In this document: piece by piece, positions 1 to 64,000 of the stretch
Position numbering within the stretch: position 1 is the first letter of the stretch
Layout of the letters: every line of letters starts with the position of its first letter
Assembly (NCBI GenBank): GCA_949317995.1
Contig: OX439040.1
Coordinates: 28,560,030 to 28,624,029 of the forward strand
Direction: 5' to 3'
Origin: Acholoe squamosa
Taxonomy: Eukaryota; Annelida; Polychaeta; Phyllodocida; Polynoidae
Length of the DNA: 64,000 bases
Made by a program: the position numbers and the translations under genes
The notes under the pieces: model-generated
Told to the model about the DNA's origin: nothing
The model's database searches: none
The model's input: only the letters and a program-made list of their open reading frames with translations

Positions 1-1830
1 CTAAGACATCTCGAGACCTTCACTTCGAAGATTCACCAATTAATGCGACATAGATTGTCGCCAAAGATCGTTCCGCCACGAGTAGTAATGGACGCCATGG
101 CACGCACCGACGAGTATCTAAGACAGAGATACTCGAGATTTAGATCAGCCTTCAAATCCCCGGCGTTCTACTATGAGAACGCTCGGCCGCAGTGCACGCG
201 TGAAGGAACCGTAATCACCGTCACCCTGCGGATACCAGTCGTCTCAGAAGAGCACCTATTTCGGATGTACCAAGTACTCAAGTTTCCGGTACCCGTACGG
301 GTAGCGGGTCAGAAGGCAGACGGCGCTATGGTCAGCAACGTACCCAAGGCCAGCGATACTACATACCTAACCCCGTCATCGACTGGGCCAGCTGCTATGG
401 CAGCACGGTGACGCTATGCTCAGACGTACCTCACATGAAGAAAATAACAGATGACGAATGCATAGCGGCATTGATAAGGAATGACCAATCAGCAATCGAC
501 AAGTTATGTATTGTCGACTACATAATAAAACCGCACTTCGAGGAAATGGCGGTACTGCTGGACTCCGAAACCGTTCTCATCATCACATCGGAGACAGGGG
601 GTCAGCTGATATGCGGCAATCGGAAATTAAGACAATAAGCAACTACGCTGTCATAAGTCTGGGATGCGACTGCACATTCATGACGGAAAAGTCATGGATA
701 CCCTACAGCCTTCAGGGATGCACGAAACACAATGAGAGGGAATCAATCACGTACCCCGCAAATGACCTCATAGTACGAGGGATGGAAATGGCTCACTGGG
801 CCACCACTGAGGTTCACGATACAAAACTGGAAGTAGTGTACGACCCGATACCACACAAACTGAGGCAATCTATGGAACAGGAAGCAGATGGCAAACCATT
901 CCACATGCCACTGAAAGAGTATCGGCAGTCACAACAGTGTTCATCTTAATACTGCTCTGCCTGTGCTGGAGACATAAACGGGCATTGGCAGCAACGGCCA
1001 TGGCATCTAACATATCGTCCGCAACAGCTCAAGACATCAGATGCTACGGCCCTCCGCCAACGTGTCTGACGGAACAGCTGATACACTCGACACCAGTCGC
1101 TGTTCTCGCGATACTCCTGACTCTAGTAATGCTGCTCGCACTGTACCTGGTGTGGAAACTACGACACGCCAACCTACGAGCCACACCTGACTGGATCTAC
1201 CTGCAGTTCTCGGCACCGCTGGTGCTGGAAATGATCTTCCTGGGTGAACTGACTATGCCCTTCGACCACCTATACACCCAGGGAGAGGCATTGATAAGAG
1301 ACTTATCGATCGACCACCTGTTCCTCAGTGCACGAGCACGCCTAACCTGGGGAATGAACGTTTACGCAGCCGCAACCCGCCCCGGAGACATGCCCAAGAT
1401 TATACCACTGCCAAACTCTCTAAGGGTGTCAAAAAGACTGGCGGCCACCCTGGTCAGAGAAGGGAAATTGTCTACGTTGGTGCGGCTCCTCCGCTTCACC
1501 GGAGGCCTAGCCACACCCGTACCCTTCTCCCTGCCTAGACTAGCTGAGGCAGGATGGACATGGATTGGAGGCGACCTAGCAGATGAACGATGCCTCGATG
1601 ACCTTAGCAGACAAGCACTGCGAATGCATAGAAGAACGAATGCCAGTGCTCCTCCCACGACCGTACCTGGCGAAACCACAGGCCAGGGCAAATGGAAGAG
1701 AACATCTACAATGACATTCGAGAAGGATGAATCGCAACCAGATACAGCTGCACCTCGCGGAACGTCTGTGGTGCACAGCCGCATCGCGAGACAGAGAACT
1801 GATAAAAATAACAGAAAACTGTATTACTGA
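1..1830 (+). pseudogene. env: Env-like glycoprotein fragment, copy A (broken)
   Basis: This is the middle and C-terminal part of the Env-like protein also present in copies B, C and D. The 5' part lies outside the window. The homologous reading passes through several frames (about 43-411, 408-638, 506-949, 937-1830), so the gene carries multiple frameshifts. Copy A also lacks the segment that carries the first membrane anchor in copy C; the reading jumps there near base 930. The second hydrophobic segment (about 1090-1160) and the long C-terminal domain are kept. Near the end the original frame, with its conserved IYNDI motif, is displaced by an indel. It is the most diverged env copy in the window, so its many shared residues in the C-terminal domain argue that this tail was once under selection. 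Confidence 0.75.
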
Positions 1831-3155
1831 ACAATGTGAACGACACTGGCACGACCGCCTGGTTACTATATGGAATACGAAGAATGAACATTGAGAAATC
1901 GCCACCGACGTGGTTAACTCATGTGAAAACTGGAATTTATTGTGTGAACATTGAACTATGCAAAGACATTGAGCTTGAAACTGAAAACAAGCTATGAATA
2001 ATATTGGCGTCACAACAGATAACTGTGTGACATATATATATATTATTTTACACTATCGAAATTTAAATACACGAAATTCCAAAATTCAAAATTGGCTTCC
2101 CTAGCCGTCTTCAAAGGGTCTAATACTCCGCTTTTCTATCCACTCGAAAAACATCCATCATACATGGGTGAACAAGCACAAGTCATGACCAAGATAACTT
2201 ATTCTAACTTATTGACATTGATGCTCTGCAGGCTTCTGAGCAAGCCTAAGCCAGATCCTCTGGCTCATCTCTGCTAATTCATTATCACTATCCCTTAGGA
2301 CAGCAGTCGATCTACTTGTTCATCGCGTCTTGCATCTCTTTCCGATCAATTATCATTTTTATTCTTCACGACTGCCCTCCAAGACACCCTATCACGTTGT
2401 CCACTTCTGCTCTAGTCACTGGAGTGGATTAGCACAGCGGCTCGGTATCGCACCAGCCGATAGCAAATAATTCTTACCCACCTCTTGAATTTGCTGGCAG
2501 TAAGAAGGTCGTTATGAAGTCTCTGTAGGCGTCCTCCATGTCATACTAGGAAGCCCCGGCATCGTCATGAGATCATGTCGAAGTAGACATTCACTGCATG
2601 ACAGGTGGAAGTCAACAGGTGCTCCTGACTCCACTTCACATGTCGATCACAACTTGCTAACGCAACCTTGCCACAGGTCACCACACATGTCTTTTTTTTC
2701 TTATTGTTCCTACCTATCACATGTCACATAGGCTACAAATGAACTTTTTGGTCCGCGACTAAGGGAAAGCTCAAAACCGAGTAATTGTGTACATACGATT
2801 GTCTAGGTTAACTAAATACTTCTTAGCCTATACATCGCAAGATAATCAGAGAACTCTAGCACGTCAAATGTGAAACCAGGGGAATATCGAACCCGGGCAT
2901 CGTGTAGACACACAATGTTAGTCGTATACCTCCTTACTTACCTTAAAAGCTTTGTCGCACATGTTACACATGAACCTCTTGAGGGAATTTTTCTCAAACC
3001 GAATATTGTAAACACTGTACTGTGTATGATAAAACAGGTTCTTCTTAAGAACCTGAGATATAAATTGACTGAAATCATGTATATTAGTGTGAGTTGGAAA
3101 CAAAAGTATAAGTATTTATAAATTTTCGAGTAAAGAAATTATAACCGCCCGCGGG
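1831..3155 (+). other. 3' untranslated region of copy A
   Basis: No credible gene is seen. The segment follows env and runs to the LTR at 3156, as in copies C and D. It includes (AT)n at 2030-2045. Around 2094-2150 is a short repeat-derived stretch beginning GGCTTCCCTAGCC, related to sequence near 21130 (reverse orientation) and 59281. The last 100 bases match the pre-LTR sequence of copy D (around 42950-43039). Confidence 0.6.
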
Positions 3156-3842
3156 TGTGCTGTAGCCACTTTAACTCTAGACAAAAGCTAGCGCCACTCA
3201 GTCTCTAGACGAAGCCTGACCCCTAACCATCTCGGTAACCTTTGACCTAGGGTCACTGACCTCTGACCTAACCGGAAAGTACCCCTACCTTCCGGTGGCT
3301 CTTAAGTAAACAGGAAGGAACCCCTACTTCCGCTCCTCTCTCTGAGTGTGTGGGCGTGAGCACTGTATATAAGGGAGGCTGAGAGGCTGAGTAAAGCAAC
3401 AGTTCATTGCTCTTCGCTGTGAGGACTACTACTCGTACTGCTGGGAAGCACTGGGTTGGACAGTGTAAGTATTTATTGTTACTTTGTACTGCAGCACACC
3501 TTAGCCACTCTAGGGACTTTATCTACCCATACCTTATCTACTCTTCTTGCTCCAGCTACCTTATGGAGATAGACATTTTACCATTGGAAGTATCAGTTTG
3601 AGATACCCCAGTTACTTGTGTGAATTGGCTATGGACTTGTGATAAGGATAACATCTTGTAATTGTGCACTTCTTGGATGGAGATGAAACTGCAATAAACT
3701 ATTGATACTTCACGGATGGTGTCGCGATTGTTGTAAGATCATGGAGAGATGAACGCCTTCATGCCCTTCCTCTACCATAGACATTTAAACCCATTGAGCT
3801 AGTTCACCCACATTTAACATCGCACCCCTCCACCTTCGTTCA
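3156..3842 (+). repeat. LTR, diverged subfamily (LTR-3)
   Basis: It begins TGTGCTGTAGCC and ends CGTTCA like the main LTR family, but is shorter (687 bp) and strongly diverged upstream of the TATA box. A TATATAAG box lies near 3365, a splice-donor-like GTGTAAGTA near 3465 and AATAAA near 3695, the same order as in LTR-1. It probably is the 3' LTR of the env copy A element. It abuts accessory-cassette sequence directly, a rearranged junction. Confidence 0.75.
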
Positions 3843-3913
3843 CTAGAGTCATGCCATCACTGGACTTTTGCACCTACCTGTGAGATTGCTATCTCTGCCT
3901 AGCTTCTGCTAAT

Positions 3914-4069
3914 ATGCAGGCACAACTGTCTGCACACCTGGAATATTGTATTCTATTTGCAATCTTTGGCGGACTGACTCTAGGCTGTCTGCTGGCCTGC
4001 TGCAGACACACATTTGAACAATTACAAGCTGCTTGCAAGGAAAATGATACCGCTCCAAAGCATCCCTAA
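3914..4069 (+). CDS. Small single-pass membrane protein, copy A
   Basis: A 51-codon ORF homologous to the 56-codon ORFs in copies B, C and D. The central hydrophobic segment (residues about 11-30, from YCILFAIFGG to LACC) is identical at the protein level to copies B and C although several codons differ silently, for example in GGL and LLA. The C-terminus after LQAA is diverged and shorter. Tandem cysteines follow the membrane segment and could be palmitoylated. No known family is recognised. The silent differences suggest past selection on the protein. Confidence 0.6.
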   Translation: MQAQLSAHLEYCILFAIFGGLTLGCLLACCRHTFEQLQAACKENDTAPKHP

Positions 4070-4152
4070 CACTCACATAGGATATTGGACACAATAGTGC
4101 CTGGCACTCACTTTTCATTCAAGTAAGTTTAAAATCATAATTATGCAATGAT

Positions 4153-4694
4153 ATGAGTATCTACACAAAAAAACGGCAGAAGAATATTGGATGAAAGTAA
4201 CAGTGATTACTCTACAGACTCCTTCTGGGGAAACTACTCTTATAAAATTGAGCCTTTCGACAAAACAAAAAACCACATTACTAGGATTAGCAGTGGATGC
4301 TGTCTCCAAGCACCACCTGAGAACTTACAGGCTACCTACGTCATTACAAACTCTAGTTAACCGGCATCACGCCATCTATCCCGTATTACGGCTAACATCT
4401 GACCTCCCCAGGAACCCATTGTGTTTCTATTGTCAATCCAACGACAAACCAGGCGAAGATTGTCGCACGTGTATGAAGAGATGCGAATTGAAATATCTAC
4501 ATAATTTGGAAAAGCACTTTGGGGACAAATTAAGACGCCTGGTTGGTTTAAATAAGCTAACTGCAGAAGAGTTCTCATACACTGCAGCACCCTTAGGTGA
4601 GCCCTCACCTCCCCCTTACCCCGATGAGTGGACAACAAGCAAACTGAAGAAAGTTTTGCCGCAAAGAGACGGTGCACTCTATGCTTTAGAATGA
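4153..4694 (+). pseudogene. CxxC zinc-type accessory protein, copy A (frameshifted)
   Basis: Homologue of the 173-residue protein at 35760-36281. The ATG at 4153 is kept, but an inserted A in a run of As shifts the frame after a few codons, and the frame is regained near 4262. From there the reading is open to 4694 and keeps the zinc-type arrangement CFYC, nine residues, CRTC. Its stop overlaps the start of the next ORF as ATGA, whereas copies B and D have TAATG. Function unknown. Confidence 0.6.
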
Positions 4695-4930
4695 CACCGC
4701 CGGTCAACTCGACAAGACACTCACACATATGCAGTGTATGCGGGGAAATATTTAATATCAGACAAGAAGTTGTGTGGCACCTTCAACTGTGTCACCCCTA
4801 TCTGGGAACTGTCTGTAATACATGCAACATAACATATGCTTCATCTATACAATTGAAAATACACTACGGCACTGCCGCACACCGTGTTGCCCTCATGCGC
4901 AGCCGATATATTAATTTATTCTCAGATTAA
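4691..4930 (+). CDS. Tandem C2H2 zinc-finger protein, copy A
   Basis: A 79-residue ORF that starts inside the stop codon of the upstream ORF (ATGA). It holds two fingers: C-x2-C-x12-H-x4-H (CSVC to the His of LCH) and C-x2-C-x12-H-x5-H (CNTC to AAH). The length equals that in copies B and D, and all eight zinc ligands are kept despite many substitutions. A DNA-, RNA- or protein-binding regulator encoded by the retroelement is the likely role; the partner is unknown. Confidence 0.65.
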   Translation: MTPPVNSTRHSHICSVCGEIFNIRQEVVWHLQLCHPYLGTVCNTCNITYASSIQLKIHYGTAAHRVALMRSRYINLFSD

Positions 4931-4954
4931 TGCTTTAATTGAAAAAATACAATC

Positions 4955-5179
4955 ATGAATCAGGAAAATGTAATCATGAGTAAGGATAGCCAACAAACAC
5001 ACCAGCCATTGGACACGTTTGACTACACTTATAGAGATGATCCAGTCCACGCGGAGATTATGGAAGGCTTATCTGATGATAGCAGGGATGACGAATACCC
5101 CACCCGTGAAGAAATACAAGAACTTCTTGTGAGATTCATTCAAGCCCAGCGCACATCCGAAAGAAATGCGCGCACTTAG
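4955..5179 (+). CDS. Small acidic accessory protein, copy A
   Basis: A 74-residue ORF, 24 bases downstream of the zinc-finger ORF. It is homologous to the 78-residue ORFs at 36546-36782 and 11562-11798. The conserved core runs from PLDTFDYTY through a Glu/Asp-rich middle to an amphipathic helix (EEIQELLVRFIQAQ). It lacks four residues of the acidic stretch. No known family is recognised; an acidic adaptor or activator is possible but not shown. Confidence 0.55.
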   Translation: MNQENVIMSKDSQQTHQPLDTFDYTYRDDPVHAEIMEGLSDDSRDDEYPTREEIQELLVRFIQAQRTSERNART

Positions 5180-5203
5180 ACATTGTAATATTGTGACATG
5201 AAT

Positions 5204-5261
5204 ATGGCTGAAGGACCTGCCCATAATTATCATAGTAATCGAGTCAGAAGATGAGGACTGA
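5204..5261 (+). pseudogene. SUMO-interaction-like micropeptide, copy A (frameshifted)
   Basis: Counterpart of the peptide at 36796-36870. A 5-base loss after the GGACCTGC codons shifts the frame. The downstream frame still reads IIIIVIESEDED before a stop, so the aliphatic block plus the Ser/acid tail is kept with conservative changes relative to IIVIVIESDDEE in copies B and D. Confidence 0.5.
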
Positions 5262-5284
5262 CTACGAGATAAAAACTTTCACAC

Positions 5285-5703
5285 TGTGCTGAAGCCACCT
5301 AGATATGAGACAGGAGATAGATTGTACTTAACAAGGTATGGGGCACCTAAGGAACAGGGATCCTTGGCATTGGCATTGGCCTTGAAGGTCCTTGGCCTTG
5401 GCATTGAAGGGAAAAGCACCTTGACCTGGAACTGGCATAACCAGGCCATCCCATTGGACGGGTGTGACTTCTTGCCACTGATGGCCTTGACCTTTGGGCT
5501 GAGCTGAGCTGGGTCATGCACTTGGACTGGAAGGGAAAACACCTTGACCTAGGGTGGCACAACCAAGCCACCTGATTGGACAAGTGTGACCTCTAGCCAC
5601 TGAGGACCTTGGCCTCTGGTCAACCCTCACCTTTAGTGACCTTCATCTTTGACGGGCCTTCCTAGTAAGAAAACAAGGTCAGGGTTGGATCCTAGGGTCA
5701 TGG
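5285..5703 (+). repeat. 5' fragment of LTR-2 (sister LTR subfamily)
   Basis: It starts TGTGCTGAAGCCAC and matches the reverse complement of the left portion of the complete LTR-2 at 15290-16204. It stops at GGTCATGG, before the TATA region, where LTR-1 sequence begins. The fragment is rich in short repeats of the CCTTGACC/CTTGGC type. Confidence 0.7.
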
Positions 5704-6125
5704 TGTGCTGTAGCCACTTTAAATCAAGTCAAAACATCGAGTCAAAACACGTTTACTCCAACTCTGCAGCAGACACCTAGTCTCTGCATGAAACATAGTT
5801 ACTCCAGCCACCTATACTCCAGACAAGGCATAGGGATCCCCTTCCCAGCAGCCTCTGCGAGTAAACCTTCCCACAGTGCACCCTGATTGTAAACATTCCC
5901 ATCATGCAGCTGAAAAGCTGCGTTCTGATTGGTCTAGAAGTGCTGCAGTTCCTGTTGCAATACTTTGTGGGAAGGGTGCAAAGAACTGTGGGAAGGCTCC
6001 ACAGGAAGTGGCCTTTTAAGGCCACGGGACTGGTGGTTGGAGGCGTCTGAGTTGTATATAAGCAGATGAGCTGACCAAGCAGGCAGGAGATAGAATGTAA
6101 CGCTCTTCCTGTGAGGACTGACCAT
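5704..6125 (+). repeat. 5' fragment of LTR-1
   Basis: This is the first about 420 bases of LTR-1 (TGTGCTGTAGCC onward), including the TGTGGGAA sites and the TATATAAG box near 6055. It is cut at GAGGACTGACCAT, where inverted copy B begins. The join of two LTR fragments and an inverted 3' UTR marks a rearrangement breakpoint. Confidence 0.75.
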
Positions 6126-6692
6126 TTTGAATAGCTCTCTTCTCTTTAGTATCAAAGAAACAGTAGTTTGTCACACTTTTTCTTAAGTATTATGTCGTCA
6201 CACCCTATTCTTACAAAAACACCACACATAGTTTTCTATACTTCGATAAGATAGTACAAGTTTCTTGCCATTGTTTAGAATACATGTCATTTTAGGCAAG
6301 TTTCTATCAACGTCTTTTCCCGAAAACAATTTAGAAGTTACTTTCTTCGTGGTTAGTTCCTATAAGTGTTATTCTTCTCTTATATTCTCATCATCAATGT
6401 CCATTGATTAATGTTTATCATTTTACACCAGTTCATTTGTACTCTCGTTGTGATCGCGCTTGGGCGTCGACGAGTTTTTCATATCAATCAGTACAGGTAC
6501 ACTGCTATATATCACACGTCAGTCCTACATATGTTATATATATTTCTTTTTGTTTTTGTCTCTTTTTCCACGAGAATAAAGAGTTAGGCAGCTGGTGCCA
6601 ACGAAAGTTTTCTAGTAAAGTTTTTATCAACTTCTGTCTGTGATGCGGCTGTGCGCCACAGAACTTCACAGGGTGCAGCCAATCAGAACACT
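6126..6692 (-). other. 3' untranslated region of copy B (truncated)
   Basis: No gene. It matches the first part of the 3' UTR of copy C (21190-21755) and the reverse complement of copy D (41730-42300). The remaining UTR and the 3' LTR of copy B are missing. Confidence 0.65.
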
Positions 6693-8640
6693 TCATCCTT
6701 CCGTAATGTCATTGTAGATGTTTTCGTTCATCCGACCTGTCCCTACTTCAACGGGGACAGTGGCCGGAGGGGCGCTGGCGTCGGTTGTCCGTCTGTGCAT
6801 GCGTAGTGCCTGTCTGCCGAGGTCATCAAGCAATCGTTCGTCGGCTAGATCTCCCCCGATGCGGGTCCACCCGGCCTCAGCCAGTCTAGGCATGGAGAAT
6901 GGAACAGGTGTGGCTAATCCGCCAGTGAAGCGGAGGAGCCGAGTCATTGTCGATGACTTCCCTTCTCCTACGAGGGTGGCCGCCAGTCTTTTCGACACTT
7001 TCAGCGAGTTCGGGAGGGGGATAATCTTAGGCACTTGACCAGGGCGGGTTGCGGCTGCATAGATGCTCATGCCCCAGGTGATGCGGGCTCGTGCACTCAG
7101 GAACAGGTGATCGATTGATAGGTCTCTTATCAGTGCCTCTCCCTGGGTGTACAGATGGTCGAATGGCATAATCAGTTCACCCAGGAAGATGGTTTCCAGG
7201 ACCAACGGTGCCGAGAACTGTAGGTAGATCCCGTCCGGTGTAGACCTTCGAGCGGCCTGTCTTAGTCTCCACACTAGGTAGAGCGCGAACAGCATCACAA
7301 TCGTTAGCAGCAGGGCAAGGACGGCGGTAGGTGTCGAGCAAGCCAGCCGTTCGGTCGGGCACTCTGGTGGGGGGCCGTAGCACCTGATGGTTTGTGCTGT
7401 AGCAGCCAATGTCTGAGACGCCAGGGCTGACGTAGCTAGAGCACATCTGTGTCTCCAACAGAGAACAATCAGTGGGTTTGGTATGTAGTACCTTTGGCTT
7501 ATAGACAACGCGATAGCATTTGGTACGTTGCTGACCATCGCGCCATCTGCCTTCTGTCCTGCGACTCTGACTGGTACAGGGAATTTCAGGACCTGGACAG
7601 GTGTTCTTCCGAGACGACTGGAATGCGTAGGGTCACAACTATTGATGAGCCATCGCGAGTGCACTGAGGGCGAGCATTCTCATAGTAAAATGCTGGTGAT
7701 TTAAAGGCAGACCTGAACCTTGAGTATTTCTGCCTCAGGTATACGTCCGTCCGTCTCACAGCCTTTATTATGGCTTGAGGTGGAATAATCTTAGGTGATA
7801 GCCTATGACGTGTTAGCTGGTGTATTTCAGATGTAAAAGTCTCAAGGTGTCTTAAATTGTTCACGTAGTGTAATATCAGGCCTAGTTTTACCCTATTTAG
7901 GTAACCAAGGTATGTGAGATAGGCCCTGTTTGCTTCTATCCTTAGACGATTTCTGACAGAGCGTTTGCTAAGGTTCAACATTTTGAAGTTGGTAGAGTCA
8001 GCTACAGCTTTAAGTCCTGATAATTTGAGTTCTATACTTGTCAACATGACGTTTGTTTTCAGCACTAGGTCCTTTGTAATGTCAGTAAGTTCATTATGTG
8101 CTTCGGTCAGGACTTCTATATTTTTTGCATTGTATTCAATGTCCGAAGCGCGGCCGGTTCCGAACACATGATATCCAAATTCAGATATTAGATTTAGCAC
8201 AGGTATTCCTGCACGTATGGTGCGATTAAGTCCGTTGTTTTGAGGTACACTTTCCAATAGCTTAGCTATCATCTGATGACGTTCAATACGGAGCTTGGCA
8301 ATGAGCTCGTCCAGCCATTGTTCAAACACATAAATCTGATTGCACACTGCTTCATACTCTTCTGTTCCATTGCCTATTCTTACTTTTTCACGGTTGAGTC
8401 AACTTATGCACATGTTCGTGACGTTTACATCTTGGTTTAATCCAACATCAGGAGGGATAGTTACAGTCAGCTGTTGCACCACGTGGCTGGTGTCTGCTAT
8501 TGATATCACACTTCCGGGTTTAGGATGACCCCGAGCCTTTCCCTGTGTATAGTCTCTTGGGTAGTCAAGTGATGGAGCGTGTAAACTATCAGCAGTATTG
8601 TCAGGGTTGCAACTTGTGCAACAGGTATCCCGACAATCAT
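6693..8640 (-). pseudogene. env: Env-like glycoprotein, copy B (internally deleted)
   Basis: The start ATG at 8640 is followed by a hydrophobic N-terminal segment that could be a signal peptide. The reading then meets a stop near 8400 where copy D has an Arg codon (CGA to TGA), and a frameshift near 7600. About 220 codons are missing between the YYIPNP region and the IVLCWRH anchor, removing much of the ectodomain. Before the break lies a conserved ectodomain region with an R-T-I-R site followed by a hydrophobic segment and an FGT motif. I read this as similar in kind to baculovirus F/errantivirus Env fusion proteins. The second membrane segment and the long C-terminal domain are intact to the stop. 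Confidence 0.75.
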
Positions 8641-9180
8641 TTTGGTGTAGTGAATCGGGCGATGTTGCCCGTTTTAAAGTTTCCTAGATGTTGGCAGGGT
8701 GACTAGTATTTCTTTATAGTTTGTATATAGTTATCCAGGTGGCGTCTTGGTGACTGCCAGATTATAGCTCCCAGAATGCGCTGTAGGGGGCCCTGCTGGA
8801 GCAGTGGACGTTTAGTTCACCCGCTCACCACAGGGGCGCTAGGGTAGGCGCCGGCTCGTTGGTTTCACCACTACTGTGTAGATGGCGCCACCCGCTGGAG
8901 TAAGGTGATCAGCTCACTGGTAGCCTCACTGTAGCGTCTGGTAAGCATCTGGTCACTGTGTTCTATTTAAATTCGAGTCACTCAGGCCTACAAGAGATGA
9001 GAACATGGGTCCCTGTAGTATATACAATTGTAGCCAATTCCATGTGTTAGGGGAGGGGAAGGCCTCTAATTTAGCTCAGTTTTACATTTGCTATCAGGGT
9101 AATCAGTCATTAGAGTACATCACACCAGTTCAGACACGTAACCCTGTTTGGAGTTTTTAAGAGTTTTTGATTGCACGATC
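8641..9180. promoter_or_regulatory. Divergent spacer between env and the opposite-strand gene
   Basis: A 540-bp spacer: env reads leftward from 8640 and the opposite-strand gene rightward from 9181. On the plus strand TATTTAAA at 8964-8971 is a candidate TATA element, with TCACTCAGG just downstream. No ORF is convincing. In copy D the matching spacer is interrupted by a solo LTR at 39333-40204; copy B gives the empty site near 9015-9025. Confidence 0.45.
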
Positions 9181-10420
9181 ATGGAATATATTCCTTGCTC
9201 CATCGGCCAATCAGTCGTCCTAGTCAGACGAAAGTATTTTAAGCCAGGCATGGTGTATGTATTGGTTGGAGGGGAGGAGTTAGATGACCCGTCACAGGGT
9301 CAACCGTGCATGTTGGTGCAGGCTGGGCCGTATATGCCCCAGGAGCAATACCTGCGGAATCTACTGAGTGGATCATTATTGAGGGCGGGCGCAACACCCA
9401 GTCATCGGCAGACGGCTGTATTGTCTCTACAAGCAAGCGCCAATTCACAAAGTCATTGTCTTGTTCATGTGGTGCCGACCGCTCCTCCGATGATATCCCC
9501 CGTTGCGGTGCAGCGGCCCATGGGAGAAGGCGGGTCGGGCTGGCGGCGAGGCGGGCCGTATAACAGATTCGCGGCCGCTACTTCGCCGTCTCGATCCTCT
9601 ACGACGGTTGTCAATCCCACGGCTGCGCGAACCATTCTTCGAGACAACGTTGCAGCCGGAGCGGGACGCACTAGGTTACATAGTCCACGTCGGGAGTCGC
9701 TGTCCCCTGCTCTGTAAGGTGGTTCGGACTCTTCCGGCGTGCCAGCCGTCGCCGTCGTCAAGGACGCGTGCCGTCCCATCAGTTAAGACGTCCACCCCGG
9801 GTCTCACGATTCTTCGGTCCATCAGTACCGAGTTGGACAGTATGCCGCGGTCGTCGTCCGCCTCTCCGTCAAGGAGCTCGTCTCCTGTGCGGAGTTCTGA
9901 CGGCGGGGGGATGGTCAAGACATCCGGTCCCAGCGACTGCACGTCATCAGCCGCAGCCGGAACATCAGCTGCCGTAGGTTCGTCGTCAGACAGCGGTGGA
10001 CAGGCTCTAGGTTCGAACCCTTCGACTACCCCTGTCGGTAGTTCCACTGTAGGCCGCCAGGACAGCGGCAACTCTCCTCGTTCTGCCGCCTGTCCATCCG
10101 ACTCAGCGTCGACGGGCAGCAGGGACAGCATAGCCTCCAGCCGACCGCGTAGGGATAGCGCGACTTCCAGTCAGTCGGGAGGCGCCGGAAGTCCCGCAGC
10201 AATGTCGTCCATGTGGGCCACTGGAGCCTCGGCGTTGGAGGGACCGGTGCAGATACCGGCTGATGATCCTGATTTGGAGTTTGATCTCAGTATATTCCCA
10301 CCAGGCACGATTATAGACTGTGTCCCGTCCACGTCCACAGGGATCAGGTCTGGCAAGGCTCCGCATCGGCCGGACATACCTAAACCATCCGCTGATCCAT
10401 CGTTGTCAGACGATGAGTAA
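9181..10420 (+). pseudogene. Opposite-strand Ser/Arg-rich acidic-tail protein, copy B (frameshifted)
   Basis: This gene runs opposite to gag, pol, accessory genes and env of the same element. From the ATG at 9181 it encodes a compact N-terminal region of about 75 residues, then a long Ser/Pro/Arg-rich segment with SPSRSSSP-like repeats, and an acidic C-terminus with DDPDLEFDLSIFPPG and a terminal SDDE. A small deletion near 9717, relative to copy D, shifts the frame; the reading continues in the frame ending at 10420. The hydrophobic-acidic tail resembles acidic transactivation domains, and the SR-rich middle suggests nuclear localisation or phosphorylation. No family is recognised. Its 3' half overlaps an ORF on the other strand (10171-10464). 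Confidence 0.6.
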
Positions 10421-10464
10421 TGCCGTGAGGCAGTGGATGTCATATTGCAGCAGACGTTGCCCAT
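10171..10464 (-). CDS. MGNVCC-type small protein overlapping the opposite-strand gene, copy B
   Basis: A 97-residue ORF starting MGNVCCN, which fits the N-myristoylation pattern (Gly2, small residue at position 6) with adjacent cysteines suited to palmitoylation. The rest is Ser/Gly-rich and lies antisense to the C-terminus of the gene at 9181-10420. In this copy the same frame reopens after its stop (9676-10131) as another Asp/Glu-rich stretch. Coding on both strands cannot be separated from chance with two near-identical copies, so confidence is modest. Confidence 0.4.
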   Translation of the reverse strand: MGNVCCNMTSTASRHYSSSDNDGSADGLGMSGRCGALPDLIPVDVDGTQSIIVPGGNILRSNSKSGSSAGICTGPSNAEAPVAHMDDIAAGLPAPPD

Positions 10465-10610
10465 TTCCACAGTTAGGGCTGGACACAGTATACCTCTCTG
10501 TCAGTGCCTCCATCTGCTGGGTGCTGGCGGGGTTATTCAGGTCTATTGGGCTCAGTGAAGGTGTATAGTGAGTAGATCCTGATGTACTACGCAATGAGCA
10601 ATATATCCCC

Positions 10611-10618
10611 TATTTATA
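10611..10618 (-). promoter_or_regulatory. TATA box upstream of the MGNVCC ORF, copy B
   Basis: The minus strand reads TATAAATAGGGG, a near-consensus TATA box about 145 bases before the ATG at 10464. The same box is at 37726-37733 in copy D. It suggests a separate transcript for this end of the cassette. Confidence 0.45.
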
Positions 10619-10712
10619 CATATTAGAATCTGACAGTTTCCTCAAAATATTGCATAATTTTGATACTAGTAGTTATCCTGTGTGAAGTCTTTCTTTTGTG
10701 AGGTACATGCAC

Positions 10713-10919
10713 CTAATTCACACATGTCCCAACAGGGCGTGGCAGAGGGAGTGGTGGCGCCGGCAGAGGCCTATTATCATGCACATACTGCGGTCCCAGG
10801 TATACTTTGCGTAGGGGTCTCCTGGTAGTGGAGTACCTGGCGGACCGAGGGCTTAGTTCTACCTTGTGCATCTGTACGGCCGGGGGCGAGCGCGCCCTAG
10901 CTCCAAGACAGGCACCCAT
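10713..10919 (-). CDS. MGACLG-type acylated basic protein, copy B
   Basis: A 68-residue ORF from the ATG at 10919. The N-terminus MGACLGAR fits the N-myristoylation pattern, with Cys4 as a palmitoylation candidate. The body is basic (RSARYSTTRRPLRK) and the end is Pro/Leu-rich with PLPAPPLPLP, an SH3-ligand-like run. A dual-acylated peripheral membrane protein is the simplest reading. It lies 24 bases after the 140-residue ORF. No known family. Confidence 0.5.
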   Translation of the reverse strand: MGACLGARARSPPAVQMHKVELSPRSARYSTTRRPLRKVYLGPQYVHDNRPLPAPPLPLPRPVGTCVN

Positions 10920-10943
10920 TGTATTTCCCAAGTTTAATGTGTC

Positions 10944-11366
10944 TTATTGGAGTGCGCTACTCGCTCCTACTTCCGATGAACTGAAGGGGGAGGGAAGGAC
11001 GAGGGCGTTGGTGACGTATTTATCTTTTATTGCAGCTACTCTGTCCCAGCCTTTATGACTTGCCTCCGATGCTGTCTCATTTATGCAGGTAGGGCAGCAG
11101 CACAAATTGGTTAATGAATACATCCTTGTCACGTTGTCCAGTCTCCCGAAGTAGAATGGGATGGTGATGATGGTGCGATCTACAGAGTCAAGGGGAAACA
11201 CATTGAAATAACTACCACCTGTTTTACATTGTCCATTTCGCACAGCGAAAAAGTATTCCCTTGTTATCACAGGAATATAGCAAATACTCAAACAACTGTT
11301 GATATCATAAATGTGAATCCCTGCTGCATGTGCACATGGTTCAGCAGTGCCCAATGTAGCAGCCAT
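10944..11366 (-). CDS. 140-residue Cys-containing accessory protein, copy B
   Basis: An intact 140-residue ORF, the same length as in copy D (36978-37400), with about ten amino-acid differences. It is mostly beta-type with a cysteine cluster (LCCCPTC) near residue 90 and a Ser-rich C-terminus. There is no signal peptide and no clear membrane segment. I do not recognise the family. Equal length with substitutions and no stops in two copies supports genuine coding. Confidence 0.6.
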   Translation of the reverse strand: MAATLGTAEPCAHAAGIHIYDINSCLSICYIPVITREYFFAVRNGQCKTGGSYFNVFPLDSVDRTIITIPFYFGRLDNVTRMYSLTNLCCCPTCINETASEASHKGWDRVAAIKDKYVTNALVLPSPFSSSEVGASSALQ

Positions 11367-11473
11367 GTCGGTCGTATTGTTTTTCCAACACAGAATTAAC
11401 TCAACAGTCTATTGTCTATAATAACATGTACAAACGATATATGACCTGTGGCAATATAGCAATTTTATATGAG

Positions 11474-11536
11474 TCATTCCTCATCGTCGGACTCAATTAC
11501 TATGACGATTATGGGCATAGCAGGTCCCTCAGCCAT
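11474..11536 (-). CDS. 20-residue SUMO-interaction-like micropeptide, copy B
   Basis: The ORF reads MAEGPAMPIIVIVIESDDEE. A block of four to six aliphatic residues followed by Glu/Ser/Asp is the layout of a SUMO-interacting motif with an acidic flank. The copy D version has four extra N-terminal residues. It lies between the acidic ORF and the 140-residue ORF. Biochemical function is inferred from the motif only. Confidence 0.5.
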   Translation of the reverse strand: MAEGPAMPIIVIVIESDDEE

Positions 11537-11561
11537 TTTTACTGTCACAATGGGAAAATGA

Positions 11562-11798
11562 CTAGGCACGTGCATTTCTCCTAGATGTGTGCTGGGCCTG
11601 GATGAATCTTGCTAGGAGTTCCTGTATTTCCTCAGGGGTGGGGTAATCCTCATCCCTGATATCGTCATATTCTTCATCAGATAAGTCTTCCATTATCTCC
11701 GCGGTAATTGGATCATTTTCGTAGGTGTAATCAAATGTGTCCAATGGCTCGCGTGTTGGCCGGCTGTCCTCATTCATCATGACAGTTTCAATATTCAA
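11562..11798 (-). CDS. Small acidic accessory protein, copy B
   Basis: A 78-codon frame matching copy D. The initiating ATG of copy D is TTG here (11796-11798); the first ATG codons are about six codons further in (the MMNEDS region), so translation would be slightly shorter unless TTG is used. The acidic middle (SDEEYDDIRDED) and the C-terminal helix ending ARA are kept. Confidence 0.5.
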   Translation of the reverse strand: MNIETVMMNEDSRPTREPLDTFDYTYENDPITAEIMEDLSDEEYDDIRDEDYPTPEEIQELLARFIQAQHTSRRNARA

Positions 11799-11823
11799 GA
11801 TTGTATTTCTTCCAATTAGAATA

Positions 11824-12063
11824 TTATTCCGTGACTAGATCAGCGTATCTGCTGCGCATCAAGGCAACGCGGTGTGCGGCGGTGCCGTAGTGGATTTTCA
11901 ATTTAATGGTAGAAGCATATGTTACATTGCATGTGTCACAGTGTGTACCTAGGTAGGGGTGGCATAACTGAAGGTGCCACACGACTTCCTGTCTAATATT
12001 AAATATGTCTCCACATACACTGCATATGTGTGAATGTCTCGTTGTGTTGACCGGCAGTGTCAT
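11824..12063 (-). CDS. Tandem C2H2 zinc-finger protein, copy B
   Basis: A 79-residue ORF with two C2H2 fingers, intact. Its ATG at 12063 shares a base with the stop of the upstream ORF (TAATG). Such overlap is known to support termination-reinitiation in some viral and retroelement mRNAs; here it is inferred. Confidence 0.65.
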   Translation of the reverse strand: MTLPVNTTRHSHICSVCGDIFNIRQEVVWHLQLCHPYLGTHCDTCNVTYASTIKLKIHYGTAAHRVALMRSRYADLVTE

Positions 12064-12599
12064 TATAAGTCATTGAGCGTGCCAGTTTTTTGCATTAAGA
12101 TTTTCTTAAGTATTTCTATTGTCCACATATCAGGGTAAGGTGGAGGTGAGGGTTCACCTAAGGGTCCTGCAACGTATAAGTACTTTTTGCCAATTTCCCT
12201 CTTCAAATTAAGTGTACTTTTTACTTTGTCCCCGAAGAGCTTTTCCAGGTTATGCAGATATCTTAATTCATATCTTTTAAGACACGTGCGACAATCTCTG
12301 CCTGGTTTCTCGTTGCTATGACAATAGAAACACAGATTGTCCTAGGGAAGGTGCGAAGTTAATTTTCCAACAGTGTAGGTGGCATGGTGCCGATTGACTA
12401 GAGTCTGTAGTGATGTAGGTAATTTGTAGATCCTCAGGTGAGATTTAGAAACAGCATCTACCGCCAAACCCAGTAAAGTGGCTTTAGTTTTATCAAAAGT
12501 TTCTATTTTATAATAGTAGTTTCCCCACCAAGAGTCGGTGGAGTAATCGCTGACACTTTCATCCAATATTCTCTTGCCGCTTCTTGTGTAGATGCTCAT
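12063..12599 (-). pseudogene. CxxC zinc-type accessory protein, copy B (nonsense)
   Basis: The frame starts at the ATG at 12599 and ends at 12063. It carries an in-frame TAG at 12342-12344 where copy D has a Trp codon. It includes five residues (AVSKS region) missing from copy D. Apart from the stop, the whole frame including the CxxC-x9-CxxC region is open. Confidence 0.65.
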
Positions 12600-12667
12600 A
12601 TCACAGTATAGTCACAATTTCTAAACTTACTTGAATAAATAATGCGTGCCAGGCACTAATGTTTTTG

Positions 12668-12838
12668 TTATCCTGGGTGAGTGTTAGATGCTCTCTGTAG
12701 TGGTATTATTTCCTCACGAGCGGCTTGTAACTGTTCAAAAGTGTGTCTGCAGCAGGCAAGCAGACATCCTAGAGTAAGGCCTCCAAAGATTGCAAATAAA
12801 ATACAATATTCCAGGTATGCAGAGCGTTCTGTCTGCAT
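12668..12838 (-). CDS. 56-residue single-pass membrane protein, copy B
   Basis: An intact ORF with one hydrophobic segment (residues about 11-30) containing FGGLTLG, followed by CC and a short charged tail with FEQLQAAREE. The same protein occurs in copies A, C and D. It is the first ORF after the internal promoter. A small viral-type membrane protein is likely; oligomerisation through the glycines is speculative. Confidence 0.6.
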   Translation of the reverse strand: MQTERSAYLEYCILFAIFGGLTLGCLLACCRHTFEQLQAAREEIIPLQRASNTHPG

Positions 12839-13310
12839 ATTAGCAGAAACGTAGACAGAGACGGCTAACTCACAGGTAAGTCCAATATTTTAATGATGGC
12901 ATGACTTCCTGTGTAGAGTAGAGTTATAGTATGGTGCAGAGCAGCTCGCTGAATAGTGATCTGGCGCAGGGTATGGTACTCCAGTGGTGTCTTCATCAAG
13001 ACTGCAGGGGAGGAGCGCCATTGCTGCTATATATAGAGGGGGCAGGCGGAAGTTACTCACAATACAGCCGTCCCACAGTGCATAGCGCGCCTTCCCACAG
13101 TTCTCTCTGGCATAAACAGAGCGTTGCTGGCTTCCTGTGCAGCCAGGAAGTCGGCTCCTAGCCCAGCAGGCTCCCTACTCAGCCGATCCTGATCAAGCGG
13201 CTCCTATATAAGTAGCGTCCCTAGCAACGATCCCTGCTCACTGTAATACAATCATTGGATCTGTTACCATTGGGGTGCCGTCCTTATGCACCAAATTGCA
13301 CTTAGTGTAA
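12839..13310. promoter_or_regulatory. Bidirectional internal promoter region, copy B
   Basis: Two back-to-back TATA elements are seen. TATATATA near 13029-13037 faces the accessory ORFs (minus strand). TATATAAG at 13205-13212 faces the plus strand, followed about 35 bases later by a TCACTG initiator-like site and then a strong donor, GTAAGT, at 13307. Between them is TTCCCACA (13092-13099), the reverse of TGTGGGAA, a CSL/Su(H)-type site also present in the LTR. Copies C and D keep this layout. Confidence 0.5.
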
Positions 13311-14455
13311 GTACTGTCCTTTGTTCCAGGTTACTATGAGCTTACAGATTTTTACAGATAGCTATTTTTGTGGAAATTTTAGTATCATACTGTCAGTTTA
13401 AACTGTGCTTTTCATAGCTATAGTTATATCCATACAACGTGTATTTTTCTGCTAAAAATGTTGTATTTGTAGTTCGCCCAGTAATATTTTCATTTTCCTT
13501 ATGGCATATACATTCCAAAACCGTGTTTCTAGGCCTTTTCCTCAGTATTGTACCTGCTCATATATATATAGATAGATTTCGTCGTGCATTTTGGCATTAT
13601 AAGTCAGTTCATATCATTCCATTTCTAATGTATAGCGCATACTCCAGATTGCACACCTATAACCATGTTATTAGGGTTGAAGATATCATAGTCGCAGCTG
13701 TTCATCAGTAAGTACATCGTACTAGATAGCGCGTATGCAGTGCAGTAAGGCTTAGTAGGAGTGGGAGGGCGTTCTCCCTTCTCTATGCAGAGCTGCAGGC
13801 TCTAGTCATAATATTTCACACCAGATGGCGTTGCTGCGCCGTGTATCAGTCTTTAGTTCCTTTGTTTGCCGTCAGGCGGCGCCATTGCGCCTGTGTCACG
13901 TATAGTACCCAATATGCACGTCAGGCGGCGCCACTGCGCTGTCCTGCTGCGTGGTTCCTAATTCGCACACTAGGTGTCAGCCTTGTTCTGCTTTTAGAAT
14001 AGAGTGGAGTGGTCCACGTTTAAGTCCTGCCTTCTGCTTCCTATATTTCTTTTAGAGTATGCTAGATACCCTGAGGATAACTATTCATTGCTCTCCTTCA
14101 ATAACAGCTTGTGTAGCTTCTTAGATAACTATAGCGCGTTGCTTTCATGTTTAATGTGTAATGGGCTAGTTGTAGCGCGTATTGTGCGAGGCACATATTT
14201 TCATTGTAGTACTTTATAAGTATCCTTTTCATTCTTCGTTACTTTTCATTGTATTTCTATTATAGTTTCCGTTTATCATTCATATAATCTTGTGATAAGC
14301 CAGGGGTTTCATATACATTTTTCATAACCTCGGAGGTTTTAAATAGTAATAAGTCCTAATAGTTGAAACCTGTGGAACCCGGGACACGGTGTTCCCATAC
14401 CCGCTGGCCTCTGTACCAACTCCCAGCCGTTGGGATTACCAGGTCAATTCAATAT
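13311..14455. other. Spacer between integrase and internal promoter, copy B
   Basis: About 1.1 kb with no sense-strand gene. It is conserved in copies C and D. It contains the opposite-strand open frame described at 13439-13711 and short GGCGGCGCCA-type repeats near 13870-13940. No other function is visible. Confidence 0.5.
13439..13711 (+). other. Conserved opposite-strand open frame (~90 codons), copy B
   Basis: An open frame of 90 codons downstream of the plus-directed internal promoter and donor. It has no ATG at its start (GTG opens it, with a stop just upstream), so it could be coding only as a spliced exon. Copies C and D keep it open at 92 codons despite a 6-base length difference. 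It has a hydrophobic middle and several His/Tyr/Phe. It could be chance openness; selection tests are needed. Confidence 0.3.
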
Positions 14456-15289
14456 TTATATCACAATGAAATCACATTCATCGTCCTCCCCGTCTGTATC
14501 GGTCCAGTGCGTAGGGGGACGGGCTGCGGCCCTGGGGCGACTACTCCTCAGAGAAGGTTTCTTGCAGCTTTCCTGAGCCGGGGGCGTCGAGGAAGGGGTG
14601 CGGGCGTGTGCCGCTGATTGCTTCTTTTTAGTGGCGTCGTCACTGGCAGACCGTCTGTCCAGGCTAGCCTTTTCTTTACTTTTCTCATTCTTTCCCACCA
14701 AGCCTAGCGCCCGAAGCGCGTCAGCATTTTCTTTGTCATTTTTGCCCACCTTGCCTAGTGCCCGAAGCACGTCAGCGTCCTGATTCTTTGCTCCAGGAGG
14801 GTCCTCTTGTGTCAGGACCTTATTTTCTTCTATAGATTCTTCATGTATTTCATTTTCTTCTTCCATTTCTTCAGGAAATTCTTCATTTCTTTCTTCTTCA
14901 TAACTCTCGTTTTCTTCATCTACTTCTTCATCAGGATTTTCATTTTCTTCTTCATCTACATCGTCTTCCTCTGCTATCGCTGGTGCCCATGTCGTGTAAC
15001 ACCTTTTGAGTTTTTGTATGTTCACGAAGTGTGGTATTTTAACACCAGTTGCTACAGATGCCACACGCACTAGGTGGTCATCCTTCACCTCTTCTATGCG
15101 GTAGGGCCCTTTGTAGCGGTCCGAGAATTTCGCGACTCGGTTTGCAGAACACATAGGGTCATACACATAGACGAGATCTCCTTCATTGAAGTCTACAGGT
15201 CGTTTTCCTGTGTCCAATCTTTTTCTAAGATTTTCCTCATATTCGTCTGTGTATGTTTTAGCCAGTTTCTTGAATTGTTCTATGTTGCC
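14456..15289 (-). pseudogene. pol: Integrase C-terminal domain and acidic tail, copy B
   Basis: This is the C-terminal part of Pol, cut from the rest by the solo LTR at 15290-16204. It holds a GPY/F module (YKGPYRI) typical of gypsy-type integrases, then a long Glu/Asp-rich tail, two 14-residue repeats (DADVLRALGKVGKN and NADALRALGLVGKN), a Lys/Ser/Arg-rich segment and a terminal acidic-hydrophobic DDECDFIVI. The acidic tail produces mirror-image Phe-rich frames on the other strand, which are not genes. Confidence 0.75.
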
Positions 15290-16204
15290 TGAACGAATGT
15301 AGGTTGAGGGAGCTAGCTCAATGTAATCTTGGGGAGATGTGTTTGAGTCTGTCTAGAGAACTAGTGGTAGAGGAAGGGCAGAGGGGAGTTCATCTCCCAA
15401 TGACCTTACAACACTCGAAGCCGTCATAAAGTTCATTGCTTTATTACAGTAGATATTCTCCAAGTCCATTCTTACAAATGATAAAGCAAATGATTATAAG
15501 TCCAATAATAAAGTGTCAATCCCAATTGTCAATATACATGTGAATATAAGATCTCCAAGGTTACAACAGTGGGTTAAGGTCTCCTTGAAGTACTAACAAA
15601 ATACGAAAAACTCCATGAAAGATGCTGGAGCTAAGCCCCAAGGTGTGCTGCAGCCAGATAGAATAATCCAAAGTATACACTTACACAGTCCAATCCTGTG
15701 CTTCCCAGAAGTATAGTAGGTAGTCCTCACAGCGAAGAGCACTTGTATCTCTTCTTGGCTCAGACCAGCTCTCCAGCTTTTATACTAATTTCACAGCCAT
15801 GACCCTAGGATCCGACCCTGACCTTGTTTTCTTACTAGCTAGGTCAAGGAAGGCCCGTCAAAGGTGAAGGTCACTAAAGGTGAGGGTTGACCAGAGGCCA
15901 ATGTCTTCTGTGGCTAGAGGTCACACTTGTCCAATCAAGGTGTTTTCCCTTCCAGTCCAAGTGCATGACCCAGCTCAGCTCAGCCCAAAGGTCAAGGCCA
16001 TCAGTGGCAAGAAGTCACACCCGTCCAATGGGATGGCCTGGTTATGCCAGTCCCAGGTCAAGGTGCTTTCCCTTCAATGCCAAGGCCAAGGACCTTCAAG
16101 GCCAATGCCAATGCCAAGGATCCCTGCTCCCGAGGTGCCCCATACCTTGTTTAATACCTAAGTACAGTCTATCTCCTGTCTCATATCTAAGTGGCTTCAG
16201 CACA
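15290..16204 (-). mobile_element. Solo LTR-2 inserted in copy B integrase
   Basis: A complete 915-bp LTR, TGTGCTGAAG to CGTTCA on the minus strand, of the sister subfamily to LTR-1. It has TATAAAAG near 15778, a GTGTAAGTG donor-like site and terminal homology with LTR-1. Copy C gives the empty site. The flanks carry an imperfect duplication: GTCC on one side and TGCC, with one base lost, on the other. The insertion splits pol. Confidence 0.8.
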
Positions 16205-17947
16205 GTCCTTTGTTCTTAGGAACCATTCTGATTCTGAGAGAGTTGTAGGCGTTGGTCGGTTGTCAGGTAGTCCCATGGCTTTTGTGTCACGTCCAAACAA
16301 CAGTGTGTAGGGGGAAAATCCCGTTCTACCACTGATAGTGGATCGGATCGTCCATAGGGCTATTGGGACTAAATCTGGCCACATGTCATGTCCATCATCG
16401 ATGTAGCATGCGATAATGTTTTCGAGGCTTTTGTGCATCCTCTCAACTCTCGCATTCCCGGTAGGCATTCTCGCACTTGTCATGCTGTGGCGACAATTAA
16501 GTCTAGTTGTTATTTCATGGAAGATTTTTGATATGAAAGTCAGGCCTCTGTCCAAGTGTATGCGTTCCACTTTTCCATATCTGCATATGATGTTCTTCAG
16601 AAACAGGTCTGCTCCTGTTGCTGCTGTCGAATCTTCTGTGCAAAATGCTTCTGGGTATCCTGTCAGCAAATCCACAAATGTCATTATATATTTTGACTTG
16701 TCTGCTGCTGGTTTCAACGGTCCTACGAAGTCCACTTGTACTTGCTGCCACGGGTAATCCGGTGTATCCCAGCTTTTGGCAGCTGCTTTGAAGTGAGGAG
16801 CTCTTTTTCTCAGAGCACAGGTTTCACATTTCCTGACATATTCTGCAATGTCCTCGTGTAGGTTCTTCCAGTAGTACTTGGACGTCACTTTGCTGCATAG
16901 AGCAGCTGTGCCTACATGTCCGCCAGTTATTATATCGTCATGTAGAATCTTCAGTACCCTTTGCTGTAATTCCTTTGGCACGACGATTTTGCCACTCACC
17001 CCAGTGAATTGTCCTCTTTTCTTTCTACGTGGAGCTGAGAATTTTACCAAGAGTCCTGGTTCTATCATTCCCATGAATTCTGATTTAATCATGACAGCTT
17101 TGGCTTCTTCCCAATCATCTGGGAATACTTCGTCTTCCAGGTATTCAATCATCTGATTGCAGGTTGGATCGTCGCGCTGAGCTCTCATCATTCTCTCAGT
17201 GCTTATCTCCTGGTTGGGTTCAATGTTGAATATTTCACATCCCACGTCTGGTTCGAATTCCTCCTCGTCACTGTTTTCCTCTTCTTCTTGTACACGAGAC
17301 AGATAGTCTGGTAGGTAATGAGTAGCTCCTGGTTCATATGTTATTTCCAGATCAAAGTCCGATAATGATAACGCCCATCTTTTCAGACGTTTCGAGGGCG
17401 CCTTGTGAGCTTGCATCAGTAATGATACTAATGGCTTGTGGTCTGTTACCACAGTCACTTTTCCTCCTTGCAACATATCTTCATATGTTTTCAGTGCTTT
17501 TACTACGGCCAGGGCTTCCTTTTCAGTCACAGTGTAGTTGAGTTCTGCTCCATTCATTGTGTACCCAAAGTACAGGATAGGTCTGTATAGATCGTCGATT
17601 TTGTGGCAGATTGCAGCGCCACAAGCACGATCTGATGCATCTGTTAGCACTATGAAATGTCCACCTATCTCTGGGTGTATCAGCAATGGTGGTGAAGTCA
17701 GTTTTGTCTGGATCTCCTGGAATGATGCTTCACACTTGTCAGTCCATTCAAACGTTGCATATTTTTGTAGCAACTTGTTCAGAGGAACAGCTGCCTTGGC
17801 GAATCCCGGGATGAAGGAACAGTAGTAATTGCACAGTCCCAGGAACGATTTGACAGCTTTCACATTCTTTGGTCTTTTCACTGCCTTGACCTTTTTAATG
17901 ATCCTGGGTTGGGTTTCAAGACCTTCCTTGCTGATAATATGTCCCAA
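16205..17947 (-). pseudogene. pol: Pol: RNase H and integrase core, copy B
   Basis: This open segment carries the RNase H region (LTDASD, then an EKEALA helix and TDHKPL) and the integrase with its HHCC zinc domain (H, H, CETC) and D,D-35-E core. The core residues seen are VDFVGP, the Asp of HLDRG and the Glu of ARVER. It is continuous with the tail at 14456-15289 apart from the inserted LTR. The upstream RT part is in another frame (17948-19374). Confidence 0.8.
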
Positions 17948-19374
17948 GTAGTTGATTCTGTCTTTACACCAATCGCATTTTTCGGGCTTGATTTTTAAGT
18001 CCGCTTTGGCTAGTGCTTTCAGAACAAGTTGAACATTTTCAGGTGATCCTCAAATGTCTGGTCGTAGATGTCTGTAGGTGTTTCGAATGCCGTGAACTGT
18101 CTTGAATCCTTGTCTATCTCAACTTGATGGTATCCACTGAGAAGATCGAGTGCTGTGAACATAGTGGGTTTCTTGTATGCCATGAAGAGGAATAGAGATC
18201 TTGCTGTAGGCATGGGGAACTTGTCCTTGTACGTGATGGAATTAAGCCATCTGTAGTCTGTGCAGAGCCTGGGTTTTCCATTCTTTTTATAAGCCACTAC
18301 AAGAGGGCTTCGCCATGCTGATTCACTTGGTTCTATCACTCCTATGTCCAGAAGCTTTTTCACTTGCTCATCTATTACTTCTATTTTCTGTGGTGAGTAT
18401 CTGTAGGGTCTTGTGCAGGCTATTCCTTTAGATTCATCCACTCTAATTTTCATTGCTGAAATTTTGCAATGACCGAGCTCAGACATGTCAAATGCAAGAC
18501 TGTCTTGATTGTCCATTAGCATCTTTATGAATTCTTCCTTTTGTGTTTCATCCAGACAAGATTCACTTAGGTCGATCTGTTTTATCTTTTCTTCCTTTGG
18601 TGTTGTTTTCCTTCGTTTTTCAAACTGGTCAGCTGTCAATGATTTTACAAAATCTATTGCCATTTGACACACTTCGGCTGGTATTCCCATTTTCTGTTGA
18701 TGGTCTACTCTAAGGAAATCTGTTAGATCTTCAGGGTCCAGTCCAGGTGCTTCACCTTTACTGGCATATGCTAGGACATCATTCTTTCCCAGAATGATAG
18801 GTTTATCTGAGCAATTCATGATTTTTATCCACCAAGTTTTTCCTAGTTGGTTGACACTGCTTTCTACACATAGTGGTGATGGTTCACAGAGTACTGTATC
18901 TCCTTGTTCTCCTTGTACCTGTCTCCATGGTGAGACTGATATAATTTTCTCCTGCATAGGGAGCAATTTCTCGTTTTCTGTGCTTGATATTGGATTACCT
19001 TTGAAGATTTCCACTTTTCTGTCTCCCATTTTCATATCTGCTTGAAGTGCTTCTAGTAGATTCCTACCAATCATCACATCGTGGCAAAGATTTTCCATGA
19101 CATGGAAGTTGAAATATAGTCGTGCTCCTTCCACCATGAATTTTAATCTTGCAGTTTCTGAAATAATTTTGCTGTTACCATCTGCCATATTTACCTTCAG
19201 ATTTGCATCAAAAGTTTCTACTATGCATTCTTCTGGTAGTGATTGTTTGTACCTTTTTGAGATGAAACAGTCACTGGCTCCTGTGTCGAGAAATGCTGAT
19301 TTCTCTTTTCCACATAAGTTGATGGTTAGAAATAATGGTTCACTGCTTAGTTTGTCATTAGCTGATCCGCCCAT
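17948..19374 (-). pseudogene. pol: Pol: protease and RT N-part, copy B (RT active site deleted)
   Basis: Protease (FLDTGASDC) and the first half of RT (palm motif ALDLLSGYHQ) are present. Near 18066 about 130 bases found in copy C (28470-28600) are missing. This removes the YLDD catalytic motif, and a nearby 1-base loss adds a frameshift. The ATG at 19374 lies directly at the LTR end: PBS and gag are absent from this copy. Confidence 0.8.
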
Positions 19375-19376
19375 AG

Positions 19377-20250
19377 TGAACGGTAGTTGGTGAACGGATG
19401 TGGTGGATGTATGTGAAAGGGTAGCTAGCTCAAATGGTTGATGGTTGTGATGCTTGTTTGCTGGTTACTATGGTATTAATTCAAGGGTTTAATTCGTTGT
19501 TCTAAAGAAAGTGGTAGAGGAAGGGCAAGGAGGCGTTCATCTCTCCATGACCTTACAACACTCGCAATCCGCCGATTAAAGTTCCAATATTTATTGTAAA
19601 ATCCACTTCAAATCACAGAAGTCTTGTTCACAGGTAGTTGGTTCAATTGAGCAAGGATGGTAATAGTCACAAATACAAAGTAGAGTTCCAATCTAACTGG
19701 TCACAAGTACAACTCCAATATGATGAGCATGAACCAACCCTAGGTGTGTGCTGCAGCAAGATGACTAAGTCCAAAGGTTAATACTTACACAGTCCAACCC
19801 TGTGTTTCCCAGCAGTAAGTATGGTCAGTCCTCACAGGAAGAGCGTTACATTCTATCTCCTGTCTGCTTGGTCAGCTCATCTGCTTATATACAACTCAGA
19901 CGCCTCCAACCACCAGTCCCGTGGCCTTAAAAGGCCACTTCCTGTGGAGCCTTCCCACAGTTCTTTGCACCCTTCCCACAAAGTATTGCAACAGGAACTG
20001 CAGCATTTCTAGACCAATCAGAACGCAGCTTTTCAGCTGCATGATGGGAATGTTTACAATCAGGGTGCACTGAGGGAAGGTTTACTCGCAGAGGCTGCTG
20101 GGAAGGGGATCCCTATGCCTTGTCTGGAGTATAGGCGGGATGCCCGATGGAGTAACTATGTTTCATGCAGAGACTAGGCGTCTGCTGCAGAGTTGGGATA
20201 AACGTGTTTTGACTCGATGTTTTGATTTGATTTAAAGTGGCTACAGCACA
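19377..20250 (-). repeat. LTR-1 shared between copies C and B
   Basis: A complete 874-bp LTR (TGTGCTGTAG to CGTTCA, minus strand). It lies at the 3' end of copy C and directly abuts pol of copy B, so it serves as 3' LTR of C and as the left-over 5' LTR of B. It includes the TATATAAG box, CSL-type TGTGGGAA sites, the GTGTAAGTA donor and AATAAA (TTTATTG on plus near 19591). Confidence 0.85.
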
Positions 20251-21755
20251 CCAGCGGGCGGTTATTCAAAGAAATTGAGAAGCAATTTCTTTACTTCGAA
20301 AATTATGAATACTTATATTTTGTTTCTAACACAAACATGCTGTTTTTGGTTACATTTGATTATATCTGCAGTATTTTCATCTTAAACCTGAGGTATTTTC
20401 ATCATAAACTGGTTATGTCAGGTTTCTACATAAAATAGTGTGAATTGTTACCCGGTTTCGACAACTACCCCTTGTTCAATTATGAGGGCGTAGAGTCATA
20501 CATGCTCATTTTATTATGGTAACTTATCAAATCACGACTTCGTGTGTGACAATTGGAGAGAGAGAGAGATCACGCTATCCCATAACTGGACATGGAAGAT
20601 ATCTACAGGGATTTCATAATCGACTTATAACTGTAAGCAAGTTCAAGTCGGAGGTAAGTAGTATGCATATTCCATGAGATGATGATCTGATGGTCGCTAA
20701 TGCGGAGTCATGAGGGTTGTCCGTCTGAGGACAGAAGCATAGATGTGCAAAATGCCCAAACGCTCCACATAGCAGGTAAGTAAAAAAAAAAGAATTGGAA
20801 TTGGAATTTGAAGGATTTGCCCGTGCCTCATTGATGGAGCGCAGAATGGGCTGGGCATCAGCCAGAAAAGGCCAAATGACCATGAATGGAAAAAGAATAG
20901 AAGACAAGAAGATTGGCACGTCGGCCTTAGTGGTAGTATATGGGCGGTAGTGAATAATCACAAATGAGACAGACGTCCCAGAGATCAGGCTTATCAAAAG
21001 CTGTCAGAACGTCAATGTCAGTGAATTAGAATAAGAGTTTTCGAGTACCAACTCATGGCTGGTTGTCCACATCTGGATGTGGTGGAGTGGATAGTACAGC
21101 GGAGAAATAGACCCTTTGAAGACGGCTAGGGAAGCCAATTTTGAATTTTGAATTTGAATATTGAATTTTCACTAAAGTGGGGGGGGAACATTTTGAAAAT
21201 CTCTCTTCTCTTTGTTATAAAAGAAACAGTAGCTTGTCACACTTTTTCTAAGTATTATGTTGTCAAACCCTATTCTTACGAAACACCACACACAGTCATC
21301 CTATACTTCGATAAGATAGTACAACTCTCTTGCCATTGTTTAGAATACATGTCATTTTGGGCAAGTTTCTATCAACGTCTTTTTCCAAAAACAATTTAGA
21401 AGTTACTTTCTTTGTGGTTAGATCCTATAAGTCTTATTCTTCTCTTATATTCTCATAATCAATGTCCCTTGATTAATGTCTATCATTTTACACCAGTTCA
21501 TTTGTACTCTCTGTGATCGCGCTTGGGCGTCGACGAGTTTTTCATATCAATCAGTACAGGTATACTGCTATATATCACACGTCAGTCCTACATATGTTAT
21601 ATATATTTCTTTTTGTTTTTGTCTCTTTTTCCACGAGAATAAAGAGTTAGGCAGCTGGTGCCAACGAAAGTTTTCTGGTAAAGTTTTTATCAACTTCTGT
21701 CTGTGATGCGGCCGTGTGCCACAGAACTTCACGAGGTGCAGCCAATCAGAACACT
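20251..21755 (-). other. 3' untranslated region of copy C
   Basis: About 1.5 kb between env stop and LTR, homologous to 41730-43039 of copy D. It has a (GA)n run near 20555-20568. About 190 bases at roughly 20980-21172 are extra relative to copy D and end in sequence related to the GGCTTCCCTAGCC repeat. No convincing gene. Confidence 0.55.
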
Positions 21756-23630
21756 TCATCCTTCCGTAATGTCATTGTAGATGTTTTCGTTCGTCCGACC
21801 TGTCCCTACTTCAACGGGGACAGTGGCCGGAGGGGCGCTGGCGTCGGTTGTCCGTCTGTGCATGCGTAGTGCCTGTCTGCCGAGGTCATCAAGCAAGTGT
21901 TCGTCGGCTAGGTCTCCCCCGATGCGGGTCCACCCGGCCTCAGCCAGTCTAGGCATGGAGAATGGAACAGGTGTGGCTAATCCGCCAGTGAAGCGGAGGA
22001 GCCGAGTCATTGTCGATGACTTCCCTTCTCCTACGAGGGTGGCCGCCAATCTTTTCGACACTTTCAGCGAGTTTGGGAGGGGGATAATCTTAGGCACTTG
22101 ACCAGGGCGGGTTGCGGCTGCATAGACGCTCATGCCCCAGGTTATGCGGGCTCGTGCACTCAGGAACAGGTGATCGATTGATAGGTCTCTTATCAGTGCC
22201 TCTCCCTGGGTGTACAGATGGTCGAATGGCATAGTCAGTTCACCCAGGAAGATGGTCTCCAGGACCAACGGTGCCGAGAACTGTAGGTAGATCCCGTCCG
22301 GTGTAGACCTTCGAGCGGCCTGTCTTAGTCTCCACACTAGGTAGAGCGCGAACAACATCACAATCGTTAGCAGCAGGGCAAGGACTGCGGTAGGTGTCGA
22401 GCAAGCCAGCCGTTCGGTCGGGCACTCTGGTGGGGGGCCGTAGCACCTGATGGTTTGTGCTGTAGCAGCCGAAGTCTGAGATGCCAGGGCTGACGTAGCT
22501 AGAGCACGTCTGTGTCTCCAACAGAGAACTATCAGTGCGATAATGAGCACCACCGAGAGAGCCGACGAACCCCACGCTGCATACTGTCCGTAGAGTTCAT
22601 TTTTGTAGGCCGCCGGTCTCAGAATGAGCTTCTTCTTGTTAATCCTGTCAACCAAGTCTTTTAATGGCATGTGAAACGGCTTCCCGTCCGCTTCCTGTTC
22701 CATTGATTGCCGTAGTTCTTGTGGGATAGGGTCGTATACAACGTCCAATTTAGTATCATGGACCTCCGTGGTGACCCAGTGAGCCATTTGCATTCCCCTT
22801 ACGATCAGGTCATTGGTAGGATATGTGATGGGCTCTCGGTCCCTCTGCTTTGCGCATCCTTGAAGACTGTATGGTATCCATGACTTTTCCGTCATGAAGG
22901 CACAGTCGCATCCCAGACTTATCACAGCATAGTTACTTATGGTTTTAATTTCAGGTGGTCGATTTCCGCAAATCAGCTGTCCCTCAGTTTCAGATGTTAC
23001 AATAAGGACGGTTTCAGAGTCCAGTTGCACTGCCATTTCTTCAAAGTGTGGCTTTATGATATAATCGACGATACACAGTTTATCAATGGCAGATTTGTCA
23101 TCTCTGATTAGGGCTGCCACGCACTCGTCATCGGTGATTTTCTTCATGTGAGGTACGTCCGAACATAAGGTCACTGTGCTCCCGTAGCAACTAGCCCAGT
23201 CGATGATTGGGTTCGGTATGTAGTACCTTTGGCTTATAGACAACGCGATAGCATTTGGTACGTGGCTGACCATCGTGCCATCTGCCTTCTGTCCTGCGAC
23301 TCTGACTGGTACAGGGAATTTCAGGACCTGGTACATCCTGAACAGGTGTTCTTCTGAGACGACTGGAATGCGTAGGGTCACAACTATTGATGAGCCATCG
23401 CGAGTGCACTGAGGGCGAGCATTCTCATAGTAAAATGCTGGTGATTTAAAGGCAGACCTGAACCTTGAGTATTTCTGCCTCAGGTATACGTCCGTCCGTC
23501 TCACAGCCTTTATTATGGCTTGAAGTGGAATAATCTTAGGCGATAGTCTATGATGTGTCAGCTGGTGTATTTCAGATGTAAAAGTCTCAAGGTGTCTTAA
23601 ATTGTTCACGTAATGAGCTCGTCCAGCCAT
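21756..23630 (-). pseudogene. env: Env-like glycoprotein, copy C (N-terminus lost)
   Basis: The longest continuous env frame in the window (624 codons), but the true N-terminus and the fusion-peptide-like region are missing. It opens in a patchwork junction at about 23620-23660. It shows the Cys-rich ectodomain half, a membrane segment (around 22500-22560, SVVLIIALIVLCW), a second hydrophobic segment (around 22330-22400) and a C-terminal domain of about 190 residues ending with IYNDITEG. The YNDI motif fits YxxPhi sorting signals. Two membrane segments and so long a tail are unusual for Env; topology of the tail is uncertain. Confidence 0.75.
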
Positions 23631-23665
23631 TGTTCAAACACGATTCGAGTCACTCAGGCTTGAAT
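23615..23665 (-). other. Patchwork deletion junction in copy C
   Basis: Within about 50 bases, copy C joins short blocks that in copy B lie near 7860, 8300-8330, 8970-8985 and 12630. Accessory genes, the opposite-strand gene and the env start are lost between them. Block order follows the element, as expected from serial template switching in reverse transcription or repair. Confidence 0.6.
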
Positions 23666-23696
23666 AAATAATGCGTGCCAGGCACTAATGTTTTTG

Positions 23697-23867
23697 TTAT
23701 CCTGGGTGAGTGTTAGATGCTCTCTGTAGTGGTATTATTTCCTCACGAGGGGCTTGTAACTGTTCAAAAGTGTGTCTGCAGCAGGCAAGCAGACATCCTA
23801 GAGTAAGGCCTCCAAAGATTGCAAATAAAATACAATATTCCAGGTATGCAGAGCGTTCTGTCTGCAT
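23697..23867 (-). CDS. 56-residue single-pass membrane protein, copy C
   Basis: An intact ORF, identical to copy B apart from an Ala-to-Pro change in the LQAP segment. It is the only intact accessory ORF left in copy C and lies between the internal promoter and the deletion junction. Confidence 0.6.
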   Translation of the reverse strand: MQTERSAYLEYCILFAIFGGLTLGCLLACCRHTFEQLQAPREEIIPLQRASNTHPG

Positions 23868-24400
23868 ATTAGCAGAAGCTTAGACAGAGACAACAAACTC
23901 GCAGGTAGGTGCAATATTCCAATGATGGCATGACTCCTGTGTAGAGTAGAGTTATAGTATGGTGTAGAGCAGCTCGCTGAGTAGTGATCTGGCGCAGGGT
24001 ATGGTACTCCAGTGGTGTCTTCATCAAGACTGCAGGGGGAGGAGCGCCATTGCTGCTATATATACAAGGGGCAGGCGGAAGTCACTCACAATACAGCCGT
24101 CCCACAGTGCATAGCGCGCCTTCCCACTTCTGGCATAAACAGAGCGCTGCTGGCTTCCTGTGCAGCCAGGAAGTCGGCTCCCAGCCCAGCAGGCTCCTTA
24201 CTCAGCCAATCCTGATCGAGCGGGTCCTATATAAGTAGCGTCCCTAGCAACGATCCCTGCTCACTGTAATACAATCATTGGATATGTTACCATTTGGGGC
24301 GCCGTCCTTATGCACCAAATTGCACTCAGTGTAAGTACTGTCTTCTGTTCCAGGTTATTATGAGCTTACAGATTTTTCACAGATAGTTATTTTCGTGGAA
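23868..24400. promoter_or_regulatory. Bidirectional internal promoter region, copy C
   Basis: Same arrangement as copy B: TATATATA near 24056, TATATAAG at 24228-24235 facing plus, and a GTAAGT donor near 24332. The CSL-type site is damaged here (TTCCCACT near 24121) by a small deletion. Confidence 0.45.
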
Positions 24401-24463
24401 ATTTTAGTATGATACTATCAGTTTAAATTGTGCTTTTCATAACTATAGTCACATCAATACAAC

Positions 24464-24742
24464 GTGTACTTTTCTGCTAAAAATGTTATCTGGGTATCTG
24501 AAGTTTGCCCAGCAATATTTTCGTTTTCCTTATGGCATATACATTCCAAAACCCTGTTTCTAGGCCTTTTCCTCAGAATTGTACCTGCTCATATATACAT
24601 AGATAGATTCCGCCGTGCATTTTGGCATTATAAGTCAGTTCATATCATTCCATTTCAAATGTGTAGTGCATACTCCAGATTGCACACCTATAACCATATT
24701 CTTGGGGTTGAAGATATCATAATCACAGCTGTTCATTTGTAA
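24464..24742 (+). other. Conserved opposite-strand open frame (~92 codons), copy C
   Basis: Counterpart of 13439-13711. It remains open, with two codons more than copy B and mostly conservative differences. Same caveats: no ATG and possible chance openness. Confidence 0.3.
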
Positions 24743-24960
24743 ATGTCGTACTAGATAGCGCGTATGCAGTGCAGTAAGGTTTAGTAGGAGTCGGAGGTCA
24801 TTCTCCCTTCTCTATGCAGAGCTGTAGGCTCTAGTCATAATATTTCACACCAGATGGCGTTGCTGCACTGTGTATCAGTTTTTAGTTCCTTTGTTTGCCG
24901 TCGGGCGGCGCCACCGCGCCTGTGTCACGTATAGTACCCAATACGCACGTCAGGCGGCGC

Positions 24961-25244
24961 TGTAGTATCCCGAAAGTCGGACCATCCCAGAAGTCGGCCG
25001 GAATTTTCAAATAATAAATATGAACTTCAACCATTTCACAATTCTACGGCGTAGGGACAGTATCATTAGGGTTGTTGTCCTTTCAAGTTCTATTAGAAGA
25101 GAGTGATGTTATCATGGTTTTTATGTTTTCAAAAGTTTATTTATTTTCATTGATGTTTGTGGCCCATGAGCGATAATAGGCCTAAAACATACACTGCGCA
25201 TGCGCAGCCAACTTTTGGGATGCGCCAACTTCTGGGATACGACA
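24961..25244. mobile_element. 284-bp MITE with imperfect terminal inverted repeats
   Basis: Present in copy C and absent from B and D, which give empty sites. The ends TGTAGTATCCC and GGGATACGACA extend into imperfect inverted repeats of about 38 bases. The flanks carry GCGC on both sides (24957-24960, 25245-25248), present once in copy B, consistent with a 4-bp target duplication. No coding capacity. Confidence 0.75.
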
Positions 25245-25773
25245 GCGCCACTGCGCTGTCCTGCTGCGTGGTTCCTAATTCGCACACTAGTTGCCAGCCT
25301 TGTTCTGCTGTTAGAATAGAGTGGAGTGGTCCACGTTTTAGTCCTGCCTTCTGCTTCCTATATTTCCTTTAGAGTATGCTAGATCCCCTGAGGATAACTA
25401 TTCATTGCTCTCCTTCAATAACAGCTTGTGTAGCTTCTTAGATAACTATAGTGCGTTGCTTTCATGTTTAATGTGTAACGGGCTAGTTGTAGCGCGTATT
25501 GTGCGAGGCACGTATTTTCATCGTAGTATTTCATAAGTATCCTTTTCATTCTTCGTTACTTTTCATTGTATTTCTATTATAGTTTCCCTTTATCATTCAT
25601 ATAATCTTGTGATATGCCAGGGGTTTCATATACATTTTTCATAACCTCGGAGGTTTTTAAGTAGTAATAAGTCCTAATAGTTGAAACCTGTGGAACCCGG
25701 GACACGGTGTTCCCATACCCGCTGGCCTCTGTACCAACTCCCAGCCGTTGGGATTACCAGGTCAATTCAATAT
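25245..25773. other. Spacer between integrase and internal promoter, copy C (right part)
   Basis: No gene; it corresponds to about 13930-14455 of copy B. The spacer left of the MITE is 24743-24960. Confidence 0.5.
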
Positions 25774-28700
25774 TTATATCACAATGAAATCACATTCATC
25801 GTCCTCCCCGTCTGTATCGGTCCAGTGCGTAGGGGGACGGGCTGCGGCCCTGGGGCGACTACTCCTCAGAGAAGGTTTCTTGCAGCTTTCCTGAGCCGGG
25901 GGCGTCGAGGAAGGGGTGCGGGCGTGCGCCGCTGATTGCTTCTTTTTAGTGGCGTCGTCACTGGCAGACCGTCTGTCCAGGCTAGCCTTTTCTTTACTTT
26001 TCTCATTCTTTCCCACCAAGCCTAGCACCCGAAGCGCGTCAGCATTTTCTTTGGCATTTTTGCCCACCTTGCCTAGTGCCCGAAGCACGTCAGCGTCCTG
26101 ATTCTTTGCTCCAGGAGGGTCCTCTTGTGTCAGGACCTTATTTTCTTCTATAGATTCTTCATGTATTTCATTTTCTTCTTCCATTTCTTCAGGAAATTCT
26201 TCATTTCTTTCTTCTTCATAACTCTCGTTTTCTTCATCTACTTCTTCATCAGGATTTTCATTTTCTTCTTCATCTACATCGTCTTCCTCTGCTATCGCTG
26301 GTGCCCAAGTTGTGTAACACCTTTTGAGTTTCTGTATGTTCACGAAGTGTGGTATTTTAACACCAGTTGCTACAGATGCCACGCGCACTAGGTGGTCATC
26401 CTTCACTTCTTCTATGCGGTAGGGCCCTTTGTAGCGGTCAGAGAATTTCGAGACACGGTTTGCAGAACACGTAGGGTCATACACGTACACGAGATCTCCT
26501 TCATTGAAGTCTACAGGTCGTTTTCCTGCATCCAATCTTTTCCTAAGATTTTCCTCATATTCGTCTGTGTATGTTTTAGCCAGTTTCTTGAATTGTTCTA
26601 TGTTGTCCTTTGTTCTTAGGAACCATTCTGATTCTGACAGAGTTGTAGGCGTTGGTCAGTTGTCAGGTAGTCCCATGGCTTTTGTGTCACGTCCAAACAA
26701 CAGGGTGTAGGGGGAAAATCCCGTTCTACCACTGATAGTGGATCGGATCGTCCATAGGGCTATTGGGACCAAATCTGGCCACATGTCATGTCCATCATCG
26801 ATGTAGCATGCAATAATGTTTTCGAGGCTTTTGTGCATCCTCTCAACTCTCGCAATACTGGTAGGCATTCTTGCACTTGTCATGCTGTGGCGACAATTAA
26901 GTCTAGTTGTTATTTCATGGAAGATTTTTGATATGAAAGTCGGGCCTCTGTCCGAGTGTATGCGTTCCACTTTTCCATATCTGCATACGATGTTTTTCAG
27001 AAACAGGTCTGCTCCTGTTGCTGCTGTGGAATCTTCTGTGCAGAATGCTTCTGGGTATCCTGTCAGTAAATCCACGAATGTCATTATATATTTTGACTTG
27101 TCTGCTGCTGGTTTTAATGGTCCTATGAAGTCCACTTGTACTTGCTGCCACGGGTAATCCGGTGTATCCCAGCTTTTGGCAGCTGCTTTGAAGTGAGGAG
27201 CTCTTTTTCTCAGAGCACAGGTTTCACATTTCCTGACATATTCTGCAATGTCCTCGTGTAGGTTCTTCCAGTAGTATTTGGATGTCACTTTGCTGCATAG
27301 TGCAGCTGTGCCTACATGTCCGCCAGTTATTATATCATCATGTAAAATCTTCAGTACCCTTTGCTGTAATTCCTTTGGCACGACGATTTTGCCACTCACC
27401 TCAGTGAATTGTCCTCTTTTCTTTCTACGTGGAGCTGAGAATTTTACCAAGAGTCCTGGTTCTATCATTCCCATAAATTCTGATTTAATCATGACAGCTT
27501 TGGCTTCTTCCCAATCATCTGGGAATACTTCGTCTTCCAGGTATTCAATCATCTGATTGCAGTTTGGATCCTCGCGCTGAGCTCTCATCATTCTCTCAGT
27601 GCTTATCTCCTGGTTGGGTTCAATGTTGAATATTTCACATCCCACGTCTGGTTCGAATTCTTCCTCGTCACTGTTTTCCTCGTCTTCTTGTACACGAGAC
27701 AGATAGTCTGGTAGGTAATAAGTGGCTCCTGGTTCATATGTTTTTTCCAGATCAAAGTCCGATAATGATAACGCCCATCTTTTCAGACGTTTCAAGGGCG
27801 CCTTGTGAACTTGCATCAGTAATGATACTAATGGCTTGTGGTCTGTTACCACAGTCACTTTTCCTCCTTGCAACATATCTTCATATGTTTTCAGTGCTTT
27901 TACTACGGCCAGGGCTTCCTTTTCAGTCACAGTGTAGTTGAGTTCTGCTCCATTCATTGTGTACCCAAAGTACAGGATAGGTCTGTATAGATCGTCGATT
28001 TTGTGGCAGATTGCAGCGCCACAAGCACGATCTGATGCATCTGTTAGCTCTATGAAATGTCCACCTATCTCTGGGTATCAGCAATGGTGGTGAAGTCAGT
28101 TTTGTCTGGATCTCCTGGAATGATGCTTCACACTTGTCAGTCCATTCAAACGTTGCATATTTTTGTAGCAACTTGTTCAGAGGAACAGCTGCCTTGGCGA
28201 ATCCCGGGATGAAAGAACGGTAGTAATTGCACAGTCCCAGGAACGATTTGACAGCTTTCACATTCTTTGGTCTTTTCACTGCCTTGACCTTTTTAATGAT
28301 CCTGGGTTGGGTTTCAAGACCTTCCTTGCTGATAATATGTCCCAAGTAGTTGATTTTGTCTTTACACCAATCACATTTTTCGGGCTTGATTTTTAAGTCC
28401 GCTTTGGGTAGTGCTTTCAGAACAAGTTGAACGTTTTTCAGGTGATCCTCAAATGTCTGGTCGTAGATTATTACATCATCTAGGTATGCCAGACATGTCC
28501 TTGGTATGAGGCCATTTAAAGCAGTAGACATTACCTTGGTAAAGTGCCATGGCGCTCCACAAAGGCCAAATGCTACACGTCGATATTGGTAGACCCCTGT
28601 AGGTGTTTCAAATGCTGTGTACTGTCTTGAATCCTTGTCTATCTCAACTTGATGGTATCCACTGAGAAGATCGAGTGCTGTGAACATAGTGGGTTTCTTG

Positions 28701-29938
28701 TATGCCATGAAGAGGAATAGAGATCTTGCTGTAGGCATAGGGAACTTGTCCTTGTACGTGATGGAATTAAGCCATCTGTAGTCTGTGCAGAGCCTGGGTT
28801 TTCCATTCTTTTTATAAGCCACTACAAGAGGGCTTCGCCATGCTGATTCACTTGGTTCTATCACTCCTATGTCCAGAAGCTGTTTCACTTGCTCATCTAT
28901 TACTTCCATTTTCTGTGGTGAGTATCTGTAGGGTCTTGTGCAGGCTATTCCTTTAGATTCATCCACTCTAATTTTCATTGGTGAAATTTTGCAATGACCG
29001 AGCTCAGACATGTCAAATGCAAGACTGTCTTGATTGTCCAATAGCATCTTCACAAATTCTTCTTTTTGTGTTTCATCCAGACAAGATTCACTTAGGTCGA
29101 TCTGTTTTATCTTTTCTTCCTTTGGTGTTGTTTTCCTTTGTTCTTCAAACTGGTCAGCTGTCAATGATTTTACAAAATCTATTGCTATTTGACACACTTC
29201 GGCTGGTATTCCCATTTTCTGTTGATGGTCTACTCTAAGGAAATCTGTTAGATCTTCAGGGTCCAGTCCAGGTGCTTCACTTTTACTGGCATATGCTAGG
29301 ACATCATTCTTTCCCAGAATGATAGGTTTATCTGAGCAATTCATGATTTTTATCCACCATGTTTTTCCTAGTTGGTTGACACTGCTTTCTACACATAGTG
29401 GTGCAAGTCCTGATGGTTCACAGAGTACAGTATCTCCTTGTTCTCCTTGTACCTGTCTCCATGGTGAGACTGATATAATTTTCTCCTGCATAGGGAGCAA
29501 TTTCTCGTTTTCTGTGCTTGATATTGGATTTCCTTTGAAGATTTCCACTTTTCTGTCTCCCATTTTCATATCTGCTTGAAGTGCGTCTAGTAGATTCCTA
29601 CCAATCATGACATCATGGCAAAGATTTTCCATGACATGGAAGTTAAAATATAGTCGTGCTGCTTCCACCATGAATTTTAATCTTGCAGTTTCTGAAATAA
29701 TTTTGCTGTTACCATCTGCCATATTTACCTTCAGATTTGCATCAAAAGTTTCCACTATGCATTCTTCTGGTAATGATTGTTTGTACCTTTTTGAGATGAA
29801 GCAGTCACTGGCTCCTGTGTCGAGAAATGCTGATTTCTCTTTTCCACATAAGTTGATGGTCAGAAATAATGGTTCACTGCTAAGTTTGTCTTTAGCTGAT
29901 CCGCCCATAGAATGCAGTGTTGTTGTAATAGGCGGCAC
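25774..29938 (-). pseudogene. pol: Pol polyprotein, copy C (nearly complete, two lesions)
   Basis: In order this holds aspartic protease (DTGAS), RT with YLDDV near 28470-28490, RNase H (TDASD-type), integrase HHCC zinc domain, D,D-35-E core (VDFIGP, HSDRGPTF, ARVER), GPY/F module (GPYRI) and the acidic tail. A 2-base loss near 28076 relative to copy B shifts the frame in RNase H, and a CGA-to-TGA change at 26656-26658 stops integrase. Otherwise it is open throughout. It lies in the -1 frame relative to Gag. Domain order and the GPY/F module place it in the Ty3/gypsy group. Confidence 0.85.
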
Positions 29939-29949
29939 GGACCAGCCTT

Positions 29950-31911
29950 TTAGTTTCCCTGCTGATTGTTTCCTGACGGGCAGCCTCGTGCTCCAGGTGC
30001 TTGTCCTGTCGCTCTCATTTCACCCATCTTATTTTGAAGCCAGCTACAGGCATCAGTACTGTGTCCATACATTTCATGCACTGAGCAATATTTGCGATTA
30101 TCTTCTCCTATCTCTGCTCTATTACCTGGGCGATATTGATTTCCCTGTCCTGTTTTTCCTACATTCTTTTGTTGATTTGGCTGTTGTGTGGCAGGCTGTT
30201 GCATGTAGGGTCTTCCAGATTGGGGGTAAACACGTGGGTGTTGAAAAGGCTGGTTTCTTGGACCGTTCTGCCATTGTCCTTTATTGGCCCATCCTTGGTA
30301 CCCAAAGGACTGTTTATTTGGATAAAATGGTCGTGGTCCCTGGTTTCTTGGATTTCTATCTGCATTGTAGTTTCTGTTAGGCTGGTTGTAGTTCTGGTAG
30401 TTCTGGCGCATGGGTGCATTTTGCTGTTGCTTGTCACCAGCAGCCTCCAGGGCGGCTAACAGTTGATCGAGACGATCATCTGGATGTGCCGGTGGAGATG
30501 CTTCTAAAACGGCAGCTGAGGCTTTTGGTGTTTTCTTATCCAGAGATTCAAGCCGTGATGCTACTTTAATTGCATCCTCGATGGTTTTCACGTCTGTTCT
30601 GGCCAGTTCTCTTGATATTGCTGGAGAGGTACCACCAATAAAAACTGCTAACACTAGTTCTGGTGCCACATCGCCAGCTACTTGATGTTTTCTCAATATT
30701 CCAGCAAAATCCAATATAGATTGGTCCTTTTCTTGTTTGAGTGAGAAGAAATCCCTATGTTTCTGCCAAGATGTTCGTTTGTCTTCAAAGATGTCTACAA
30801 CGGCAGCTTTCAAATGTGCATAAGTGTCTTTCCTGTCATTTGCTAGAGTTTTTACCCAATCAGCAGCTATGCCTTTTAATACATGCTTTGCCATCAACAA
30901 CTTTTTATCATCGTTCCATTCATACAGTGTGGCAACTGCATCTAGTTCGTCGAAATAGGTTTCAGGATTTTCTCCACTGGAACCATTGAAAACAGGGGGT
31001 TTTATGGGTGGTACTGCCGCCATATTGATTGGTGGGTTAATTGGTTGAGCAGGAGATGGTGGATGTTGATTCTGAATATTCAACTGACCTTGAATTAGTA
31101 GATTTTGTTGATCCTGACTATGATCCTCTGGCTCTTTTTGTTCCTCTATATCTGATAAATCCTGTAGATGTCTGTCCAAATCCTGAGAGACAGATTTATG
31201 ATATTCCAATTTTCTCCTGGTATTGTGTAAATCCTGAGAGTTTATAGAGTGATCCAATGGTGTTTCATCAAAATCAATAGCAGACCGATCTGCAACCGCG
31301 GTTAAACTGGTATTTTCAGGGAGAAGGTTTACTTCATCCTGACTGCAATCTTCTCCATTGGTATCACTAGCTACATCGGGGTGTAGTCGTACTGTGAGGG
31401 CTGGTTCCGATGTAGCGCCACTGGGGCCCGCGACGTCGGTTGGAGACGCCACGCAAGGCTGGTCAGACCTCTCTGTCAAGGCCGCTGGATGGATTGATTC
31501 CTTGCCTGACCTGGCCGAGCTTAGAATTCCCGAATTGAGCGCTCGTGGGTCCTCTAAGTCGGTTTCACCATTGCTTGACTCCTCAAACTGACTAGGTAAT
31601 ATGGAGTCAATGTCGCTGGGGGTGGTAAAATTCCACCTGTATGCACCATGTATCCTTTCGTTAATTATAGGTCTGTTACGATTGTCCAATGCTATAGGGT
31701 CAGCTTGCCCACGGGAGCGACTTGATCTGCCAGACTGGCCAAATCTAGTGAGCAAATCGTAGTCCCCGGCGTTTTCTAGTGATCCTTCTACAGCTTGTTG
31801 ACTCGATGTATCAGTCCCACCTTGCAGCACACGATGGGAGGTATCATCCAACTCATCCGGATTTTCAGATGTCGGCGGTGCCAGAGGAATGGGAAAAGGT
31901 ACACCACTCAT
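29950..31911 (-). CDS. gag: Gag, copy C (intact frame)
   Basis: A 653-residue intact ORF from the ATG at 31911. The N-terminal half is acidic and low in complexity. A helical capsid-like region follows (from FNGSSGENPETYFDEL), typical of Ty3/gypsy Gag, then a Gln/Asn/Pro-rich basic nucleocapsid region. Near the C-terminus is a Cys/His knuckle of the form C-x2-H-x4-H-x4-C (CSVHEMYGHSTDAC). The ORF starts 39 bases after the LTR. It is the only gag of this family in the window. Confidence 0.85.
   Translation of the reverse strand: MSGVPFPIPLAPPTSENPDELDDTSHRVLQGGTDTSSQQAVEGSLENAGDYDLLTRFGQSGRSSRSRGQADPIALDNRNRPIINERIHGAYRWNFTTPSDIDSILPSQFEESSNGETDLEDPRALNSGILSSARSGKESIHPAALTERSDQPCVASPTDVAGPSGATSEPALTVRLHPDVASDTNGEDCSQDEVNLLPENTSLTAVADRSAIDFDETPLDHSINSQDLHNTRRKLEYHKSVSQDLDRHLQDLSDIEEQKEPEDHSQDQQNLLIQGQLNIQNQHPPSPAQPINPPINMAAVPPIKPPVFNGSSGENPETYFDELDAVATLYEWNDDKKLLMAKHVLKGIAADWVKTLANDRKDTYAHLKAAVVDIFEDKRTSWQKHRDFFSLKQEKDQSILDFAGILRKHQVAGDVAPELVLAVFIGGTSPAISRELARTDVKTIEDAIKVASRLESLDKKTPKASAAVLEASPPAHPDDRLDQLLAALEAAGDKQQQNAPMRQNYQNYNQPNRNYNADRNPRNQGPRPFYPNKQSFGYQGWANKGQWQNGPRNQPFQHPRVYPQSGRPYMQQPATQQPNQQKNVGKTGQGNQYRPGNRAEIGEDNRKYCSVHEMYGHSTDACSWLQNKMGEMRATGQAPGARGCPSGNNQQGN
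29953..29959 (-). promoter_or_regulatory. -1 ribosomal frameshift site GGGAAAC
   Basis: The minus strand reads GGGAAAC directly before the Gag TAA stop, in the register G GGA AAC TAA. A slip of -1 gives GGG AAA CTA AAA, exactly the Pol frame, which is open from there. GGGAAAC is a known slippery heptamer of retroviral gag-pro junctions. A stimulatory structure downstream was not evaluated. Confidence 0.7.
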
Positions 31912-31929
31912 GAACTAAGCAGCATACAC

Positions 31930-31947
31930 CACTGATATTCTCCACCA
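31930..31947 (-). promoter_or_regulatory. Putative primer-binding site, copy C
   Basis: Two bases inside the LTR end the minus strand reads TGGTGGAGAATATC. TGG at this position is the usual start of a tRNA-primed binding site. The cognate tRNA was not identified. Confidence 0.45.
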
Positions 31948-31949
31948 GG

Positions 31950-32843
31950 TGAACGGTAGTTGGTGAAGGGGTGTGGATGAAGGTTTTGTGGAAGGAAAGA
32001 TATTTGTAGGTTGTTGTGGGTTAGCTAGCTCAAATGGTTTGATTGTTGTGATGCTTGTTTGCTGGTTGCTATGGTATTAATTCAGGGGTTTAATTCGTTG
32101 TTCTAAAGAAAGTGGTAGAGGAAGGGCAAGAAGGCGTTTATCTCTCCATGACCTTACAACACTCGCAGTCCGCCGATTTAAGTTCCAATATTTATTGTAA
32201 TTTCCACTTCAAATCACAGAAGTCTTGTTCACAGGTAGTTGGTTCAATTGAGCAAGGATGGTAATAGTCACAAGTACAGAGTAGAGTTCCAATCTAACTG
32301 GTCACAAGTACAACTCCAATATGATGAGTATAAACCAACCCTAGGTGTATGCTGCAGCAAGATGACTAAGTCCAAAGGTTAATACTTACACAGTCCAACC
32401 CTGTGTATCCCAGCAGTAAGTATGGTCAGTCCTCACAGGAAGAGCATTACATTCTATCTCCTGCCTGCTTGGTCAGCTCGTCTGCTTATATACAACTCAG
32501 ACGCCTCCAACCACCAGTCCCGTGGCCTTAAAAGGCCACTTCCTGTGGAGCCTTCCCACAGTTCTTTGCACCCTTCCCACAAAGTATTGCAACAGGAACT
32601 GCAGCACTTCTAGACCAATCAGAAGGCAGCTTTTCAGCTGCATGATGGGAATGTTTACAATCAGGGTGCACTGTGGGAAGGTTTGCTCGCAGAGGCTGCT
32701 GGGAAGGGGATCCCTATGCCTTGTCTGGAGTATAGGTGGCTGGAGTAACTATGTTTCATGCAGAGACTAGGTGTCTGCTGCAGAGTTGGAGTAAACGTGT
32801 TTTGACTCGATGTTTTGACTTGATTTAAAGTGGCTACAGCACA
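31950..32843 (-). repeat. LTR-1, 5' LTR of copy C
   Basis: An 894-bp LTR, TGTGCTG at 32843 to TTCA at 31950 on the minus strand. The other flank goes directly into pol of inverted copy D with no host sequence between, so C and D are joined head to head by rearrangement. Confidence 0.85.
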
Positions 32844-33898
32844 CCATGAACCAGGAGCTACTCATTACCTACCAGACTATCTGTCTCATGTACAAGAAGA
32901 CGAGGAAAACAGTGACGAGGAGGAATTCGAACCAGACGTGGGATGTGAAATATTCAACATTGAACCCAACCAGGAGATAAGCACTGAGAGAATGATGAGA
33001 GCTCAGTGCGACGATCCAACCTGCAATCAGATGATTGAATACCTGGAAGACGAGGACACAAAAGGACAACATAGAACAATTCAAGAAACTGGCTGAAACA
33101 TACACAGACGAATATGAGGAAAATCTTAGAAAAAGATTGGACACAGGAAAACGACCTGTAGACTTCAATGAAGGAGATCTCGTCTATGTGTATGACCCTA
33201 CGTGTTCTGCAAACCGAGTCTCGAAATTCTCGGACCGCTACAAAGGGCCCTACCGCATAGAAGAGGTGAAGGATGACCACCTAGTGCGTGTGGCATCTGT
33301 AGCAACTGGTGTTAAAATACCACACTTCGTGAACATACAAAAACTCAAAAGGTGTTACACGACATGGGCACCAGCGATAGCAGAGGAAGATGATGTAGAT
33401 GAAGAAGAAAATGAAAATCCTGATGAAGAAGTAGATGAAGAAAACGACAGTTATGAAGAAGAAAGAAATGAAGAATTTCCTGAAGAAATGGAAGAAGAAA
33501 ATGAAATACATGAAGAATCTATAGAAGAAAAAAAGGTCCTGACACAAGAGGACCCTCCTGGAGCAAAGAATCAGGACGCTGACGTGCTTCGGGCACTAGG
33601 CAAGGTGGGCAAAAATGACAAAGAAAATGCTGACGCGCTTCGGGCGCTAGGCTTGGTGGGAAAAAATGAGAAAAGTAAAGAAAAGGCTAGCCTGGACAGA
33701 CGGTCTGCCAGTGACGACGCCACTAAAAAGAAGCAATCAGTGGCGCACGCCCGCACCCCTTCCTCGACGCCCCCGGCTCAGGAAAGCTGCAAGAAACCTT
33801 CTCTGAGGAGTAGTCGCCCCAGGGCCGCAGCCCGTACCCCTACGCACTGGACCGATACAGACGGGGAGGACGATGAATGTGATTTCATTGTGATATAA
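32844..33898 (+). pseudogene. pol: Pol remnants, copy D
   Basis: Two blocks are fused: about 32844-33052 (end of RNase H to start of integrase, from PGATHYLPDYLS) and about 33053-33898 (integrase GPY/F module and acidic tail ending DDECDFIVI). Most of the integrase core and everything upstream is missing. The tail frame is intact from 33035 to 33898. Confidence 0.75.
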
Positions 33899-35145
33899 AT
33901 ATTGAATTGACCTGGTATTCCCAACGGCGGGGAGTTGGTACAGAGGCCAGCGGGTATGGGAACACCGTGTCCCGGGTTCCACAGGTTTCAACTATTAGGA
34001 CTTATTACTATTTAAAACCTCTGAGGTTATGAAAAATGTATATGAAACCCCTGGCTTATCACAAGATTATATGAATGATAAACGGAAACTATAATGGAAA
34101 TACAATGAAAAGTAACGAAGAATGAAAAGGATACTTATAAAGTACTACAATGAAAATACGTGCCTCGCACAATACGCGCTACAACTAGCCCATTACACAT
34201 TAAACATGAAAGCAATGCGCTATAGTTATCTAAGAAGTTACACAAGCTGTTTTTGAAGGAGAGCAATGAATAGTTATCCTCAGGGGATCTAGCATACTCT
34301 AAAAGAAATATAGGAAGCAGAAGGCAGGACTAAAACGTCGACTACTCCACTCTATTCTAAAAGCAGAACAAGGCTGACACCTAGTGTGCGAATTAGGAAC
34401 CACGCATTAGGACAGCGCAGTGGCGCCGCCTGACGTGCATATTGGGTACTATACGTGACACAGGCGCCGTGGCGCCGCCTGACGGCAAACAAAGGAACTA
34501 AAGACTGATACACGGCGCAGCAACGCCATCTGGTGTGAAATATTATGACTAGAGCCTACAGCTCTGCATAGACCTCTGAATGACCTCCGACTCCTACTAA
34601 ACCTTACTGCACTGCATACGCGCTATTTAGTACGACATATTTACAAATGAACAGCTGTGATTATGATATTTTCAACCCCAAGAATATGGTTATAGGTGTG
34701 CAATCTGGAGTATGCACTACACATTTGAAATGGAATGATATGAACTGACTTATAATGCCAAAATGCACGGCGAAATCTATTTATGTATATATGAGCAGGT
34801 ACAATACTGAGGAAAAGGTCTAGAAACACGGTTTTGGAATGTATATGCCATAAGGAAAATGAAGATATTGCTGGGCAAACTACAGATACCCAGATAACAT
34901 TTTTAGCAGAAAAGTACACGTTGTATGGATATGACTATAGTTATGAAAAGCACAACTTAAACTGATAGTATCATACTAAAATTTCCACCAAAAATAACTA
35001 TCTGTGAAAAATCTGTAAGCTCATAATAACCTGGAACAGAAGACAGTACTTACACTGAGTGCAATTTGGTGCATAAGGACGGCGCCCCAAATGGTAACAG
35101 ATCCAATGATTGTATTACAGTGAGCAGGGATCGCTGCTAGGCACG
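33899..35145. other. Spacer between integrase and internal promoter, copy D
   Basis: No sense-strand gene. Homologous to 13311-14455 of copy B. It contains the conserved opposite-strand frame at 34641-34919. Confidence 0.5.
34641..34919 (-). other. Conserved opposite-strand open frame (~92 codons), copy D
   Basis: Counterpart of 13439-13711 and 24464-24742, open in all three copies. It lies downstream of the outward-facing internal promoter at 35149-35156 and of its donor. No ATG; status unresolved. Confidence 0.3.
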
Positions 35146-35521
35146 CTACTTATATAGGACCCGCTCGATCAGGATTGGCTGAGTAAGGAGCCTGCTGGGC
35201 TGGGAGCCGACTTCCTGGCTGCACAGGAAACCAGCAGCACTCTGTTTATGCCAGAGAGAACTGTGGGAAGGCGCGCAATGCACTGTGGGACGGCTGCTCT
35301 GTGAGTAACTTCCGCCTGCCCCCTGTATATATAGCAGTAATGGCACTCCTCCCTCTGCAGTCTTGATGAAGACACCACTGGAGTACCATACCCTGCACCA
35401 GATCACTACTCAGCGAGCTGCTCTGCACCATACTATAACTCTACTCTAGACAGGAGTCATGCCATCAATAGAATATTGCACTAACCTGTGAGTTAGCTGT
35501 CTCTGTCTAGTTTCTGCTAAT
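35146..35521. promoter_or_regulatory. Bidirectional internal promoter region, copy D
   Basis: The minus strand reads TATATAAG at 35149-35156, facing away from the accessory ORFs, with the donor just beyond. TATATATA near 35327-35335 faces the accessory ORFs. TGTGGGAA at 35262-35269 and TGTGGGAC near 35285 are CSL-type. The accessory leader follows to the ATG at 35522. Confidence 0.5.
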
Positions 35522-35692
35522 ATGCAGACAGAACGCTCTGCATACCTGGAATATTGTAATTTATTTGCAATTTTTGGAGGCCTTACTCTAGGATGTCTGC
35601 TTGCCTGCTGCAGACACACTTTTGAACAGTTACAAGCCGCTCGTGAGGAAATAATACCGCTACATAGAGCATCTAACACTCACCCAGGATAA
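35522..35692 (+). CDS. 56-residue single-pass membrane protein, copy D
   Basis: An intact first ORF of the accessory cassette. One membrane segment with FGGLTLG, then LLACC and a charged tail. One Ile-to-Asn change in the hydrophobic segment (YCNLF) relative to copies A-C may weaken it. A conserved GTAAGT donor-like site lies 37 bases after the stop (35730), before the next ATG, suggesting alternative splicing of cassette mRNAs. Confidence 0.6.
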   Translation: MQTERSAYLEYCNLFAIFGGLTLGCLLACCRHTFEQLQAAREEIIPLHRASNTHPG

Positions 35693-35759
35693 CAAAACAT
35701 TAGTGCCTGGCACACATTATTTATTCAAGTAAGTTTAGAAATTGTGACTATACTGTGAT

Positions 35760-36281
35760 ATGAGCATCTACACAAGAAGCGGCAAGAGAATATTGGATGA
35801 AAGTGTCAGCGATTACTCCACCGACTCTTGGTGGGGAAACTACTATTATAAAATAGAAACTTTTGATAAAACTAAAGCCACTTTACTGGGTTTGGCGGTA
35901 GATCACCTGAGGATCTACAAATTACCTACATCACTACAGACTCTAGTCAATCGGCACCATGCCACCTACACTGTTGGAAAATTAACTTCGCACCTTCCCT
36001 GGGACAATCTGTGTTTCTATTGTCATAGCAACGAGAAACCAGGCAGAGATTGTCGCACGTGTCTTAAAAGATATGAATTAAGATATCTGCATAACCTGGA
36101 AAAGCTCTTCGGGGACAAAGTAAAAAGTACACTTAATTTGAAGAGGGAAATTGGCAAAAAGTACTTATACATTGCAGGACCCTTAGGTGAACCCTCACCT
36201 CCACCTTACCCTGATATGTGGACAATAGAAATACTTAAGAAAATCTTAATGCAAAAAACTGGCACGCTCAATGACTTATAA
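35760..36281 (+). CDS. CxxC zinc-type accessory protein, copy D
   Basis: An intact 173-residue ORF. The N-terminus is polar with Ser/Tyr/Trp (SDYSTDSWWGNYYYK). The middle is helical, and residues about 85-105 hold CFYC-x9-CRTC, a likely zinc site. A conserved PLGEPSPPPYPDMW segment follows, then a basic C-terminus. PPPYP resembles a PPxY WW-domain ligand, which in retroviruses can recruit Nedd4-type ligases, but that role is not shown here. The stop overlaps the next ATG (TAATG). Copies A and B are broken. Confidence 0.65.
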   Translation: MSIYTRSGKRILDESVSDYSTDSWWGNYYYKIETFDKTKATLLGLAVDHLRIYKLPTSLQTLVNRHHATYTVGKLTSHLPWDNLCFYCHSNEKPGRDCRTCLKRYELRYLHNLEKLFGDKVKSTLNLKREIGKKYLYIAGPLGEPSPPPYPDMWTIEILKKILMQKTGTLNDL

Positions 36282-36520
36282 TGACACCGCCGGTCAACAC
36301 AACGAGACATTCACACATATGCAGTGTATGTGGAGACATATTTAATATCAGACAGGAAGTCGTGTGGCACCTTCAGTTATGCCACCCCTACCTAGGTACA
36401 CACTGTGACACATGCAATGTAACATATGCTTCTACCATTAAATTGAAAATCCACTACGGCACCGCCGCACACCGCGTTGCCTTGATGCGCAGCAGATACG
36501 CCGATCTAGTCACGGAATAA
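36281..36520 (+). CDS. Tandem C2H2 zinc-finger protein, copy D
   Basis: An intact 79-residue ORF. Fingers: CSVC-x12-H-x4-H and CDTC-x12-H-x5-H. The C-terminal tail is basic then acidic. Its start overlaps the upstream stop by one base, pointing to coupled translation from one mRNA. It is conserved in three copies, the strongest of the regulator candidates. Confidence 0.7.
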   Translation: MTPPVNTTRHSHICSVCGDIFNIRQEVVWHLQLCHPYLGTHCDTCNVTYASTIKLKIHYGTAAHRVALMRSRYADLVTE

Positions 36521-36545
36521 TATTCTAATTGGAAGAAATACAATC

Positions 36546-36782
36546 ATGAGTATTGAAACTATCATGATGAATGAGGACAGCCGGCCAACACGCGAGCCAT
36601 TGGACACATTTGATTACACCTACGAAAATGATCCAATTACCGCGGAGATAATGGAAGACTTATCTGATGAAGAATATGACGATATCAGGGACGAGGATTA
36701 CCCCACCCCTGAGGAAATACAGGAACTCCTAGCAAGATTCATCCAGGCCCAGCGCACATCTAGGAGAAATGCACGTGCCTAG
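36546..36782 (+). CDS. Small acidic accessory protein, copy D
   Basis: An intact 78-residue ORF from the ATG at 36546, 25 bases after the zinc-finger ORF. Very acidic middle, C-terminal amphipathic helix and basic end (SRRNARA). Copy A keeps the same pattern with substitutions and a four-residue loss. No known family. Confidence 0.6.
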   Translation: MSIETIMMNEDSRPTREPLDTFDYTYENDPITAEIMEDLSDEEYDDIRDEDYPTPEEIQELLARFIQAQRTSRRNARA

Positions 36783-36795
36783 TCATTTTGCCATT

Positions 36796-36870
36796 ATGAC
36801 AGTAAATATGGCTGAGGGACCTGCTATGCCCATAATCGTCATAGTAATTGAGTCCGACGATGAGGAATGA
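36796..36870 (+). CDS. 24-residue SUMO-interaction-like micropeptide, copy D
   Basis: The ORF encodes 24 residues ending PIIVIVIESDDEE. The aliphatic run followed by Glu, Ser, Asp and Glu fits the SUMO-interacting motif with a phosphorylatable acidic flank. Only 13 bases separate it from the acidic ORF. It could be a free peptide, or an exon or remnant of a longer protein. Confidence 0.5.
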   Translation: MTVNMAEGPAMPIIVIVIESDDEE

Positions 36871-36977
36871 CTCATGTAAAATTGCTATATTGCCACAGGT
36901 CATATATCGTTTGCACATGTTATTATAGACAATAGACTGTTGAGTTAATTCTGTGTTGGAAAAACAATACGACCGAC

Positions 36978-37400
36978 ATGGCTGCTACATTGGGCACTGC
37001 TGAACCATGTGCACATGCAGCAGGGATTCACATTTATGATATCGACAGTTGTTTGAGTATTTGCTATATTCCTGTGATAACAAGGGAATCCTTTTTCGCT
37101 GTGCGAAATGGACAATGTAAAACAGCTGGTATTTATTTCAATGTGTTTCCCCTTGACTCTGTAGATCGCACCATCATCACCATCCCATTCTACTTCGGGA
37201 GACTGGACAACGTGACAAGGATGTATTCATTAACCAATTTGTGCTGCTGCCCTACCTGCGTAAATAAGACAGCATCAGAGGCAAGTCATAAAGGCTGGGA
37301 CAGAGTAGCTGCAATAAAAGATAAATACGTCACCAACGCCCTCGTCCTTCCCTCCCCCTTCAGTTCATCGGAAGTAGGAGCAAGTAGCGCACTCCAATAA
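36978..37400 (+). CDS. 140-residue Cys-containing accessory protein, copy D
   Basis: An intact ORF of the same length as in copy B. Conserved features are the N-terminal AATLGTAEPCAHAAG segment, mixed hydrophobic strands, LCCCPTC and a Ser-rich tail. No domain is recognised. It lies between the micropeptide and the acylated ORF in a compact tandem array. Confidence 0.6.
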   Translation: MAATLGTAEPCAHAAGIHIYDIDSCLSICYIPVITRESFFAVRNGQCKTAGIYFNVFPLDSVDRTIITIPFYFGRLDNVTRMYSLTNLCCCPTCVNKTASEASHKGWDRVAAIKDKYVTNALVLPSPFSSSEVGASSALQ

Positions 37401-37424
37401 GACACATTGAACTTGGGAAATACA

Positions 37425-37631
37425 ATGGGTGCCTGTCTTGGAGCTAGGGCGCGCCCGCCCCCAGCCGTACAGATGCACAAGGTAGAACTAAGCCCTCGGT
37501 CCGCCAGGTACTCCACTACCAGGAGACCCCTACGCAAAGTATACCTGGGACCGCAGTATGTGCATGATAATAGGCCTCTGCCGGCGCCACCACTCCCTCT
37601 GCCACACCCTGTTGGGACATGTGTGAATTAG
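37425..37631 (+). CDS. MGACLG-type acylated basic protein, copy D
   Basis: A 68-residue ORF starting 24 bases after the 140-residue ORF. MGACLGAR fits N-myristoylation plus palmitoylation. The basic body and Pro-rich end match copy B almost completely. A role at the inner membrane leaflet is inferred from the N-terminus alone. Confidence 0.5.
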   Translation: MGACLGARARPPPAVQMHKVELSPRSARYSTTRRPLRKVYLGPQYVHDNRPLPAPPLPLPHPVGTCVN

Positions 37632-37725
37632 GTGCATCTACCTCACAAAAGAAAGACTTCACACAGGATAACTACTAGTATCAAAATTATGCAATATTTT
37701 GAGGAAACTGTCAGATTCTAATATG

Positions 37726-37733
37726 TATAAATA
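37726..37733 (+). promoter_or_regulatory. TATA box upstream of the MGNVCC ORF, copy D
   Basis: TATAAATAGGGG, near consensus, about 150 bases before the ATG at 37880; identical in copy B. Confidence 0.45.
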
Positions 37734-37879
37734 GGGGATATATTGCTCATTGCGTAGTACATCAGGATCTACTCACTATACACCTTCACTGAGCCCAATA
37801 GACCTGAATAACCCCGCCAGCACCCAGCAGATGGAGGCACTGACAGAGAGGTATACTGTGTCCAGCCCTAACTGTGGAA

Positions 37880-38242
37880 ATGGGCAACGTCTGCTGCAAT
37901 ATGACATCCACTGCCTCATGGCATTACTCATCGTCTGACAACGATGGATCAGCGGATGGTTTAGGTATGTCCGGCCGATGCGGAGCCTTGCCAGACCTGA
38001 TCCCTGTGGATGTGGACGGGGCACAGTCTATTATCGTGCCTGGTGGGAATATACTGAGATCAAACTCCAAATCAGGATCATCAGCCGGTATCTGCACCGG
38101 TCCCTCCAACGCCGAGGCTCCAGTGGCCACACATGGACGACATTGCTGCGGGACTTCCGGCGCCTCCCGACCGACTAGAAGTCGCGCTATCCCTACGCAG
38201 TCGGCTGGAGGCTATGCTGTCCCTGCCGCCTGTCGACACTAA
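37880..38242 (+). CDS. MGNVCC-type small protein, copy D
   Basis: A 120-codon ORF starting MGNVCCNMTSTAS, matching copy B for about 85 residues before an indel changes the C-terminus. A myristoylation/palmitoylation N-terminus is likely. The first dozen codons lie outside the opposite-strand gene and the remainder overlaps it. Confidence 0.4.
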   Translation: MGNVCCNMTSTASWHYSSSDNDGSADGLGMSGRCGALPDLIPVDVDGAQSIIVPGGNILRSNSKSGSSAGICTGPSNAEAPVATHGRHCCGTSGASRPTRSRAIPTQSAGGYAVPAACRH

Positions 38243-39163
38243 GTCGGACGGACAGGCAGCAGAATGAGGAGAGTTGCCGCTGGCCTGGCGGCCTACAGTG
38301 GAACAACCGACAGGGGTGGTCCAAGGGTTTGAACCTAGAGCCTGTCCACCGCTGTCTGACGACGATCCTACGGCGGCTGATGATGTGCTGTCGCTGGGAC
38401 CGGATGTCTTGACCATCCCCCCGCCATCAGAACTCCGCGCAGGAGACGAGCTCCTCGACGGAGAGGCAGACGACGACCGCGGCATACTGTCCAACTCGGT
38501 ACTGATGGACCGAAGAATCGTCAGACCCAGGGTGGACGTCTTAACTAATGGGATGGCACGCGTCCTTGGCGACGGCGACGGCTGGCGCACCGGAAGAGTC
38601 CGAACCACCTTACTCACTGCGACAACCCGCGGAGCAGGGGACGGCGACTCCCGACGTGGACTATGTAACCTAGTGCGTCCCGCTCCGGCTGCAACGTTGT
38701 CTCGAAGAATGGTTCGCACAGCCGTGGGATTGACAACCGTCGTAGAGGATCCAGACGGCGAAGTAGCGGCCGGAAATCTGTTATACGGCGCGCCTCGCCA
38801 CCAGCCCGACCCGCCTTCTCCCATGGGCTGCTGCACCGCAACGGGCGACATCATCGGAGGAGCAGTCGGCACCGCATGAACAGGACGATGACTTTGTGGA
38901 ATGGCGCCAGCTTGTAGAGACAATACAGCATTCTGCCGATGACTGGGTGTCGCGCCCACCCTCAATAATGATCCGCTCAGTAGATTCCGCAGGTATTGCT
39001 CCTGGGGCATATACAGCCCAGCCTGCACCAACATACACCGTTGACCCTGTGACGGGTCATCTAACTCCTCCCCTCTAACCAATACGTACACCATGCCTGG
39101 CTTAAAATACTTTCGTCTGACTAGGACGACTGATTGGCCGATGGAGCAAGGAATATATTCCAT
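37924..39163 (-). pseudogene. Opposite-strand Ser/Arg-rich acidic-tail protein, copy D
   Basis: Counterpart of 9181-10420. The frame is open from the ATG at 39163 to near 38130, further than in copy B before the first lesion. A frameshift there displaces the C-terminal acidic segment, which continues in another frame to 37924. The N-terminal 75 residues, the Ser/Arg-rich middle and the DDPDLEFDLSIF tail are the same. The two copies carry different lesions, so both derive from one open ancestor. Confidence 0.6.
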
Positions 39164-39332
39164 GATCGTGCAATCAAAAACTCTTAAAAACTCCAAACAG
39201 GGTTATGTGTCTGAACTGGTGTGATGTACTCTAGTGACTGATTACCCTGATAGCAAATGTGAAACTGAGCTAAATTAGAGGCCTTCCCCTCCCCCAACAC
39301 ATGGAATTGGCTACAATTGTATATACTACAGG

Positions 39333-40204
39333 TGTGCTGTAGCCACTTTAAATCAAGTCAAAAACATCGAGTCAAAACATCGAATCAAAACATCCCAACT
39401 CTGCAACAGACGCCTAGTCTCTGCATTAAACATAGTTACTCCAGCCACCTATACTCCAGACAAGGCATAGGGATCCCCTTCCCAGCAGCCTCTGCGAGTA
39501 TACCTTCCCACAGTGCACCCTGATTGTAAACATTCCCGTCATACAGCTGAAAAGCTGCGTTCTGATTGGTCTAGAAGTGCTGCAGTTCCTGTTGCAATAC
39601 TTTGTGGGAAGGGTGCAAAGAACTGTGGGAAGGCTCCACAGGAAGTGGCCTTTTAAGGCCACGGGACTGGTGGTTGGAGGCGTCTGAGTTGTATATAAGC
39701 AGATGAGCTGACCAAACAGGCAGGAGATAGAATGTAGTGCTCTTCCTGTGAGGACTGACCATACTTACTGCTGGGATACACAGGGTTGGACTGTGTAAGT
39801 ATTAACCTTTGGACTTAGTCATGTTGCTGCAGCACACACCTGGGGTTGGTTCATACTCATCATATTGGAGTTGTACTTGTGACCAGTTAGATTGGAACTC
39901 TACTTTGTATTTGTGACTATTACCATCCTTGCTCAATTGAACCTACAATCCCACGGCTGTGCGAACCACCTGTGAACAAGACTTCTGTGATTTGAAGTGG
40001 ATATTACAATAAATATTGGAACTTTAATCGGCGGATTGCGAGAGTTGTAAGGTCATGGAGAGATGAATGCCTCCTTGACCTTCCTCTACCACTTTCTTTA
40101 GAACAACGAATTAAACCCTTGAATTAATACCATAGTAACCAGCAAACAAGCATCACAACCATCAAACCATTTGAGCTAGCTACCCGTTCACCTACTACCG
40201 TTCA
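39333..40204 (+). mobile_element. Solo LTR-1 inserted in copy D
   Basis: An 872-bp LTR, TGTGCTG to CGTTCA. The flanks carry CAGG on both sides, present once at the matching place in copy B (ACTACAGGGACC, reverse strand near 9020). This empty-site comparison fixes both LTR ends and the 4-bp target duplication of this family. Confidence 0.9.
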
Positions 40205-40579
40205 CAGGGACCTATGTTCTCATCTCTTGTAGGCCTGAGTGACTCAAATTTAAATAAAACACAGTGACCAGATGCTGACCAGATGCTACAGTGAGGCTAC
40301 CAGTGAGCTGATCACCTTACTCCAGCGGGTGGCGCCATCTACACAGTAGTGGTGAAACCAACGCCCCGGCGCCTACCCTAGCGCCCCTGTGGTGAGCAGG
40401 TGAACTAAACGTCCACTGCTCCAGCAGGGCCCCCTACAGCGCATTCTGGGAGCTATAATCGGGCAGTCACCCAGACGCCACCTGGATAACTATATACGAA
40501 CTATAAAGAAATACTAGTCACCCTGCCAACATCTAGGAAACTTTAAAACAGGCAACGTCGCCCGATTCACTACACCAAA
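40205..40579 (+). other. Env upstream region, copy D
   Basis: Homologous to 8641-9015 of copy B in reverse. Includes the candidate TATTTAAA on the minus strand. No ORF. Confidence 0.45.
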
Positions 40580-41729
40580 ATGATTGTCGGGATATCTGTT
40601 GCACAAGTTGCAACCCTGACAATACTGCTGATAGGTTACACGCTCCATCACGTGACTACCCAAGAGACTATACACAGGGAAAAGCTTGGGGTCGTCCTAA
40701 AACCCAGACGTGTGATATCAATAGCAGACACCAGCCACGTGGTGCAACAGCTGACTGTCACCATCCCTCCTGATGTTGGATTAAACCAAGATGTAAACGT
40801 CACGAACATGTGCATAAATCGACTCAACCGTGAAAAAGTAAGAATAGGCAATGGAACAGAAGAGTATGAAGCAGTGTGCAATCAGATTTATGTGTTTGAA
40901 CAATGGCTGGATGAGCTCATTGCCAAGCTCTGTATTGAACGTCATCAGATGATAGCTAAGCTATTGGAAAGTGTACCTCAAGACAACGGACTTAATCGCA
41001 CCATACGTGCAGGAATACCTGTGCTAAATCTAATATCTGAATTTGGATATCATGTGTTCGGAACCGGCCGTGCTTCGGACATTGAATACAATGCAAAAAA
41101 TATAGAAATCCTGACCGAAGCACATAATGAACTTACTGACATTACAAAGGACCTAGTGCTGACCGAAGCACATAATGAACTTACTGACATTACAAAGGAC
41201 CTAGTTCTCGGCACCGTTGGTCCTGGAAACCATCTTCCTGGGTGAACTGACTATGCCATTCGACCATCTGTACAACCAGGGAGAGGCACTGATAAGAGAC
41301 CTATCAATCGATCACCTGTTCCTGAGTGCACGAGCCCGCATCACCTGGGGCATGAGCGTCTATGCAGCCGCAACCCGCCCTGGTCAAGTGCCTAAGATTA
41401 TCCCCCTCCCGAACTCGCTGAAAGTGTCGAAAAGACTGGCGGCCACCCTCGTAGGAGAAGGGAAGTCATCGACAATGACTCGGCTCCTTCGCTTCACTGG
41501 CGGATTAGCCACACCTGTTCCATTCTCCATGCCTAGACTGGCTGAGGCCGGGTGGACCCGCATCGGGGGAGATCTAGCCGACGAACGATTGCTTGATGAC
41601 CTCGGCAGACAGGCACTACGCATGCACAGACGGACAACCGACGCCAGCGCCCCTCCGGCCGCTGTCCCCGTTGAAGTAGGGACAGGTCGGACGAACGAAA
41701 ACATCTACAATGACATTACGGAAGGATGA
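40580..41729 (+). pseudogene. env: Env-like glycoprotein, copy D (large internal deletion)
   Basis: The N-terminal part (40580 to about 41210) is the best-preserved env start in the window. It has a hydrophobic signal-like segment, Asn-glycosylation sequons (NVT, NGT, NRT), an R-T-I-R site and a following hydrophobic region with FGT. About 51 bases are tandemly duplicated at about 41105-41205. The frame then jumps to the C-terminal domain, losing most of the ectodomain and both membrane segments. The C-terminal domain (41217-41729) is open in another frame. Confidence 0.75.
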
Positions 41730-43039
41730 AGTGTTCTGATTGGCTGCACCTCGTGAAGTTCTGTGGCGCACGGCCACATCACAGACAGAAGTTGATAAAA
41801 ACTTTACCAGAAAACTTTCGTTGGCACCAGCTGCCTAACTCTTTATTCTCGTGGAAAAAGAGACAAAAACAAAAAGAAATATATATAAAACATATGTAGG
41901 ACTGACGTGTGATATATAGCAGTATACCTGTACTGATTGATATGAAAAACTCGTCGACGCCCAAGCGCGATCACAGCGAGAGGACAAATGAACTGGTGTA
42001 AAATGATAAACATTGATCAACGGACATTGATTATGAAATTATGAGAGAAGAATAACACTTATAGGAACTAACCACGAATAAAGTAACTTCTAAATTGTTT
42101 TCGGGAAAAGACGTTGATAGAAACTTGCCCAAAATGACATGTATTCTAAACAATGGCAAGAAACTTGTACTATCTTATCGAAGTATAGATAACTGTGAGC
42201 GGTGTTTTGTAAGAATAGGGTTTGAAGACCTAATACTTAGAAAAAGTGTGACAAACTACTGTTTCTTTGATACCAAAGAGAAGAGAGATATTCAAAATTG
42301 TCCCCCCCACTGATCTCTGGGACGTCTGTTTCATTCGTGATTATTCACTGCCGCCCATATACTACCACTAAGGCCGACGTGCCAATCTTCTTGTCTTGTG
42401 TTCTTTTTCCATTCATGATCATTTGGCCTTTTCTGGCTGATCCCCAGCCCATTCTGCGCTCCATCAATGACGCACGGGCAAATCCTTCAAATTCCAATTC
42501 CAATTCTTTTTTACCTGCTACGTGGAGCGTTTGGGCATTTTGCACATCTATGCTTCTGTCCTCAGACGGACAACCCTCATGACTCCGCATTAGCGACCAT
42601 CAGATCATCATCTCATGGAATATGCATACTACTTACCTCCGACTTGAACTTGCTTACAGTTATAAGTCGATTATGAAATCTCTGTAGATGTCTTCCATGT
42701 CCAGTTATGGAATAACGTGATCTCTCTCTCTCTCCAATTGTCACACACGAAGTCGTGATTTGATAAGTTACCATAATAAAATGAGCATGTACGACTCTAC
42801 GACCTCAAAATTGAACAAGGGGTAGTTGTCGAAACCGGGTAACAATTCACACTATTTTATGTAGAAACCTGACATAACCAGTTTATGATGAAAATACCTC
42901 AGGTTTAAGATGAAAATACTGCAGATATAATCAAATGTAACCAAAAACAGCATGTTTGTGTTAGAAACAAAATATAAGTATTCATACTTTTCGAAGTAAA
43001 GAAATTGCTTCTCAATTTCTTTAAATAACCGCCCGCGGG
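41730..43039 (+). other. 3' untranslated region of copy D
   Basis: About 1.3 kb, homologous to 20251-21755. It ends in CCGCCCGCGGG directly before the LTR. A (TC)n run lies near 42720-42735. No convincing gene. Confidence 0.55.
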
Positions 43040-43906
43040 TGTGCTGTAGCCACTTTAAATCAAGTCAAAACATCGAGTCAAAACACGTTTATCCCAACTC
43101 TGCAGCAGACGCCTAGTCTCTGCATGAAACATAGTTACTCCAGCCACCTATACTCCAGACAAGGCATAGGGATCCCCTTCCCAGCAGCCTCTGCGAGTAA
43201 ACCTTCCCACAGTGCACCCTGATTGTAAACATTCCCATCATGCAGCTGAAAAGCTGCGTTCTGATTGGTCTAGAAGTGCTGCAGTTCCTGTTGCAATACT
43301 TTGTGGGAAGGGTGCAAAGAACTGTGGGAAGGCTCCACAGGAAGTGGCCTTTTAAGGCCACGGGACTGGTGGTTGGAGGCGTCTGAGTTGTATATAAGCA
43401 GATGAGCTGACCAAACAGGCAGGAGATAGAATGTAATGCTCTTCCTGTGAGGACTGACCATACTTACTGCTGGGATACACAGGGTTGGACTGTGTAAGTA
43501 TTAACCTTTGGACTTAGTCATGTTGCTGCAGCACACACCTAGGGTTGGTTCATGCTCATCATATTGGAGTTGTACTTGTGACCACTTAGATTGGAACTCT
43601 ACTTTGTACTTGTGATTATCACCATCCTTGCTCAATTGAACCAACTACCTGCGAGCAAGACTTCTGTGACTTGAAGTGGATATTACAATAAATATTGGAA
43701 CTTTAATCGGCGGATTGCGAGTGTTGTAAGGTCATGGAGAGATGAACGCCTTCTTGCCCTTCCTCTACCACTTCCTTTAGAACAACGAATTAAACCCCTG
43801 AATTAATAAAATAGTAACCAGCAAACAAGCATCACAACAATCAAACCATTTGAGCTAGCTACCCTTCCACAGACATCCACAACATCCGTTCACCTACTAC
43901 CGTTCA
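43040..43906 (+). repeat. LTR-1, 3' LTR of copy D
   Basis: An 867-bp LTR. TATATAAG is at 43391-43398, a GTAAGT donor at 43494 and AATAAA at 43687-43692. TGTGGGAA-type sites are at 43204-43211 (reverse), 43302-43309 and 43323-43330, all within 190 bases upstream of the TATA box, with a CAGCTG E-box and an ATTGG (CCAAT) element between them. Confidence 0.85.
43204..43330. promoter_or_regulatory. Cluster of CSL/Su(H)-type TGTGGGAA sites in LTR-1
   Basis: Three exact TGTGGGAA octamers occur in 127 bases. (C/T)GTGGGAA is the established recognition sequence of CSL (RBPJ/Suppressor of Hairless), the DNA-binding partner of Notch. The sites recur in the other LTR-1 copies, and one recurs in the internal promoter of copies B and D. 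Confidence 0.5.
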
Positions 43907-44020
43907 ATACCACATATATTATCAAATACAGTATGTTTGTGTTGGAAACAAAATATAAGTATTCATAATTTTCGAAGTAAAGAAATTGCTTCTCAATTTC
44001 TTTAAATAACTGCCCGTGGG
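43907..44020 (+). other. Pre-LTR sequence repeat
   Basis: Matches the last bases of the copy D 3' UTR (about 42950-43039). It introduces a further partial LTR, so part of another element copy follows copy D. Confidence 0.55.
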
Positions 44021-44409
44021 TGTCCTGTAGCCACTTTTAATCGAGTCAAAACATGTTTATTCCAACTTTGCAGCAGACGCTTAGTCTCTGCACGAAACAT
44101 AGCTTACTCCAACCACCTACACTCTAGACAAGGCATAGGGATCCCCTTCCCAGCAGCCCCTACGAGTAAACCTTCCCACAGTGCACCTTGATGGTAAACA
44201 TTCCCATCATGCAGCTGAAAGGCTGCCCTCTGATTGGTCTAGAAGTGCTGTAGTTCCTGTTGCAATGAGCTGTGGGAAGGGTGCAGGGATCTCTGGGAAG
44301 GTACAACAGGAAGTGGCCTTATTAGGGCACGGAGCTGGTGGTTGGAGGTGACTGGAGTTGTATATAAAGTAGACTCCCTGGCCAAGCAGGCAAGAGACTG
44401 TTATGCTCT
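44021..44409 (+). repeat. LTR-1 fragment, interrupted
   Basis: A diverged LTR-1 start (TGTCCTGTAGCC) running to just after the TATA box (near 44361). It is cut at 44409 by the second retroelement family. The rest is not in the window. Confidence 0.75.
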
Positions 44410-44776
44410 TGTAATGGTTTGGTATTACGATTTGGTTGGTTCGGGCCTTACTGATCAGGAAAGAAGGAGTAAGGCCGTAATTCAAGTGTATGCCAACGGA
44501 TGTTTTATTACATAAGACACTCACGGCTACCCGGAAGATGGTAAAGGGCAGCTAATATTAATCACAGATGTTATATGGTCAGAGGCCAGGAGGGCCTCTG
44601 ATGTAGCGGCTGAGCCCCGGTCTTTATATACGGACCAAGGTGTTCGTCGTCAGATGTCCCCACAGGCCCGTATCGGTGCTGCCACCTATCCGGAACCTGA
44701 GGAACACCCAACGACTGGACTCACCCGCCACGCAAGACGGTACCCATTACTATGGCTATAACGACATACCTCTACA
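44410..44776 (-). repeat. LTR of the older Gypsy-2 copy
   Basis: A 367-bp LTR on the minus strand, TGTAGAGGTA at 44776 to TTACA at 44410. It is homologous to the LTRs at 45961 and 55551 in opposite orientation. A purine tract (GGGGGAGTAG) precedes its start. Confidence 0.8.
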
Positions 44777-45960
44777 CTACTCCCCCAGACATTAGGAAGG
44801 AGTTATAACTATTATATTATTATATAGGGATAACATTACAATATGTCTTTACCCTAATAATAGAGGTATAACCATAAATATAACATTAACATCGTTTAAA
44901 GTATCATATGAAAGGTATTTAACATAATCGATAGTAATAATAGTTACAAATGACCAAATAGGAAAAGTCGATACAGTTCGACAATGTGGAAAAGTAACAG
45001 ATGTTTGTAGCAAATCTGAAGTACTGAATTAAACCACATAATAATATCCTAATGAGTTCGTTATTATTATTAACATAGTAACTCTATAGTCTTGATAAAG
45101 ACTTTTAACGTAACTATACTATCTAATGATACATTTTGAGTTATATACACTTAATCCGTTTGAGGTTCTATATTAGAAACCTTATGATATGTAACCGTTA
45201 TAATCTTATACACTTGAAAAATGAATAAAGTAACATAAATCACTTCGTCATGCATTTAAATAACCACCATAGCACCAGATAATTATTATTATACAAAAAT
45301 ATGTCACGTAGGATAACTATGACAATCTGATGTTTATGTAATAACCGTATGAAGTATGCGATATCATATCGTATTACTATAAATATACATTTAGATCTTA
45401 CATTCATAAGAATAGTGAGGTTATAAACATGACAATATATGTACAAAATAGTAATGATGTCTTGTGCTGAAGTCTTCCGGATGCCTTGTAGGTAGGTGGT
45501 GTGGTCAGCTAACCACGGGATGGACGTGCTAGAGTCTATTGTTATCCAGTCGATATTATATATAAACATGGTAGTTGAAATAGGGGCAGCTACCCACAAT
45601 CCTCTAGAAGTGCTATAGTTCATTATTAAATCCGAATGGTGTGAAGTAAGTAATCTGGTGGTCAACATGTAGTAATAATAGTCCATTTGTGTGTAGTTGA
45701 CATAGTTGTAGTCCAAAATAGTTGATCCGGAAGTAAATTAACAGGGTAAATAAGTCCATTCGGTACATCAGCAGATTATGTCGTATAAGTCCATCCAGTA
45801 TAGTGATCAGGAACAGTTAACAGCAGGCATCAAGGTAACGTATCAGCATCCGGAGGTAACTTTCAGCAACATTACTACTATTGGATTTTTTAAATATAGT
45901 TCCTAATCTGAATAGAACTTTCAGGATATAATAATAAATATATTTCCTGAATTAGACTAT
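44777..45960 (-). other. 3' region of the older Gypsy-2 copy
   Basis: AT-rich 3' region homologous to about 54340-55550 of the plus-strand copy in reverse. Decayed remnants of the ORF3 C-terminus are at about 45850-45960. Reading frames here are artefacts. It is interrupted at 45960 by the younger copy and continues at 55920. Confidence 0.7.
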
Positions 45961-46321
45961 TGGAGAGGTACGTTAATATAATAGTGTTGGGTACCGTCTG
46001 GCGTGGCGGGTGAGTCCAGTCGTTGGATGTTCCTCAGGTTCCAGATAGGTGGCAGCACCGATCCGGGTCTGTGGGGACATCTGACGATGAACACCTAGGT
46101 CTCTATATAAGGGCCGGGGCTCAGCCGCTACGTCAGAGGCCCTCCTGGCCTCTGATCTTGTAACATCTAATCATAATAGCTGCCTTCTACCATCTTCCGG
46201 GTAGCCGTAAGTGTCTTATGTAATAAACCATCCGTTGGCATACACTTGAATTACCGCCTTACTCCTTCTTTCCTGATCAGTAAGGCCCGAACCAACCAAA
46301 CCGTAATAACAAACCATTACA
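45961..46321 (+). repeat. Gypsy-2 5' LTR
   Basis: 361 bp. TATATAAG at 46104-46111, AATAAA at 46222-46227, ends TTACA. It differs from the 3' LTR by a 4-base gap and scattered substitutions, including TGG for TGT at its first bases. Confidence 0.85.
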
Positions 46322-46322
46322 T

Positions 46323-46335
46323 TGGTGCCGTGACC
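46323..46335 (+). promoter_or_regulatory. Gypsy-2 primer-binding site
   Basis: TGGTGCCGTGACC begins one base after the LTR. Its first 11 bases are complementary to the 3' end of typical eukaryotic tRNA-His (ending CACGGCACCA), the likely primer. Confidence 0.65.
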
Positions 46336-46346
46336 AGTTAATTCTG

Positions 46347-49298
46347 GTGTATAGCCCGGACGTTATAACGTCCGAACGGCTAGTTCATGGGTTAGACAGC
46401 CTCGCGGAAGCTAACCCTGAAGGGCAATCAACCGCCCAAGAGAATGGCAATGGGTCATTGTTGATCCATACCCATTCGAACTCGCAGGATGTAGACACTG
46501 CATCCTGGAGAGATCCCGGACCTCACTATAAGATGGATAGTGAAGAGAACATACCAGACTCTGTACGGAGGGAACAATCCATACAGAGAAAGGGTAATTT
46601 AATGAGTCAACAATCACTTGTCGACGAATTAAGTAATTCGATGTTCGAAGTTGGTGGAAGCACTAACCCAGAACATCCGGCACCTATGCCAAAGAGGGTT
46701 ATGTTTGGAAAATTACCATACAGTATACCCAGACCCGGACTACCGATACTAGATTACAGCGCCATAGACGGCGACGTAACATATGCGGTACCGGAAGGTG
46801 AGGAATTTAAAGAACCGGATGTCCTGTTGTTAAACGAAACCTATGTAACTTTGAAGGAGAATCTAAATACCTTGATCAAAACAAAAGATGAAGTAATCGA
46901 TGAAAAACTGCATCTAGAAGAAGACTTAATCGGTATGCGAAATGAATTCGAAACCAGAAAGAGTGAATACATGAAAGAATTAGAAAGTGAAGAGATAAAA
47001 CTTCAAGAGATGAGAAAGTCATTCAATAAAGAATATGACAATAGACACACTCGTATCCAGACATACATAGATACGAACGATCAATTAAGTCTTGATAAGG
47101 CGAATTACAAATCCAAAATAAGCCAATATCAAAGCGAATTGGATAAATTGAAACTTCAGTGCAGTAAGCAAGCTGAAGACAATGAAACTATCCGGATGGG
47201 CATTATAGCTTATAATAAACAACTGGAAGAGGATAGACAGAAACTCACGAATGAGCTTCAGGAACTGCAGACTACTGCAGTAACTCTAGATAAATACATA
47301 GAAGCCGCACAACTGACTATAGGTACTATAGATCCAAATGTGGTCTCTACAATGTTGGCGAATACATCCCAAGATGTAACTCCTACCAGATACAACCCAT
47401 TCATTGCTGATGGGGCAGACAAAAATGTAGTTTCCGGAATTTATAAAAAAACGGACCATTCCGCATCCAGCGGAGTAGGTGCTCCAAATAGTATTACTAT
47501 ACAAGTAGGAACTGACAAGGGACACACCAACAGTGCACCTACACCTCAGGCACCGGTGCTTGATACGATTGTAGGTCCGGCACCACCAATACCAGATTTG
47601 AGTCATAAAACTAAAGCGACTCACGTTGGTACAGCTAGTGTACATATAACTACACCAGTAGCTCAACCACATGTACTGGGACCAGTGAGAAATTTACTTA
47701 CACCACCTTTGTATTTCTCTCAACCCGGACATAGCACACCAGCAGGTTCAAGATTGCCTAACCGGCCCTCGGGTCAGAGCAATGTACCTAATGGTGGACG
47801 ATTCCCTAGACCGAATCCTCCACAACCTAATGTGGTAGGGGATACTCCTCATGGATATAGTAATAACTATAACTAGGCAGGAGGAAGTAACTACCATTAT
47901 GGGAATACGTATAACCAGGGAACGAATCAAAATAATTCCAATCCCAGGTCTGCATCTTCCGGAACATCTGGAAATGCTGGTTATAGAGGTGGGTATCCTA
48001 ACGGTCCGTCCGGGAACTACCCCAATAATGGTCCACCCGGAGGTGATCCCCCAGGCGGTCCTGGTGGATCTGGATCCGGAGGATCAGGATCGGGAGGAGA
48101 CGGCAGGAAACCAAACAGGAGAACATCCATGCCTGCAGGGATGCAAAACATCTTTGATAGAAGCCAATGTATCCAAAATTTGGGCATTGACTGCTACCGT
48201 CAGGGAGCAGATGGCATGGAAGTCATGAACTGGAGCATGCGAGAAGCAGACAGACTACGAGGATGTAATAGTCTGGCTCGTAGACAGGCAAGGATACCCC
48301 CTCCCTATGATTCGAATGATCCATGGAAGGATAGGTATCACGCTTTTGTCGATGAAGTCAACTGTAGTGGTTGGACAAAAGAAGAAGCTCTGCCTTACTT
48401 AATCTGTTGGTTGAACAAAGGCGGAAAAGTAGCCCTCAATCAGTGAAGAGCAGCATACGGAATATACGGCACCTATGATCAATTGGTCGAGTGTGCCGCG
48501 TACCTATTTGGTTCAATCGTTAGAGAAGATCCGTGGGTAAGCTTTAAGAAAAGGACTCAGAAACCTAAAGAATCTCATAAAGTCTTTGGTTTGGAGCTAC
48601 AGGACTTGTTATCCAAGGCACGTCCGAATTGGGCTCATGATGATGACTGCTATTTGCAAGAATTATTCACACAATTCTATAGTGGATTGCGAGATCCAGA
48701 TCACAAACAAGTAGTTTGGGATTCTTGGAAGGATGATACATCTTTCACTGACCTCTTTATATCAATCGATGGACATGATATGAAGAAAAGGTTAGTGGGT
48801 TTAGGACCGAACCCAGTGCGAGCAGCTCCACTACAATATGGAGGTGCCCCCGCACAGGTATATGAGACTTCCCAATTGGCCCCAGTTGACTTGCAAGAAG
48901 CTGACCAGGAAGACGAGTATGTTTCCGATGAAAATGGAAAATATATTGGTTCAGTCCAGGTAGCTGGAAAGTACTACCGACAGAAACGGTATAGAAAAGT
49001 GTATCCGAAAGGAAAAGGAGGGTCTGCTGCTAATAAAATAGCTTCCGGACCAATTCAAGGTGGTAGCATGACATCTACAGTCACTCCTACCATAGCAGCC
49101 GCTGCTGCTCCAACGAATCTGGTAGAGACATTGATAGCCGGATTGACAGAGGCTCTGAAAAGACCTCGGGTTGATAAATCTCAAAGGAGATGTTTCAGAT
49201 GCCAGAAATTAGGACACTATGCATCCGAATGTATGGCTGAGAAACCTGTCCCTCGTAGACAGGAAGGTGTCTCTGGTCTAACTGCAGAGGAAAACTAA
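46347..49298 (+). pseudogene. gag: Gypsy-2 Gag (two in-frame stops)
   Basis: One long frame of 984 codons with stops at 47874-47876 (TAG) and 48444-48446 (TGA). The first ATG in frame is at 46533. The N-terminal half has a long charged coiled coil (about 46830-47320). A Pro/Gly/Asn-rich linker follows (47700-48120), then a helical capsid-like region (48130-48800). A CCHC knuckle CFRCQKLGHYASEC lies near the C-terminus at about 49192-49235. The coiled coil before capsid makes this Gag unusually long. Confidence 0.8.
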
Positions 49299-49312
49299 GG
49301 AGGGGTCCCCCT

Positions 49313-52300
49313 ATGGGCAGAGAAGGGGATCCCAGTGACAAATCTTGCCATGATATCACCATGCGTAACGATAGTTCGCATAAAGTAGCAAACTCGCCTA
49401 ACGCCGAGGTGGTTGTAGACACCCGGAAGGTTAGGGAAGCTGATATAACAGGTGCCCATGGAGCACAGGGGAAACCCAATATCAGTGACGAGGTAGGCGG
49501 CTATGAGTTAGCCAGGGTTGGTAGTGCCCACCTACCCCCGGGTCATCCTTGTCTGGAATACCTGAAAGGATGTGGATTGACTCCAGGTGTGAACAATGAC
49601 GTCCCAATCGTCAGGGACATGCCCTCTGTTCTAAACGGAAGGCGGTGGTATGTTTGCCTCACTGTTAACGGGAGATCTGCCGAATTTCTTATGGATACGG
49701 GTGCTAGCCACTCCTGTATCTCCAAGAGGTTCTATGATCTTATTCTGAATGAACACGATACTCTCATATCGGGAGGAAATGCTCAGACGGCCGATGGCAG
49801 TACCATGCAAACGTATGGAAGAACTTGTGTGAAGTTTCAATTGGATGGAATACATGACTATGTCATGAGTGCCACCGTTGCGGATATAGCAGATGAGGGG
49901 ATACTCGGGTTGGATTTTGCATCCCTGTATGGGGTGGTTTTAGAACCACAATCAGGAGTGTTAAGTGTGAAATACCCGTATCCTGTAAAGGTTAGGTGCG
50001 TACTAAGACAAGTAAGTAGTATGGCTAATGTAGCACATACTGTGCGAATTCCCGCAGGTGTAGCCTGTGATGTGCTTGTGAGAAGCGATCCTGCAATGCG
50101 CAATAAGCCTGCAGTGATAGAACCGGATGTAGTTACTTTGTCAAGCATCGGATTAATTTCCGTAGACACTATAGTAGCGAATGCATCCTGGTCGGTAGTA
50201 CCTGTTTCCAATACTGGAAACACTACTATCAACCTGAAAAAGGGACAAGTTTTTGGGAGTGTAACGCTGTCAGAAACGGTAACGTATAGTGAGTTAAACT
50301 TACCAAAGGTGATAGAAGACGATGAAATTTCGGATGACTTGCTTAAGTTGTATGAAGAAACTTCATTAGAAGATCCGGAACATCGGAAAGAGTTTCATGA
50401 CTTGCTCTGTCAGTATAGAACTGCCTTTGCCAAACCTGGTGAAAAACTAGGTACGACAAATAAGGAAGAACACAAAATAGATACTGGAGATGCGGAACCC
50501 ATTAAAATACTGTATAGGCGGTTACCTTTAGCGAAAAAAAGAGTAGCTGAAGAGGAAATAAACAAGATGTTGGATCAGGATGTAATAGTCCCATCCAATA
50601 GTCCATGGAGTAGTCCTGTATGTATTGTAACCAAAAAAGATGGTACTATACGCTTTTGCATAGACTACAGGAAGTTGAATGGAGTAACGAAAAAGAATTC
50701 GTATCCATTACCGAGAATAGACGAAACCATTGACTCCTTAGGAGGTAACAGTTGGTTTTGTACCCTAGACTTGCAATCAGGATACTGGCAAGTGGGAATG
50801 AATCCATCAGATATGGAAAAGACAGCATTTTCGAGTCATATTGGACTATTCCATTATAACATAATGCCATTTGGCTTGTGCCATGCACCAGCTACATTTG
50901 AAGCAATGATGGAAACTATATTAAGTGATTTATTGTGGAAACGGTGTTTAGTATATCTAGACGATGTAATAATCTTCGGAAAAACATTCGAAGAGTGTTC
51001 TAACAATCTCAAATTGGTATTAGAATGTATTATTTCCAATGGTCTCAAATTGAAACCTAAGAAATGTCACATGTTTAGAAAGTCCATAAATTATTTCGGC
51101 CGCATCATCTCAGATGAAGGAATAAAAGCTGATCCCGATAAAATCAAATCAGTTACGAATTGGAGTAGACCTAACTCACCTAAAGAAGTGAGATCATTCT
51201 TAGGCTTCTGTTCCTATTACAGGGAGTTTATTCCAAATTATTCTAGAGTCAGTTACCCATTACAAGTAATAGCTAATTGGACTCCAGGAAGTACCAAGGA
51301 AAGATTTCCTTGGACGCATGAACAAGAATCTGCTTTCCAAAAGCTAAAAGATCTGTTCACGAGTACTCCCGTATTGCAATATCCGAATGAGACAGATCAT
51401 TTCACACTGGATACGGATGCTAGTAATGACAGCATTGGTGCTGCCCTTTCGCAAGTCCAAAATGGAAGAGAGGTACCAATTGCCTTTGCTAGCAATACAC
51501 TGAGTAAAACTCAACGCAATTACTGCACTACCAAGCGAGAGCTGTTAGCAGTAGTTGTATATACAAAGAAGTTCAAACATTTCTTATGGGGAACGGACTT
51601 TACTTTACGTATGGATCATTCCTCTTTAAGATGGTTATTGAACTTCCGAGATGCTGAAGGTATGTTAGGTCGATGGTTGGCCCATTTATCCGAATACGGG
51701 CTTGAACATCGCCAAATTCAGCATAGACCCGGAGTTAAGCATTTAAATGCTGATGCTTTGTCTCGAATAGCAATTCGGAAATGTGATAATCCGGATTGTA
51801 CTGATTTTGGAGCTCACAGGGCAGTGTTAGCAGGGATTCGAAGGCCCTTCGAACCCCTAGTTGCCAGTGTACTGGATTGGTCTATGGATCACATACGACG
51901 TTTCCAGGAAGCTGACTCGATAACTGCACAGCTACTGCAATTGGTACCAAAGGGTATACGTCCAGCTAGACCGGAGGTCTCCCTGGAAAATCGAGAAATG
52001 AGAAGGTTTCTTGCTCAATGGACTGAGCTTGAAGTCCGGAAAGGCGTGTTATACCGTTGGAAGCCATGTAATAATGCAAGTGGTTATACCACATGCAATG
52101 AGACATGACATTATGTATTTCTGTCATGGGCATCGGACCAGTGGTCATTTCGGAAGGAAGCGCTCATTAGCACGACTTTCTAAGAAGAACTATTGGCCCG
52201 GCATGTCACGAGACTTGCAAAGATGGGTAACCACCTGTCCGGACTGTTGTAAAAACAAACTCGGGATGGGCAAACTTCCCCTATCCCAAGAACTCTTCGG

Positions 52301-53457
52301 AGTTAGATTCGCAAGAATCGGGGTAGATATCATTAGTGGACTTAATACAACCGCTAATGATAATACCTGTATGATAGTGTGTGACTACTACATGAAATAC
52401 ACCAAAGTATTTCCACTACCGGACCACAAAGCAGTCACTTGTGTCGAGGCCTTCGTAAAAGGTTGGGTACTGACTTTTGGTGTACCACTAATGCTACACA
52501 AGGCAGAGAATTCGAATCGAATCTCTGGCAATGTATGTGCGAATACTTGGCTATCTGCAAAACTAGAACCAATCCGTATAGGCCACAAAGTGACGGATTG
52601 GTCGAAAGGTTCAATAGAACCCTTATTCAGGTCCTAAAGTCACTTGTTATTGAATATATGGACCACTGGGACGAGCAATGTCATTTTGCGACACATGCTT
52701 ACAACAGTACGGTACATTTAAGTACCAACTGTACTCCGAATCTTCTAGTTTTCGGAGAGAATCTAATAATGCCTGCAGACTTAGTATTTGGAGTCGTAGG
52801 AATGGACCCGGAACTACCTTGTCATGTAGTTTTCGTCGAATGTTTAAGAGACAGATTCAAAAAAGCATACGAGTCTGTCCGAATTGATTTGGAGAAAAGT
52901 GCCAGAAAGTTGGATATGATACCGATCTAAAGCATCGGAAATTCCAGTCCGGAGATAGTGTTCTAAGACTACATGAACCACTTAGAGACATAAAATTAGC
53001 GTCTAATTGGGACGGTCCTTTTACAATAACCCAAGTTATTAGTGATTGTACCGTAATTATTAAATCAGACCTTGGTCGACTTTATAAGTCAAATGTGGCT
53101 AGACTGAGGAAATGGTCTGGGAGGGAGACCTCCACAGAAATGTATGGTGAAGGATTCGAAAAGATTTTGAATCGGAACCAGATAGTAGACCAGGTAAAGA
53201 ACCCGATACCAAAAAGAGGCCGGGGTAGGCCTAAAAAGGTATCTGAATCAGTGCCACCCACGCCAACACCGATTAAGCGTGGGGGAGTTAAAAAAGTCTC
53301 GGCAGGTGAAGACAAGAAGAAGAGGAAAGGTGTTTTGAAGGCCAAGAAACACCTAGCAAAAGCTCTTCAGACTGTCAGGTCCGAAAAGGAACTATCCAAG
53401 AAGGGGATATACGGCCGCCGCAGCCCTCGAATTGACCCAAGGACTGCTGTGACCTAA
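49313..53457 (+). pseudogene. pol: Gypsy-2 Pol (frameshifted in integrase)
   Basis: Open from 49313 to 52108: protease (LMDTGAS), RT (YLDDV near 50955), RNase H (TDASN, then TTKRELLAVV). Integrase follows in shifted frames: HHCC domain (52110-52260), core with the second Asp region lost in a frameshift near 52495, ERFN Glu near 52605, then a GPF module near 53010. A basic tail with the AT-hook-like RGRGRPKK at about 53215-53240 ends the protein. It starts in the -1 frame just after the Gag stop. Typical Ty3/gypsy order. Confidence 0.85.
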
Positions 53458-53830
53458 CCTGTATACACAACGAGTGTAATGTTTACATTTAGAACGGATG
53501 GCAACTGACCCGAAAGGCTTATTTGTCACCGCCGTATGATGTACCAGTGGGTAGTGGACGGATAATCCGGTGGATTTGCTTAAGCTTTCCATAAACTCCA
53601 CTTAAATCCCCAGACGAGTCATCGGCGTGAGCGATAATTACCTAAAAACAATCAGTTTGTTTATGTTCCACTTGTAGCACGTGCGTTCCTGCATGACGTC
53701 ACCGTGTCCAGTCTCGGCTGACCTCGTGACACCACTAGCTGGCGAGGAAATGACGTCATGAAAGCTGGCTTGTCGCCATATTGTTTTTCGACAGCATTCA
53801 GGACGGGCGAGTGATCGCCCTTCTTTTGAA
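53458..53830 (+). other. Spacer between Pol and ORF3 of Gypsy-2
   Basis: No sense ORF. The opposite strand is open here as part of a 207-codon frame (53661-54284) that mostly mirrors ORF3; I do not accept it as a gene. Confidence 0.4.
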
Positions 53831-54453
53831 TTTCTGTCGATAAACGATCCAGGCGAACCTCCAGAGTCGGTCTCTTAGTAGGCAGCTCCATTAAGTGTCG
53901 GCCCCGGCGCCGTGAAAGCCGGGAAAAGGAGTATTTGACTCCCGAGGTGATTCCTTCAGTCATGGATGAGGAATCCGTAGCAGCAGCCAAGCTATCCAGT
54001 GACCCGGATAAGCTGACTCCGTCCGTAGAAGCTTTTCCGGAAGCTTTGTCACCTGTTACACAGGCGGAAAGCGAGTTGATGGAAGTGGAGGAATCCGCTG
54101 ATCGCTCGTTTGAAGAAAAGTTGGCTTTATTCTCGCTGAATGAGCCAGCGAAACTGTTGTCACCACTTCCCACCGATGGATCTGGAGACGCTGCGAACCC
54201 CGAAGCAGCAGCAACCGAATCTGAAACTGCCCAAGTTGACGGATCCAAGGACCAATGGAAGCCAGCCCTGGCTGACCCGTTCACAGCGGACTATGATGGT
54301 CGGTACCTGTATGTCCATCCAGACTTAATTCCGGACATATATTCATTATTATATCCTGAACGTTCTATTCGGATTAGAACCCATATTTATAAAAATCCGA
54401 TAGTAGAAATGTTGCTGGAAGCTACCTCCGGATGCTGTTACGTTAAAACCTGA
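53831..54453 (+). CDS. Gypsy-2 ORF3, unknown acidic protein
   Basis: An open frame from about 53831; the first ATG is at 53962 (MDEESV), giving about 163 residues. It starts with an Arg-rich stretch if read upstream of the ATG, then is acidic (DDE, MEVEESAD), and ends with a more structured segment (FTADYDGRYLYVHPDL onward). Remnants of the C-terminus are in the older copy at 45850-45960. No membrane segment. It occupies the position of env in other elements but does not look like one. Possibly a spliced exon. Confidence 0.45.
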
Positions 54454-55550
54454 TGTCTGCTATTACCCGTTTCTACTGGATGGACTTACACAATATAATC
54501 TACCGATGAACCGAATGGATTTACCTACCATATTAACTACCGGATCAATTATTTTTGGACTACCACTATGTCAACTACACCCAAACGGACTTACCTGTTG
54601 ACTACCGGACTATTTCACACCATTCGGATTTACTTATGAACTATAGCACTTCTAGAGGATTGTGGGTAGCTGCCCCTATTTCAACTTCCGTGTTTCTCTA
54701 TACAACCTCTACCAGATATCAATAGACTTTAGCACATCCATCCCGTGGTTAGCTGACCACACCACCTACTTACAAGGCATCCGGAAAACTACAGCAGAAG
54801 ACATCAATAATATTTTGTACATATATTATCATGTTTATAACCTCACTATCATTACGAATACTATATCTATATGTTTATTTACATTATGATAATACGCTAT
54901 TACATAGTGTCATACGGGTTAATATTAATACGGATCTCTGGTTATTGTTCATATCACTTAACATGATCCGATACCTATATAGTATATATTCACCGGACTA
55001 TCATAATTGTCCTGCGTGACATATTTTTGTACAATAATAATTATCTGGTGCTATGGTGGTTATTTGATTCATAAAGATATCATATATGTTACTCTATTTA
55101 TTTTTTCAAGTGTATAAATCATAACGGTTACATGTCATAAGGTTTCTAAAAACATAGAACCGGTTACGGATTTAATGTTCATAAGTTAACAAGTATCATT
55201 AGATAGTATAGTTACGTTGAAAGTCTTTATCAAGACTACATAATCATTATGATAATAATAACTACAAACTCATTAGGATGTTGTTATGTGGTTTAATTCA
55301 TTGTTTAACAGTTCCGTTACACATAACTGTTATTTTCCATATGTTCGAACTACATCAATTATCCTGTTTGTTAATCCGTAACTATAAATACTATCGGGTA
55401 TATCAAAATATCTTTCCAATGATACTGTACATGATGTTAATGTTATATCTATGGTTATACCTCTATTATTAGGGTAAAGACATATTGTAATGTTATCCCT
55501 ATATAATAATATAATAGTTATAACTCCTTCCTAAATGTCTGGGGGAGTAG
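54454..55550 (+). other. Gypsy-2 3' untranslated region
   Basis: AT-rich, no credible gene. It ends with the purine tract GGGGGAGTAG (55541-55550) directly before the LTR. Confidence 0.65.
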
Positions 55551-55915
55551 TGTAGAGGTACGTTAATATAAACCATAGTGTTGGGTACCGTCTGGCGTGG
55601 CGGGTGAGTCCAGTCGTTGGATGTTCCTCAGGTTCCGGATAGGTGGCAGCACCGATCCGGGTATGTGGGGACATCTGACGACGAACACCTAGGTCTCTAT
55701 ATAAGGGCTGGGGCTCAGCCGCTACGTCAGAGGCCCTCCTGGCCTCTGATCTTGTAACATCTAATCATAATAGCTGCTTTCTACCATCTTCCGGGTAGCC
55801 GTAAGTGTCTTATGTAATAAACCATCCGTTGGCATACACTTGAATTACCACCTTACTCCTTCTTTCCTGATCAGTAAGGCCCGAACCAACCAAACCGTAA
55901 TAACAAACCATTACA
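55551..55915 (+). repeat. Gypsy-2 3' LTR
   Basis: 365 bp, TGTAGAGG to TTACA, followed by CTAT, the second copy of the target duplication. Confidence 0.85.
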
Positions 55916-55919
55916 CTAT

Positions 55920-56184
55920 ATTCTGGTTATAATGGAACCTGGAACACATAGATTAATCATAAGTGTTGATCAGCATAGGGAACATTCGCAGATAGATAAT
56001 AATTTCTGCAAAAACTAAGTCTGGTTAGCAAGGTCTAGGAGAAAAAAAGTAACCCGGAACACACTTAGGTTGATTTCTTCATGTGTTTCTTCCTAAGAAG
56101 ATCTAAGGCCGACTCGGGAGTGCCATCCCATTTGTCTATGTCGACCCCGAATACTCTCATGAACTTAGTGTTCAGATTTGTATT
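55920..56184 (-). other. Continuation of the older Gypsy-2 copy
   Basis: Sequence between the nested insertion and the unknown ORF at 56185. No gene seen. Confidence 0.4.
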
Positions 56185-57673
56185 TCAGGAAGTTTCTTCC
56201 TTAACACGTTTCTCCAATACGTGTACGTCCATAGCCGCCTGTTCTTTGGCAGCTATGGCATCCTCCTCCCGAGCCTTTACTTCATCTTGGATGACAGTTT
56301 CGAGGCGTTCCTTTTCAGCATCGCCTACCTGCTTCATACACAACAGGGTATCATTCAGAAGTCCCTGATGGAACTCCGTAGCTCGATCCCTGACACATTT
56401 CTCCCAGTGGGTGTAGATGGCCTTCTGGACATCCGCTTCCCCCTGGCGAGACTTTTCGAACCAAATTTCTGCGTTACCAGTCTTAATGGTAATCGCATCT
56501 TTTGGTTTCGCAGGCGGTGCAACAGCTTTAGGAGGTGTTGACACTGCCTGAGGGGTAGTTCCGGATATGGGGCTTCCGGACGTTCCTGCTGTTGCCATTG
56601 GAACACAGTAGGTGGGTGGCTGGTTTTGTCTCAACCCCATTTCCATGTACATTTGTATTTGTTCAGGGGTGAACGGTGCCTGCTGAGCGGCTGCAGTACT
56701 TGCAGATCCGGCAGCAGCAGGTGCGGAGGTCTTTTTAGGGACTAAACCACCCCCTTTTCCCAAGACCAAGGTCTGGCTCTCGGGTCCAGGTCCTTGTGTC
56801 ATGGACGGAGAGTTACGTGAGTTCACTTTCCCTGGTTTAGATACAGCGCCTGCGTATCCGGCAGGTCCGGGTCTCTTGAAAACAGGAGTACCGTTGGACT
56901 GCTCATGCGGGTGATGTGCCAGGGGGGATCTAGAACGATCATCCGCCCTGGTTTGAGATACGGTAGTAGACTGACCATTGCCATTGCCGTTGCCACCCCG
57001 GTTCTGGTCTCTCCTAATTCTCTCCCGTGCTCTTTTACCTTCCTTTCCGGACTCCTCGCATTTCTGCCAAAGAGACTCGTGCATGTTAAGTTTGCCCTTA
57101 CCAGGAGTTAGGACAATCTTGGCACGGAGTTTCGAATCCTTGGTCTTCGGAACTTCGCAGAGGACTTGGTCCCCTGGTCGGATCTTTGACCAAGCATCCT
57201 CACTCAGACTATCGAACTCCTTCATGAGTTCCTGATGCATGTCCATAATATGTTTACAGGCTCCATCTAGGCCTTCGGCGTGGGCCTTCTTCTGGTATCT
57301 TGCCAGATCACTACGCCGGTTGTATTGGACCTTCGTAGTACATTTCTTCCCCTTCTTGCCATAACTCGGGTCACAAATGTAAACCGGGTGATGGTGGAAG
57401 TGGGCTTCTACCAGATGCCTCTCAAACCGGGCTGAAGTACTCCAGGTCCGGACCGAGACATCGCTAGCATCCTGGCAGATGGAGAAGGGACAAGACTTTT
57501 GATCGTCTCCGTACCACTTCTCAAGTGCCCAACGTAATTTGCGCCTCTGGGTATAGGTGTAGTACCCTTCGGTGTGGTTTAGCATAAGCCACATCTTTCG
57601 ATAGGCCTTGCTCGGATTGGGATCCTCCTCTGAAAGACGCATCCAATCCTCATCGTCGGACTCTCCGTTCTTG
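56185..57673 (-). pseudogene. Unknown Cys/His and low-complexity ORF of the older Gypsy-2 copy
   Basis: The open frame runs 56185-57822, but its first 49 codons come from the 3' end and poly(A) of an inserted LINE, so the genuine part begins about 57673. It has an N-terminal region with a Cys/His cluster (SCPFSICQ to a pair of His, then YICD), then a basic region (RARERIRRDQNRGGNGNG), a Pro/Gly/Ser-rich linker and a C-terminal coiled coil (KEQAAMDVHVLEKRV). A nucleic-acid-binding, Gag-like or accessory role fits. It does not match the plus-strand Gypsy-2 Gag or ORF3. Its assignment to the older element rests on position only. Confidence 0.45.
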
Positions 57674-58765
57674 TTTTTTTTTTTTTTTTGAGGTTTGAAA
57701 ATTAATTTTATTGTCCGACACAATTTGACAAAAGTGGATAATGACAATAAAGGTGATTCCTCATCCAATTCATCTGTTACAAATCCAGTTATTTTCACAT
57801 TATGACATATATGAATGTACATGATGAAATGAGGTCAAACAGTTAGAGAAAATATGTATTATGTACACAAAAACAAGACTACCATAGGACTTAATGGCCA
57901 AACAACAGTGACACAGCGGATAACAGGGTAAAGCGGGCTCTAGCATATGCTTCATTACATATTACATTTAGTATAGAGTAAGACAATACAAGATTTGAAG
58001 TATGTAGTTATTAAGTGACTCCGGCAAATAAGCATTAAAGATTGTCAATGGGTGTAGTCGTTAAAACAGCTCCCACAAACAATGACATTGCAGCACACGA
58101 TAGCCATACGACAACCATTACTAGATTTTCCAAGATTAGGCAACATACTCAGTGTCCAGTAAGAGTAGTCATTACAACAGCTCCTACTTTACGCGAGGGG
58201 GTAGTCATTACAACAGCTCCCTCAGTAAAAACATATCAATCATCCATGTTAACAGGATTCTTACTGACTTTAGTCAGGTCAGTTATGCCAGATAACCGCT
58301 TCTTAAATATAATCTTATCTTTACTGTGCTGATACCAGCTCCCTAAATTATTCCATAAGGTTATACCACGATGCATCGGTGATTTATTGTAACCATGATT
58401 TTGAGCAGTGTATTCTTTAAACTTTACATTGTTATCCGATCTTAAACCAGGCCGCCTTGGTTCATTCTCTAGATATTCAGGATTCTTTGCAAGTTTAAAC
58501 ATGTAACACAGTAGCATTACCTCCCTTCTCCTCTTTAAAGTTGGTATATCGGCTAATTTATACATCTCAGCCTCAGACAAGTTCCTACCCCTAAATACAA
58601 TCTTCAGACCTCTCAGCTGAAGCCGATCTAATTTTTTAAGACAGTCCTCATTTGCACCATCAAATACAAAACTAGCATAATCAAATAATGACATAATAGT
58701 AGTTTTATAGACAGTAAGAGCCACATTTTCAGTCAAATTGTGCCTCAGTTTACTAAATCTTTATA
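57674..58765 (-). mobile_element. 5'-truncated LINE with poly(A) tail
   Basis: The minus strand ends in a run of about 16 As (57674-57689). Upstream lies a 3' UTR and then the C-terminal part of a reverse-transcriptase ORF (58236-58765). Its upstream end meets the tandem array at 58766. No clear target-site duplication was found. Confidence 0.7.
58236..58765 (-). pseudogene. LINE reverse transcriptase, C-terminal fragment
   Basis: About 175 codons. The pattern KLRHNLTENVALTVYKT, then DYASFVFDG and KLDRLQLRGLKIVF is typical of the thumb/post-thumb region of CR1/Jockey-type LINE RTs. The catalytic palm is missing, so it is a dead fragment. Confidence 0.7.
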
Positions 58766-59270
58766 GGCAACATGATGATTTATTGGTTGTACCATGTAAT
58801 AATCCTTTACAGGAACACAATGTTTTATTATTAGTCAAACCATACAATAACTCCTTACATGCAACATGATGATGTATTGGTTGTACCATATAATAACCCT
58901 TTACGCACAAAACAATTTTATTAGGTACACTATATGATAACCCTTTACAGGCAACATGATCTTTTATCAGTCATATCATACAATAGCCTTTTACAGGCAA
59001 CATGGTCTTTTATCAGGCATGCCAAGCAATAGCCCTTTACAGGCAACATGATCTTTTATCAGCCATGCCATACAATAGTCGTTTACAGGCAACATTATGT
59101 TGTATTAGTCATGCCATACAATAACCCTTTACAGGCAACATGATGTTTTATTAGTCATACCATACAATAACCCCTTACAGGCAACATGATAATTTATTAG
59201 TCATGCAATATGGTAACCCTTCATAATCAACATGATGGTTTATAGGTAATACCATACAATAACCCTCTAC
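58766..59270. repeat. 46-bp tandem array
   Basis: About eleven diverged units of roughly 46 bases of the type AGGCAACATGATGTTTTATT, then AGTCATACCATACAATAACC and CTTTAC. One more unit is at about 59473-59518 beyond the (ACTC)n repeat. Confidence 0.8.
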
Positions 59271-59278
59271 AAGCAACT

Positions 59279-59470
59279 GGGCTTCCCTAGCCCACTTAAA
59301 AGGGTCTATATCTTCTCTTTCCTATCCCCTCAGATGTGTGTGGTGCACATATGCGTGGGCACCGACACATTCCTCTGTGAAATAGTGTAATGTAGTTCTC
59401 GCCATGAATATGACCTTAGCTGTCGAAATGGCATAAAACATCTATTACTCACTCACTCACTCACTCACTC
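59279..59470 (+). repeat. Short interspersed repeat ending in (ACTC)n
   Basis: It starts GGCTTCCCTAGCC and ends in a microsatellite (CACTCACTCACTC, 59448-59470). A related 5' segment occurs at 2094-2150 and 21075-21140 inside env-element 3' UTRs. Looks SINE-like; a pol III promoter was not established. Confidence 0.5.
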
Positions 59471-59518
59471 TTCAAGCAACACAATGTTTTATCATTCATA
59501 ACATACAATAACCCCTTA

Positions 59519-60394
<876 letters not shown>

Positions 60395-60515
60395 TGAGTA
60401 CTTGTAGTGTTTAACAAGGAAAGCTGGAAAGGGAACCGTATGCCCAGTAAGAATGTGCAGCCTTATGTATGTTGAATTTCTTAAAATAATGGAACATGTA
60501 TGATTGTGCTTGCAG

Positions 60516-60610
60516 GTTGACGACGCTGCTTGATGTGCCAAGAACGCTTGAGTACCTGGCCTACCTCGGGTACATGTATGAACACGACAGCCAAGTGTCC
60601 GCTACCCACA
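60516..60610 (+). CDS. RHOT1-like (Miro): Miro exon, linker after EF-hand 2
   Basis: Joins in frame to the previous exon (W-T-L) and encodes LLDVPRTLEYLAYLGYMY followed by EHDSQ, the conserved ELM helix region of Miro. Donor GTAAGT at 60611. A transposon starts 15 bases downstream in the intron. Confidence 0.9.
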
Positions 60611-60625
60611 GTAAGTAAAAATTAC

Positions 60626-61504
60626 TACCGTAATCTCCCGCGTAGAAGACGCGGTGCGCGTAGAAGACGCTCCCCAAACTCAGGGTATGCTGGTTCGCGT
60701 AGAAGACGCATCCAACCCCTCTGAAGCGATTTGTAAAAAAAAAAACGTACAAGACGCCCCCCCCAACTCAGCAGGGGGGGGGGTTCGCGTATAAGACGCA
60801 CCCCCCCACCCTCCACCCCCAAAAAATTGTCAACCTGTTGAGTCTATGCTGTCATCAGCACACGGTCGGCGTCTTCCCCGCCGAGCAAATCTACAGCGAC
60901 CGGTCTGCCGCGGTGCTGGCGCTATGAGTTCAAGCTGTCATCGGCACACGGTCGGCGTCTTCCCCGCCGAGCAAATCTACAGAGACCGGGCTGCCGCGGT
61001 GCTGGCTATATGAGTTCAAGCTGTCATCGGCACACGGTCGGCGTCTTCCCCGCCGAGCAAATCTACAGCGACCAGGCTGCCGCGCTGCTGTCTATATGAG
61101 TTCAAGCTGTCATCGGCACACGGTCGGCTTGAACCCGCCGAGCGCGTCGACACCTCCCGGTCTGCCGCGGTGCTGGCGCTATGAGTTCAAGCTGTCATCG
61201 GCACACGGTCGGCGTCAAACCCGCCAAGCAAATCTACACCAATCGGTCTGCCGCGGTGCTGGCGCTATGAGTTCAAGCTGTCATCGGCACACGGTCGGCG
61301 TCAAACCCGCCGAGCAAATCTACAGCGACCGGTCTGCCACGGTGCTGGCGCTATGAGTTCAAGCTGTCATCGGCGCATTTTCCCAAATGAAATGTTGGAA
61401 AACCCCGCGTATAAGACGCACCCCCAAATTGAAGAAATCCTATAAGACGCACAAGGCATTTGTTTGGCGTAGAGGACGCGTCTTATACGCGGGAGATTAT
61501 GGTA
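60626..61504. mobile_element. TIR element with internal 86-bp tandem repeat, in a Miro intron
   Basis: The ends TACCGTAATCTCCCGCGTA and (reverse) TACCATAATCTCCCGCGTAT form inverted repeats. If TA is the duplicated target the ends are CCGTAATC, as in Tc1/mariner-type non-autonomous elements. Repeats of GCGTAGAAGACGC/GCGTATAAGACGC follow at both ends, and the centre is a tandem array. No transposase. Confidence 0.65.
60838..61375. repeat. 86-bp tandem repeat, about six copies
   Basis: Units begin GAGTTCAAGCTGTCATCGGC and recur near 60927, 61013, 61099, 61185, 61271 and 61356. 86 is not a multiple of three, so the frames across it are not protein repeats. Confidence 0.85.
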
Positions 61505-62710
<1,206 letters not shown>

Positions 62711-62927
62711 TGACATACAAGTGTAACTCAATTTTCCTAAATTGCCCATGATTCCAGCCAATTATCTTAGATAAAATGACTAAGAAGTTTTTGTGTGTAT
62801 ATGCTTTGAAATATAAATTTCAAGATCTCCGGAGACAGCATACAATACCATTATAAACAGTGAAAAGTTATTGTAGAAAAGAGCTTTTGCAGATTGAAAA
62901 TATCTTTGCGTCACTCTCCTTTTCCAG

Positions 62928-63050
62928 TCTTCATTCTTACAAGGCTTCCTGGGGCGTAATCTGAAGTATGTTGCCACGTTAAGTAAAGAGCACTTCTCTC
63001 GCTATGCACTCGATACAGTCAGTGTGTACGGACAGGACAAGTATTTACTG
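62928..63050 (+). CDS. RHOT1-like (Miro): Miro exon, C-terminal GTPase
   Basis: Encodes 41 residues, SSFLQGFLGRNLKYVATLSK to YGQDKYLL, directly after the P-loop. Phase 0 at both ends; AG at 62926-62927, GTAAGC at 63051. Confidence 0.92.
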
Positions 63051-63260
63051 GTAAGCTTGATGAATGAGTGTTTCAGAGTGAAATGTACACAGCTTTCCAA
63101 AGTGTAAATACCCAGAAGCTTGAAGCTTGAGCCATTTTTGACATTTTGAGAGCTCTTGTTAAGTCGTAACGGCAAATATATATATACTTTTATATTAACA
63201 AATATACTGCCGGTACCTTTATTGGCCATTATATTTTCATATTACCTTTCCCTTTTCCAG

Positions 63261-63395
63261 TTGCAAGAGATTGACATGGGGCTCGTTCTTCAAGGGGAAC
63301 CCATGAGTCCCACAGAAATGACGTGTGACGTAGCCTGTCTCCTTTACGATGTCACAAATCCGCGGTCATTTAACTCTGTAGTTAGAATCTATCAT
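63261..63395 (+). CDS. RHOT1-like (Miro): Miro exon, C-terminal GTPase
   Basis: Encodes 45 residues starting LQEIDMGLVLQG and ending YDVTNPRSFNSVVRIYH. It contains the DVACLLYDVTNP strand typical of Ras-like folds. Donor GTAAGT at 63396. The remaining exons lie beyond the window. Confidence 0.92.
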
Positions 63396-64000
63396 GTAAG
63401 TATCAAGCGGCTTCATTAGGGATGTCATTGACATCCCATTTTTGCCGATTCCGATTATCACGATTTTTTGTCTCGATATTACGGTTTTCCCCGCTATTAT
63501 TATACAGTAAAGCCTTGTTTAATAGGGCCAAAAATGCCTGGAAACTATGCCATGGGGGTGGAGGTGTCTAAATAGGAGTCAAAAGTTAGTAGATATGTCA
63601 TATTATTTTGAAAACCTGAAGAGGGTTTTGAGATTATTTTCCTACCGTTTTTTGATATGTCAAATTAAACCACCCAAAATAAATTTTGTACTAAGGGAAT
63701 GTAATGTAATGCACCTGACATTTATATAATCCAATATACATTTATGTCTAGCATTCTATAGAATCGCGAAGCTTTCTTAGGGCTACTTTTTTTTTCTTTA
63801 AAAAAATCAATGACATTTTACCCTTACTTTCATGCTACCGGTATCTTAATATCATTGAATTTAAACCTCCTTGTCCCTTCCCATTTAATAGTAAGCACAC
63901 ACAACGTTCATGTCTAGCCCCTATATCATCTATGTTTACACAATTGGGGTTTAAACCTATCAGGGAAAACTAATCACAATCATTGGTTTGGAATGTGTTG
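63396..64000 (+). other. Miro intron, start
   Basis: No gene or clear repeat. AT-rich with short homopolymers. Confidence 0.5.

What the first reader, a model, noticed from the sequence alone, without database searches (positions are those of the whole stretch)
6126..43906. Complex env-bearing Ty3-type retrovirus family with a multi-gene accessory cassette
Between integrase and env, copies B and D carry about 5.8 kb that encode a membrane protein, a CxxC protein, a C2H2 protein, an acidic protein, a micropeptide, a 140-residue protein, two acylated-type proteins and a gene on the other strand. Known env-bearing gypsy elements usually have gag, pol and env with few extras. Parts of the cassette recur in A and C, so it belongs to the family and is not one chance capture. 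This is the strongest candidate for an undescribed system.
Basis: partly seen in the sequence, partly recalled or inferred. Interest (0 to 1): 0.9.

Follow-up and report, generated by a model that had tools for sequence, protein, structure and literature searches.

The report
Retrovirus-like element with spliced accessory genes
A virus-like jumping element of the Ty3 kind, in an unidentified host, carries besides its usual genes and an envelope gene a block of small extra genes, at least four of which are kept by selection and most of which its RNA can splice out, much as in complex retroviruses such as foamy viruses.

Summary
An older copy (A, 75-83% DNA identity over these ORFs) keeps the first four ORFs in the same order, and all four show frame-specific purifying selection (dN/dS 0.09-0.26). 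New here: copy D lacks 3.64 kb of the block exactly between the best splice donor and best acceptor of the region (rank 1 of 372 GT and 1 of 537 AG in B), so D is most simply a retrocopy of a spliced RNA, and most accessory ORFs sit in an intron. Six of six LTRs examined carry TATA, GTAAGT about 100 nt downstream, and AATAAA. Pol falls in a separate Ty3 clade. It works like a complex retrovirus outside Retroviridae. Protein functions are inferred. Host and genome-wide copies were not examined (genome search did not complete), and a key 2025 paper was not readable, so novelty is provisional.

The parts
31950..32843 (-). 5' LTR of copy D (TGTGCTG...CGTTCA), followed by a TGGTGGAGAA primer-site-like stretch
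   Evidence: boundaries read from the sequence
29950..31911 (-). gag of copy D (653 aa)
   Evidence: Pfam Retrotrans_gag E=5.6e-7
26656..29938 (-). pol of copy D: protease, RT, RNase H, integrase (two overlapping ORFs)
   Evidence: Pfam RVP, RVT_1, RT_RNaseH, Integrase_H2C2, rve
23697..23867 (-). 56-aa membrane protein ORF in D
23655..23664 (-). exon-exon junction TTCAA|GCCTG in D: a 3.64-kb GT-AG stretch of B and C is missing here
21756..23630 (-). env of D, N-terminally truncated (624 aa); C-terminal domain 21756-22313
   Evidence: 18 relatives, E 6e-23 to 8e-151
19377..20250 (-). LTR between D and B, followed by CTAT
14456..19374 (-). pol of copy B, interrupted by an inserted LTR of a related family (15290-16205)
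12668..12838 (-). 56-aa membrane protein ORF, copy B
12625..12635 (-). splice donor TTCAA|GTAAGT in B (also A 4118-4128, C 35724-35734)
   Evidence: rank 1 of 372 GT
8982..9010 (-). splice acceptor TTCTCATCTCTTGTAG|GCCTG in B (C: after 40233)
   Evidence: rank 1 of 537 AG
12060..12599 (-). CxxC protein region of B (broken by a stop)
11824..12063 (-). C2H2 protein, copy B
11562..11780 (-). acidic protein, copy B (72 aa)
11474..11536 (-). 20-aa micropeptide MAEGPAMPIIVIVIESDDEE, copy B
10944..11366 (-). 140-aa protein, copy B
10713..10919 (-). MGACLG protein (68 aa), copy B; the second-best acceptor (10980) lies about 60 nt upstream
10171..10464 (-). MGNVCC protein (97 aa), copy B; TATAAATA at about 10618 upstream
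9181..10420 (+). antisense ORF in B, broken (178 aa and 192 aa pieces)
6693..8640 (-). env of copy B, frame-broken
35522..35692 (+). 56-aa membrane protein, copy C
35760..36281 (+). CxxC protein, copy C (173 aa; CFYC..CRTC and PPPY)
   Evidence: dN/dS against A 0.21
36281..36520 (+). C2H2 protein, copy C (two classical fingers); start overlaps the CxxC stop
   Evidence: dN/dS against A 0.09
36546..36782 (+). acidic protein, copy C (78 aa)
   Evidence: dN/dS against A 0.21
36808..36870 (+). 20-aa micropeptide, copy C
36978..37400 (+). 140-aa protein, copy C
37425..37631 (+). MGACLG protein, copy C
37880..38242 (+). MGNVCC ORF, copy C (120 aa)
38081..39163 (-). antisense ORF, copy C (360 aa)
39333..40204 (+). 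solo LTR inserted in C's intron, CAGG on both sides
40580..41729 (+). env of C, internally deleted and frame-broken
43040..43906 (+). 3' LTR of C
43..1830 (+). env portion of the older copy A, broken into several ORFs
3156..3842 (+). 3' LTR of A, nested in another A-type copy's cassette
3914..5179 (+). A-type cassette: membrane 3914-4069, CxxC 4191-4694, C2H2 4691-4930, acidic 4955-5179

Best explanation
This is a Ty3-lineage endogenous retrovirus-like family with a class I fusion-type envelope that has complex-retrovirus organisation. Shown by sequence: gag-pol-cassette-env order between LTRs; the first part of the cassette recurs in order in an older subfamily; four of its ORFs are under purifying selection; copy D lacks, to the base, a GT-AG stretch that holds the CxxC-to-antisense part of the cassette, so that the membrane-protein exon adjoins the env leader. 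The simplest cause of this is a spliced RNA that was reverse transcribed and integrated. Inferred: full-length RNA makes Gag-Pol; transcripts that retain the intron express CxxC, C2H2 and acidic proteins from overlapping or closely spaced ORFs by reinitiation; other acceptors (for example at B 10980) serve MGACLG; and the donor in the LTR's transcribed part joins to these acceptors. Inferred roles: C2H2 and acidic proteins act in the nucleus on transcription; the CxxC protein recruits NEDD4-type ligases through PPPY (copy D's Gag has no PPxY or P[ST]AP); the membrane and N-myristoylated-type proteins act at membranes; the micropeptide is a bare SUMO-interacting-motif-like peptide.
Against: No RNA data. 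Splicing rests on one junction in one copy, which also has two further env deletions without GT-AG ends. Five ORFs lack a selection test. B's CxxC has a stop. In A the micropeptide is frameshifted. No homologue of CxxC was found among 693 scored candidates of 5.8 billion proteins, and none in viral contigs for CxxC, C2H2 or p140, so wider conservation is unproven. The P0124 model is low in confidence (mean pLDDT 61, pTM 0.33), and no window env piece hits Baculo_F at E up to 10.
Confidence: 0.75

Rival explanations
1. The block between pol and env is mostly dead sequence of nested insertions; the small ORFs are chance frames or remnants, and D simply shows the compact ancestor without it.
For: The window is full of nested LTRs and broken copies. 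The GC-rich third of the block has indels between B and C and no frame with a clear signal. Five ORFs are untested.
Against: Four ORFs show strong frame-specific purifying selection between copies 17-25% apart, and the deletion ends coincide with the best donor and the best acceptor.
Confidence: 0.1
2. The conserved ORFs are real but are pieces of one or two larger spliced proteins (for example extra exons of env or of a post-pol polyprotein), not separate accessory genes.
For: The membrane ORF lies in an exon that D joins to the env leader; a candidate donor lies inside MGNVCC.
Against: Each of the four tested ORFs has its own ATG and stop in both A and C, and stop-start overlaps suggest separate translation.
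Confidence: 0.12
3. The cassette was captured as a block from a DNA or RNA virus and drives another life cycle (a hybrid virus).
For: Dense, overlapping small genes look virus-like; in Pfam, PHROGs and NCBIfam the only matches of note are generic zinc-finger ones for C2H2, and in PDB likewise.
Against: No viral homologue in PHROGs (nine ORFs), in viral contigs (CxxC, C2H2, p140) or in phage records (p140); no replication or capsid gene recognised in the block.
Confidence: 0.08

Closest known systems
Errantiviruses and other envelope-carrying gypsy elements (Metaviridae)
   Same: Ty3-type pol order, TG..CA LTRs, 4-bp target duplication (one solo LTR), F-type class I env after pol
   Different: 5.8-kb cassette of nine ORFs before env, a cassette-spanning intron, two transmembrane segments and a conserved extra C-terminal domain in env; the RT clade stands apart from the other Ty3 rows in the tree, which held no named errantivirus
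Complex retroviruses, above all foamy viruses (recalled, not fetched)
   Same: Several small extra genes reached by alternative splicing; donor in the transcribed part of the LTR; possible inner promoter (TATAAATA before MGNVCC)
   Different: Ty3-type pol; cassette lies before env; no homologous proteins found
Bdelloid rotifer LTR elements with extra ORF3s (PMC5408684; abstract and part 1 of the Results read)
   Same: LTR elements that carry extra genes; the TelKA clade has a paramyxovirus-F-like env
   Different: Those extra ORFs are GDSL esterase, DEDDy exonuclease or env-like; here many small proteins of unknown families lie together with env
HTLV HBZ-type antisense genes (recalled)
   Same: An ORF on the opposite strand upstream of the 3' LTR
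   Different: Here broken in B and of unknown expression

Membership tests
Ty3/gypsy (Metaviridae) | pol order protease-RT-RNase H-integrase | tested here: met
Ty3/gypsy (Metaviridae) | LTRs TG..CA with 4-6 bp target duplication | tested here: met
   solo LTR in C: TGTG..TTCA, CAGG/CAGG; D's outer flanks (ATGG/CTAT) show no duplication
Ty3/gypsy (Metaviridae) | Ty3-type gag | tested here: met
   Retrotrans_gag 30.1 bits above cut-off 24.1; Ty3_capsid 17.9 bits below 29.1
Errantivirus | F-type (Baculo_F-like) env | tested here: inconclusive
   Window env pieces: no Baculo_F at E up to 10. Of 8 relatives scanned, one (P0124) hits PF12259 at E 0.0014, 17.8 bits below the 24.1 cut-off. The 50 fold rows shown are all F proteins
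Errantivirus | RT within the insect errantivirus clade | not tested
   No reference errantivirus sequence was in the tree; the nearest rows are unnamed
Retroviridae (complex retroviruses) | Membership by pol or dual RNase H | tested here: inconclusive
   Pfam finds only RT_RNaseH-type domains, no second RNase H; named proteins among the 120 listed hits are LTR-element pol or hypothetical proteins; no retroviral pol in the tree
Complex-retrovirus way of working | Alternatively spliced extra genes kept by selection | tested here: met
   One splice-type junction and four ORFs under selection; genomic evidence only, no RNA data
Troyka (PMC12440569, abstract read) | CG..CG termini and 3-bp target duplication | tested here: not met
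   TG..CA termini, 4 bp
Class I F-type fusion glycoprotein | Furin-like site then fusion-peptide-like stretch, TM anchor, F fold | tested here: met
   R-x-x-R and two C-terminal TM segments in 8 of 8 longer relatives, N-terminal hydrophobic stretch in 5 of 8; fold rows 50 of 50 F proteins, on a low-confidence model of a relative; the window's own N-terminal piece matches nothing in PDB by sequence
Mononegavirus matrix protein (env C-terminal domain) | Matrix fold | tested here: inconclusive

The most novel reading that the evidence does not exclude
A Ty3-lineage virus has independently built a full complex-retrovirus programme: an LTR splice donor, an intron-borne suite of regulatory and membrane-targeted accessory proteins (zinc-finger, acidic, PPPY, SUMO-motif, myristoylated), possibly an antisense gene and an inner promoter, and an envelope whose tail carries a matrix domain taken from a negative-strand RNA virus.
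Probability: 0.3. Interest if true: 0.92.

Novelty: new variant of a known kind. Interest (0 to 1): 0.75.

Why it matters
Accessory and regulatory genes are thought of as a mark of some vertebrate retroviruses. A Ty3-lineage element with a selected, intron-borne accessory cassette would show that this complexity arose separately, and would give an outside comparison for asking which host pressures create it. Copy D also suggests that a spliced RNA of the element was packaged and copied, so genomic copies can be read as a record of its splicing. The env family, with a conserved extra domain after the membrane anchor and relatives in clusters of up to 1,058 member sequences, adds a second feature that I found no description of.

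Tried and rejected

Papers: PMC12440569 and PMC9040795, outline and abstract; PMC5408684, abstract and part 1 of 2 of Results; PMC13172572, passages and a reference entry; eLife 108449 / PMC13524379, not held, nothing seen but its reference. Ten literature searches were answered (the last listed no paper); among the listed titles and abstract starts I saw no Ty3 element with such a cassette.
Full report
What is there. Self-comparison of the window with Pfam scans and ORF lists gives a cluster of related Ty3-type copies. D (minus strand, 32843-19377) has a 5' LTR, gag, protease-RT, RNase H-integrase, the 56-aa membrane ORF and env. B (minus, 19376-6120) lacks gag but has pol, the whole cassette and a broken env. 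C (plus, 32846-43906) has a scrap of pol, the whole cassette, a solo LTR, a broken env and a 3' LTR. A (plus, 1-5274) is an older pair of pieces: env with its 3' LTR (3156-3842), nested in the cassette of another copy of the same subfamily. From pol stop to env ATG is 5,816 bp in B and 6,682 bp in C, of which 872 bp is the solo LTR.

Are the small ORFs genes? Copy A is 75-83% identical to C over the four shared ORFs, which makes it a fair test. dN/dS is 0.26 (membrane), 0.21 (CxxC), 0.09 (C2H2) and 0.21 (acidic); the two shifted frames give higher values for each ORF. Redistributing the same substitutions among like bases 2000 times gave at least as many synonymous changes as observed in 16, 0, 0 and 1 cases. 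Env is similar: in A against D one aligned piece has 25, 7 and 139 changes at codon positions 1, 2 and 3, and the tail piece has dN/dS 0.12. For the 140-aa, MGACLG, MGNVCC and antisense ORFs only B and C were at hand, 95-99% identical there, with dN/dS 0.64-0.87, and the comparison has little power; in the GC-rich third no frame stands out.

The intron. B, C and A carry TTCAA|GTAAGT just after the membrane ORF. B and C carry TTCTCATCTCTTGTAG|GCCTGAGTGACTC before env. With a simple splice-site matrix of my own (consensus values recalled), these are the best donor of 372 GT and the best acceptor of 537 AG in B's 8.5 kb, and again first of 376 and of 520 in C. D reads TTCAA|GCCTGAGTGACTCGAAT: the 3,643 bases between them are gone, to the base, with one base of ambiguity. 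The simplest cause is splicing of an RNA that was then reverse transcribed. D keeps gag and pol, so this RNA would have been spliced only in its 3' part. D has two more env deletions whose ends are not splice sites. The lost stretch holds the CxxC, C2H2, acidic, micropeptide, 140-aa, MGACLG, MGNVCC and antisense ORFs.

Expression signals. The six LTRs examined (five of this family including A, one of a related family inserted in B) each have a TATA box, then GTAAGT 99-103 bases further on, then AATAAA. A major donor in the transcribed part of the LTR is thus likely; no RNA shows it, and its exon side is weak, so it fell below the threshold of my donor scan. The second-best acceptor of B and C lies about 60 bases before MGACLG. 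The CxxC stop and C2H2 start overlap in C and A, as in reinitiation. TATAAATA lies before MGNVCC in B and C, a possible inner promoter; these last two are inferences.

What the proteins look like. C2H2 has two classical fingers (ZNF568 match E 2e-4). CxxC has CFYC..CRTC and a PPPY motif kept in A and C, while copy D's gag has no PPxY or P[ST]AP. The acidic protein has no Pfam match. The 20-aa micropeptide MAEGPAMPIIVIVIESDDEE resembles a SUMO-interacting motif (pattern recalled, not tested); in A similar residues survive out of frame with the first ATG. MGACLG and MGNVCC have N-termini of the myristoylated kind (recalled motif). Apart from C2H2, no cassette protein has a convincing match in the Pfam, PHROGs, NCBIfam or PDB scans that I ran, and the CxxC pair has none among 693 scored candidates.

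Placement. Pol finds 248 proteins of 7,771 candidates (120 listed). In a tree of 35 RT pieces (37 rows chosen: 35 of the 120 listed plus two from the window; two, P0013 and P0015, dropped as too short) the window's RT falls with 15 unnamed sequences at 100/100 support on a long branch, away from the sea cucumber, spider, crab, fish and plant rows and from the second Ty3 element of the window. No host could be named; that it is an animal is inferred from the F-type env.

How it probably works. Full-length RNA gives Gag-Pol. RNAs that keep the intron give the small proteins, some by reinitiation. RNAs spliced at the mapped junction give env, with the membrane ORF upstream. Nuclear-type proteins (C2H2, acidic) would tune LTR transcription or RNA export; membrane-type proteins and PPPY would act on release or on host surface proteins. 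The junction and the selection are shown by sequence; roles are inferred.

Novelty. Ty3 elements with F-type env are known; extra ORFs in LTR elements are known in bdelloid rotifers (PMC5408684). I saw no report of a Ty3 element with a spliced multi-gene accessory block in ten answered searches (listed under Tried and rejected), but the closest paper (Chary and Hayashi 2025, eLife 108449) is known to me only as a reference in PMC13172572 and was not held. I rate this a new variant of a known kind.

Noticed in passing
44410-55915: A second, unrelated Ty3 element: pol 49313-52108 by Pfam, a 509-aa ORF before it without a Pfam family (46347-47876), no env seen in the ORF list; terminal repeats about 45955-46321 and 55545-55915 at 96% identity.
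   Followed up: partly
15290-16205 and 5283-5707: LTR of a related family (starts TGTGCTGAAGCC, ends TTCGTTCA) inserted in B's pol; a partial copy lies beside A's cassette, and the inserted one shares the TATA plus GTAAGT layout.
   Followed up: partly
21756-22313 and env relatives P0124-P0138: Env has two transmembrane segments, each followed by basic residues, which a single uncleaved chain cannot place by the positive-inside rule; 5 of the 8 relatives and D end near a Yxx[L/V/I] motif.
   Followed up: partly
41111-41205: Perfect 48-bp tandem duplication inside C's env.
   Followed up: no
14456-13134 (B): About 1.3 kb with few ORFs between the pol stop and the first candidate acceptor, kept in B, C and D; could hold RNA signals.
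   Followed up: no
56185-57822: 545-aa ORF on the minus strand with no Pfam family at its cut-off; contains Cys/His-rich and low-complexity parts.
   Followed up: partly
58759-59277 and 60848-61374: Tandem arrays of 46-bp and 86-bp units; the latter also has a 257-bp higher-order period.
   Followed up: no
5704-6125: Half LTR (U3-R part) on the plus strand abutting B's 3' part head to head, so no 3' LTR of B's own is seen there.
   Followed up: partly
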